Shown: one piece after another, positions 1-35,093 of the stretch
How positions within the stretch are numbered: position 1 is the first letter of the stretch
Layout of the letters: the number at the start of each line of letters is the position of its first letter
Source of the DNA: Microgenomates group bacterium Gr01-1014_16
GTDB lineage: Bacteria; Patescibacteriota; Microgenomatia; CAZETR01; Amesbacteraceae
Assembly: GCA_007376345.1 (NCBI GenBank)
Contig: VMGA01000010.1
Span: forward strand, 1-35,093
Length of the DNA: 35,093 nt
Reading direction: 5' to 3'
Notes under the pieces: generated by a model
Seen by the model: only the letters and a program-made list of their open reading frames with translations
What the model was told of the DNA's origin: nothing
The model's database searches: none
Made by a program: the position numbers and the translations under genes

Positions 1-2
1 AT

Positions 3-1031
3 GCCAAAATCATTCATTACTGGGGAGCCAGCACTTCCAAAACAGCCCGGATCAAAAACATTTTTGCCGCCAGCCGGTTTTATTACTTTAAAAAACACTT
101 CGGTCTCCTCTCCGCACTGCTTGTCGAATTATTTTGTCGCCCTTCTTACCTCCTACTTCTTACCACTTTTATCTTAGGCGTTTATCTCCGTTTTACCGAA
201 ATTCCCAGATATTTGGCCTTTATCGGCGATCAAGCTTGGTTTTATCTCTCCGCCCGCGACGCCCTTATCTCCGGCAAATTTCCTCTTTTAGGGATTACAT
301 CCAGTATTACTTGGCTGCATCAAGGTCCTCTTTACACTTTCATGCTTATGCCTTCATTTATTTTTTCCAACTTCAGTCCCGTCGCCCCAGCCTATTTCAC
401 CAGTTTTCTCACCTCGGTCAATATAATCCTCATTTATTACCTGGCCGCCAAATTATTTAATCGCACGGCCGGTCTGGCTGCAGCCTCAATTTTCGTCGTC
501 CAGCCGTTTATCGTCCTCCAATCCCGCTTTCCCTACCACACTACCCCGGTATTCCTGTTTATTACAATCTTTTTCTTGTTAAAGGACCGTCCTTTTTGGG
601 CGGGCTTATTCTTAGGTCTTCTATATCAACTGCATTTATTGACTTTTATATTTTGGGTATTTATGAAACCCAAAATGCTCCCCGGATTTCTGTTGGGAAT
701 ATTACCCTTTCTTGTCGTCGGTCCCATTCAAATCTTCGGCATTTTTGTCTGGCTGGCCAAGCACTTTGTCACTGGCTTTTCGGGCAGTTACATTTCTGGT
801 GCCTATTGGGTCGTCCTCACAATACCAATTATTCTTGCTATCTCATTTCTCATCTCTCGTTTCTCCAAAAAATGGGCATATCTAATTACATTATTCATAA
901 TTCTCTATTCATTATTCAACCAGCAATTTACTAAAATGACCGGTTTCCAAGACGCTCTCAAAAACCCCGAAAGCAACGAATACATCTCCTGGTGGCTTGA
1001 AAGGCCACGCCTTTTTAATATAGTTAGATAG
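3..1031 (+). CDS. Glycosyltransferase fusion, GT2 C-terminus joined to GT39-like membrane domain (5' partial, 3' truncated)
   Basis: The frame is open from the first bases of the window to the stop at 1031 (342 codons), so the 5' end is missing. The first ~45 residues (IHYWGASTSK, then FYYFKKHFG) resemble the C-terminal end of a family 2 glycosyltransferase. The frame then continues into hydrophobic segments and the motif IGDQAWFYLSARDALISG followed by WLHQGPLYT, typical of GT39/ArnT-like polyprenyl-phosphate sugar transferases of the membrane. About eight hydrophobic segments are visible. GT39-like proteins usually run to about 500 residues; here the frame ends ERPRLFNIVR, and those last residues are encoded by the REP hairpin of the following transposase element, so the 3' part appears lost to insertion. 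The fusion could also be two overlapping genes with a non-ATG internal start. The substrate cannot be told. Confidence 0.6.
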   Translation, partial: AKIIHYWGASTSKTARIKNIFAASRFYYFKKHFGLLSALLVELFCRPSYLLLLTTFILGVYLRFTEIPRYLAFIGDQAWFYLSARDALISGKFPLLGITSSITWLHQGPLYTFMLMPSFIFSNFSPVAPAYFTSFLTSVNIILIYYLAAKLFNRTAGLAAASIFVVQPFIVLQSRFPYHTTPVFLFITIFFLLKDRPFWAGLFLGLLYQLHLLTFIFWVFMKPKMLPGFLLGILPFLVVGPIQIFGIFVWLAKHFVTGFSGSYISGAYWVVLTIPIILAISFLISRFSKKWAYLITLFIILYSLFNQQFTKMTGFQDALKNPESNEYISWWLERPRLFNIVR

Positions 1032-1788
1032 AGTATCCAAATTATGCCAGCCAAAAATTCCAGAAAACAATTCGTTGAGAATTCTTATTACCACATTTAC
1101 AACCGGGGCGTCGAGAAGAGACAAATATTTATGGACGAGATGGATTATTCAGTATTTATTTCCTATATAAAAAATTATTTATTACCCAAAGATGAAGAAG
1201 CCTTGCAGCAAACATTCTCAAATGAAAAATCAACGCCTAAACAAAAAGCTGACGCTCTCAAACTACTAAAGTTAAACAATTTTTCAGGAACAATTACATT
1301 CATCGCTTATTGTTTGATGGGCAACCATTTTCATTTCTTGGTTAAACAAACCATTGCAGATGGCATAGATAGATTTATGAACTCATTGATGACTCGATAT
1401 ACTATGTACTTCAATCGCAGGCATAAACGTGTCGGCCACTTATTTCAAGGAAACTACAAGGCAGTATTAGTCGAGACCGAAGTACAATTGCTTCACCTTA
1501 CTCGATATATTCATCAAAACCCAGCTTCAAAAGGCCACGCCTTTCAAGATTATCGGTACTCTTCTTACCAACAATATGTCTCGCCCAATCGTGTTGAATG
1601 GACAAAGCCCAATGAAGTATTGTCATATTTTTCCAAGCAAGGATTTAATTCATACGCTTCATTTGTAGGAGACAATTACACTTACGACTCGCTTCTAATG
1701 ATCTCAGGACTAACACTTGACGAATCAAACTAGATCAGAACATATCAATAAGGCGTGGCCTTTCAAAATAAATATCACGCCTATTGAT
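999..1788 (+). mobile_element. RAYT element bounded by inverted REP-like hairpins
   Basis: A tyrosine transposase gene is bracketed by inverted copies of a 15-nt hairpin sequence: GAAAGGCCACGCCTT at 999-1013 and its complement AAGGCGTGGCCTTTC at 1750-1764. A third copy lies inside the gene at 1530-1544. The right copy sits in a larger imperfect hairpin (TATCAATAAGGCGTG ... CACGCCTATTGATA, about 1743-1788). The left copy supplies the last codons of the upstream glycosyltransferase frame, so the element has probably inserted into that gene. Confidence 0.65.
1044..1733 (+). CDS. REP-associated tyrosine transposase (Y1/IS200-like, RAYT)
   Basis: This 229-residue protein belongs to the Y1 (HUH single-strand) transposase family that mobilises REP hairpins. 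The HUH-type pair is in LMGNHFHFLV (His95 and His97). The nucleophile is probably Tyr155 in LTRYIHQNP, and the family block GHLFQGNYKAVLVE lies just upstream. The N-terminus YYHIYNRGVEKRQIF is the usual family start. The gene begins 12 nt after the truncated glycosyltransferase stop and has REP-like hairpins on both sides and one in the coding region (encoding KGHAF). All key residues are present, so it may be active. It acts on DNA in the cytoplasm. Family call is firm; activity is inferred. Confidence 0.88.
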   Translation: MPAKNSRKQFVENSYYHIYNRGVEKRQIFMDEMDYSVFISYIKNYLLPKDEEALQQTFSNEKSTPKQKADALKLLKLNNFSGTITFIAYCLMGNHFHFLVKQTIADGIDRFMNSLMTRYTMYFNRRHKRVGHLFQGNYKAVLVETEVQLLHLTRYIHQNPASKGHAFQDYRYSSYQQYVSPNRVEWTKPNEVLSYFSKQGFNSYASFVGDNYTYDSLLMISGLTLDESN

Positions 1789-1830
1789 ACAAAGTTATTT
1801 TAATCTTGTGAATTCTGATAGAATTATTTC

Positions 1831-2352
1831 ATGCTAAACCAAAATCAGGAAAAATACTTGTCAACTATTCCCGCGGACAAAAAAGTGGTTATAAAACCCT
1901 ACGACCCCAAGTTAAAAGAGATTGCAGAGACAATAATTCGATCAGTCCACAGTATTGATCCCGATCTGGAAGTTTTGTTTATGGGAGCGGCAGAATTAGG
2001 AATCTCCGGGCAAGGCGACTTGGATTTATACATATTAAGTAAACCTAGTGAATTTGGAAAATATATATCAGGTTTAAAAGATGTGTTTGGTGAACCAGTA
2101 AAAGAAAAAGACACCTATGTAGCTTGGGAATTAATCAGAAACGAGATACCTGTGGAACTGTATTTAACTGATCCAGGTGATGAAATATATAACACTAGCA
2201 TGAAAGAGCAAATTGATATATTCAACATTCTAAAGTCTAATCCTGGCTTACTTAAAGAATATGAGGATCTGAAAATTCGTCTAAACGGCCAACTTTTCAG
2301 AGAATACCAAAGGCAAAAATATGAATTTTACAACCGAGTGCTGAGCCGGTGA
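1831..2352 (+). CDS. GrpB/UPF0157-like nucleotidyltransferase-fold protein
   Basis: A 173-residue soluble protein. VVIKPYDPKLKEIAETI at the start, GQGDLDLYIL in the middle and the tail REYQRQKYEFYNRVL match the layout of the GrpB family, which has a nucleotidyltransferase-like fold. The Asp pair in GDLDLYI is where this fold keeps its metal ligands. Members are often found alone or fused to dephospho-CoA kinase; the biochemical role is not settled. It follows the RAYT element after a ~100-nt gap containing a REP hairpin, and a GT2 gene begins 12 nt after its stop, so the two may be co-transcribed. Family assignment is moderate because the typical HxGSTAVPG segment is altered here to FMGAAELGISG. 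Confidence 0.6.
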   Translation: MLNQNQEKYLSTIPADKKVVIKPYDPKLKEIAETIIRSVHSIDPDLEVLFMGAAELGISGQGDLDLYILSKPSEFGKYISGLKDVFGEPVKEKDTYVAWELIRNEIPVELYLTDPGDEIYNTSMKEQIDIFNILKSNPGLLKEYEDLKIRLNGQLFREYQRQKYEFYNRVLSR

Positions 2353-2364
2353 TACAATTAGGCC

Positions 2365-3117
2365 ATGCTGACAGGCGTAGTCCTCACCCGCAACGAAGAA
2401 GCCAACCTAGACAAGTGTCTGACATCTCTAAAATTCTGCGACGAGATTTTGATTATCGATGACAATTCCACCGACAAAACCGCAGAAATTGCCAAAAACC
2501 ACGGCGCCAAAGTCGTCAAACACTCCTTAAACGCCGATTTTGCCACCCAACGCAACTTCGCTCTCTCCCAAATCAAATCCGGCCTGCCTGCCGGCAGGCA
2601 GGGTTGGATTCTTTTCTTAGACGCTGACGAGCTCGTTACTCCTGAACTCGCCTCAGAAATTACAAGGAGACTCCTTAAAGGAGACTCCTTTTTAGGCTAC
2701 CTCATTCCCAGACTGGATATTTTATGGGGAAAACAGCTTAAACACGGCGATACCAAAACCTCACTCCTCCGCCTGGCCCGCCATGGAGCAGGGGGGTGGG
2801 TTGGAAAAGTTCATGAAACTTGGCAAGTTTCCGGAACCACTTCAACTCTTAAAAATTCTCTTCTCCACTATCCCCACCCAACCATAACCGATTTTTTACA
2901 TCATATAAATTTTTACTCCACGCTCCGCGCTCAAGAACTTAAAAACCAAAATCATCGTACTAATATTCTTGAGATTATATTTTATCCAATATTTAAATTT
3001 TTATATCTTTGGATTTGGAAATTGGGATTTGCGGACGGAAATCAGGGATTTATGTCCGCTATGATGATGGCCTTTTACTCCTTTCTGGTTCGCGGCAAAT
3101 TATATTTGCAAAAATGA
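2365..3117 (+). CDS. Family 2 glycosyltransferase (WaaE/KdtX-like) with an in-frame palindromic insert
   Basis: A 250-residue GT-A fold glycosyltransferase. The nucleotide-sugar binding start MLTGVVLTRNEEANLDKCL, the block IIDDNSTDKTAEIAK and the metal-binding region LFLDADE are clear. It probably adds a sugar to a surface glycan on the cytoplasmic face; the C-terminal hydrophobic segment near residues 205-245 may associate with the membrane. Between SQIKS and WILFLDADE there is an extra GLPAGRQG encoded by a perfect 20-bp palindrome (2583-2602); relatives normally run straight into the DADE motif. The stop overlaps the start of the O-antigen ligase-like gene by ATGA, which supports an operon for envelope polysaccharide. 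Confidence 0.82.
   Translation: MLTGVVLTRNEEANLDKCLTSLKFCDEILIIDDNSTDKTAEIAKNHGAKVVKHSLNADFATQRNFALSQIKSGLPAGRQGWILFLDADELVTPELASEITRRLLKGDSFLGYLIPRLDILWGKQLKHGDTKTSLLRLARHGAGGWVGKVHETWQVSGTTSTLKNSLLHYPHPTITDFLHHINFYSTLRAQELKNQNHRTNILEIIFYPIFKFLYLWIWKLGFADGNQGFMSAMMMAFYSFLVRGKLYLQK
2583..2602. repeat. Perfect 20-bp palindrome inside the GT2 coding region
   Basis: CCTGCCTGCCGGCAGGCAGG is a perfect palindrome located in frame in the GT2 gene, where it encodes LPAGRQ. It keeps the frame open and sits immediately before the conserved metal-binding segment, so it looks like an inserted repeat unit and not ancestral sequence. Confidence 0.8.
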
Positions 3118-4280
3118 CCTTTCTAGTCTATCTTCTTCTCGGATTTTCTGTCTTAATCGGTAATGTTTACAAATTTTCACTCTTTTCACCGGACATCCGC
3201 ATCTCTTTTCTCGACATCTCCGTCACGCTCATTACCATTATTTCATGGCGTCGTAACTATACTTCAACTATTAAACAATTTAGCCATCTAACCAAGCCAA
3301 TATTTATATTTTTTTCCGTCTGCCTTCTTTCTCTTATCCCCGCCTTCTTTCGCTACGGTCAAATTCCGGCTTTAGTTGGTCTCCTGTATTCCCTTCGTTG
3401 GCTCGTCTACAGTCTGTTTTTTATCAGCCTCTGTCTGCTCAAGATACCCATCCGCCGTCTTATTATCTTAATCTCCTGCATTCTCGTGTTCACCGGTCTA
3501 GCCCAGTACATATTTATTCCTGACACTCGCTTTCTTTTTGCTCTAAACTGGGATGACCACTTTAATCGGGTCATCGGAACTATTTTAGACCCCGGTTTTC
3601 TCGGACTCCTCTACGTTTTCATACTGCTTTTCACAAAAAATAAAGTCCTCTGGATCGCTTCTTTTATTGCGTTAGTTCTCACATACTCCCGTGCCAGTTA
3701 TCTGGCTTACATCGCCGGCTACGCCTTTTCAAAAAGATCATTTATTAAGATCCTGTTACTACTTACGATTACGGTTACACTTTTGCCGCGGCCGGGCGGC
3801 GACGGTGTCAAACTCGAACGCGTCTATTCTATTTTCTCCCGTTTTGGCTCATGGCAACAAGCCCTACGTATCTTTTCTGACCACCCGATACTTGGAGTTG
3901 GCTTCAACGTCTACCGCTATGCCCAACGTGACTATGGTTTCGAAAATGATCTCAAATGGCTAGTCAGCCACGCCAATGCTGGCTCCGACTCGTCCCTGCT
4001 TTTTATCCTCGCCACCACCGGCCTCCTCGGCTTCACCGTTTATCTCTGGTATTTCTATCGACTCACAACCCACAACCCACAACTTACACCCGCTGTCGTA
4101 GCTCTCCTCGTCCACTCCATATTTCTAAATTCCTTATTTTACCCCTTCGTCCTCCTCTGGCTGGCCCTGGTTATGGCCGATAATTTACAACCATCTCCTT
4201 CTCCGTCCGGTTCCCCGCCTCATCCACAGCCACGATCTTCAGCCGGTTCTCACCGGAAACGAGTGCCAATTGCCACTTAA
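3114..4280 (+). CDS. O-antigen ligase/polymerase-like membrane protein (Wzy_C family)
   Basis: The ATG at 3114 overlaps the GT2 stop (ATGA), giving a protein of 388 residues with about ten hydrophobic segments. The loop HPILGVGFNVYRYA followed by SHANAGSDSSLLFILATTGLLG is the signature region of the O-antigen ligase/Wzy family, which transfers or polymerises lipid-linked glycans on the outer face of the membrane. The last ~35 residues (PSPSPSGSPPHPQPRSS and on) are low complexity. They are read antisense to the C-terminus of the convergent surface-protein gene, a 110-bp 3' overlap, so this tail may be a fortuitous read-on. It probably works with the upstream GT2 on a surface polysaccharide. 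Confidence 0.75.
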   Translation: MTFLVYLLLGFSVLIGNVYKFSLFSPDIRISFLDISVTLITIISWRRNYTSTIKQFSHLTKPIFIFFSVCLLSLIPAFFRYGQIPALVGLLYSLRWLVYSLFFISLCLLKIPIRRLIILISCILVFTGLAQYIFIPDTRFLFALNWDDHFNRVIGTILDPGFLGLLYVFILLFTKNKVLWIASFIALVLTYSRASYLAYIAGYAFSKRSFIKILLLLTITVTLLPRPGGDGVKLERVYSIFSRFGSWQQALRIFSDHPILGVGFNVYRYAQRDYGFENDLKWLVSHANAGSDSSLLFILATTGLLGFTVYLWYFYRLTTHNPQLTPAVVALLVHSIFLNSLFYPFVLLWLALVMADNLQPSPSPSGSPPHPQPRSSAGSHRKRVPIAT

Positions 4281-4881
4281 ATTCTCCATTTGCGTTCACC
4301 GCGACCCATCTGTCATTAATAATCAGCCTGGCGTTGGAATCAGTCTTGCCCACCACCTCTACCCGGTTACTGTCCGTAACTTCGGCTCCATCATCAGGGT
4401 AATCTATGGCCAATTTTGGCGGTTCGGCCAAGTACTTCAGGTTTATCGGTCTGGACTCACCGCTTTTATTACCGGCCGGGTCTACAGCCACCGCGATAAA
4501 CAGATTACTACCATTGTCCAGCTTCACATCCCGCACCTCAAACCTGCCGTCGTCACCGGCCTCCACACTGCCCACTGATTTAGAATTTCGAGTTAGCACC
4601 ACCCTGGCCCCGCTCTCCGAATATCCCCAAATATTTTGCACCGCACTGTTAGTCGCCGAATAAGAAATTTCTACTGTAGGAGGAGCCGGCGGGATCAAAT
4701 CGGTTTTTCCTCCCCCTTGCCTGGCAGCGTTCATGTCACCGATAAAAACCGCCAACTTCACCAAGACCGGTATTCCAAACATTATTACCAACCCGATCAC
4801 TCCTATAGTGCCTAGAATCATCAAAGCCGCCATTTGAAAATTACGTTTTTCTTCAAGTCTGTTCAGTCTGCTCCTGTACAT
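4171..4881 (-). CDS. Membrane-anchored surface protein with tandem Ig-like domains
   Basis: A 236-residue protein with a short basic N-terminus (MYRSRLNRLEEKRN), one long hydrophobic segment at about residues 17-47 and then an extracytoplasmic region. Two bacterial Ig-like (glucodextranase B/Big-type) repeats follow, each ending in a block like NLFIAVAVDPAGNKSGES and NRLKIVAVDEAGNRTEKE. No enzymatic motif is present. A structural or adhesive role outside the membrane is inferred. Its 3' end overlaps the O-antigen ligase-like gene by 110 bp in convergent orientation. It starts just upstream of tRNA-Thr, divergently from it. Confidence 0.65.
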   Translation of the reverse strand: MYRSRLNRLEEKRNFQMAALMILGTIGVIGLVIMFGIPVLVKLAVFIGDMNAARQGGGKTDLIPPAPPTVEISYSATNSAVQNIWGYSESGARVVLTRNSKSVGSVEAGDDGRFEVRDVKLDNGSNLFIAVAVDPAGNKSGESRPINLKYLAEPPKLAIDYPDDGAEVTDSNRVEVVGKTDSNARLIINDRWVAVNANGEFKWQLALVSGENRLKIVAVDEAGNRTEKEMVVNYRP

Positions 4882-4899
4882 CTGTTAAAATTATACAGC

Positions 4900-4971
4900 G
4901 CCGAGGTAGCTCAGTGGTAGAGCAAGTCTTTCGTAAAGATTAGGTCGTGGGTTCAAGTCCCACCCTCGGCT
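4900..4971 (+). tRNA. tRNA-Thr (anticodon CGT)
   Basis: A full cloverleaf is visible. Acceptor GCCGAGG (4900-4906) pairs with CCTCGGC (4964-4970), and the discriminator is T4971. The D arm is GCTC...GAGC. The anticodon stem AGTCT/AGATT encloses the loop TTCGTAA, giving anticodon CGT (4932-4934, reads ACG, Thr). The T arm is GTGGG-TTCAAGT-CCCAC. A complete CCA is not encoded. The 3' end of the convergent NUDIX-like gene lies antisense to its 3' half. Confidence 0.95.
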
Positions 4972-5374
4972 CATCATCCCTGGCTTGGGCGGCAATCACC
5001 CTCCCGGCCACCACGATATCGTGCTTGGCCTGGGGCGAAAGCGCCAATTTTGTAATCTGTTTAAAGTTAAACCAAGCCAGATTTACCTCGTTGCGAGCCC
5101 TGTAGTCTCTCAGCTGATCGACCGGTGCATAAAAAATATAATAAGTTTTATGCAGAGAAGGATTAAAATAATCATAAACCGGATAAGTACGTTTTACCCC
5201 GGCTGTATTTACCAATACCCCCTTGACAATTTTCTCAAAAAAAGCTTGGGGATTCTTCATGTCACTCACGCCGCCAAACATCTCCCAATCCGAGTTAGGG
5301 GATTTTTGCAAAAGCAGAACCTGTTGAGATTCAGAATGGTACAAAAACCCGGCTACGTAATACGACTTGACCAC
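4940..5374 (-). CDS. Degenerate NUDIX-fold protein ending inside tRNA-Thr
   Basis: A 144-residue protein. VAGFLYHSESQQVLLLQK followed by WEMFGGVSD resembles the N-terminal half of a NUDIX hydrolase. The Nudix box itself is not conserved: the region GGVSDMKNPQAFFEKIV lacks the REUXEE glutamates, so phosphohydrolase activity is doubtful. The last residues, EPRVGLEPTT, are the antisense reading of tRNA-Thr, and the stop (4940-4942) lies inside that tRNA, so the true C-terminus is uncertain. It is divergent from the RRM gene, which starts 42 nt away. It could be a nucleotide-binding or structural NUDIX homologue. Confidence 0.55.
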   Translation of the reverse strand: MVKSYYVAGFLYHSESQQVLLLQKSPNSDWEMFGGVSDMKNPQAFFEKIVKGVLVNTAGVKRTYPVYDYFNPSLHKTYYIFYAPVDQLRDYRARNEVNLAWFNFKQITKLALSPQAKHDIVVAGRVIAAQARDDEPRVGLEPTT

Positions 5375-5416
5375 GCCCAGTAGTATATACCAACAAACTG
5401 TGATACACTAGCCCAA

Positions 5417-5782
5417 ATGGCAGCCAAACTTTTTGTAGGCGGACTATCCTGGGACACAACCGACGATTCTCTTAAGACTTTTTTCGCCCAGGCAGGCAAT
5501 GTAATTTCAGCCTCTGTCATTTCCGACAAATTCACCGGCCGCTCCAAAGGCTTCGGGTTTGTGGAAATGGGCTCCGAAGAAGAAGCCAAACAGGCCGTAG
5601 CCAAGCTCAACGGCCAAATGCTGGACGGGCGAACCATCGCCGTCAACGAGGCCAGACCCCAGGTTCCCAGAAGTAACGATTTCCGCCGCCCAGATCGCAG
5701 GCCGGCTCAAGGCAACTCCAGGGGTGGATTCAACCGAGACCGTTCCGATCGTGGCGGCCCCCACCGCTCCTTCTCCCATTAA
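5417..5782 (+). CDS. RRM RNA-binding protein with Arg/Gly-rich tail
   Basis: A 121-residue protein with a single RNA recognition motif (about residues 3-80): RNP2 is LFVGGL (5-10) and RNP1 is KGFGFVEM (44-51), with the aromatic residues that stack on RNA bases retained. The C-terminal ~40 residues are rich in Arg, Gly, Asp and Ser (RRPDRRPAQGNSRGGFNRD), as in cyanobacterial and CPR cold-inducible RNA-binding proteins. It likely binds single-stranded RNA in the cytoplasm; targets are unknown. Its stop lies 37 nt before the left end of integrative element 1. In the reconstructed host locus it would be convergent with the LysM gene. Confidence 0.9.
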   Translation: MAAKLFVGGLSWDTTDDSLKTFFAQAGNVISASVISDKFTGRSKGFGFVEMGSEEEAKQAVAKLNGQMLDGRTIAVNEARPQVPRSNDFRRPDRRPAQGNSRGGFNRDRSDRGGPHRSFSH

Positions 5783-5818
5783 AAACTTCTAAAAAACCTT
5801 CATTATGGAATTTTTTGT

Positions 5819-5945
5819 TGAGCTGATTTTTAAAAAAGTTCGCACTGATTTTCGGGATTCACCGTAATGCTGCAGCTCGCTGCGCTCGCTTTTGGCTCCG
5901 GCTCGGCTGCGGCCTCGCCTCCGCCATTTTTTGCGCGCGCCGTGT
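5819..5945 (+). repeat. Left end of element 1 (inverted relative of the recombinase 3' end)
   Basis: Read on the minus strand this stretch resembles the 3' end of the recombinase genes: it has GCGCGCGCAAAAAA (complement at 5927-5940) and then a frame reading ISANFFKNQL, comparable to GSDYFLTDRQL in recombinase 1. Read on the plus strand it supplies the tail ELIFKKVRTDFRDSP that the recombinase would carry in the circular form. It is nearly identical to the reversed segment 12635-12743 of the internal cassette. It is therefore an attL half-site plus an imperfect terminal inverted repeat. Confidence 0.65.
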
Positions 5946-6421
5946 GCGACTGCCGTCGCACCAAGACCGAGAATTTTAAGTACGAACTGAATTTTCAAGT
6001 AACACAAGTATTTTACAACATTCCAGACAGCCCACCCACCCGAATACAAAGGGTGGCGGCGACCCCACTTCCGTTCGCAGGGCTCCCTAGGGGGACCCTT
6101 GCCCATGTTTCAGCTGTTCTAGCAACTCTTCGCAATCCCTTCCGAACTAAATGCAGTTCTACTAAGTCAGCTCACTCCAGCGGGGTATCCGCTTTTTCGC
6201 CCCCGCCTTCTTTATCCTTACCCCATCTCGGGTCCGGACGGCTTCGCGAGGACTCTCAACGGTTCGGGCCGGAGTTCTGATTCCTTAGAAAGACCCGGCC
6301 CTCACGTGGGTCGGGCCCGCTTCTTCGCAAGCCTTCAAAAATTCCAAGGGAGTTCCTGTCGCGGGCCCTCCTTTTTAGCTGGTGCTCTCCGATACTGGGG
6401 CGGGGGCGGCGGACGCCGCCA
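5946..6421 (-). other. Conserved structured noncoding block A
   Basis: No convincing reading frame. Three sub-blocks match block B of element 2: 6031-6070 (ending GGTGGCGGCGACCCCAC), 6181-6260 (GCCCCCGCC, then ACCCCATC, GGGTCCG and CGCGAGGAC) and 6367-6421 (ending GGGGCGGGGGC then GGCGGCGGACGCCGCC). GCCCCCGCC in the middle block is complementary to GGCGGGGGC in the last block, and GGGGTA (6183-6188) pairs with TACCCC; both pairings recur in block B. The orientation of any RNA is unknown; a minus-strand transcript would begin with the GGCGGCG hairpin. Confidence 0.55.
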
Positions 6422-6426
6422 CAAAA

Positions 6427-7614
6427 TTATTCTTCTGCTTCCGTTAGCTCCAAAGGCTTGATCTCTTGAAGTTCTCTCCCTGTTACTGCTTGTAGTTCAC
6501 CATACATTCCATGAGTATTGTCAATAATCTTGCGTAATTCTTTTTCCTGTCTCGACCATTTTAGATTAAACCAACGTTTTTCTTTCTCAATATCTCCTTG
6601 CAAATTATTAAATGCTTCAACTATGGCCTCTATTCTATGTGTAAATTCTACACTTCTTAAATATTGATACAAAACTTCCATTTTTTCGTTTTTGCCCACA
6701 TTAGCCAGTTTTTCAAAGTGGATATGAATTAAATCAAAGCGAAGGGCAATTGCTAGCCCTCTGGCGGACTTTATAGTTGTTATCCAAACATTTTCCCTGT
6801 AAACAAAGGTCTCAATATCCTCCGGTGGGTTGGCGACTACTAAAACCGCAAGTTGTGCTCCAGCCGCCCTTTGATCTTCTCTCAATTTCTTGAGCCATTC
6901 ATCTTTCCACTGCGCATTTTTAGACTCCCACAAGATCATTCCACACTCACGACCAAGTTTATCAACAACTGTTTGGGAAATATCTGCACCTCGTTCTCCT
7001 TTTTTAACTTCAGATACTTTGTCTTCAGGAAACTCTCTCCTTAGTATTTGTTCAAGTTCTAATTCCATGACCTCACCTTGGATTTGTTGAGATCCCTGTT
7101 CTAACTTGCGTTTTAGATCATCATTCATCTTTAATGCCTCTTGAAGCTTCTTGTCTTTTTCAGCATCTTTAAGTTGATGATTTTCTTGAGCCTCTTTGAG
7201 TGCATTGTCTCGGATCTTAACTCTTTCCTCGTCGAGCTGTCGTTGTTTTTCGATCTCAAATTTTTGTTTGGCCTCCTCCAGTTCTCGCTTCTCTTTTCTT
7301 ATTTTTAACTCTTGCTCTTCGGCTCGTTCCGCTCGTTGCTTGAGTTCAAGTATTTGCTCTTCTTTATCTTTGAGTTCCTTGGTGACACTTTCCTGAGCTT
7401 CGAGTTTTGCTTTCTCAGAAACCTGTTTTTTAGCTTCCTCAAATTCCTTTTTCTTTAACTCTTCAAATTCTTGCCTTTCGCGCTTGATTTGTTCAATTTC
7501 CCCTCGGTGTTTCAACTGCTCTTCCTTCAGTAATTTTTCTTCGAGTTCATGTTTGTAAGCATCGGTAGGCTCAAAAAGTTTCCCGCATTGTGGACATTTA
7601 ATTTGTGTGGTCAT
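6427..7614 (-). CDS. DUF2130 coiled-coil protein
   Basis: A 395-residue protein. The N-terminus has CPQCGKLFEPT, one half of a zinc-binding motif. A long charged coiled coil rich in Glu, Lys and Gln runs from about residue 20 to 185, followed by a globular C-terminal domain with ILRREFPEDKVSEVKKGERG and WESKNAQWKDEWLKKLRED. This layout matches DUF2130, whose C-terminal domain recalls restriction-endonuclease-like folds (the E-x-K in WESKNA fits, by inference). It lies 4 nt after the OLD nuclease gene and is probably translated from the same transcript. DUF2130 proteins are widespread and of unknown function; the setting here suggests a DNA-related or defence role. Confidence 0.8.
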   Translation of the reverse strand: MTTQIKCPQCGKLFEPTDAYKHELEEKLLKEEQLKHRGEIEQIKRERQEFEELKKKEFEEAKKQVSEKAKLEAQESVTKELKDKEEQILELKQRAERAEEQELKIRKEKRELEEAKQKFEIEKQRQLDEERVKIRDNALKEAQENHQLKDAEKDKKLQEALKMNDDLKRKLEQGSQQIQGEVMELELEQILRREFPEDKVSEVKKGERGADISQTVVDKLGRECGMILWESKNAQWKDEWLKKLREDQRAAGAQLAVLVVANPPEDIETFVYRENVWITTIKSARGLAIALRFDLIHIHFEKLANVGKNEKMEVLYQYLRSVEFTHRIEAIVEAFNNLQGDIEKEKRWFNLKWSRQEKELRKIIDNTHGMYGELQAVTGRELQEIKPLELTEAEE

Positions 7615-7618
7615 AAAT

Positions 7619-9226
7619 TCATGTTAAAGGAAACGCTTTGCTATTGCATGTTTGAATAGCGTCAAAAATTATTTTCATTTCATTTTCAAATTCCAATTGA
7701 GTCACTTTGCTTGCAACATCCTTTGCATAGGAAACCTTTCTATCATTAGGAATGTCATTCTTACTCTTCCGGTAAGCAGGCGGATAATATTCCTCAAGCG
7801 ATTCTGTTGTTAGTTCAAAAACTTGGTTTTTCTGAAAAAGATATGGGTATCCCTGTTTAAAAAGATCATATTTTATTTTTTGATTTTTATTGGGTTTATC
7901 AATAAGTACAACCGCTGTCTTCTTATAGATTGGATTATCAGAACCTGCCAACGGCGAAAACAATTTATGAACAGCAAGTAGAGTAGGCTCTTGTTCATCG
8001 ATATCCCCTCCTGCATAAATAATTTTTAAACCTCTGTGCGTCTCAGCATAGAACCGTTTAATTACACTGTTTATAAATTCAAATTCGCTCCTTCCCTCGA
8101 CTATCAAAAAATTTCGAGGTAATAATAAATCAGAAGGACTTCCTCCTAATAAATCGAATATCACATCTACTTTATCGACATCACCAACCTCGTTTATGTC
8201 TGTAATTCTGTTATTTTTTTCAACCTTAAATATTTTTTGATTCTCATTATTATCGACAACTAGTACAGAAGAATGTGTATTCACCAACACTTGATCTGTC
8301 TTACTAATATCAACAAGCGCCCGTTTCAATGCACGTTGGGCCGAGGGATGAAGATGTAACTCTGCCTCATCTATTAAAAACAGAAATGAACCGCCACCGA
8401 GCTGTTCCTTTCTGTAGTCCGCAAAGGCCTGGATAATTGAAAGCATAATCGCTCTTTGCATTCCATCACCTTTATCCTCAGCTTTTGTTTCAATCCCATC
8501 GTATACGGTTGTATCGAAGCTTTTAAGTAATTCATTAAAATGAGGAGGATTAACTCCAAATTTCACTCTTGTTCCATCAGGAAACTGTTTTTGAAGATAT
8601 ATTTCAACTTTAGCACCTAGTTTATTAAGTTCTTTTCTTACTTCGGAATCTTCGTTATCGAACAATTTAGCAAATTGTTTTTTGAAATCAATATAATCTT
8701 GGGAATTCTCAATAATTGCAGACAGCACGCCGGAAAGCATGACACCTATCGGGTTTTTGTCTTTGTATTTAGACACATCGTCTAGCCTTATTTTTGTATT
8801 AATATATTCGAGTTTTGGCAAAAACTCATTAATGGCCGTATCTAAACCCTGCGGGTTACCCTTATTTTCTCCATCAACGATATAAACTCTCTTATGATCA
8901 GAACTAGTCTTTTTGACAGAAAATGACCCCGAGTTACCCAGTAGATTTTTCAGTTTGGTTTTATTTGCATCAGTTTTTAACTTATTAATATCCGATTCTT
9001 CAATCCCATCAAAGAAAATTTCGACACTGACTTGATTACTCGGATCCCTATTATAATGCTCATCGTCACTTGATGAATTTGCATTAAAAAACCACTCTAT
9101 GGCTTCAAACAAGTTAGTCTTTCCATGATTATTTTGACCTACAAAAATATTAAAAGCCTTAATTTCAAGATTTTCAATTTTTCGGATGGAGCGGTAATTA
9201 TTAATGGAGACTTTTGTAATTTTCAT
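7619..9226 (-). CDS. OLD-family ATP-dependent nuclease (AAA ATPase plus TOPRIM)
   Basis: A 535-residue protein. The ABC-type ATPase part has Walker A GQNNHGKT (residues 30-37), an ABC signature-like KGDGMQRAI (252-260) and Walker B FLFLIDEAELHLHP (281-294). The TOPRIM nuclease part starts with FLIVEGRSEFEF (373-384) and includes VVLIDKPNK (about 439-447). This is the domain order of overcoming-lysogenisation-defect (OLD) nucleases, several of which act in phage defence; the Gabija protein GajA is one member. No UvrD-like GajB partner is adjacent. Its neighbours are a GIY-YIG protein upstream and DUF2130 downstream on the same strand, so a three-gene module is plausible. The substrate is unknown. 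Confidence 0.85.
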   Translation of the reverse strand: MKITKVSINNYRSIRKIENLEIKAFNIFVGQNNHGKTNLFEAIEWFFNANSSSDDEHYNRDPSNQVSVEIFFDGIEESDINKLKTDANKTKLKNLLGNSGSFSVKKTSSDHKRVYIVDGENKGNPQGLDTAINEFLPKLEYINTKIRLDDVSKYKDKNPIGVMLSGVLSAIIENSQDYIDFKKQFAKLFDNEDSEVRKELNKLGAKVEIYLQKQFPDGTRVKFGVNPPHFNELLKSFDTTVYDGIETKAEDKGDGMQRAIMLSIIQAFADYRKEQLGGGSFLFLIDEAELHLHPSAQRALKRALVDISKTDQVLVNTHSSVLVVDNNENQKIFKVEKNNRITDINEVGDVDKVDVIFDLLGGSPSDLLLPRNFLIVEGRSEFEFINSVIKRFYAETHRGLKIIYAGGDIDEQEPTLLAVHKLFSPLAGSDNPIYKKTAVVLIDKPNKNQKIKYDLFKQGYPYLFQKNQVFELTTESLEEYYPPAYRKSKNDIPNDRKVSYAKDVASKVTQLEFENEMKIIFDAIQTCNSKAFPLT

Positions 9227-9252
9227 ATATGTTCGACAAAATAACCTTGAAA

Positions 9253-9552
9253 TTATTTATCTCCGCACATCGGATTAAGTTGTAACCGTAAATAAGATTC
9301 AATATGCAGTCTTATTTGTTGATTAGCCTCTCGATAAATTGCGACGTAAATGGTCTGGCTATTGGCATTTCTTTGCCAGCAAGACCGTCTTTCGTGCCCA
9401 GAAATCCGTGTGCCTAATTGATCGGTTTCTCCAACATCCAACCATCGCTCGTTAGTGTAGATGGCGTAAACCCCGGCCACATCATTAAACGCTGTCGATA
9501 GCGGATAACCGGTTTCAAGTTGATACCCGGCAATATTTGTTGTCATAATCAC
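9253..9552 (-). CDS. Small GIY-YIG nuclease-like protein
   Basis: A 99-residue protein consisting almost entirely of a GIY-YIG-like domain: GVYAIYTNERWLDVGETDQL carries the GIY and YIG positions (GVY, and DVG in place of YVG), followed by the conserved Arg in LGTRISGHERR and a late acidic residue in HIESYLRLQLNP that would be the metal ligand. It is the first gene of the minus-strand set with the OLD nuclease and DUF2130 genes and is divergent from the LexA-like repressor, with 65 bp between the starts. It may be a DNA nuclease used with the OLD protein; that is inference. The start could also be the ATG three codons in (MTTNIAG). Confidence 0.6.
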   Translation of the reverse strand: MIMTTNIAGYQLETGYPLSTAFNDVAGVYAIYTNERWLDVGETDQLGTRISGHERRSCWQRNANSQTIYVAIYREANQQIRLHIESYLRLQLNPMCGDK

Positions 9553-9568
9553 TTACTCCTTCTCCCTC

Positions 9569-9598
9569 TTGACAAAGTTAGTAAAAAGGTAGTAAATG
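9569..9598 (+). promoter_or_regulatory. Candidate sigma70 promoter for the LexA-like gene
   Basis: TTGACA at 9569-9574 and TAAATG at 9593-9598, 18 nt apart, lie in the 65-bp divergent gap. The spacer has a partial direct repeat (TTAGTAAA and GTAGTAAA), and an alternative -10 TATACT lies at 9599-9604. These could be operator half-sites for the LexA-like repressor, which would then control both directions. Confidence 0.45.
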
Positions 9599-9617
9599 TA
9601 TACTAGTACTCCTATTT

Positions 9618-10220
9618 ATGAATGTCAACATGGAAAAGCCAATAACCCCAAAGCAAAAGATAGTTTTCGAATTTATCAAATCTTTCTCCAAAAAAAACGG
9701 GTTTGCTCCATCACTTCAGGAAATTGCCGATTATCTCAATAAATCTTTAAGTACGGCACAGCATTTCGTGGCGGAGTTACATAAGAAAGGCTATCTACAA
9801 AAGAGCGAAAACGTCGCTAGGAGTATTAGCACGCTGGGGGATACCTTCAAACAAATTTTTAAGCTCGGGTATATTGCCGCCGGTAATCCGATAGAGCCGA
9901 TCGAAAACCCAGAGCCGATCGACGTGCCCACATCGTTTCTGGAAAAGCCGGGTAACTATTACGCTCTTGAAGTTAAAGGCAACAGTATGATTGAAGACAA
10001 CATATTAGACGGTGACACCGTGGTAATTAGGCACACACAGATAGCAGAAGACGGCGATAGAATAGTTGCAATAACGGAAGACGGTGCGACCCTTAAAGTT
10101 TTTAGAAATAAAAACGGCAAAACGTACTTAGAGCCTAGAAACAATAATTTGAGTGCTATTTATCCAAAGCAATTGGAAATCCGAGGAAAATATTGTGGTT
10201 TAATACGAAAAGGAGAATAA
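9618..10220 (+). CDS. LexA-like self-cleaving repressor (S24 peptidase)
   Basis: A 200-residue protein with the LexA layout. The winged-helix DNA-binding domain occupies about residues 8-75 (TPKQKIVFEFIKSF, then PSLQEIADYLNKSLSTAQ). The scissile Ala-Gly is at 88-89 in GYIAAGNPI. The peptidase domain has Ser123 in VKGNSM and Lys160 in ATLKVF. All residues needed for RecA-stimulated self-cleavage are present. It heads the Vsr-methyltransferase gene set and is divergent from the OLD nuclease set. It may be the element's own damage-responsive regulator and not the host SOS regulator, because it is carried inside the mobile element. The ATG at 9630 is an alternative start. Confidence 0.88.
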   Translation: MNVNMEKPITPKQKIVFEFIKSFSKKNGFAPSLQEIADYLNKSLSTAQHFVAELHKKGYLQKSENVARSISTLGDTFKQIFKLGYIAAGNPIEPIENPEPIDVPTSFLEKPGNYYALEVKGNSMIEDNILDGDTVVIRHTQIAEDGDRIVAITEDGATLKVFRNKNGKTYLEPRNNNLSAIYPKQLEIRGKYCGLIRKGE

Positions 10221-10243
10221 AATGATTATACCTGCCGACTTTT

Positions 10244-10648
10244 ATGGGAGATATATTCACAAAGGAAAAAAGAAGCGAAATAATGTCTCGGATTACCGGG
10301 AAAAATACGACACCGGAACTTACAGTAAGAAAAATTCTCCGAAAAATGGGGTACAAGTACCGCTTAAACGCCCACAACTTGCCGGGAAAACCGGATGTGG
10401 TTATTCATTCGGAGAAACTTGTTATTTTTGTCAACGGCTGCTTTTGGCATAACCATAAGGGGTGTAAAAGAAGCTCGTTACCGAAAACTAATACTGAATT
10501 TTGGAAAGACAAGATTAATAAAAATGTTGAAAAACAAAAACAAAGCATTAAAGCACTTAAAAAATTAGGTTGGAAGATTTTAGTGCTTTGGCAGTGTAAA
10601 ATTAACAACAATAATGCATTATTGAAAACTTTGTCTCAAAACCTATGA
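10244..10648 (+). CDS. vsr: Very-short-patch repair endonuclease
   Basis: A 134-residue Vsr endonuclease. MGDIFTKEKRSEIMSRITGK matches the family N-terminus, followed by NTTPELTVRKILRKMG, the catalytic region LPGKPDVV with the metal-binding Asp, and IFVNGCFWHNHKGCK with zinc-binding Cys and His. Vsr nicks beside T:G mismatches that arise when 5-methylcytosine deaminates, so it protects sites modified by the adjacent methyltransferase. The stop overlaps the methyltransferase start by ATGA (10645-10648), so the two are translationally coupled. An AGGAG ahead of an ATG at 10222 leads into an unrelated frame; the start at 10244 is chosen from family length. Confidence 0.93.
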   Translation: MGDIFTKEKRSEIMSRITGKNTTPELTVRKILRKMGYKYRLNAHNLPGKPDVVIHSEKLVIFVNGCFWHNHKGCKRSSLPKTNTEFWKDKINKNVEKQKQSIKALKKLGWKILVLWQCKINNNNALLKTLSQNL

Positions 10649-11775
10649 AAAAAAATAAAAAAACACACTCCAATAAACCCGTCTTGATAGATTTGTTTGC
10701 CGGGGCTGGTGGGTTATCTATCGGATTTGAACAAGCCGGATTCAAATTAGTCGCAGCCACAGATTGGGATCATTGGTCTTGCGAAACATTGAGAGCCAAT
10801 CATAGAAATGTTTTTGTGGCCGAAGGGGATATAAACGAAGTAGACCTGAATGACTTTGCCGGTAAACTTTCTGCCGATGAAGTCGACCTAATAGTAGGCG
10901 GACCGCCTTGTCAAGGGTTTAGCGCGTTGGGGAAGAGATTGAAAAGTGACCCTCGGAATCAGCTTTGGCAACAGTATATGAGATTCGTTGAGTATTTCAA
11001 CCCGAAAGTTTTCTTAATGGAAAACGTTCCCGAACTTCTAAAGAGTGAGGAATATGTTCAAATTAAAAGAGCCGCGGAAAAACTTGGGTACCAAGTAAGG
11101 GAAAAGATATTATTTGCGCCTGATTACGGTGTGCCCCAAAAAAGAAGAAGGGCCATAATTTTGGGGAGCAGAATAGGTGAACCTAAATTTCCGAAACCCA
11201 CCCACTTGTTACCCGGCCAATTAACCTTGGATAACTACAGGTGTGTCCCGTGGAAAAGTGTCAGAGATGTTATAGGGGATCTCCCGTTAGAGCCGGACGG
11301 AAACAACTGGCATGTTGGAAGAAACCCTACTGAAAAATCTCTTAAAAGGTATAAGTCTGTCCCTCCCGGAGGAAATCGTTTTAATCTGCCGCAAGATCTT
11401 ATGCCTGATTGTTGGAAAAGGAAAAAAACCGGCTCAACAGACGTTTTCGGCAGGTTAGAGTGGGACAAGCCGTCGCTAACGATCCGAACGGAATTTTTCA
11501 AACCAGAAAAAGGAAGATATCTTCACCCGGAAGCTCACAGGCCGATAACTATCAGGGAAGCAGCCAGACTGCAAACTATTCCAGATAGCTACGTATTGAA
11601 GGGATCACATCTGGAGGTGGCTAAACAAATAGGAAATGCCGTACCGTGCGAATTGGCTAGAAACATTGGAGAGGAATTGCTAAAACTCTTTAGCACCGAT
11701 TCGGATAGCATCAAGGAGAAGAGAATTTACCGATCGACCGGTTTTGAGAGACTTCTCGCTTACCAACAACCTTAA
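10645..11775 (+). CDS. DNA (cytosine-5) methyltransferase
   Basis: A 376-residue C5-methyltransferase with all main motifs: I DLFAGAGGLSIGF (residues 16-28, SAM binding), IV GGPPCQGFS with catalytic Cys89, VI MENVPE (125-130), VIII QKRRR, the target recognition region at about 190-300, IX REAARLQTIPD and X GNAVP. It transfers a methyl group to cytosine in a specific DNA sequence that cannot be read from the protein. It is coupled to Vsr upstream and convergent with an HNH endonuclease gene that overlaps its last 96 bp. With the HNH and XRE genes it forms a type II restriction-modification set. Confidence 0.95.
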   Translation: MKKNKKTHSNKPVLIDLFAGAGGLSIGFEQAGFKLVAATDWDHWSCETLRANHRNVFVAEGDINEVDLNDFAGKLSADEVDLIVGGPPCQGFSALGKRLKSDPRNQLWQQYMRFVEYFNPKVFLMENVPELLKSEEYVQIKRAAEKLGYQVREKILFAPDYGVPQKRRRAIILGSRIGEPKFPKPTHLLPGQLTLDNYRCVPWKSVRDVIGDLPLEPDGNNWHVGRNPTEKSLKRYKSVPPGGNRFNLPQDLMPDCWKRKKTGSTDVFGRLEWDKPSLTIRTEFFKPEKGRYLHPEAHRPITIREAARLQTIPDSYVLKGSHLEVAKQIGNAVPCELARNIGEELLKLFSTDSDSIKEKRIYRSTGFERLLAYQQP

Positions 11776-12279
11776 ATCGTCTGGAAGGTTTACTGAAACA
11801 ATTTTGTTTTTAATCGTTTCCGGATAAGCGGCAAGAGATTTTTTTCCAGCATTACATCTGCTACACAAAGTCCACAAATTTTCTTCCACAGTTTTTCCTT
11901 GTTGCCTTAATGGAGTTATATGATCAACCTCCAGATTCACTACATGCCCGTCATCATATTTTTCTCCTCCCTTGTGGCCGCATAGTTGGCACACATAGCG
12001 GTCACGCTCCAAGACTTTCAGCCTTAACTTCAGGTTAATATATCCGTCTGTCTGAACACCTTTCTTATTAACAGACTTCAAGGTATATCCGCTAGGGCTA
12101 CTGCTATAACGTATATCCCAACCCTCCGCTCTTAATTCTCTTATCCTGCGTGCGTAATTATGTTGCCCCGACACTTCAATCAGCTTCTCGTTCGGAACAA
12201 GCTTCCTCATATTTTCATACAACACGTCGAGTAATTTTTGCCAAACTCCGTTTTTATCGCTTTTGGGAACTCTTTTCAT
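11680..12279 (-). CDS. HNH endonuclease, likely the restriction enzyme of the type II system
   Basis: A 199-residue protein. The central HNH domain shows YVCQLCG (Cys97, Cys100), LEVDHITPLRQQG (Asp119, His120), EENLWTLCSRCN (Asn134, Cys139, Cys142), that is a beta-beta-alpha-metal nuclease with a structural zinc site. The N-terminal part, with SGQHNYARRIRELRAEGWDI, is a winged-helix-like segment seen in HNH restriction endonucleases. It starts 1 nt after the XRE controller gene and is convergent with the methyltransferase, overlapping its 3' end by 96 bp. This is the common C-R arrangement of controlled type II systems. The C-terminal ~40 residues (VSVNLPDDLRLLVSEKSLK) resemble a small ribbon-helix-helix-like tail. 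Confidence 0.8.
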   Translation of the reverse strand: MKRVPKSDKNGVWQKLLDVLYENMRKLVPNEKLIEVSGQHNYARRIRELRAEGWDIRYSSSPSGYTLKSVNKKGVQTDGYINLKLRLKVLERDRYVCQLCGHKGGEKYDDGHVVNLEVDHITPLRQQGKTVEENLWTLCSRCNAGKKSLAAYPETIKNKIVSVNLPDDLRLLVSEKSLKTGRSVNSLLLDAIRIGAKEF

Positions 12280-12280
12280 A

Positions 12281-12493
12281 TCATATTCCCTTAAAGAGTT
12301 CCGATAACTCCAGTCCTAAAACTTTTGCAATCTTCTCAATATTTTCCAGCGAAACGTTACGTGTCCCTCGTTCCAAATCGCTTACATAAGTCCTATGCAG
12401 ACCGGATCTGAAAGCCAACTCCTCCTGGGATAGCCCCTTAGCTTTTCTCAATTGTCTCAGCCTCTTACCATATTTTCTTTTTATGTCGATCAT
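12281..12493 (-). CDS. XRE-family controller (C) protein
   Basis: A 70-residue protein that is essentially one helix-turn-helix domain: KRLRQLRKAKGLSQEELAFR, then SGLHRTYVSDLERGTRNVS and KIAKVLGLELSELF. Size and sequence match the C proteins of type II restriction-modification systems, which bind C-boxes to activate and later restrain their own gene and the restriction gene. A C-box-like sequence lies 44-63 bp upstream of its start, and the HNH endonuclease gene follows after 1 nt, both as expected. The transcript may have a very short leader. Confidence 0.88.
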   Translation of the reverse strand: MIDIKRKYGKRLRQLRKAKGLSQEELAFRSGLHRTYVSDLERGTRNVSLENIEKIAKVLGLELSELFKGI

Positions 12494-12536
12494 AAGTTAC
12501 TGTTACTTATTGACTACATTTTACTTTTTGTATATT

Positions 12537-12556
12537 CTTAGTCTACAGACTATAAG
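12537..12556 (-). promoter_or_regulatory. C-box operator for the controller protein
   Basis: On the minus strand the site reads CTTATAGTCTGTAGACTAAG, with the paired half-sites AGTC-TGTA-GACT and an outer ACTTATAGT. This closely resembles the C-boxes of known controller proteins (ACTxATAGTC-x4-GACT). A -10-like TAAAAT lies 16 nt downstream of TAGACT, in a position to be activated by bound C protein. Confidence 0.75.
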
Positions 12557-12588
12557 TGACGTATTGTATCAAAATATATCATTTATTG

Positions 12589-12863
12589 AAAATTTTTGCG
12601 TTTTCTTTTTGAGAGAACGAGTCCGAGCCGATGTTTCGCGGAGGCGAGGCGACAGCCGAGCCGGAGCCAAAAGCGAGCGCAGCGAGCTGCAGCATTACGG
12701 TGAATCCCGAAAATCAGTGCGAACTTTTTTAAAAATCAGCTCAGAAAGTGAGTGGTCGGTGGCCCGCAGGGCCACAGTCTGCGCGGTGGGGGTCACGCAG
12801 AGCCTAGCAAAGCCCTTTTTGTAGTTCACCCTGAGTTGTACAAAAAGAAAACGCAAAAATTTT
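12589..12863. repeat. Cassette 1: 23-bp inverted repeat enclosing an inverted attP copy of element 1
   Basis: Perfect inverted repeats at 12589-12611 and 12841-12863 (core TTTTTGCGTTTTCTTTTTG on the left) flank 229 bp and end 18 bp before the recombinase ATG. From right to left on the minus strand the interior reads: the recombinase 3' end from CAACTCAGGG through ATDHSLS (12744-12838), the junction at 12742-12743, the left end of element 1 (12635-12742), and a fragment GAAACATCGGCTCGGACT that again matches the recombinase gene (about 12617-12635). The frame across the junction encodes an alternative recombinase tail, ELIFKKVRTDFRDSP. Confidence 0.8.
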
Positions 12864-12881
12864 AAGTAAAACTAACTGCCT

Positions 12882-14558
12882 ATGAAATACATTGCTTATT
12901 GTAGAAAAAGTACTGACGAAAAGGATCGCCAAATCCTTAGTATTGAGTCCCAAATCCAGGAGATTCGGGACTTTACTCAAAGACAGCATTTAGAGATTAT
13001 AGAATTTGCAGTCGAAGCCAAAACCGCTAAAATTCCCGGTCGGGAAGTCTTTGAGCAAGTGTTAAGGAGAATTGAGAAAGGAGAGGCTCAAGGCGTAGTT
13101 TCCTGGCACCCGGATCGATTGGCCAGAAATAGTATTGACGGCGGCAAGATAATCTATCTTCTGGATACCGGTAAACTAATTGACCTTAAATTCCCATCGT
13201 TTTGGTTTGAAAATTCACCTCAAGGCAAGTTTGTATTAAATATCGCTTTCGGCCAATCTAAATACTATGTGGACAACTTATCCGAGAATGTCAAACGTGG
13301 TTTAAAACAACTTCTGCGCAATGGAATCTGGCCAGCCAAACCGCCCTACGGCTATATTTATAATAAATCTGCTAAGAAGCACGAGATTGACCCGATAAAA
13401 TCCAAACTCATCAAAAAGGCTTTCCACAAGTATGCCATTGCAGAATGGAATCAAACGCAAATATCCAAAGTATTGTTTGAACAAGGTTACAAACGGAAAA
13501 ACGGTAAATCACTTAGCTTAAATGAAGTTGTCCGTTTTCTAACCAACAAATTCTATATCGGTCTGTTTAAATACAATAGTGAATGGTACGAGGGAACTCA
13601 CGACCAATTTGTCCCCAAGGATCTTTTTGATGAAGTCCAAAGAAAACTCAACCAAAACAAACGCAACTTTGCCAACCGTAAATTCAACTTTTTAGGGCTA
13701 ATTAAATGTGGTGAATGTGGAGCGAGTATTACCGCTGAACACAAATTCAAGTTTTACAAACGCACTCGTGGCAAAGTTGAGTATATTTACTACCGGTGTA
13801 CTAAAAAGTTGAGACATTGTGGCCAAAAGTACATTCAGGAACCGAATCTCGAGCAACAACTTCGCAAAACCATTTCTGATGTGGCTTTACCCCCAACTTG
13901 GGCGGATCAGTGGATGAAATGGTTGGAAAGAGATGAGTTAATCGAAGAACAAACTGCCAGTGGCAAAGTAATAAGGTTACAGAGTTTAGTGAAAACACAC
14001 GATGAAAAGTTGAACACACTTTTAGACGGATATCTGGATGGAACGATTGAGTCCGAAACCTACAAGAGCAAGAAGAATCAATTGTTTGAGGAAAAGGTCA
14101 AGCTTCACGAAGAAATAATCAAACTTGAGAGTCAGGGTTCCACTTGGCTCGGACCAATGCGAGAATTTATACAAACCGCGAAGAATGGGGACAAAATGGC
14201 GCGCGCAAAAAATAATGGCGAAGAATTAGCAATCTTCGCCAGAAACATCGGCTCGGACTACTTTTTAACTGACCGGCAACTCAGGGTGAACTACAAAAAG
14301 GGCTTTGCTAGGCTCTGCGTGACCCCCACCGCGCAGACTGTGGCCCTGCGGGCCACCGACCACTCACTTTCTTCGTTGGCGGCCGCCAGTTTCTGCCATT
14401 CCCATCCGGATCCGCAGTACGTGCTGGCCAGCCCCCACAGCGTCTCGCCTCTGGTTATCTCGTGGGTGACCACCTTCAGCTCCGCTTTCGGCAAATTCAA
14501 TTTCATGCCGATCTCCAACAAACCAGGATTAGACAGAGCATCTTTATTTTCGGCATAA
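12882..14558 (+). CDS. Large serine recombinase 1
   Basis: A 558-residue frame. The resolvase domain begins MKYIAYCRKSTDE with nucleophile Ser10 and contains HPDRLARNSIDGG. The recombinase domain (about residues 150-250) has KPPYGYIYN. A zinc ribbon follows: KCGECGAS and YYRCTKKLRHCGQ. A coiled-coil region then runs to about 460. This is the domain order of phage-type and transposon-type large serine recombinases. The native tail probably ends soon after NYKKGFARLCVTPTAQT; from SLAAASFCHSH onward the frame runs antisense through the host LysM gene, because the right end of the element lies inside the coding region (14372). In the circular form the tail would be ELIFKKVRTDFRDSP. It should integrate and excise element 1. 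Confidence 0.88.
   Translation: MKYIAYCRKSTDEKDRQILSIESQIQEIRDFTQRQHLEIIEFAVEAKTAKIPGREVFEQVLRRIEKGEAQGVVSWHPDRLARNSIDGGKIIYLLDTGKLIDLKFPSFWFENSPQGKFVLNIAFGQSKYYVDNLSENVKRGLKQLLRNGIWPAKPPYGYIYNKSAKKHEIDPIKSKLIKKAFHKYAIAEWNQTQISKVLFEQGYKRKNGKSLSLNEVVRFLTNKFYIGLFKYNSEWYEGTHDQFVPKDLFDEVQRKLNQNKRNFANRKFNFLGLIKCGECGASITAEHKFKFYKRTRGKVEYIYYRCTKKLRHCGQKYIQEPNLEQQLRKTISDVALPPTWADQWMKWLERDELIEEQTASGKVIRLQSLVKTHDEKLNTLLDGYLDGTIESETYKSKKNQLFEEKVKLHEEIIKLESQGSTWLGPMREFIQTAKNGDKMARAKNNGEELAIFARNIGSDYFLTDRQLRVNYKKGFARLCVTPTAQTVALRATDHSLSSLAAASFCHSHPDPQYVLASPHSVSPLVISWVTTFSSAFGKFNFMPISNKPGLDRASLFSA
14199..14372 (+). repeat. Right end of element 1, inside the recombinase gene, with internal hairpin
   Basis: GCGCGCGCAAAAAA at 14199-14212 is the inverted counterpart of 5927-5940 at the left end. 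A 9-bp inverted repeat TGGCGAAGA (14216-14224) / TCTTCGCCA (14233-14241) follows. The segment 14278-14371 is repeated in reverse inside cassette 1, and homology stops at CACTCACTTTCT (14361-14372), which marks the crossover. Confidence 0.65.
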
Positions 14559-14818
14559 ATATCCACCCAGTTGTATCCTGATCCGTAAGCTTTCTCGGCA
14601 ATTTTCCACAAATTGTCACCGGCTTTAACAGTATATGCGGCCGGTAATTGATCCCCTGTAGGCACCTCACCATCAGATTCGACTTCGGTCTGATCAGAAG
14701 ATGTCTGTTCCCGGTCAACTTTATTGACAGATTTGAAATAGTTAAACAGCAAAGCACCTACCAAAACAACCACTCCGATCCCCAACATCCGGCTAAAAGT
14801 CGTTTCGTTGATTTTCAA
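14291..14818 (-). CDS. Membrane-anchored LysM protein with its 3' end replaced by element 1
   Basis: A 175-residue frame with a TTG start; GGAGG lies 13 nt upstream. One N-terminal membrane segment (LGIGVVVLVGALLFNYF) is followed by a LysM domain (TVKAGDNLWKIAEKAYGSGY to GMKLNLP) and a second LysM that is cut short (EITRGETLWGLASTYCGSGW, then QKLAAANE). LysM binds peptidoglycan or chitin-like glycans. The last ~27 residues (ESEWSVARRATVCAVG and on) are encoded by element 1 and are not LysM-like. Joining 14373 to 5818 would give a different tail (ETKNSIMKVF) with a stop at 5789, just after the RRM gene. No ATG is visible, so the start is tentative. Confidence 0.7.
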   Translation of the reverse strand: MKINETTFSRMLGIGVVVLVGALLFNYFKSVNKVDREQTSSDQTEVESDGEVPTGDQLPAAYTVKAGDNLWKIAEKAYGSGYNWVDIYAENKDALSNPGLLEIGMKLNLPKAELKVVTHEITRGETLWGLASTYCGSGWEWQKLAAANEESEWSVARRATVCAVGVTQSLAKPFL

Positions 14819-14892
14819 TTTGTATTCAAAACCTCCGTTCCAGGCAGATCTTTTGGCTGAATATATATCTCTTCACTCCATTTTGCAATGGG

Positions 14893-14964
14893 CGGGGTCT
14901 GTACGAAAAAGTTCGAACCTGCTTTACCTCGTAATGTCGCAGCTCCCTTTTTTACGCGCGCGCT
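14893..14964 (+). repeat. Left end of element 2
   Basis: Begins at the CGGG core. On the minus strand it carries GCGCGCGCGTAAAAAA (complement at 14948-14963), which matches recombinase 2 at 21635-21648, followed by a frame reading GKAGSNFFVQTP, similar to GKNIGSNYFLHQRQ of recombinase 2. It is repeated without mismatches that I can see, in reverse, at about 20111-20172 inside cassette 2. Confidence 0.65.
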
Positions 14965-15397
14965 TGTCCCGCTTCGGCGGGACAGAACCCACGAACCAAT
15001 TAACGAAAACCATTATACTGCATTCCGACTCAACCCACCCGCCCCCGGATATGGAAGGCGGCGACCCCACGCCTCCCGCCGCAGTCGCCCTCGGTCAGCG
15101 TCTGCGGGCGGTGGCGGATCCCCGTTCGACTTGCTCACGGCTGCCACTTCTTTACAACCTTTCACAGCTTTCACAGGTCAAAGTACATTTCCACCTCATA
15201 GGTAAAAGCGATGGTCGGCGTGGGGTGATTCCGCTTTCGCCCCCGCCTTTTATATCGTACCCCATCCTCGGGTCCGCACGGCTCCGCGAGGACACTCCAC
15301 GGCTCACTGCGGCTCGCTGGGGTCGTCCCGCCTAATTCGGCGGGACTCCTTTTAGCAGCTAATCCCCGAATCTGGGGCGGGGGCGGCGGACGCCGCC
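14965..15397 (-). other. Conserved structured noncoding block B
   Basis: No credible reading frame. It starts with a strong hairpin TGTCCCGC-TTCG-GCGGGACA (14965-14984). Three sub-blocks match block A: 15031-15070 (AAGGCGGCGACCCCAC), 15221-15300 (GGGGTGATTCCGC, GCCCCCGCC, ACCCCATCCTCGGGTCCG, CGCGAGGAC) and 15345-15397 (GGGGCGGGGGC, GGCGGCGGACGCCGCC). Complementary pairs GCCCCCGCC/GGCGGGGGC and TGGGGT/ACCCCA are kept in both copies while intervening sequence differs. A further hairpin GTCCCGCC/GGCGGGAC lies near 15325-15345 and has no exact partner in block A. Confidence 0.55.
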
Positions 15398-15466
15398 AAT
15401 TTATAAATCGGATTCAAACTAATACCTTCTGTGAGCCCCTGTGGTGCCGTTTACCGGCCATTTTCC

Positions 15467-15494
15467 TTGACAACACTACAGATAGTGGTACACT
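15467..15494 (+). promoter_or_regulatory. Sigma70-like promoter for the HicA-like gene
   Basis: TTGACA (15467-15472) and TACACT (15489-15494) are 16 nt apart. The spacer holds a short inverted repeat CACTA-CAGA-TAGTG that could be an operator. It is the only clear promoter in the 200 nt between block B and the gene. Confidence 0.6.
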
Positions 15495-15548
15495 TTATTT
15501 AACAACAAAGTATCTCAAAAGATACATAGACAAATTAGGGATTGATCC

Positions 15549-15578
15549 GCCCCGGTTTGCAGAAAGACTGGGGTTTTT
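15549..15578 (+). terminator. Possible intrinsic terminator or attenuator in the leader
   Basis: CCCCGGTTT and AAGACTGGGG form a stem, followed by a run of five T, about 20 nt before the start at 15595. Because it lies between the promoter and the gene, it could act as an attenuator in the leader. Confidence 0.4.
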
Positions 15579-15594
15579 ATTAACTATTTGAATT

Positions 15595-15837
15595 ATGTCA
15601 ACTTTAGGCAATAGACTTATCAAATTATTTACGAATCTAAAATGGACAACTCCCAGAGTGGGTTTGGCAAATCATGGGAGAAAGTGGTGTCCGCCACCAG
15701 GTGTAACTACAAGCTATCCGGGGCAACAACCATTTATCTTGATGCCACGAAAAGTCAACGAGAATGTTATTAAATACATCATCCAAGAGCTAAAGAGGTT
15801 CGGGTATGCCAAGAAAGATCTAGAGGACGAACTCTAA
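15595..15837 (+). CDS. HicA-like small protein
   Basis: An 80-residue basic protein. The C-terminal half, FILMPRKVNENVIKYIIQEL followed by KRFGYAKKDLEDEL, aligns in pattern with the end of HicA mRNA interferases (TVPxHxxELxxGTLRxILKQAGLSxxEF). NHGRKW upstream may correspond to the catalytic-His strand. The resemblance is weak in the first 45 residues, so function is not certain. It overlaps the end of a HicB-like gene by 4 bp but in convergent orientation, unlike classical hicAB operons. It is preceded by a promoter and a possible attenuator. Confidence 0.45.
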   Translation: MSTLGNRLIKLFTNLKWTTPRVGLANHGRKWCPPPGVTTSYPGQQPFILMPRKVNENVIKYIIQELKRFGYAKKDLEDEL

Positions 15838-16199
15838 GCGGTTACAAGTCTTGCTCGAAAAACTGGCTCAGGTGGATATACCACTGTTCCATCGTCTAAT
15901 TTCAAAGTAAGCGTATCAGGAAGCTTCCTCGCGCGGTATCTGGGAACGTCAAAATAGGTAAGAATAGAGTCAAAAATAGCCTCTCTAAGTTCTGATTCGT
16001 TTTCTCCACTTGCTATTAGACCAGGGTAATCTACCGATTCTACCCAAATTAAACCCCGATCTCGGTGAGTCTTAAATTGAAGATCCAGTTTAAATGGGGG
16101 TAAGGAAGGGGGTCGATTTCGCAAGATATCAAACAAAACGAAATCCTTCAAATCTAACAATAAATCTATCAATTTATATTTTACTATACTCATATTCAT
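15834..16199 (-). CDS. HicB-like antitoxin-fold protein
   Basis: A 121-residue protein. GLIWVESVDYPGLIASGENE followed by SELREAIFDSILTYF is the HicB partial RNase H-like core (the pattern W(V/A)xxxxYPGLxxxGxxxxEAxxNxxEAI). The N-terminal ~50 residues are an extra basic segment. No clear DNA-binding domain is seen at the C-terminus, which ends PPEPVFRARLVTA. In HicAB systems HicB neutralises HicA. Here the two genes converge with a 4-bp overlap, so pairing is inferred from proximity only. Confidence 0.6.
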   Translation of the reverse strand: MNMSIVKYKLIDLLLDLKDFVLFDILRNRPPSLPPFKLDLQFKTHRDRGLIWVESVDYPGLIASGENESELREAIFDSILTYFDVPRYRARKLPDTLTLKLDDGTVVYPPEPVFRARLVTA

Positions 16200-16246
16200 A
16201 TTAATTCACATTATAATACTACGTCACTAGTATCGGGCCAGGAAGT

Positions 16247-16363
16247 TTGGTTGTCAATCGTCTTCTGTGTGCAGTCAGACAACTGATCGAAAAAGAGCCA
16301 TTGTACTGGGATTATATACCTGATGAGTATTTTAGTCCAGATTACCAAAAAAATAAACCCTAA
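16247..16363 (+). pseudogene. Possible small ORF or gene remnant
   Basis: A 38-codon frame with a TTG start: LVVNRLLCAVRQLIEKEPLY followed by WDYIPDEYFSPDYQK. The composition looks protein-like, and the frame stays open about 16 codons further upstream without a better start. I do not recognise it. It fills much of the 220-bp gap between the HicB-like gene and the rRNA methyltransferase gene and may be a fragment of a lost gene. Confidence 0.3.
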
Positions 16364-16420
16364 CACCTGGAATCTCAAAGAATAACGGTGAAAGAGTATC
16401 GCGAAGTGTAAAATTAAGCC

Positions 16421-17293
16421 ATGGCAGCAACTTTGTGGCATTCGCAAAACTTCATTGGTAATCCCAGTCTCGTCTCCAAACTACTTGGAATGACGGATAT
16501 AAACTCGTCTGATTTCGTGATTGAAATTGGTCCCGGAAAGGGCGCAATAACTGGACAGTTGGTCAGATCGGCTGGTTCAGTGTTGGCAATTGAAGCTGAC
16601 TTGAATCTCGCGAACAAACTTAACATCCAGAATGTCAAGGTAATTCAAGGAGATTTCTTAAAACATGCTCTCCCAGATCAAGTATACAAAGTCGTCGCAA
16701 ATATCCCCTTCAACTTAACCGCCGAAATAATTAGGAAGTTGTTTTTGAGCGATGAGAACAAGCCTGAGGCTGCTTTTCTAATCATGCAGAATGAAGCAGC
16801 CCAAAAGTTTGCCGGAGTACCCAAAGCTACCCTTTCTTCTATTTTGATTCAAGTTGAGTACGACACCAGGATACTGACTAAAATCGACAAAGGAGAATTT
16901 GTTCCCACTTCCAAAGTCGACGCCGCCTTTATTTCGTTTATAAAAAGGGGTCAACCATTGGTTAACCGGACATATTCTCGAGAATTCGCAGACTTTGTTG
17001 CCTACGGCTATAAATATTTTCGATGGAATGAGCCGTTGATAAGCGTCTTTGATAGATTATTTACCAATTCCCAGAAAGAAAATCTGGAGAAAAAATTTCA
17101 ATTAACCGGCCAAAAAGTTTCCGACTTAGAAGTGTTTAAATGGATCGGACTATTTAATGATCTGGTGGATCAAGTGGCAACAGAAAAGTGGGATATATTC
17201 CGTGGAACAATGGAAAAATTAACTGAAGAACAATCACGGCTACAAAAACGACACAAAACTCAAACAAATCTTGGGAAAACTAATAAATCGTAG
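16421..17293 (+). CDS. rRNA adenine N6-dimethyltransferase, Erm/KsgA family
   Basis: A 290-residue SAM-dependent methyltransferase. HSQNFIGNPSLVSKLL leads into motif I EIGPGKGAIT (residues 35-44), the acidic motif II IEAD (57-60), GDFL (77-80) and catalytic motif IV NIPFNLT (94-100). NIPF, not NLPY, is closer to Erm proteins (23S rRNA) than to host RsmA/KsgA (16S rRNA). The ~70-residue C-terminal domain is rich in Lys and Gln. It is carried inside mobile element 2, which also favours an accessory Erm-like gene over the housekeeping enzyme. The target and any effect on macrolide susceptibility are inferred from family only. Alternative: a diverged KsgA. Confidence 0.8.
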   Translation: MAATLWHSQNFIGNPSLVSKLLGMTDINSSDFVIEIGPGKGAITGQLVRSAGSVLAIEADLNLANKLNIQNVKVIQGDFLKHALPDQVYKVVANIPFNLTAEIIRKLFLSDENKPEAAFLIMQNEAAQKFAGVPKATLSSILIQVEYDTRILTKIDKGEFVPTSKVDAAFISFIKRGQPLVNRTYSREFADFVAYGYKYFRWNEPLISVFDRLFTNSQKENLEKKFQLTGQKVSDLEVFKWIGLFNDLVDQVATEKWDIFRGTMEKLTEEQSRLQKRHKTQTNLGKTNKS

Positions 17294-17316
17294 TAAACTT
17301 TTTATATCTACACTGG

Positions 17317-18003
17317 ATGAAAACCCGCCTACCAAAATCAAAAGGGGATTGGAAAACTGCAGTCGCTGTTGGTGCTACAGCGTTAATAGCCTCAGGTGGA
17401 TTATGGTGGATTGGTGATAGGAATAAAATTCCTGTTCCGGCCTACAAAATGCTCCGGGTCATAGACGGCGACACCTTTGAAACTACCGAACGTCAATTAA
17501 TCCGACTCTCCGGCGTCAACGCTCCGGAATTGGCAAATTGTTATGGCCAAGAGGCTAAAAGCACATTACAAAAATTAATTACTAACAAAAATCTTTATCT
17601 CAAAGTTATTTACCGCGACGGCAGCAATCGCCTGATCAGCCACGTTTATACCGATAAAGGGTTAGTTGCAACTCAGCTCGCTCGGGAAGGCACTGTATAC
17701 GACTTCGGTAGGGGTCTAGATGACCCTGAATTTGACCAAGCTGTAGATTATGCAAAGTCACACAAAATCGGAATTTTCAGCCCCAAATGCACACAGACAA
17801 TCAATACTGCCAATCCCAAGTGTGCCATCAAAGGCAATGTTCGCACTCCAGACTCCAAGCTATATCGTTTTCCGGGATGTGGAAATTACACAACCACGTT
17901 AGTTCAATTGTCATTAGACGATCGCTGGTTTTGTACCGAAAAAGAAGCTCAATCAGCCGGTTTTTCCAAAGGTTCAGACTGTTTTAACCAGAGTTGGAAA
18001 TAA
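17317..18003 (+). CDS. Thermonuclease-like (SNase) protein with Cys-rich C-terminal domain
   Basis: A 228-residue protein with an N-terminal hydrophobic segment (about residues 14-32) that may export or anchor it. The staphylococcal nuclease domain shows VIDGDTFE (Asp50, Asp52), IRLSGVNAPE (Arg63, Glu71) and an Arg in DGSNRLISHVY. These are the metal-binding and catalytic positions, so it is probably an active Ca-dependent nuclease outside the cytoplasm. After residue ~160 a second region, KLYRFPGCGNYTTTLV then DRWFCTEKEAQSAGF, is a small Cys-containing domain often found after SNase in bacteria. It starts 24 nt after the Erm-like gene, so the two may share a transcript. Confidence 0.82.
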   Translation: MKTRLPKSKGDWKTAVAVGATALIASGGLWWIGDRNKIPVPAYKMLRVIDGDTFETTERQLIRLSGVNAPELANCYGQEAKSTLQKLITNKNLYLKVIYRDGSNRLISHVYTDKGLVATQLAREGTVYDFGRGLDDPEFDQAVDYAKSHKIGIFSPKCTQTINTANPKCAIKGNVRTPDSKLYRFPGCGNYTTTLVQLSLDDRWFCTEKEAQSAGFSKGSDCFNQSWK

Positions 18004-18009
18004 GTAGAA

Positions 18010-18211
18010 TTATCTGACAGGAAAATTAATGTGATAATGCGCAAAAACCAAATAGGTGTCGTATCTGATTTCTTCTTCAATTACTTGATCCATAACCACC
18101 AGAAAGTCCAGTGCCTAAAATTTTCTTAATTTCTAATTTCATTCTAAGGTCTATTTTACTCTTTAACCACCATATAAATCGAGGAACCATCCAATTTATG
18201 CTCTGTCTCAT
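18010..18211 (-). pseudogene. Possible frameshifted small gene downstream of the deacetylase gene
   Basis: Two overlapping short frames on the minus strand look protein-like: an ATG at 18211 gives MRQSINWMVPRFIWWLKSKI and on to a stop at 18077, and in another frame VMDQVIEEEIRYDTYLVFAH ends at 18010. Together they could be the remnant of one small gene that followed the ChbG-like gene. I do not recognise a family. Apart from this the 246-bp gap holds nothing I can identify. Confidence 0.25.
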
Positions 18212-18249
18212 TTCTATCGCAACTCACGCTTAGCAAGGAATACAAAGTA

Positions 18250-19011
18250 TCAAATCTCACAGGAAGGAACCAATTGTAAGTTTTCTTCCTCTACCAGGCT
18301 TAGGAAATAGTCCGAAAGTAAAAAGTTAACGTCGTCTAGTCGCTCTTGGATAAATGAAGTTAAACCCTTTTCAAAATCAGTTGAATACCCCGGATGAAAA
18401 AATATCTCAATTGATTTTATTTGTCCTAATTGTTTGAGAAAAGCTAAATCCTGTTTATAAGCGGTGTATATGTCCTTGGGAAAACCATATCTAAAACCAA
18501 GAATTGCGTCGGCGGTTCTGCCAATGTTTAAGCCTTTTGGAGTCTCATCGGCTTTAAGAGTGAAATGGCCAAGAGTGTTAGAGCGCTCACCCCTGCGAGC
18601 ATAACAGATATTCCTGACACAATAATCGGCAATATACCTGACAATTTTTGAATTTAATGAGATTTGTTTGTGCCCAATGATGTGTTTAGGGGTAAAACCG
18701 ATTAGTTGTTCAAATAGACGAACCTCTTCCTCAAAAGCAGCGATTAATTGCTCGGGAGTCCAGTTCAGTAAGATATCATCGTAATCTTTTCCTCTCAAAA
18801 CCTTGCCATCCTTGGAAATTCGACAAAGTGAGAAATGTAGTCCCACGTTTTGCACGCTGTTGTTTTTGATGTAATTAACAGCGTTCATGGAACCATAACA
18901 ATCAACCATGAGGGAAAGTTCAGTTATCCGACCTTTTTCATAAGCCTCAATTATGGCTCTGTTAGTGTTTTCAGTAAATCCGAAGTCGTCTGCCGTTGTT
19001 AGTGTCTTCAT
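18250..19011 (-). CDS. ChbG/YdjC-like carbohydrate deacetylase
   Basis: A 253-residue TIM-barrel-like deacetylase. Metal-binding motifs are visible: TADDFGFTENTNRAI (Asp8, Asp9), NVGLHFSL (His), IIGHKQISLN (His) and IEIFFHPGYS (His). Family members remove N-acetyl groups from chito-oligosaccharides or related sugars in the cytoplasm, and many lie near lipid or surface-glycan genes. The start overlaps the stop of the EamA transporter gene by ATGA (19008-19011), so the pair is translationally coupled; the transporter may move the deacetylase substrate or product. The substrate is not predictable from sequence. Confidence 0.85.
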   Translation of the reverse strand: MKTLTTADDFGFTENTNRAIIEAYEKGRITELSLMVDCYGSMNAVNYIKNNSVQNVGLHFSLCRISKDGKVLRGKDYDDILLNWTPEQLIAAFEEEVRLFEQLIGFTPKHIIGHKQISLNSKIVRYIADYCVRNICYARRGERSNTLGHFTLKADETPKGLNIGRTADAILGFRYGFPKDIYTAYKQDLAFLKQLGQIKSIEIFFHPGYSTDFEKGLTSFIQERLDDVNFLLSDYFLSLVEEENLQLVPSCEI

Positions 19012-19928
19012 GTGTTGTTTTTGGCCTCCACCTTATTCATGAGAATTACTGAAGCTACAATCAACAAACCACCTAAAATTTCTTTTAATGCCGGAGTCTC
19101 TGAAAAAACAATTAGTCCAATCAAAACCGCAAAGGCCGACTCTAGAGTCAAAATATTACTTGCGTGTACAGCTTCTACTTTTTGGAATCCATACTGGGAA
19201 AGAAAATTGTTTAGGACATTGAAGAAGCCTGATGCCAAGACAGCAATAATAATACCCAAACTCCAGCCACTTGACGGTAATGACTCTCCTGCCAAAATTG
19301 AAGCTAAAAATAATATTATTGAACCGATTAATAAAATTAGCGACGTAATTTCTTTGTTTGTCAGTAAGTTGGAGTGCCATTTTCGAGTAACATAAGCAAA
19401 AGAAAAGAAAACCGCGGATATGAGAGCGTAAAAGTCTCCTTTTACCCACGACAATAAGTTTGAATAGTCCTGAGCCGAAATCAGCATTACCCCACCAAAA
19501 GCCAGAATAATTAACAGAACCTTTTTAATTGTCAGTTTTTCCTTGAATAGTAAAAAGCCGAAAAATGCCGTTAGAGGAAGAGAACCGATAAATGAAACAT
19601 TGCTGTATTTGGTAAGTAGTAATGCCCTAGTGAACAGGTTGACACCAAGTATGTAAAACGAGATAGACCTAAGAGTTAACAAAGACCATTCTTTTAGAGT
19701 TATTCTTCTAAGTTTTGACAAATCTAGTGACTTGTTAAAAAAAATTAAACTCATCAGAAATGCAGCAAACATTCGAAGATAAATTTGTTGAAATATAGCA
19801 AAAGACGTGTTGAGGTATCTCACAAAAATACCCATAATTGCATAAATGAAAGCCAGCCACACCAGAACAATTACCCCTTTGTTATGGTCAGACAAAACTT
19901 TTAAGCGATTAATGATCTTGTTACTCAT
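19008..19928 (-). CDS. EamA/DMT-family transporter
   Basis: A 306-residue integral membrane protein with ten hydrophobic segments in two repeats of five, the EamA (drug/metabolite transporter) layout. Typical features are GVIVLVWLAFIYAIMGIFVR in helix 1, the end of repeat one GFLLFKEKLTIKKVLLIILA and the matching LIVFSETPALKEILGGLLIV near the C-terminus. The substrate is unknown. It is the first gene of a two-gene minus-strand operon with the ChbG-like deacetylase. Its upstream region (19929-20012) borders the recombinase 2 cassette. Confidence 0.88.
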   Translation of the reverse strand: MSNKIINRLKVLSDHNKGVIVLVWLAFIYAIMGIFVRYLNTSFAIFQQIYLRMFAAFLMSLIFFNKSLDLSKLRRITLKEWSLLTLRSISFYILGVNLFTRALLLTKYSNVSFIGSLPLTAFFGFLLFKEKLTIKKVLLIILAFGGVMLISAQDYSNLLSWVKGDFYALISAVFFSFAYVTRKWHSNLLTNKEITSLILLIGSIILFLASILAGESLPSSGWSLGIIIAVLASGFFNVLNNFLSQYGFQKVEAVHASNILTLESAFAVLIGLIVFSETPALKEILGGLLIVASVILMNKVEAKNNT

Positions 19929-20012
19929 TGGATCATTTTATGCTTTCGATTATCAAATTGGAATAACTATTGACTTCGGGTTAGATTAGGTAATAATTAA
20001 ATAAGTACCTTA

Positions 20013-20308
20013 AAAATTTTTGCGTTTTCTTTTTGCCCTAATGGGGTTCGGCCGATGTTTAGCGGAGGCGCGGGCGCAGCCGCGCCGGCCTGGCCTGCCG
20101 AAGCTGAAAGCGAAGGAGGGAGCTGCGACATTACGAGGTAAAGCAGGTTCGAACTTTTTCGTACAGACCCCGCATTTCGAGATATGCAACAGCCGGGTTC
20201 AGCCCGCCCGACTGGCGGGCGTAGGAAAATACGGCATCAAAGCCTTTTTTATAATCCAGCGAATTTTGCCGGATTGGAGAAAGTACAAAAAGAAAACGTA
20301 AAAATTTT
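20013..20308. repeat. Cassette 2: inverted repeat enclosing an inverted attP copy of element 2
   Basis: Inverted repeats at 20013-20035 and 20286-20308 match those of cassette 1 (22 of 23 positions within this pair; GCG on the left against GTA in place of GCA on the right). They enclose 250 bp and end 12 bp before the recombinase ATG. Read on the minus strand the interior has the recombinase 3' end (LDYKKGFDAVFSYARQSGG, then LNPAVAYLEMR, 20174-20275) joined at CCCG (20169-20172) to the left end of element 2, giving the tail GLYEKVRTCFTS. The recombinase part differs at several positions from 21700-21808, so the copy is not recent. Confidence 0.8.
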
Positions 20309-20320
20309 AAGAGACTGACC

Positions 20321-21847
20321 ATGAAATACATCGCCTATTGCCGCAAATCCACCGACGAGAACAGCCGCCAGGTGTTATCCATCGAATCCCAAATCGCCGA
20401 ATTAACAGAGTTTGCTCAAAGAGAAAGTTTAGAGGTGGTGGAGTTTGTCACTGAAGCCAAAACGGCCAAGGAACCCGGTCGGGAGAAATTCAAAGCGATG
20501 TTGGCAACTATCGCGTCCGGCAAGGCTAACGCAATTTTAGCTTGGCACCCCGACAGGCTAGCCAGAAATTCCATAGACGGTGGAAATATTGTTTACTTGC
20601 TGGATATAGGTAAACTGCTCGACCTGAAATTTCCCTCTTTTTGGTTTGACAATACTTCCCAAGGCAAATTTATATTGGCAATCGCCTTCGGCCAATCCAA
20701 ATACTACGTCGATAACTTAAGCGAGAATGTCAAAAGGGGATTGCGCCAAAAATTGCGTCTGGGCATCTGGCCCAGCCATGCTCCATTAGGCTACAAAAAT
20801 GATCTAGTCACACACGAGATCCTTGTCGACGATCAAAAATCAAAATTAGTGAACAAGGTATTTACCCTGTTTCTCAATGAAAAGTCATTCGTGAAAATAT
20901 CCAAGTTTTTGTTAGAACATGGAGTTACAGGGAAAAACGGCAAACCTCTGCACCTCACCCGGATTCGGCGCATGCTCACCAATCCCTTCTACATTGGCAA
21001 GTTCTTCTACAAATGCGAGTGGCATCAAGCCAGCCACAAACTATTCCTCTCAAAGCAACTATTCGACCAAGTCCAAGAGGGGGTAAAGGCAATATCTAGA
21101 CAAACATATCACTCGCACCGGTTTGCTTTTTTGGGTTTAGCCAAATGCCGCGAATGTGGTGCCACCATCACGGCTGAACGGCATATCAAACACTACAAGC
21201 ACGGCGGCTCCCAGAAGTTTGTTTACTACCGCTGTACCAAAAAATCCGGTCCATGCACCCAGCCATATCTCCCCGAACTCGAATTTGAACACCAGGTGCG
21301 CCGCATTATCTCCGACGTCGCCTTACCGGAGAATTGGGGTCAACAATGGCTGAACTGGCTGGACCAAGACGAACAGCTGGAAAAATTAAAATCCGCCGAC
21401 CAAATCAATAAACTCACACTCCAAATCAATGACATTGACGCCAAACTCGAATCTTTGCTGGACGGTTTCCTCGACCAAGTCGTCGACAGTCCGAGTTACA
21501 AAACCAAGAAAAACCAGCTATTTGAACAGAAAGGCAAACTGGAGAGGGAAATTGGTCAACTCCAAAGAGATGGTTCGAGTTGGCTCGAACCAATGCGAGA
21601 GATAATAAAGACGGCGGTGGATGGGGACAAAAGCGCGCGCGTAAAAAATAATTCCGATGAACTGTTATCCATCGGAAAAAACATCGGCTCGAACTACTTT
21701 CTCCACCAACGGCAAATTTCGCTGGATTATAAAAAGGGCTTTGATGCTGTATTTTCTTACGCCCGCCAGTCGGGCGGGCTGAACCCGGCTGCTGCATATC
21801 TCGAAATGCGGGCCCGACCGGATTCGAACCGGCGGTCTCTTCCTTGA
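20321..21847 (+). CDS. Large serine recombinase 2
   Basis: A 508-residue paralogue of recombinase 1 with the same layout: MKYIAYCRKSTDENSRQ with nucleophile Ser10, HPDRLARNSIDGG, recombinase domain, zinc ribbon KCRECGAT and YYRCTKKSGPCTQ, a coiled coil, and the tail SNYFLHQRQISLDYKKGFDA. The last residues (ARPDSNRRSLP) are antisense to tRNA-Asp, because the right end of the element lies at the 3' end of that tRNA. In the circular form the tail would be GLYEKVRTCFTS. It should catalyse integration at the tRNA-Asp site. The leader carries cassette 2. Confidence 0.9.
   Translation: MKYIAYCRKSTDENSRQVLSIESQIAELTEFAQRESLEVVEFVTEAKTAKEPGREKFKAMLATIASGKANAILAWHPDRLARNSIDGGNIVYLLDIGKLLDLKFPSFWFDNTSQGKFILAIAFGQSKYYVDNLSENVKRGLRQKLRLGIWPSHAPLGYKNDLVTHEILVDDQKSKLVNKVFTLFLNEKSFVKISKFLLEHGVTGKNGKPLHLTRIRRMLTNPFYIGKFFYKCEWHQASHKLFLSKQLFDQVQEGVKAISRQTYHSHRFAFLGLAKCRECGATITAERHIKHYKHGGSQKFVYYRCTKKSGPCTQPYLPELEFEHQVRRIISDVALPENWGQQWLNWLDQDEQLEKLKSADQINKLTLQINDIDAKLESLLDGFLDQVVDSPSYKTKKNQLFEQKGKLEREIGQLQRDGSSWLEPMREIIKTAVDGDKSARVKNNSDELLSIGKNIGSNYFLHQRQISLDYKKGFDAVFSYARQSGGLNPAAAYLEMRARPDSNRRSLP
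21633..21812 (+). repeat. Right end of element 2, inside the recombinase gene, with internal hairpin
   Basis: GCGCGCGCGTAAAAAA (21633-21648) matches the inverse of 14948-14963. A hairpin TTCCGATG (21652-21659) / CATCGGAA (21670-21677) sits at the same place as the hairpin of recombinase 1 but with a different stem sequence. A GC-rich palindrome GCCCGCC (21761-21767) / GGCGGGC (21773-21779) encodes ARQSGG. The end is the CGGG core at 21809-21812. Confidence 0.6.
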
Positions 21848-21881
21848 CAGGGAAGCGCGCTAACCGCTACGCTACGAGCCC
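21809..21881 (-). tRNA. tRNA-Asp (anticodon GTC), integration site of element 2
   Basis: On the minus strand acceptor GGGCTCG pairs with CGGGCCC (discriminator G at 21809). The anticodon stem CTTCC/GGAAG encloses CTGTCAA, anticodon GTC. The T arm is GCCGG-TTCGAAT-CCGGT. A CCA is not fully encoded. The element joins exactly at the 3' end, keeping the tRNA intact. Confidence 0.95.
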
Positions 21882-21918
21882 AACTCGTTCATTTTACTAT
21901 ATTTGCTAATATTGAGAC

Positions 21919-22335
21919 ATGGTCAGAACAAAAATACGGGTTTCAGGATTGATTTTTGATTCCGGCAAAATCCTTCTTATTCACCGTTTCAAAAACGGAG
22001 ATGAATATTGGACTGTTCCCGGTGGGGGAGTTGAGGAAGGTGAAAGCCTGATTGAGGCCATACACAGGGAAATTATGGAAGAGACAAATTTAACAATTAC
22101 CGAACTAACTCCGGCATTCGAATATTTTCAGCAAAGTTTCCAGGAACCGTGTCCGTTCTTTCTTTGTAAAGTCACCGGCAAGCCGAAAATCGGAGACGGT
22201 CCCGAGAAAATTGCGCATTCAACCGACAACCAATATATTTTAGAGTGGGTTGACATGAATAATTTTTCAAACCTAACATCCGTTTACCCGTCTGCGGTCA
22301 AAGAAATTCAGCAAACATATGAAAACCTCGCGTAA
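21919..22335 (+). CDS. NUDIX hydrolase
   Basis: A 138-residue NUDIX protein with a complete Nudix box: GGGVEEGESLIEAIHREIM followed by EETNL, fitting GX5EX7REUXEEXGU with all metal-binding Glu residues. The N-terminal strand RVSGLIFDSGKILLIHRF is typical of small MutT-like hydrolases that cleave nucleoside diphosphates linked to another group. The substrate is unknown. It starts 37 nt downstream of tRNA-Asp (divergent) and ends just before the PolX start, so the two are probably co-transcribed. Confidence 0.9.
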   Translation: MVRTKIRVSGLIFDSGKILLIHRFKNGDEYWTVPGGGVEEGESLIEAIHREIMEETNLTITELTPAFEYFQQSFQEPCPFFLCKVTGKPKIGDGPEKIAHSTDNQYILEWVDMNNFSNLTSVYPSAVKEIQQTYENLA

Positions 22336-22336
22336 T

Positions 22337-24112
22337 ATGACCAATTTGGAGATTGCCAAGTTGCTGCGATCGGTAGCTGCGGCGCTAGAACTGTCGTCTG
22401 GTGATAATAGATTCAGGATTATCGCTTATGACCGGGCCGCAGATGCCATCGAGCACGCTTCCTCCGAAGCCAAAGACCTCTGGGACGACGGCGAACTGAA
22501 AAATCTCCCCGGAGTGGGGGAGGCGATCTCCTCGCATTTGGATGAATTGTTCAGGACGGGCAAAGTCCGCCATTTTACCTCGATTTTCAAATTTTTTCCT
22601 CCGGCGTTATTTGAACTTTTAGAGGTTCCGGGCATCGGGCCGAAAAACGCCTACAAGCTCTGTAATGCTCTGGGCATAACTTCAGGACATTCTGCTATAT
22701 CCAAGCTAAAAAAAGCCGCCACAAATGGCCAGATCGCCAAAATTGAGGGTTTTGGCGAGGACTCCCAAGCCAAAATCTTATTGGGAATCACCGAATTTCA
22801 AGGCCGATCCAAAAGACAATTGCTCCCCGCAGCTCAAATGATTTCGGACTCAATTATTGATTGGCTCAAAAAACTGCCCCAAGTTAAACAGATAAATACT
22901 TTAGGTAGCTTGCGCCGTCAGGCCAGCACCGTAGGCGATATAGACATCTCCGTTGCCTCGGATCATGCCAAAATAGTCATCGACCACTTCACCACGTATC
23001 CCAAAAAGAGACGCGTTCTCGAAGCCGGCGAACACACCGCATCCCTAATTCTTCCAAATGACATCCAAGTGGATCTCATGGTTCAGCCTCCGGAGTCTTA
23101 CGGTTCTCTGCTCCAGCATTTCACCGGCTCCAAGCACCACAATATTCTTCTCCGCGAATACGCTCTCAAAAAAGGACTGTCCTTATCAGAGTATGGTATC
23201 ACCCCCCGTCCCCCTCTTAAATTAAGAGGGGGTGGACGAAGTCCGAGGGTGATATGTTTCGACTCCGAAGAAAAATTCTATAATTTCTTAGGCCTGGACT
23301 GGCTGCCCCCGGAACTACGTGAAGGCAAAGACGAAATCAAATTTGCCCAATTACACCAATTACCCAAATTAGTCGAATTATCTGATATCAAAGGCGATCT
23401 ACAAATCCATAGCAGCATCGACGTCGAGCCGTCCCACGACCTTGGAACATCCTCCCTCTCTGAATTATCAACAAAGTGCATCGAACTAGGTTACGAATAT
23501 TTTGGATTAACCGAGCATAATCCTTCCTTTTCCAGGCACACCGTCAAGCAAGTAGAAGAACTGATCAAGAAAAAAACAGAAATCATTCGCAATTTCCAAA
23601 GTAAAATTCACATTTTTAACGGCCTGGAAATAGATATTCAGCCGGATGGCCGCAGGGCTCTGCCGGATTCATGTCTGGACATGCTCGATTATGCCTGTGT
23701 GTCTATTCATAGCAGTTTTCGCCTAAACCGCAAAGCTATGACCGATCGGGTTTTGGCCGCCCTAGACCATCCCAAAGTCAAATTCTTTGCCCATCCCACG
23801 GGACGTTTGTTAAATGAAAGAGAAGGCGTTGAACTAGATTGGGATCGGATTTTTGATTTTTGCCTGAAAAATAATAAGTGGCTGGAAATAGATGCCTGGC
23901 CAAACAGGCTAGATTTACCAGACGTTATAGCTCACGAAGCTGTGAAAGCCGGAGTGAAAATTGTCATCGACACCGACAGCCACGATGCCGCCCATTTGGA
24001 ATATATGCGTTATGGAGTTTCTGTCGCCCGCCGCGCCTGGTGCACTAAAAGTGATATACTCAACACGTTGCCATTATTAGAGATGAAAAAATTATTGTTA
24101 GGAGGTGAATAA
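22337..24112 (+). CDS. polX: PolX-type DNA polymerase/exonuclease (PHP domain) with palindromic insert
   Basis: The start chosen is ATG 22337 (MTNLEIAKLLRSVA), 1 nt after the NUDIX stop and matching relatives; the frame is open to 22319. The protein has 591 residues. HhH motifs LPGVGEAISSHL and VPGIGPKNAYKL are followed by the polymerase active site LGSLRRQASTVGDIDISVAS with the Asp pair and by IQVDLMV with the third Asp. The C-terminal PHP domain has GDLQIHSSI, YFGLTEHN, NGLEIDIQ, VSIHSSF, FAHPTGRLL and IDTDSHDAAHL, giving 3'-5' exonuclease or phosphatase potential. It acts in gap-filling DNA repair. Between EYGI and CFDSEEKFYNFLGL lies an extra TPRPPLKLRGGGRSPRV encoded by a palindromic repeat. 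Confidence 0.92.
   Translation: MTNLEIAKLLRSVAAALELSSGDNRFRIIAYDRAADAIEHASSEAKDLWDDGELKNLPGVGEAISSHLDELFRTGKVRHFTSIFKFFPPALFELLEVPGIGPKNAYKLCNALGITSGHSAISKLKKAATNGQIAKIEGFGEDSQAKILLGITEFQGRSKRQLLPAAQMISDSIIDWLKKLPQVKQINTLGSLRRQASTVGDIDISVASDHAKIVIDHFTTYPKKRRVLEAGEHTASLILPNDIQVDLMVQPPESYGSLLQHFTGSKHHNILLREYALKKGLSLSEYGITPRPPLKLRGGGRSPRVICFDSEEKFYNFLGLDWLPPELREGKDEIKFAQLHQLPKLVELSDIKGDLQIHSSIDVEPSHDLGTSSLSELSTKCIELGYEYFGLTEHNPSFSRHTVKQVEELIKKKTEIIRNFQSKIHIFNGLEIDIQPDGRRALPDSCLDMLDYACVSIHSSFRLNRKAMTDRVLAALDHPKVKFFAHPTGRLLNEREGVELDWDRIFDFCLKNNKWLEIDAWPNRLDLPDVIAHEAVKAGVKIVIDTDSHDAAHLEYMRYGVSVARRAWCTKSDILNTLPLLEMKKLLLGGE
23197..23254. repeat. Palindromic repeat inserted in polX
   Basis: CCCCCTCTTAA (23210-23220) and TTAAGAGGGGG (23222-23232) form an 11-bp stem around one A, inside an outer pair TATCACCC/GGGTGATA. 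The unit is in frame, encodes TPRPPLKLRGGGRSPR, and lies between conserved segments of PolX. Confidence 0.75.
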
Positions 24113-24113
24113 A

Positions 24114-24674
24114 TTGTCATTACCATTATTACTTTTAATTATTCCAGTTGTAGTTCTGTTTTTTGTCATTGGCGTCTACAACGACCTGATATCCCTCAAG
24201 AACCGGATCAAAGCTTCGATTCAGGAAATCGGCAACCAGCTCAAGCGCCAGGCTGACTTGATTCCCAATCTTGAAGATTCTGCCAAGGCTTATCTCAAAC
24301 ATGAGAAAGATATTTTAAAGATGCTCTCCGATGCCAGAAAGCTAAGTGATGCAGGCAAGGACGCCTCCGACAAAGTTTCTCAGCTGTTGCCAAAACTTCA
24401 GGTCATTGTCGAAAGCAATCCCCAACTCAAAGGGGCAGACGTTATTACCGGTCTCATGGACGAACTTCGGGACACCTCGGATAAAGTCATGTACTCCCGT
24501 CGGACGCTCATCGACATTACCGCTGATTACAACATCAAGCTGCAAACTTTCCCGACCAATTTGGTAGCCAACGCCTTCGGTTTCCAATCCGAAAAAGGCC
24601 TGGAAACACCGACTACAGGAGCTCATCTGACAGTTTCAGAATCAGAAACTAAAACGCCGAAAGTGAGTCTGTAA
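24114..24674 (+). CDS. lemA: LemA-family membrane protein
   Basis: The start chosen is TTG 24114, because AGGAGG at 24100-24105 sits 8 nt before it; a GTG at 24105 would overlap that ribosome-binding site. The protein has 186 residues. One N-terminal membrane helix (LLLLIIPVVVLFFVIGVY) leads into the LemA helical bundle: NDLISLKNRIKASIQEI, KRQADLIPNLEDSAKAYLKH and the typical ADYNIKLQTFPTNLVANAFG. The family forms helical oligomers near the membrane; its role is poorly defined. It is directly followed by HtpX after 1 nt, a pairing that recurs in many bacteria, and preceded by PolX with a 2-nt gap. Confidence 0.93.
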   Translation: MSLPLLLLIIPVVVLFFVIGVYNDLISLKNRIKASIQEIGNQLKRQADLIPNLEDSAKAYLKHEKDILKMLSDARKLSDAGKDASDKVSQLLPKLQVIVESNPQLKGADVITGLMDELRDTSDKVMYSRRTLIDITADYNIKLQTFPTNLVANAFGFQSEKGLETPTTGAHLTVSESETKTPKVSL

Positions 24675-24675
24675 C

Positions 24676-25602
24676 ATGGTTAATGTCTACGAATCAGTCG
24701 ACGCAAACAAGCGCAAAAGTGCGCTTGTGGTCGTATTCTTCACATTATTCATAATTCTTGCTTCATTCTTCATTGCCAAGGGCATGGCCGCCTATTACGG
24801 TTACGAATCAACTGGCCTCGAATTCACCGGCATTGCCCTGGTCATTTCCGGTGTCATGAGCTTCGCCTCGTATTACTGGAGCGACAAAATCATTCTCGGC
24901 CTCTCGGGAGCACGTCCTGCCGATCGTAAACGCGACTTCAACTTTTATACTGTTACCCAAAACATGAGCTTGGCAGCCAGCCTCCCCATGCCCCGGTTAT
25001 ACGTTATCGAGGATACCGCCATGAATGCTTTCGCGACCGGGCGTGATCCGACCCACGCCGTAATTTGCGCCACTACCGGCATTTTGAACAAACTCGACCG
25101 CACCGAACTGGAAGGGGTCATTGGCCACGAACTCTCTCACGTTGCCAATTACGATATCCGCCTCATGTCTATCGTCACAGTTCTCGTTGGGTTGATAACT
25201 CTTTTGGGTGATTGGTTTCTACGTGCCTCTTTTTTCGGTCGTTCGTCCCGTGACCGCGACGATAGAGGAGCCGGGGTAATATTCATTGTTGTAGGACTGC
25301 TTTTTGCCCTTTTGTCACCTATAATCGCCCAACTCATTCAGTTAGCTATCTCCCGCCGCCGGGAATTTCTGGCCGACGCCAGTTCAGTCAAGCTCACCCG
25401 CCAGCCTTCCGGCCTCATTTCCGCCCTCAAAAAACTCGGGGTCGATCACGAGCCTCTGGAAGCCGCCAACAAAGCCACCGCCCATCTCTATATTGTTAAC
25501 CCACTTAAGAATCTCCACGATTCAGTTGGCTGGTTCGCCGGCCTCTTCAACACCCACCCCCCATTATCGGAGCGAATCAAAACTCTTGAACTAATGATGT
25601 AA
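24676..25602 (+). CDS. htpX: HtpX-like membrane zinc metalloprotease
   Basis: A 308-residue M48 family protease. Two N-terminal membrane helices (about 18-36 and 48-68) precede the catalytic site GVIGHELSHVANYD, with His151-Glu152-x-x-His155 as zinc ligands and catalytic base; the third ligand is in REFLADASS. Two more hydrophobic segments lie between them. HtpX degrades misfolded membrane proteins and works with FtsH in other bacteria. It lies 1 nt after lemA in the same operon. The family-typical C-terminal block NTHPPLSERIKTLE is present, so the gene appears intact. Confidence 0.95.
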   Translation: MVNVYESVDANKRKSALVVVFFTLFIILASFFIAKGMAAYYGYESTGLEFTGIALVISGVMSFASYYWSDKIILGLSGARPADRKRDFNFYTVTQNMSLAASLPMPRLYVIEDTAMNAFATGRDPTHAVICATTGILNKLDRTELEGVIGHELSHVANYDIRLMSIVTVLVGLITLLGDWFLRASFFGRSSRDRDDRGAGVIFIVVGLLFALLSPIIAQLIQLAISRRREFLADASSVKLTRQPSGLISALKKLGVDHEPLEAANKATAHLYIVNPLKNLHDSVGWFAGLFNTHPPLSERIKTLELMM

Positions 25603-26665
25603 TCGAGTGAAAACACATAAAACCACATGAACAATTTCATTACTCATAGCCTATAGCAATGTTCGGGCATCGATTCTGAAAAATTTAATTTACACAGGAA
25701 ACTTCAGACAACAGTCTTCAATATTTTTACAAAAAACAAGTAAATTATACCGTCAACAACAAGCTGGAAAACACCTGTCAAAACAAATCAATTTCAAAAG
25801 AAGCGGTTAGGAGAAATCCGCATACTTTCACACCAATCTTATCACTGGACTTATCGGAGTATTTATCAGGATTTCGTGGTCAAGTGAGGAGTATAGTAGT
25901 GACCCAACCACATGCACAGAGGAACTAATTCAAAGTTAACCGCAAATTTATCGAAACAATTGCTAGGAAGCAACCCTGGTTTCAAAAAAGTGTTATGAAT
26001 TGAACTTTTCCAAACAAAATGAGAGACGTAGGACAATATTAGATCGAATTATCCGTATTTAGCACTCGTCTCAGAAGATCGCCAAACACCTAACACTCAA
26101 ATACATAACCACTTATAGGCCCAAATACTAAAATTTAAAATCGTCAAAATGTGACACTTCAAAAACTCGCTTTATGACAACAAAACCGATAATTATGACC
26201 AAAATTTGTATAACTAGTTCTAAAACATTGCACAAAGGCTCTAAGAAAGGATCACACTGTTGGACCAATTGAAGAAAACAACCAGATCGCACAAATATAT
26301 CTAAGAATTAGCTACAATTAATCCTTTAGTAACAGTTAACCCCAATGGGACAGACCATCCAAAAAACTAAAGCTACGCCCAAAATATCACGGTCCGTAAT
26401 GTACTCAATTCTCTGAAAACAAACGCATACTTTTCAGAGGCTCTGGCTTCACCTTCCAACACAAATTTCGCAAAGGAATAGATAAAAAATAAACCGGATA
26501 CTTAAAAGCATTATTTATTTTCATGGTCAGACTTTACACGAAATTGAGACAAAAGGTGTCACAGCTATCGTCAATCAATAAACATTATAGTAACAATTCA
26601 TTCCCATAACCCTTTACACGCATCAAATCCCTGCATTCAAAGCAAAATGATGCTAAACTAGCCTC
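25603..26665. other. 1.06-kb region without recognisable genes
   Basis: No frame of 60 codons or more on either strand, no tRNA and no repeats shared with the rest of the window. It is A+T rich and the plus strand has many more A than G. One perfect hairpin is visible: CTCTGAAAA (26411-26419) / TTTTCAGAG (26431-26439) with an 11-nt loop and no following T run. I cannot assign a function. It stands out because gaps elsewhere in the backbone are mostly below 60 bp. Confidence 0.6.
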
Positions 26666-26929
26666 ATGGATGTCGCTCACGTAGCCAAACTGGCCAATTT
26701 ACCTCTCAAACCCGGTGAAGTAGAAAAGTTTCAAAAACAATTTGAAGAGACTCTGAAAACAATAGCCGTTATCAACGAACTGGATACAAAAGGCGTCGAA
26801 CCCACGTCTCAAGTCACAGGTTTAGTCAACGTAGTCCGCCAGGACGAAGTTGACCCAAGTCGAATACTTCCCCCACCCATGACAAATAACGGTTACTTCG
26901 CAGTTCCCTCAATCTTCGATGCTCAATAA
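26666..26929 (+). CDS. gatC: Asp-tRNA(Asn)/Glu-tRNA(Gln) amidotransferase subunit C
   Basis: An 87-residue GatC. MDVAHVAKLANLPLKPGEVE and the turn NELDTKGVEPTSQV are the conserved parts, followed by VVRQDEVDPSRILP. GatC wraps around GatA and GatB and stabilises the complex that converts mischarged Glu-tRNA(Gln) or Asp-tRNA(Asn). Its end overlaps the gatA start by 11 bp. It opens the cluster after the long gene-free region. Confidence 0.93.
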   Translation: MDVAHVAKLANLPLKPGEVEKFQKQFEETLKTIAVINELDTKGVEPTSQVTGLVNVVRQDEVDPSRILPPPMTNNGYFAVPSIFDAQ

Positions 26930-28277
26930 ACTTTCACTCACGCAGGCTCTTGATGGCCTTAAGAAGAAAAAGTTTTCGAGTGCAGAGTTGGTACAGACAT
27001 GTCTGGATCAGATTGCCAAAGTCGATCCAAAAATTCACGCCTTTCTTCACATCAACCAAAATGCAATCCAAGAAGCCAAAACAGCTGACATCTCCAAGCC
27101 TTTGGGTGGAATTCCACTTGCCGTCAAAGATAATTTCCTGACCGTCGGACTTCCAACCACTGCCTCTTCCAAAGTTCTTGATGGTTACCTGCCCCATTAT
27201 GAATCCACAGTCACGCGCAAACTCAAAGAGGACGGAGCCATAATCATCGGTAAGTCCAATATGGACGCCTGGGCGCATGGCTCGTCCACTGAAACTTCCG
27301 ACTACGGCGTGACCCGCAATCCCCGCAATCCAGATTATTTACCCGGCGGGTCTTCAGGTGGGTCAGCGGCAGCGGTTGCAGCTGATATGTGTACTGCTGC
27401 AATCGGCAGTGAAACCGCTGGCTCAATCCGTCAACCAGCGGCCTGGTGCGGCGTCATCGGCTTTAAACCCACTTACGGCCGGGTTAGCCGCTACGGAGTC
27501 GTCGCCATGGCCAGTTCCACCGATTCTCCCGGACCGATCACCAAAACCGTCGAAGATACCGCCATTCTCACTCAAATAATTGCCGGTCACGACCCCCTCG
27601 ACGCCACCTCTTCACCAATTCTCGTTCCCGATTATTTTAAAAATTTAAAATTAAAAAATAAAAATTTACATATCGGCATTCCTAAAGAATATATGGAGGT
27701 TATGCAACCACAAGCTAAAGAACTAGTACTCAAAGCCGCCAGAAAACTTGAGGAACTGGGTCATTTTGTCGAAGAAACCTCTCTCATCCACCCCAAATAC
27801 TCAATTGGTGTCTATACCATAATTCAAAGAAGCGAAGTCTCATCCAATCTGGCCCGTTACGATGGAATACGCTACGGCCACGACCGATCTCATTTTGGCG
27901 AGGAGGCAAAACGTCGGATCATGCTGGGAACATATGCTCTGTCGTCTGGTTATTACGACCAGTACTACATTCGAGCTCAGAAAGTGCGCACATTGATTAT
28001 CCAGGATTTTCACAAAGCTTTTCATAAATATGATTTACTCATCGATCCCGCCTCACCTGGGCCAGCGCTCAAAGTCGGAGCAACTGCCGATGATCCGATG
28101 TTCGGTGAAATGCAGGACATACTAGTCGAACCCAGCAGTATCGCAGGCCTAACCGGCATCAGCGTGCCATGCGGGTTGGTTAATGGGTTGCCAATCAGTT
28201 TTGGTGTGATCGGACCTCAGTTCGCCGAAGAACTGGTTTTACAAGTTGCGTATCAATATGCAAAACCAAACATTTAA
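26919..28277 (+). CDS. gatA: Asp-tRNA(Asn)/Glu-tRNA(Gln) amidotransferase subunit A
   Basis: A 452-residue amidase-signature protein with the Ser-cis-Ser-Lys triad: Lys70 in LAVKDNFL, Ser145 in LPGGSSGGSAAA and Ser169 in GSETAGSIRQPA. It releases ammonia from Gln (or Asn) and passes it to GatB. The C-terminal region (SSIAGLTGISVPCGLVNGLP) is intact, and the length is slightly below the usual ~480. It overlaps gatC by 11 bp and the following MFS gene by about 20 bp. Host core function. Confidence 0.96.
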   Translation: MLNKLSLTQALDGLKKKKFSSAELVQTCLDQIAKVDPKIHAFLHINQNAIQEAKTADISKPLGGIPLAVKDNFLTVGLPTTASSKVLDGYLPHYESTVTRKLKEDGAIIIGKSNMDAWAHGSSTETSDYGVTRNPRNPDYLPGGSSGGSAAAVAADMCTAAIGSETAGSIRQPAAWCGVIGFKPTYGRVSRYGVVAMASSTDSPGPITKTVEDTAILTQIIAGHDPLDATSSPILVPDYFKNLKLKNKNLHIGIPKEYMEVMQPQAKELVLKAARKLEELGHFVEETSLIHPKYSIGVYTIIQRSEVSSNLARYDGIRYGHDRSHFGEEAKRRIMLGTYALSSGYYDQYYIRAQKVRTLIIQDFHKAFHKYDLLIDPASPGPALKVGATADDPMFGEMQDILVEPSSIAGLTGISVPCGLVNGLPISFGVIGPQFAEELVLQVAYQYAKPNI

Positions 28278-29496
28278 ATCACTTCTCAAAAACCCCAACT
28301 TCGTCCGGCTCTGGACTTCGCAGCTTCTGTCCCAGTTGACCGTCAATCTGGTCAACTTTCTCATGCTCACCCGTATCTTTGCTGCCACCGGCTCGACTAT
28401 TGCCGTCGCCCTGATTTGGATTTCCTGGTCTTTACCGGCCCTCATCTTTGGCCCCTTTTCAGGAGCTCTGGTAGACAGCTTTAGCCGCCGGCTGATGATG
28501 ATCGTCACCAATTTGCTCCAGTCCGCGGTTATCGCTTCTTACTTTCTCATCAAAGATCATTTTTTTGCTCTCTATCTGATAGTTTTTGCCTACTCTTTAT
28601 TTGACCAGCTTTACATTCCCAGCCAGCAAGCCAGCCTACCGGCATTAGTGGACAAAAAATTGCTTTCCGCTGCCAACGGCATATTTCTCCTTACTCAACA
28701 GGGTTCGTTCCTATTGGGTATGGGGTTGGGCGGCATTTTATTAAGCTTATTGGGAGTCGATTTTACTATTATTTTGTCTTCACTAGCTTTATTTATAGCT
28801 GCAGTTTCTGTTTACTTTTTACCCCACGACTCACCCCTGGTTTCTGCCTGGGACAAAAGTCTGGGTCAATTTTGGCATGAATTTCACCAGGGATTGAATT
28901 TTGTCAAAAACCATCGCTCGGTTCTGCTGCCACTCATTTTACTTGTTGGCTTGCAGATATTTATTTCAATTATCGCTATTTCACTACCATCTTACACCAA
29001 GAATTCACTTGGTCTTGACCTCAAACACGCTGGTATTACCCTCCTTGTGCCGGGTGCGCTTGGAGCCTTGCTTTTTACTCGCTCATTACCCAAACAGCTT
29101 CTCCAACAGCGCAAAAAACCAATAGTTCAAAATGGATTTTTACTTGGCTCAATTTCACTGATATCTTTGGCTTTACTGCCATTTTTACCCAGAGGTAAAT
29201 TAATAATCTCAGTCTTGATCTCCATGGGATTAGGTGTATCCCTGACTGCCATTATGGTTCCAACTCAGACTTTGCTCCAAGAAAAAACTCCACCTTGGTT
29301 TCGTGGTCGTATTTATAGCTCACTCGGATTTCTCATGACTGTTGCCACCTCACTACCCCTCATATTAGCTGCTGCTCTCACCGACATATTAGGCACATCC
29401 GCGATTATGATTATAATGTCACTTATATTGTTCGCCACTTATTTGTTTATAAATAAAAGGGGGGATCATGTCCTGGCAAACGGTTTTGGGCTTTGA
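28258..29496 (+). CDS. MFS transporter (EntS-like)
   Basis: The start chosen is ATG 28258 (MQNQTFKSLLKNPNFVRLWT); an upstream TTG at 28246 is possible. The product has 412 residues with twelve hydrophobic segments. NFVRLWTSQLLSQLTVNLVN and the loop GALVDSFSRRLMMIVTN after helix 2 are typical of the MFS_3/enterobactin-exporter-like group. The exported compound is unknown. Its position between gatA and gatB, overlapping both, is unusual for an amidotransferase operon and suggests co-transcription for convenience and not a shared function. Confidence 0.85.
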   Translation: MQNQTFKSLLKNPNFVRLWTSQLLSQLTVNLVNFLMLTRIFAATGSTIAVALIWISWSLPALIFGPFSGALVDSFSRRLMMIVTNLLQSAVIASYFLIKDHFFALYLIVFAYSLFDQLYIPSQQASLPALVDKKLLSAANGIFLLTQQGSFLLGMGLGGILLSLLGVDFTIILSSLALFIAAVSVYFLPHDSPLVSAWDKSLGQFWHEFHQGLNFVKNHRSVLLPLILLVGLQIFISIIAISLPSYTKNSLGLDLKHAGITLLVPGALGALLFTRSLPKQLLQQRKKPIVQNGFLLGSISLISLALLPFLPRGKLIISVLISMGLGVSLTAIMVPTQTLLQEKTPPWFRGRIYSSLGFLMTVATSLPLILAAALTDILGTSAIMIIMSLILFATYLFINKRGDHVLANGFGL

Positions 29497-30739
29497 AGTC
29501 CACATCGAACTTGGCACGAACACGAAGATGTTCTGTGCCTGTCCCGCAGGCCATTTCGGCCAGCCCCCCAATACCCAAACTTGCCCGGTTTGCCTGGGCC
29601 TCCCCGGAGCCCTACCGGTTCCCAATGCCAAAGCCATCGAATGGTGCGTCAAATTAGGCCTGGCTCTGGGCTGCGAAATTAATCTTTTCTCCAAGTTCGA
29701 CCGCAAAAACTACTTCTACCCCGACCTGGCCAAAGGTTACCAAATCAGCCAATACGACCTGCCTTTTTGCCACCACGGCGAACTTCTCGGCCGCAAAATC
29801 ACCCGCGTTCATATGGAAGAAGATACGGCCAAATTACTTCATTCCAATTTTCCCTCTCCTAGATTAGGAGAGGGTGCCCAAAGGGCGGGTGAGGTACAGA
29901 AAAAAAACACATATATCGACTTTAATCGCTCCGGAGTACCGCTGGTTGAAGTTGTTACCGAACCGGATTTCACCTCCAGCGATGATGCCCTGATCTTTCT
30001 CAAAGAACTTCAAGCCATCGTCCGTACTCTTGGAATTTCTACAGCGGATATGGAAAAAGGCTCCATGCGCCTCGAAGCTAATATTTCAGTCAAACACCCC
30101 AACTCCCCTAAGCTACCCAACTACAAAGTCGAAGTCAAAAACGTCAACTCATTTAGATTTATTAAAAAAGCCATCGATTTTGAAGTCACGCGCCAATCGA
30201 ACCTTCTCGATTCCGGTATTACACCAAAACAAGAAACCAGGGGGTTTTCAGAATCCAAGGGCGAAACCGTCAGCCAGCGCTCCAAAGAAGAAGCGCATGA
30301 TTACAGATACTTCCCCGAACCCGATATTCCGCCTCTGCAATTTACTCAGGATCAAGTTGAGCAGTGGCGATCCCAATTGCCAATTTTGCCCGCCCAAATC
30401 CGTCAGGATTTAATTTCTAAATACAATTTGTCTCCCCAATACACCGCCATTATCAGCTCCGACAAAGTCATGTATACCGCCTTCATGAAAAATCCATCCA
30501 AAGCTCTGGCCGATTCCCTAGTCAACAAACGACCCATCAAATCAGAAGTTGCAGTCGTATCTGATGACCAACTTCGCTCTGTTGCTCAAAAAGTCGTTTC
30601 AGCTAACCCCAAAGCCATTGCCGACCTCAAATCCGGCAAACAACAAGCCCTCTTTTTCCTTATCGGTCAAATCAAAAGGGAACTCGGAGACATCGATGTC
30701 TCCTTGACTCAAAAAGTAATAGGTGACATCATCAAGTGA
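29468..30739 (+). CDS. gatB: Asp-tRNA(Asn)/Glu-tRNA(Gln) amidotransferase subunit B, with palindromic insert
   Basis: A 423-residue GatB preceded by GGGGGGATC as a ribosome-binding site. VLGFEVHIELGTNTKMFCAC, PNTQTCPVCLGLPGALPV with zinc Cys residues, NYFYPDLAKGYQISQYDLPF and NRSGVPLVEVVTEPDF are all family hallmarks. GatB activates the carboxyl group of the mischarged tRNA and amidates it. Between MEEDTAKLLHS and YIDFNRSG there is an extra NFPSPRLGEGAQRAGEVQKK encoded by a repeat (29852-29895). The C-terminal YqeY-like tail is shortened compared with the usual ~475 residues. Confidence 0.95.
   Translation: MSWQTVLGFEVHIELGTNTKMFCACPAGHFGQPPNTQTCPVCLGLPGALPVPNAKAIEWCVKLGLALGCEINLFSKFDRKNYFYPDLAKGYQISQYDLPFCHHGELLGRKITRVHMEEDTAKLLHSNFPSPRLGEGAQRAGEVQKKNTYIDFNRSGVPLVEVVTEPDFTSSDDALIFLKELQAIVRTLGISTADMEKGSMRLEANISVKHPNSPKLPNYKVEVKNVNSFRFIKKAIDFEVTRQSNLLDSGITPKQETRGFSESKGETVSQRSKEEAHDYRYFPEPDIPPLQFTQDQVEQWRSQLPILPAQIRQDLISKYNLSPQYTAIISSDKVMYTAFMKNPSKALADSLVNKRPIKSEVAVVSDDQLRSVAQKVVSANPKAIADLKSGKQQALFFLIGQIKRELGDIDVSLTQKVIGDIIK
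29852..29895. repeat. Palindromic repeat inserted in gatB
   Basis: CCCTCTCCTA (29852-29861) and TAGGAGAGGG (29865-29874) form a 10-bp stem, followed by a second hairpin GCCC-AAA-GGGC (29876-29886). The unit keeps the frame and encodes PSPRLGEGAQRAGEV between conserved GatB blocks. Confidence 0.8.
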
Positions 30740-30780
30740 CCTGAAACTGCGGCTGGGCCGCTGAGAACGTAAGGTAAAAT

Positions 30781-33700
30781 ATGGCCGGCAATTTTGTTCA
30801 TCTTCATGTTCATTCCGAATACTCGCTCCTAGACGGCCTCTCCAAAATAAAAAACCTGGTTAAGCGCGTCAAAGAATTAGAAATGACCGCCGTCGCCCTC
30901 ACCGATCACGGGGCCATGTTTGGCGCCATCGAATTTTACAAAGAGTGTGTCAAAGAAGGCGTCAAGCCCCTGGTCGGCATGGAGGGTTATATCGTCTCCA
31001 AAGATCTGCACGAAAAAACCGGTCAGTCTGAAAATAATCATCTCCTACTTATTGCCAAAAACTTCATCGGCTACCAAAACCTGATGAAACTTTCGTCAAT
31101 AGCTCATCTGGAAGGCTTTTATTACCGCCCCCGGTTCGACAAGCCGACCCTGCAAAAATACTCAGAAGGACTTATTTGTACTTCAGCTTGTCCCAAAGGG
31201 GAACTCGGACAGTTACTAATCAACGGCAACTATGCTGCCGCCAGGGAAACCGCGTCCTGGTTTGCCGAGGTGTTCGGGTCACAAAATTATTATTTGGAGA
31301 TCCAGCGTCACAATTATAAAGATTATTTTGACCAGGCAAAACCAAACCCCAAAGTCCTGGACTCGCTGGTCAAACTGCAAAAAGAGACGGATATTTGGGT
31401 CAAAGATACCTCCAAATTAAGCCGCGAGTTGGGTCTTCCCCTGGTCGCCACCAACGATGCCCACTATCTGCACCAATCCGACGCCACAGCTCAGGACGCC
31501 TTGGTCTGCATTTCCACCGGCAAAAACATTTCCGATACCAACCGTCTGAGATATATTGACGCTCCCACTTTTTATCTCACCTCCGGCTCGGAAATGTCTT
31601 CCCTATTTCCTGATTTTCCCGATGCCTTATCCAACTCCTTAGCTATTGCCGGACTTTGCGATCTCAAAATAGAGTTGGGTAAATCTCTTTTTCCCAAAGT
31701 ATCAATTCCGTCTGATGATCCCAATGATTACTTAAAACGCCAAGTCTACGAAAAACTCCCCAGCAGATATTCCAGCCCTGATGACGTCCTCAATAAAAGA
31801 GTTGACTACGAATTAAATACTATCATCACCAAAGGCTACTCTCCTTATTTTTTGCTGCTTTCAGAATTGGCCAATTGGTGCACGGATCGGGGAATAATAA
31901 TAAACACCCGGGGCTCAGCTGCCGGCTCGGTCGTCTCTTACATCCTCGGCATCACTACCATTGATCCCATCAGGTACGAACTACCCTTCGAACGGTTCTT
32001 GAATCCCTTCCGACCCAGCTCCCCGGATATCGACCTGGATATTGCCGACGACAGGCGGGAAGAATTAATCGGCCATATCACCGAAAAATACGGCCGGGAC
32101 AAGGTCGCCCAAATCTGCACTTTTGGCAAAATGCTCGCCCGCGCCGCTGTCCGTGACATCGCCCGAGTCCTGGGTCATCCCTACAGTGTTGGCGACCGGA
32201 TCGCCAAAGTTATTCCCTTAGGCAATCAAGGTTTCCCAATGACCATCGACAAAGCTCTTTTTGAATCGCCTGAATTTAAGTCCATGTACGATTCGGACGC
32301 GACTGTCAAACAAATCGTTGATCTTGCCCGCCAAATAGAAGGTAACGCCCGTCACGCCTCGGTTCATGCCGCTGGTGTGGTGGTTTCTCCGACCACTATG
32401 ACCGACTACACCCCGCTTCAACTAGAGCCCAAAGGCACCAAAGTCATTACCCAATACGACATGCACTCGATAGCCGACGAGTACGGGGGCGTGGGCTTAG
32501 TCAAAGTGGATATCTTAGGCATCCGCAATTTATCAATTCTTGGCGCCGCCCGCGATCTCGTCGAAAAGCAAAGACAAGTAAAAATAGATTTGGACACGAT
32601 TCCCATCGACGACAAAAAAACTTTCTCCATGTTGTCCCGGGGTGAAACCATGGGTACTTTCCAGCTCGGCGGTTCCGGCATGACAAAATGGCTCAAGGAA
32701 CTCAAGCCAAATCGTGTCGAAGATTTAATGGCCATGGTCGCCCTTTTCCGCCCCGGTCCCATGGCCAATATTCCCGAATATATCGCCCGCAAAAACAAAA
32801 AAAGTCCGGTCACCTATCTCCACCCCAAAATGGCCGATTATCTCGACAAATCATATGGAATTTTAGTCTACCAGGAAGACATTATGTTTACAGGTATGGC
32901 TTTGGCCGGCTACAACTGGGAAACTATCGACAAACTTAGGAAAGCCATTGGAAAAAAACTTCCCAAGGAGATGGCCCTGCAGCACGAAGTTTTTGTGGAA
33001 GGCTGTATGAAAACATCAAAAATGTCCAAAGACGAAGCCGAAAAGCTTTGGGAACTATTTGTCCCGTTTCAGGGTTACGGCTTCAACAAAGCCCACGCCG
33101 CTTCCTATGGCATAGTTGCCTACCAAACAGCCTATGTCAAAGCCCACTACCCCGTTGAATATATGACTGCCTTGCTGACCGCCGAGGCAGGCGATACCGA
33201 AAAGATTGTCGAAGCCATTGATGAGTGTCGCCGCATGAAAATCAAGGTTCTCGCTCCGGACATCAATCAATCAAACATCGGGTTCACTATAGATGACGAC
33301 GCCATCCGCTTCGGTTTTTCGGCCATCAAAAATGTCGGCGAAGTCGCCATCAATGTAATTCTCGAGGCCAGAACGGAGCCATTCAAATCCCTAACCGACT
33401 TTTGTCTGCGGGTGGACAGCCAAAAAGTCAATCGAAAAGTTTTGGAGAGCCTGATCAAAGCCGGTGCTATGGACTCATTTGGGAACCGGGCTTCCATGCT
33501 GGCCGGCCTGGACAAGATTCGCGATCTGGGCTTATCTATTTCCAAGCTTAAAAGCTCGGGCCAGGTAGGTCTATTCTCCGATCTCCCTGAGACCCCCGAT
33601 CTCCCCAACCTCCCCGAGTATGATAAAGCCAAAAAACTTTCCCTGGAAAAAGAATTACTTGGCTTTTACTTGACCGAACATCCCCATCAGGACAAACTTG

Positions 33701-34314
33701 CCCAAACTCAATCCCTCACCACCCACTCATTAGGTCAGTTGTATTCTGAAGATCTCACCGGCCAAATCGTCACTATAGCCGGGATTATAGAAACTTGCCG
33801 CAATGTCATGACCAAGTCCGGAAACCTTCCTATGTGCTTTGCTAAGCTATCGGACCTCGGCCGTTCTATTGAAGTAGTAGTTTTCCCCAAAGCTTATGCT
33901 GTTTCACCAACTATTTGGCAGCCGGACAACGTGGTAATTATTCGCGGCAAAGTCGAAACAAAATTATCAGATAAATCCGTTGATGAGTCCGAAGAAATCA
34001 GTCCCGAATTAACTCTCATCGCCGACTCCGTCGCCCTCTTCGAAGGCGCAGACACAAAATTAACTTCGTCGAATGGTCAAATGAAAAATGTTCAAATGGT
34101 TAAATCGAGCGCCGTCTCGATATATATCCCCAAAGGTACACCTCAATCAAAATTAATTGAACTCAATTCGCTGCTCCAAAATCACAAAGGCTCCCAGCCG
34201 ACCGATCTCATCTTTGCCAACGGCAGCTCTTCCCGCTCTATTCCACTTCCTTACGGCTTGGCCTGGTCAGACGAGTTACAATCCGAAATTGCTAAAATCC
34301 TCGCTTCAGGCTAA
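30781..34314 (+). CDS. dnaE: DNA polymerase III alpha subunit
   Basis: A 1177-residue DnaE-type replicative polymerase. The N-terminal PHP domain begins FVHLHVHSEYSLLDGLSKI and keeps LTDHGAMF and TNDAHYL. The palm has SPDIDLDIADDRREELI with the catalytic Asp pair (about residues 416-420) and the third Asp in VKVDILGIRNL. GFNKAHAASYGIVAYQTAY and the helix-hairpin-helix region follow, and an OB-fold domain (VTIAGIIETCRNVMTKSG) lies near residue 1000. It copies the chromosome with the beta clamp. It starts 41 nt after gatB. The length is normal for the family. Confidence 0.97.
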   Translation: MAGNFVHLHVHSEYSLLDGLSKIKNLVKRVKELEMTAVALTDHGAMFGAIEFYKECVKEGVKPLVGMEGYIVSKDLHEKTGQSENNHLLLIAKNFIGYQNLMKLSSIAHLEGFYYRPRFDKPTLQKYSEGLICTSACPKGELGQLLINGNYAAARETASWFAEVFGSQNYYLEIQRHNYKDYFDQAKPNPKVLDSLVKLQKETDIWVKDTSKLSRELGLPLVATNDAHYLHQSDATAQDALVCISTGKNISDTNRLRYIDAPTFYLTSGSEMSSLFPDFPDALSNSLAIAGLCDLKIELGKSLFPKVSIPSDDPNDYLKRQVYEKLPSRYSSPDDVLNKRVDYELNTIITKGYSPYFLLLSELANWCTDRGIIINTRGSAAGSVVSYILGITTIDPIRYELPFERFLNPFRPSSPDIDLDIADDRREELIGHITEKYGRDKVAQICTFGKMLARAAVRDIARVLGHPYSVGDRIAKVIPLGNQGFPMTIDKALFESPEFKSMYDSDATVKQIVDLARQIEGNARHASVHAAGVVVSPTTMTDYTPLQLEPKGTKVITQYDMHSIADEYGGVGLVKVDILGIRNLSILGAARDLVEKQRQVKIDLDTIPIDDKKTFSMLSRGETMGTFQLGGSGMTKWLKELKPNRVEDLMAMVALFRPGPMANIPEYIARKNKKSPVTYLHPKMADYLDKSYGILVYQEDIMFTGMALAGYNWETIDKLRKAIGKKLPKEMALQHEVFVEGCMKTSKMSKDEAEKLWELFVPFQGYGFNKAHAASYGIVAYQTAYVKAHYPVEYMTALLTAEAGDTEKIVEAIDECRRMKIKVLAPDINQSNIGFTIDDDAIRFGFSAIKNVGEVAINVILEARTEPFKSLTDFCLRVDSQKVNRKVLESLIKAGAMDSFGNRASMLAGLDKIRDLGLSISKLKSSGQVGLFSDLPETPDLPNLPEYDKAKKLSLEKELLGFYLTEHPHQDKLAQTQSLTTHSLGQLYSEDLTGQIVTIAGIIETCRNVMTKSGNLPMCFAKLSDLGRSIEVVVFPKAYAVSPTIWQPDNVVIIRGKVETKLSDKSVDESEEISPELTLIADSVALFEGADTKLTSSNGQMKNVQMVKSSAVSIYIPKGTPQSKLIELNSLLQNHKGSQPTDLIFANGSSSRSIPLPYGLAWSDELQSEIAKILASG

Positions 34315-34316
34315 AA

Positions 34317-34353
34317 TGGTCATCGGACCATCCTGAGCGAAGTCGAAGGATCC
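34317..34353. repeat. Hairpin and CATCCTGAGCGAAGTCGAAG repeat before rplS
   Basis: TGGTC-ATCG-GACCA (34317-34330) is followed by a widespread repeat type, ATCCTGAGCGAAGTCGAAGG (34331 region), ending 8 nt before the rplS start. The ends ATCCT/AGGAT can pair. It fills the gap between dnaE and rplS; a role in rplS translation or transcription is not shown. Confidence 0.6.
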
Positions 34354-34360
34354 ACCAATT

Positions 34361-34681
34361 ATGGCCAATAGCGCAATCATCAAAGACATCACATTCCACG
34401 TCGGGGACATAGTCCGTGTCCATTACAAAATTCTCGAAGGTGAAAAAGAACGCACTCAGATTTTCGAAGGCCTGGCCTTGTCAATTCGGGGCAGGGGAGA
34501 CAATAGGACTTTTACGGTGCGTAAAATTGCCTCAGGTAACATCGGTGTAGAGAGAATCTTCCCGCTAAATTCTCCCTGGATAGTCAAGCTTGAGGTCAAA
34601 AAAACCGGCCATGTCCGTCGGGCCAAGCTCTATTACGTCCGCGACCAATCCGCCCGCCAAGTTTCTCAAATCCAAAAATGA
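34361..34681 (+). CDS. rplS: 50S ribosomal protein L19
   Basis: A 106-residue L19: [20 protein letters not shown], then [37 protein letters not shown] and [10 protein letters not shown] match the family throughout. L19 lies at the subunit interface of the 50S particle. The start is fixed by family length; a palindromic repeat ends 8 nt upstream. It is followed 12 nt later by a HlyD-like frame. In many bacteria rplS follows trmD; here it follows dnaE. Confidence 0.96.
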
Positions 34682-34693
34682 TATATTGGACAC

Positions 34694-35002
34694 ATGGCCT
34701 CTCTAACTGTCCGGGGAGTTCTGCAGGCGGATATTGTGGAAGCTCGGTTTCCGTTTTCTGGGCAAATCGCTTTGGTCGTTAAGAAAACCGGGAATTCTGT
34801 CCACAAAGGTAACCTTCTCGCGGCTTTGGATAAGAAGTATCTACAAACGGAGTTAGATCTTCAACTGGGCCACTACGAACAAATCCGCGCCCAATTCGAA
34901 ATTTTTTCAAAAAATTATCCCAACCCCTCCGATGACATTTTAAAATTTCAAAAATCCATCGAACAGTCCCAGCTAAATGCATCCTTAAAAGAAGTGGCTT
35001 AA
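34694..35002 (+). CDS. HlyD/membrane-fusion-like protein fragment
   Basis: A 102-residue frame. VRGVLQADIVEARFPFSGQI, then LVVKKTGNSVHKGNLLAALD is the lipoyl/barrel-sandwich half-motif of membrane fusion proteins, followed by the start of a coiled-coil hairpin (LDLQLGHYEQIRAQFEIFSK). It stops at TAA (35000-35002), but the same frame continues beyond the stop as FSVGKNGCFIPIDGLISF, which looks like the second half-motif (xxIxxPxDGxV) expected here. The gene may therefore be broken by a nonsense mutation, or be a short variant. No signal peptide is seen. The window ends soon after, so the rest cannot be judged. Confidence 0.5.
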   Translation: MASLTVRGVLQADIVEARFPFSGQIALVVKKTGNSVHKGNLLAALDKKYLQTELDLQLGHYEQIRAQFEIFSKNYPNPSDDILKFQKSIEQSQLNASLKEVA

Positions 35003-35093
35003 TATACATTTAGCGTTGGTAAAAACGGGTGTTTTATCCCAATTGACGGTCTAATCTCGTTCGGGAGTTAGATCTTCCAAACTCCTGCAGTCT

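Follow-up and report, generated by a model that had tools for sequence, protein, structure and literature searches.

Integrative elements of CPR bacteria that insert at tRNA gene ends and carry their own circle junction a second time in inverted orientation

The DNA examined here raises the question of why a small mobile element would keep, next to the gene that moves it, an inverted copy of the junction formed when its own two ends are joined. The window, 35,093 nt of Microgenomates group bacterium Gr01-1014_16 (GCA_007376345.1, contig VMGA01000010.1, positions 1-35,093, forward strand), contains two elements of one family, E1 (5819-14372) and E2 (14892/3-21812), separated by 519 bp of host DNA (14373-14891), most of which belongs to a LysM gene that E1 has truncated. 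In both, a copy of the circle junction (attP = p|b) lies inverted upstream of the gene for a large serine recombinase (LSR), with inverted repeats of 23-30 bp on both sides. The original prediction had proposed two tandem elements of identical architecture, and this is borne out: a recombinase search of CPR genomes recovered the same architecture in dozens of loci, the edges abut tRNA genes with which they share cores, and a related genome (G010) has the syntenic locus with neither element, tRNA-Asp standing at the place of E2 and tRNA-Gly(CCC) at that of E1. These are widespread small mobile DNA elements of the CPR/Patescibacteria that insert at tRNA gene ends. What had been overlooked is that the cassette is their defining, self-copied part and that the 3′ ends of tRNA genes are their target.

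The edges of each element can be read from its cassette, as first proposed. In reverse complement, the E1 cassette equals [14277-14372][5819-5924] at 98-100% identity, and that of E2 equals [21695/21710-21812][14892-14948] at 92-100%. The left end of E1, or b arm (5819-5924, + strand), matches cassette positions 12638-12743 in inverted orientation at 98% and, by its reading frame, encodes in the circle the recombinase C-terminus ELIFKKVRTDFRDSP. The cassette itself runs from a left inverted repeat (12582-12611, +) through motif X′ (12620-12637, −), an inverted copy of recombinase positions 14242-14259, to b′ (12638-12743, −), the inverted copy of the left end, p′ (12743-12838, −), a 100% inverted match to the recombinase 3′ end, and a right inverted repeat (12841-12870, +) that ends 11 nt ahead of the recombinase start codon. 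The in-element part of the LSR (12882-14372, +; Pfam Resolvase, Recombinase and Zn_ribbon) closes with the right end, or p arm (14277-14372, +), and its ORF (12882-14558) runs on into host DNA. E2 repeats this order, with a b arm (14892-14948, +) some 65 nt shorter than its cassette copy, a left inverted repeat (20013-20035, +), b′ (20117-20173, −) and p′ (20169-20285, −) as inverted copies of the left end and of the recombinase 3′ end, a right inverted repeat (20286-20308, +), the in-element LSR (20321-21812, +) and the p arm (21695-21812, +). Both E2 edges have the 5-nt core GCGGG (14892-14896 and 21808-21812).

Between left end and cassette lie the parts on which the earlier description fared unevenly. 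The left end had been called an inverted, recombinase-like sequence; this applies to the GCGCGCG(C/T)AAAAAA motif, which sequence comparison places at 5926-5941 (−) in E1, inverted relative to 14198-14213, and at 14948-14965 (−) in E2, inverted relative to 21631-21648, but not to the rest, as b extends the LSR reading frame in the circle. The GC-rich noncoding block (5979-6421 in E1, 14981-15402 in E2) is conserved between the two as claimed and has about 20 more homologues; it is a putative structured RNA, and no known family in Rfam matches it at gathering scores. The cargo was rightly described as varied. Domain scans assign to E1 (6427-12493) a DUF2130 protein, an OLD-like ATPase, a small unassigned ORF, an S24/LexA-like protein, Vsr, a C5 DNA methylase, an HNH endonuclease and an HTH control protein, and to E2 (15595-19928) two small unassigned ORFs, an Erm/KsgA-like rRNA methylase, SNase, a YdjC deacetylase and an EamA transporter; in neither cargo do the scans show conjugation or relaxase genes of the kind found in ICEs. 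Across 50 elements the recombinase has no companion gene that all of them share, the largest family being present in at most 10, and the smallest elements measure 2.3-2.8 kb.

The one shared gene is also the one through which the element is joined to its host. Both recombinases score above cut-off for PF00239, PF07508 and PF13408, which identifies them as large serine recombinases, and in both the right edge falls within the LSR ORF, such that integration splits the frame and takes off the conserved C-terminus (L/V)YEKIRTxF. Judged from its sequence, the resident recombinase is altered by this split and would probably be inactive; none with an intact C-terminus occurred among the LSR loci examined for it. 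Right edges lie at a tRNA 3′ end in 76 of 88 cases and involve many kinds of tRNA, the core is mostly 4-7 nt and identical to that end, and the b arm of attP carries TTCGAAC, like a tRNA T-loop. By analogy with its family, the recombinase would join attP, the p|b of the circle, to an attB at the tRNA 3′ end. E2 is inserted at tRNA-Asp(GTC) (21808-21881, −): its right edge at 21812 was correctly placed, but it is the 3′ end of this tRNA, which the earlier description lacked and through which the LSR ORF (20321-21847) reads antisense. E1 too stands as an insertion, located where relatives have tRNA-Gly(CCC), but not as a clean one. Its flanks have been altered by deletion, and on the right side both this tRNA, absent from the assembly, and the 3′ end of the host LysM gene (14373-14818, −; host part of ORF 14291-14818) are gone; a LysM homologue reads on as ..ITDPQKLEIGTVLTVVCK and is followed by tRNA-Gly(CCC). 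With a core and a junction at the edges and an empty syntenic locus in the related genome, we regard it as virtually certain that elements of this kind are integrative elements of CPR bacteria with the LSR as their sole common gene. Among 380 genomes sampled from the phylum, roughly 80, as counted by eye, contain strong relatives of the recombinase (E <= 1e-130).

It is informative to compare these elements with known systems. They share with the islands and prophages of large serine integrases (phrog_95 type, phiC31/Bxb1-like) the Resolvase, Recombinase and zinc-ribbon LSR, the attP x attB logic, a short core and an attP beside the integrase; they differ in that insertion is at tRNA 3′ ends, with many isoacceptors used, the attP lies within the integrase frame, a second attP is present in inverted orientation with flanking repeats, and a common excision-factor gene is lacking. 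The last point is supported both by the want of a conserved second gene and by a small ORF that lies beside 17 of 22 sister LSRs, where it might be an excision factor or a regulator, and is absent from all 90 elements. Tyrosine-integrase elements also insert at tRNA 3′ ends, leaving a whole tRNA on one side, but they do so with a long block of identity, in contrast to the serine recombinase and short core found here. In SSV-type archaeal viruses the att site likewise lies in the integrase gene, which integration cuts; theirs is a tyrosine recombinase in an archaeal host, whereas here only the last codons are exchanged and there is an internal junction copy. The best named NCBIfam relatives of the recombinase are those of SCC elements (CcrA/B/C) and XisF, with no common architecture seen, and scores of 51-120 bits against curated cut-offs of 700-900 do not assign it to CcrA/B/C. 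In the open-licence literature on CPR serine recombinases and tRNA, we found no description of these elements.

The inverted junction copy is a regular part of this family. Of 74 GTDB loci, 59 have a full copy of p upstream of the LSR, as do 40 of the 42 members of a set picked by recombinase identity, and these are the figures to use; a count of 90 in 95 loci is biased, as possession of the copy was the ground on which most of its GTDB loci had been selected. p′ and b′ directly adjoin each other in the 50 delimited elements. Without exception the copy is inverted and has p′ on the side of the recombinase, and its arms are symmetric (medians of 105 and 102 nt). At least five relatives for which some flanking sequence is available (L120, L136, L167, L169 and L190) show no copy, nor do any of 22 more distant CPR LSRs. 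Chance is excluded by the recurrence, in dozens of independent loci, of inverted copies that are about 100 bp long and 98-100% identical. One might still suspect a functionless by-product, either an ancient duplication or an artefact of MAG assembly, which can collapse repeats; one contig end (L064) does show a suspicious 448-bp inverted repeat. Yet the arrangement occurs in dozens of independent assemblies, single-contig genomes included, its bearers cluster on one branch with 99% support, and it has been kept while its sequence turned over completely, which leaves this explanation barely credible.

That turnover is instructive in itself. Within elements the copies are 98.4% (p) and 99% (b) identical, with no clear fall-off away from the core, whereas between elements identity is about 60%, near random; among close relatives, 304 of 341 differences are present in both copies. 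On one reading, the recombinase binds the cassette as a double-stranded attP and so controls its own gene, the site being an operator or decoy. Gene conversion would keep the copies identical, and the inverted orientation would survive because with direct repeats the recombinase or the cargo would be lost by deletion. This accounts for orientation and identity without a new process and suits the position of the cassette, within a few hundred nucleotides upstream of the recombinase start wherever it is found in the expected place, which is also where sister LSRs have their small ORF, possibly a regulator. However, a serine integrase needs only about 50 bp for binding, while conservation and homogenisation extend over some 100 nt of each arm without a clear gradient; and resident copies that have drifted to 77-79% identity (L047, L054 and L058) argue against gene conversion being constantly active in residents. 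The palindromes of p and b, like the flanking repeats, stay paired as their sequence changes, and palindromes whose stems are free to change point to folding rather than to the binding of a particular sequence. We consider this explanation unlikely, although it deserves to be taken seriously.

If the cassette folds, it is pertinent to ask whether it does so as RNA. Transcribed in the recombinase 5′ UTR, it could pair with the mRNA 3′ end as a structured or antisense RNA, or be a guide resembling a bridge RNA, and its place ahead of the recombinase, its hairpin-forming flanks and its complementarity to the 3′ end and the donor junction would fit. Its stems, however, contain about 5 G.T against 8 A.C in roughly 2060 pairs, and because G.T pairs are almost absent, the base pairing appears to be at the level of DNA; mismatches show no strand bias (60 versus 57), unlike RNA under selection. 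These two properties led us to set aside an RNA function as the leading idea. Near-perfect complementarity over some 200 nt is moreover far beyond a guide, and b is absent from the recombinase mRNA in the integrated form. As regards an IS110-type system, in which a bridge RNA guides donor and target, the G.T-poor stems would speak against an RNA, and the recombinase is of the serine type. We judge an RNA role to be improbable.

A second working attP is only marginally easier to believe. The p|b of the cassette is indeed intact and has the same core, and p and p′ flank the recombinase as inverted repeats about 100 bp long, so the circle might integrate by either site, or inversion might flip the recombinase gene and restore its full C-terminus. 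But none of the 50 delimited elements is opened at the cassette or has a flipped recombinase or cargo, which as a lack of isomers also disposes of an invertible switch, and the missing intact C-termini speak against it as well.

The explanation we tentatively prefer, while rating it somewhat below an even chance, is that b′p′ is a splint on which a single strand folds back, rejoining the ends of the element after natural transformation. A strand carrying the integrated element would enter a new cell, its left end b and right end p would both anneal to b′p′ and thereby be brought edge to edge, the host flaps would be trimmed, the nick sealed and the second strand made. The product would be a circle with an intact attP and a full-length recombinase, able to integrate at a tRNA gene with no need of an excision factor, and mismatch repair in this folded state would likewise maintain the identity of the copies. 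The inverted orientation, with p′ towards the recombinase, is what single-strand annealing needs and thus counts for this explanation. In single-strand folding with DNA parameters, both ends paired to the cassette, edge to edge, in all 10 cases tested and in a whole 2.9-kb element; the lack of a second common gene and of recombinases with intact C-termini, and the scarcity of G.T pairs in the stems, also agree with it. ComEC and DprA are present in CPR bacteria, at least one of which is naturally transformable (PMC10633639). Non-homologous single-stranded DNA is established only given internal homology, by annealing, and plasmids re-form their circle in this way after transformation (PMC6050356, PMC3128108); they need a multimer or two strands, whereas a dedicated inverted junction copy would do with one.

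Several observations weigh against a splint. It does not require the fixed place directly upstream of the recombinase, it assigns no clear role to the flanking inverted repeats, which would compete with full annealing, and identical copies would equally result from ordinary gene conversion between inverted repeats; at least five relatives show no copy. No circular or transferring form of the elements was seen, and a scan of viral contigs yielded four loci, none showing a circular form. At one of these (L199), p′ lies far from the recombinase and the sequence ends at p. Integration itself is solid, and the role of the cassette is not proven.

Gene transfer in CPR bacteria is poorly understood, and the ends and targets of what looks like a main class of their mobile elements can now be given precisely, together with a core of one gene. 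It is unusual for a clade of serine recombinases to use the ends of many different tRNA genes, and this one could serve as a tool. The self-copied inverted junction invites the further suggestion, possible though rather doubtful, of a new mode of mobility, in which the integrated element encodes its own splint, any taken-up strand folds back into a circle able to integrate, with no need of excision, conjugation or a phage, and the splint is re-copied from the ends at each transfer. If this were true, natural transformation would have mobile elements of its own, dedicated to it.

The two elements of the window, E1 (5819–14372) and E2 (14892/14893–21812), stand in tandem and share one architecture, as the original prediction proposed: in each we find defined edges, a cassette flanked by inverted repeats, and a right end lying inside the 3′ part of the large serine recombinase (LSR) ORF (12882–14558 in E1, 20321–21847 in E2; Pfam Resolvase, Recombinase and zinc ribbon in both). 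The cassettes lie upstream of the LSR between repeats at 12582–12611/12841–12870 (E1) and 20013–20035/20286–20308 (E2). When reversed, each reads as the right end of its element followed by the left end: 14277–14372 then 5819–5924 in E1, and 21695/21710–21812 then 14892–14948 in E2. Calling the right-end arm p and the left-end arm b, the cassette is an inverted copy (b′p′) of the circle junction p|b, or attP. The cargo of E1 comprises type II restriction-modification genes (C5 methylase, Vsr, HNH endonuclease and control protein) and an OLD-like ATPase; that of E2 comprises an Erm/KsgA-like rRNA methylase (16421–17293; the Erm model is nearest, yet the score is below cut-off, 190 vs 212 bits), an SNase, a YdjC deacetylase and an EamA transporter. 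Outside both elements, an ORF at 1044–1733 resembles REP-associated (Y1-type) transposases, a call made from sequence only.

The predicted conserved noncoding block is likewise present in both elements, as ~450 nt adjoining b (5979–6421 in E1, 14981–15402 in E2), and it has ~20 further homologues (L063, L061, L048 and L134 among the loci), several of which lie at other elements' left ends. The block contains a CCTA-loop hairpin with covarying changes on both sides; its minus strand carries a GGGTGGGTGGG run. A comparison with Rfam gave no match at gathering scores, and the block is a candidate new structured RNA family of CPR elements. It was not seen in the smallest of the elements read through, and so seems not to belong to the minimal machine.

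It is informative to examine these elements in light of their insertion sites. The right edge of E2 is the 3′ end of tRNA-Asp, and GCGGG is common to both E2 edges. Where a family locus has 100 nt or more of right flank, a tRNA usually lies no more than 150 nt from the right edge (76 of 88 loci); its 3′ end nearly always coincides with the edge itself, and many kinds of tRNA are used. The core repeats shared by left and right edges, which were called with a simple search for shared strings and are uncertain in a few cases, are mostly 4–7 nt. TTCGAAC or a close variant usually stands in the b arm at the position of the tRNA T-loop. Integration by attP × attB at tRNA ends is well supported by element anatomy. 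The proposed comparison with a syntenic locus proved possible in a related genome, G010, which lacks both elements and has the order PolX, tRNA-Asp, LysM, tRNA-Gly(CCC), tRNA-Thr; in the window, tRNA-Asp is where E2 is found, and E1 separates LysM from tRNA-Thr. The window LysM frame ends before its usual end, tRNA-Gly(CCC) was not found in the source assembly (95% complete), and the recombinase most closely related to that of E1 (L047, genome G005) adjoins LysM at tRNA-Gly(CCC). The most likely history is therefore an insertion of E1 at tRNA-Gly, followed by a deletion that began at the right core of E1 and took the tRNA and the end of LysM.

Integration also splits the recombinase frame. Read through the circle junction, this frame ends in a conserved (L/V)(Y/F)EKIRTxF motif in most elements; in the integrated state, read-through into flanking DNA replaces the motif. 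Among the loci scanned for one, no recombinase with an intact C-terminus was found, and no circular form of an element was seen in the MAG assemblies examined. Separately, some recombinase genes are split or truncated near residue 152–156 (G115:C6:15893–17328, G112:C13:50624–51604 and G112:C13:148751–149734); the G115 gene is broken into one ORF for the catalytic part and another for the DNA-binding part, with a 4-nt overlap.

The cassette is widespread in MAG assemblies of Microgenomates, Paceibacteria, Saccharibacteria and Peregrinibacteria, in elements of 2.3–11.6 kb. A full p copy lies upstream in 59 of 74 related loci (GTDB genomes plus two viral contigs); among the rest are several cut by contig ends, some degraded or b-only copies, and at least five loci without any copy. 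In a set picked by recombinase identity, 40 of 42 loci have this full p copy (a further count, 90 of 95, is skewed by selection and not usable as a rate), and b′ is contiguous with p′ in the 50 elements that could be followed to their left end. The cassette is missing from all of 22 more distantly related CPR LSRs examined (27–37% identity), many of which also lie near tRNA genes. Cassette-bearing LSRs form one side of a tree branch with 99% support, which indicates clustering and not a rate, since rows were picked for carrying the cassette. At one locus (L064, positions 1–1162), a 448-bp perfect inverted repeat surrounds the cassette at a contig end, either an assembly artefact or a real inverted duplication. 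A ~70-nt hairpin, AATGCCC..TTGGACAGATCCT..GTCTGAGCACAACCAGTG..GGGCATT, is shared by several mini-elements and also stands upstream of a further recombinase (L049, L050, L066, L076).

Within an element the copies are nearly identical (medians of 98.4% for p vs p′ and 99% for b vs b′), while between elements the arms are ~60% alike, against ~56% at random; moreover, 304 of 341 differences between close relatives are present in both copies. The copies are therefore kept alike through repeated copying. Mismatches show no clear gradient away from the core, and copies in some resident elements have drifted to 77–79% identity. Of the main rivals to the splint reading set out below, one holds that the cassette serves as an operator, its copies kept alike by gene conversion, which we consider rather unlikely; the other, that it is a spare attP, seems to us more doubtful still.

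There is a palindrome in the p arm near −50 and another in the b arm, with stems of at least 7 in 54–58% of arms vs ~6% of shuffles, and the stem sequences vary freely. The cassette-flanking repeats also retain pairing, although, in a cross-element control, different elements have some conserved sequence in common. G·T pairs are nearly missing from stems, and the mismatches between p and p′ fall on neither strand preferentially; this speaks against selection for RNA pairing and points to pairing at the DNA level.

The reading we favor, tentatively, is that the cassette works as a splint on single-stranded DNA. Its copy of the junction is inverted, near identical, symmetric and unbroken across p|b, and computed folds of one strand brought the two element ends edge to edge at the cassette in 10 of 10 elements tested and in one whole mini-element. 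No excision-factor gene common to the elements was found; a small ORF adjoins 17 of 22 sister LSRs and none of 90 cassette elements. This conserved ORF (~52–65 aa; L205–L224, L076, L077), mostly <1 kb upstream in the examples listed, may serve as an excision factor or as an accessory protein. A competence system is present in CPR bacteria, one of which has been transformed (PMC10633639), and competent bacteria establish non-homologous single-stranded DNA via annealing of internal homology (PMC6050356, PMC3128108). Every step after DNA uptake is our inference: the incoming single strand would fold back so that both element ends meet edge to edge on the cassette, and mismatch repair within this fold-back would account for the copying between the two copies.

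What the first reader, a model, noticed from the sequence alone, without database searches (positions are those of the whole stretch)
12589..12863. Each element keeps an inverted internal copy of its own circle junction (attP) just before the recombinase gene
In cassette 1 the minus strand reads CACTTTCT|GAGCTGATT: the right edge of element 1 (14361-14372) joined to its left edge (5820 on). Cassette 2 (20169-20172) does the same for element 2 around CGGG. This is precisely what excision would create on a circle, yet it sits inside the integrated element, reversed, within a 23-bp inverted repeat. I know of no standard integrase layout with this. It could preserve an unsplit attP for repeat integration, act as a decoy or regulator for the recombinase, or arise from recombination between an element and a circular copy.
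Basis: seen in the sequence. Interest (0 to 1): 0.9.

Follow-up and report, generated by a model that had tools for sequence, protein, structure and literature searches.

The report
Built-in inverted copy of joined ends
Small integrating DNA elements in ultra-small bacteria carry, inside themselves, a reversed copy of exactly the sequence made when their two ends are joined; this is a real, widely conserved DNA part, and it may act as a splint that re-joins the ends of the element when it enters a new cell as single-stranded DNA.

Summary
Both elements in the window, three more in the same Patescibacteria genome, and 66 of 71 testable relatives carry, upstream of a large serine recombinase (LSR) gene, an inverted copy of the LSR-proximal element end (P). 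The relatives include Microgenomates, Parcubacteria, Saccharibacteria and Verrucomicrobia. In 36 elements the copy continues into the opposite end (P'), usually abutting within a 1-10 nt core. It is always inverted. Identity is mostly 97-100%, uniform over about 100 nt per side (LSRs contact about 25), and evolves in concert. Around it lie conserved inverted repeats: a stem flanking the cassette, a stem pairing the two element ends, hairpins, and a permuted 17-nt motif x. A wobble test separates these (GU:AC 43:50) from true RNA (tRNA 45:2; leader pseudoknot 34:3), so selection acts on DNA, not RNA. On single-stranded DNA of the integrated element, both ends anneal to the cassette and meet exactly at the core, host flanks left as flaps. 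Best hypothesis (about 0.35): an internal splint or template that rebuilds attP and circularises the element after uptake as ssDNA by natural transformation. Rivals: integrase operator, inversion switch, reserve attP. No mechanism has been tested.

The parts
5819..14372 (+). Integrative element 1 (8.55 kb)
   Evidence: Ends defined by the two arms copied in the cassette
5819..5924 (+). Left end arm P' of element 1
   Evidence: 98% inverted copy at 12638-12743
5926..5940 (+). y^ stem arm at left end (ATTTTTTGCGCGCGC), complementary to 14199-14213
   Evidence: Sequence; homologous y:y^ pairs in 30 loci
12510..12538 (+). Candidate promoter TTGACT-17-TATTCT reading through the cassette into the recombinase gene
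   Evidence: Sequence; consensus match only
12589..12863 (.). Inverted attP cassette (B) of element 1, with its flanking repeats
12589..12611 (+). Cassette stem arm IRL
   Evidence: Perfect inverted repeat with 12841-12863; stem of 12-62 bp in 48 loci
12620..12637 (-). x^, copy of motif x in the recombinase gene
   Evidence: 18/18 match to 14242-14259
12638..12743 (-). P'^ : inverted copy of the left end
12743..12743 (.). Core: junction of the two end copies
12743..12838 (-). P^ : inverted copy of the right end
12841..12863 (-). Cassette stem arm IRR
12882..14372 (+). Large serine recombinase gene of element 1; its 3' end is attR arm P, and the frame runs on to 14558 in host DNA
   Evidence: Pfam PF00239, PF07508, PF13408
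14199..14213 (+). y stem arm GCGCGCGCAAAAAAT inside the gene 3' end
14216..14241 (+). Conserved hairpin hp inside the coding region
   Evidence: Predicted fold; hairpin in 49 loci with compensating changes
14242..14259 (+). Motif x
14277..14372 (+). Right end arm P of element 1
   Evidence: 100% inverted copy at 12743-12838
14892..21812 (+). Integrative element 2 (6.9 kb), right edge at tRNA-Asp 3' end
14892..14948 (+). Left end arm P' of element 2
   Evidence: 100% inverted copy at 20117-20173
20013..20308 (.). Inverted attP cassette of element 2
20117..20173 (-). P'^ of element 2
20169..20271 (-). P^ of element 2
   Evidence: 95% to 21710-21812
20321..21812 (+). Large serine recombinase gene of element 2 (frame to 21847)
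   Evidence: Pfam
21710..21812 (+). Right end arm P of element 2
21808..21881 (-). tRNA-Asp, target (attB) of element 2
   Evidence: ARAGORN

Best explanation
The cassette is a DNA splint, or template, for the element's own joined ends. When the integrated element is single-stranded, most plausibly as transforming DNA taken up by a naturally competent cell, the left end (P') anneals to P'^ and the right end (P) to P^. The two ends then meet exactly at the core on one continuous strand, and the flanking host DNA is left as flaps. Trimming plus ligation, or extension of the P end along the cassette, would give a circle with an intact attP. After second-strand synthesis the LSR integrates that circle into a tRNA 3' end, so no LSR-driven excision in the donor, and perhaps no directionality factor, is needed. 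Shown: the anatomy, its conservation, the DNA-level (not RNA) pairing constraint, and exact abutment in a computed fold. Inferred: that the folded form occurs in cells, that host enzymes process it, and that transformation is the route.
For: (1) The cassette equals the joined ends, always inverted so that it is complementary to both ends on the same strand: 66 inverted to 0 direct. (2) Identity is uniform to about 90 nt on each side, not confined to the LSR footprint (PMC3783163 gives 50 bp per attP dimer), and concerted: 516 variable sites where both copies agree in each element against 54. (3) Inverted-repeat pairs are conserved without sequence conservation: element-end pair y:y^ (mean score 35.6 against 15.2 shuffled), hp inside the coding region (15.3 against 9.3), hairpins in P and P', and the cassette stem. 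(4) Internal GU:AC in these stems is 43:50, against 45:2 in tRNA acceptor stems and 34:3 in the leader pseudoknot of the same operons: DNA, either strand, not RNA. (5) A DNA fold of element-1 ends plus cassette gives 5819-5924 paired with 12743-12638 and 14277-14371 with 12838-12744, ends abutting, host flanks not paired to the cassette. (6) Motif x, before P in the end but after P' in the cassette, fits pairing around the junction closed by y:y^. (7) Elements with both ends found are small, 2.4-9.6 kb, median 4.0 kb, though flanks were capped at 10 kb. (8) The host genome has ComEC and DprA; Saccharibacteria are naturally competent via ComEC and com genes are conserved across CPR (PMC10633639).
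Against: No circle, no ssDNA intermediate and no transformation of these elements has been observed. The flap or extension step is hypothetical. In most loci the cassette lies between promoter and recombinase gene, which a splint does not need. Pairing of y:y^ and x together with both arms is pseudoknotted and was not modelled. Equal GU and AC is also expected for double-stranded DNA sites or cruciforms. L063 has no cassette, and L085 and L094 have diverged ones. Natural competence of the Verrucomicrobia carriers was not checked.
Confidence: 0.35

Rival explanations
1. Operator: the cassette is an LSR-binding attP copy placed in front of the recombinase operon, so that the integrase represses (or senses) itself once the real attP has been split by integration.
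For: In most loci it lies between a promoter and the recombinase gene. Integrases whose promoter overlaps an att site are negatively autoregulated (KplE1 intS, PMC2951348).
Against: About 100 nt of uniform identity per side instead of about 25. In L098 a gene on the opposite strand lies between cassette and recombinase gene, in L112 another gene. In Saccharibacteria the predicted promoter lies after the cassette (sequence). It does not explain y:y^, hairpins or always-inverted orientation.
Confidence: 0.22
2. Inversion switch: P and P^ flank the recombinase gene as about 100-bp inverted repeats, and homologous or site-specific inversion flips the gene away from its promoter while preserving both junctions.
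For: L092 has the recombinase gene flipped, its 5' end next to tRNA-Trp, while its close relative L098 at the same tRNA-Trp site has the usual order. Inversion keeps all junctions by construction.
Against: One flipped case in about 70 loci. It does not explain the P' half, y:y^ or x.
Confidence: 0.12
3. Reserve attP: an intact second attP lets the integrated element recombine again (new tRNA sites, cassette shuffling, loss of cargo).
For: L036 looks like a product in which the cassette, inverted, became the left end of a cargo-less element: host-core-P'-x-stem arm-recombinase gene-P-core-host.
Against: Only one such product; attP x attB with other tRNA genes would delete or invert chromosome segments; does not need 100-nt arms or paired stems.
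Confidence: 0.12
4. By-product kept by gene conversion: an ancestral duplication homogenised by RecA between inverted repeats, with no function.
For: Long perfect repeats on a circle would convert each other; concerted evolution seen.
Against: Retention in 66/71 loci across phyla; 17-nt x and 20-bp stems are too short for efficient conversion; stems covary without sequence conservation.
Confidence: 0.1
5. RNA mechanism: the cassette is a leader RNA antisense to the joined ends, acting as bridge or regulator.
For: It lies in the leader in many loci; closed stem with hairpin resembles a structured RNA.
Against: GU:AC 43:50 in its stems against 45:2 and 34:3 in real RNAs of the same loci; no Rfam match.
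Confidence: 0.06

Closest known systems
Large serine recombinase integrative elements and phages (A118, phiC31 type)
   Same: Resolvase, Recombinase and Zn-ribbon domains; att core of a few bp; zinc-domain-like motif TTCGAAC 3-5 bp farther from the core in attP than in the tRNA attB in most scorable loci, near the 5-bp offset known for LSRs (PMC3783163)
   Different: No second, inverted attP inside the element is described there; none in five phage records with LSRs or in distant LSRs of related genomes
Autoregulated integrases such as KplE1 intS
   Same: att sequence next to the integrase promoter (PMC2951348)
   Different: There it is the attL itself, not an inverted extra copy of the whole joined junction
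Integron attC sites and CTXphi attP (folded ssDNA recombination sites)
   Same: Structure conserved rather than sequence; link to ssDNA and natural transformation (PMC2727003, PMC8191803, abstracts; CTXphi from general knowledge)
   Different: Those are short self-folding hairpins used by tyrosine recombinases on one strand; here two distant ends would pair with a third internal copy, with no strand preference
IS110 bridge RNA elements
   Same: A part complementary to both element ends (general knowledge)
   Different: There it is an RNA with a DEDD recombinase; here the wobble test points to DNA and the enzyme is a serine recombinase

Membership tests
Large serine recombinase element | Resolvase + Recombinase + zinc beta-ribbon domains | tested here: met
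   PF00239, PF07508, PF13408 above cut-off in both elements
Large serine recombinase element | Short shared core between attP and attB | tested here: met
   Overlap 1-10 nt in 31 of 36 elements, mostly 4-7
Large serine recombinase element | Zinc-domain motif about 5 bp farther from core in attP than in attB | tested here: inconclusive
   Offset 3-5 in 13 of 17 scorable loci; three of the rest picked an earlier TTCG, by eye offset about 4
Large serine recombinase element | Excision with a recombination directionality factor | not testable with these tools
   RDFs are not recognisable by sequence; none identified
tRNA-targeting integrative element | Insertion at 3' end of tRNA genes | tested here: met
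   50 of 69 right edges at a tRNA 3' end, 10 isotypes; element 1 itself is not at a tRNA
Autoregulated integrase (KplE1 type) | att site overlaps the integrase promoter | tested here: inconclusive
   Cassette downstream of the predicted promoter in many loci, upstream of it or separated by genes in L098, L112 and Saccharibacteria
IS110 bridge-RNA element | Structured RNA complementary to ends | tested here: not met
   No RNA wobble bias; recombinase is a serine LSR
Folded-ssDNA recombination sites (attC-like) | Recombinase acts on a folded single strand | not testable with these tools
   Needs biochemistry; only pairing potential shown

The most novel reading that the evidence does not exclude
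A class of integrative elements that carries an internal ssDNA splint for its own ends, so that integrated copies released from dead cells re-circularise on entering a competent recipient and integrate without donor excision: a mobile-element life cycle built around natural transformation.
Probability: 0.33. Interest if true: 0.93.

Novelty: new variant of a known kind. Interest (0 to 1): 0.8.

Why it matters
It is a conserved, previously undescribed (in the papers searched) part of a large family of mobile elements in Patescibacteria, whose gene exchange is poorly understood. If it acts as a splint, it explains how elements without conjugation or phage genes spread through DNA uptake, and adds a way of making a circular substrate without excision. 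The LSRs themselves appear to recognise the conserved tRNA T-arm plus 3' end and target at least ten tRNA isotypes, which is of interest for genome integration tools. The hypothesis is directly testable in competent laboratory bacteria.

Tried and rejected
RNA bridge or leader-RNA model: attractive because of the closed stem and hairpins, dropped after the wobble test and no Rfam match. Assembly artefact: rejected; the layout is in complete chromosomes (CP011210.1 L083 and L091; a shorter, 93% copy in CP055307.1 L089) and inside long contigs. Simple chance or low complexity: rejected by BLAST and direct-orientation control. Excision by homologous recombination between cassette and ends: rejected on paper, because inverted repeats only flip each half. 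Folded ssDNA attP used directly by the LSR (CTXphi-like): judged unlikely, since double-strand exchange on it would break the chromosome. Viral contigs: no match. Phage and plasmid records: only distant LSRs; four human faecal small phage records and one Paenibacillus phage have no inverted copy. In the tree L096 and L023 sit on suspicious long branches, perhaps frame errors in my translations; it is used only to show that the trait is widespread among related LSRs.

Full report
Observation. The two cassettes are as described. In element 1 (5819-14372) the minus strand of 12638-12838 reads the last 96 nt of the right end followed directly by the first 106 nt of the left end. In element 2 (14892-21812), inserted at the 3' end of tRNA-Asp, 20117-20271 does the same. 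Each is enclosed by a 23-bp inverted repeat. The recombinase genes are classical large serine recombinases; the 3' end of the gene is itself the right arm P of the element.

Generality. The same genome holds further elements of this kind on contigs C50, C44 and C27; the last two contigs end inside the cassette, as expected for repeats that break assemblies. In the GTDB-representative contig collection 80 homologous loci were fetched. Nine are cut too short to judge. Of the other 71, 66 have an inverted copy of the 3' end upstream of the gene, usually about 103 nt in Microgenomates and about 137 in Saccharibacteria; none has a direct copy. Counting the window's elements and the C50 element, 36 also show the inverted copy of the opposite end, 2.4-9.6 kb away, and in 31 the two copies overlap by a 1-10 nt core. 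Fifty of 69 right edges lie at a tRNA 3' end, ten isotypes. Distant LSRs (27-40% identity) of related genomes and five phage LSRs lack the feature. A tree shows cassette-bearing LSRs across many Patescibacteria lineages and Verrucomicrobia, with the distant LSRs without it mostly grouped apart.

Anatomy. Writing ^ for reverse complement, the sense strand reads: core-P'-y^ ... cargo ... promoter-[pseudoknot]-IRL-hp'-x^-P'^-core-P^-IRR-recombinase ... y-hp-x-15 nt-P-core. y and y^, near the two element ends, form a 12-31 bp inverted repeat with many compensating differences. hp is a hairpin inside the coding region. x is a 17-nt motif (GGCTCGAAC core) that co-varies between gene and cassette, and stands before P in the end but after P' in the cassette. 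The IRL:IRR stem is kept even where its sequence differs (L103).

Level of selection. In RNA helices G-U pairs replace G-C or A-U while A-C does not. Counting internal non-Watson-Crick positions in the same way: tRNA acceptor stems 45 GU to 2 AC; leader pseudoknot upstream of the same genes 34 to 3; but all stems of the ends and cassette 43 to 50 among about 3200 pairs. So the leader pseudoknot is an RNA, whereas the cassette and end structures are constrained as DNA with no strand preference. Mismatches between cassette and ends are uniform (about 1-3%) out to about 90 nt on either side, well beyond the 25 bp per half-site an LSR contacts (PMC3783163).

Mechanism. These facts fit a splint on single-stranded DNA best: P' anneals to P'^, P to P^, the ends meet at the core (element 1: 5819 opposite 12743, 14371 opposite 12744), y:y^ brings the ends together, and x lies across the junction that y:y^ closes. 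Patescibacteria have the com system, Saccharibacteria are naturally competent (PMC10633639), and this genome encodes ComEC and DprA. Uptake delivers either strand, matching the lack of strand bias. Joining by flap trimming and ligation, or by extension of the P end on the cassette, is inference. An operator role may coexist, because in most loci the cassette sits between promoter and gene; autoregulation by att-promoter overlap is known (PMC2951348). Against operator as the whole story: L098 and L112, Saccharibacteria order, arm length, and paired end stems.

Isomers. L092 has the recombinase gene flipped relative to its relative L098 at the same tRNA-Trp site, and L036 is a cargo-less element whose left end matches an inverted cassette. 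They show that halves of the cassette do recombine, but rarely.

Novelty. The elements are LSR integrative elements; the internal inverted copy of the junction with DNA-level end pairing was not found described in the papers searched. The library is limited to open papers, so prior description elsewhere is possible.

Noticed in passing
Upstream of recombinase genes, e.g. L094 about -353, L052 -337, L057 -344, L110 -32, L112 -32 (position of 3' edge relative to the gene): Conserved H-type pseudoknot RNA at the predicted 5' end of the recombinase transcript in Microgenomates and Saccharibacteria (22 loci, GU:AC 34:3, strong covariation, no Rfam match). Probably a new regulatory RNA.
   Followed up: partly
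window 5995-6430 (-), 15000-15410 (-), L012 6800-7260, L091, L051, L080, L043, L096: About 400-nt conserved non-coding region near the left end of the larger elements, with long-range pairing including G-U pairs on the minus strand; candidate large non-coding RNA, no Rfam match.
   Followed up: partly
L092 versus L098: Natural isomers at the same tRNA-Trp site with the recombinase gene in opposite orientations.
   Followed up: partly
L036 (about 5070-6640): Minimal element without cargo whose left end looks like half of an inverted cassette.
   Followed up: partly
L100, L104, L107: Verrucomicrobia elements with a perfect inverted repeat (344 bp in L107, cut by contig ends in the others) flanking an AbrB-like gene plus recombinase, at or near tRNA-Val.
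   Followed up: partly
attR/attL of many loci; E2, L009, L050, L083: P' carries TTCGAAC, like the T-arm of tRNA genes, but 3-5 bp farther from the core; suggests the LSR recognises the conserved tRNA T-arm and 3' end.
   Followed up: partly
window 12882-14558: The recombinase reading frame crosses the element edge, so its C-terminus differs between circle and integrated form.
   Followed up: no
window 6427-12279: Element 1 cargo looks like a defence set: OLD-type ATPase, C5 methylase, Vsr, HNH nuclease, LexA-like regulator, DUF2130.
   Followed up: no
L085, L094, L063: Elements whose cassette has diverged from their own ends, or is missing; possibly inactive.
   Followed up: no
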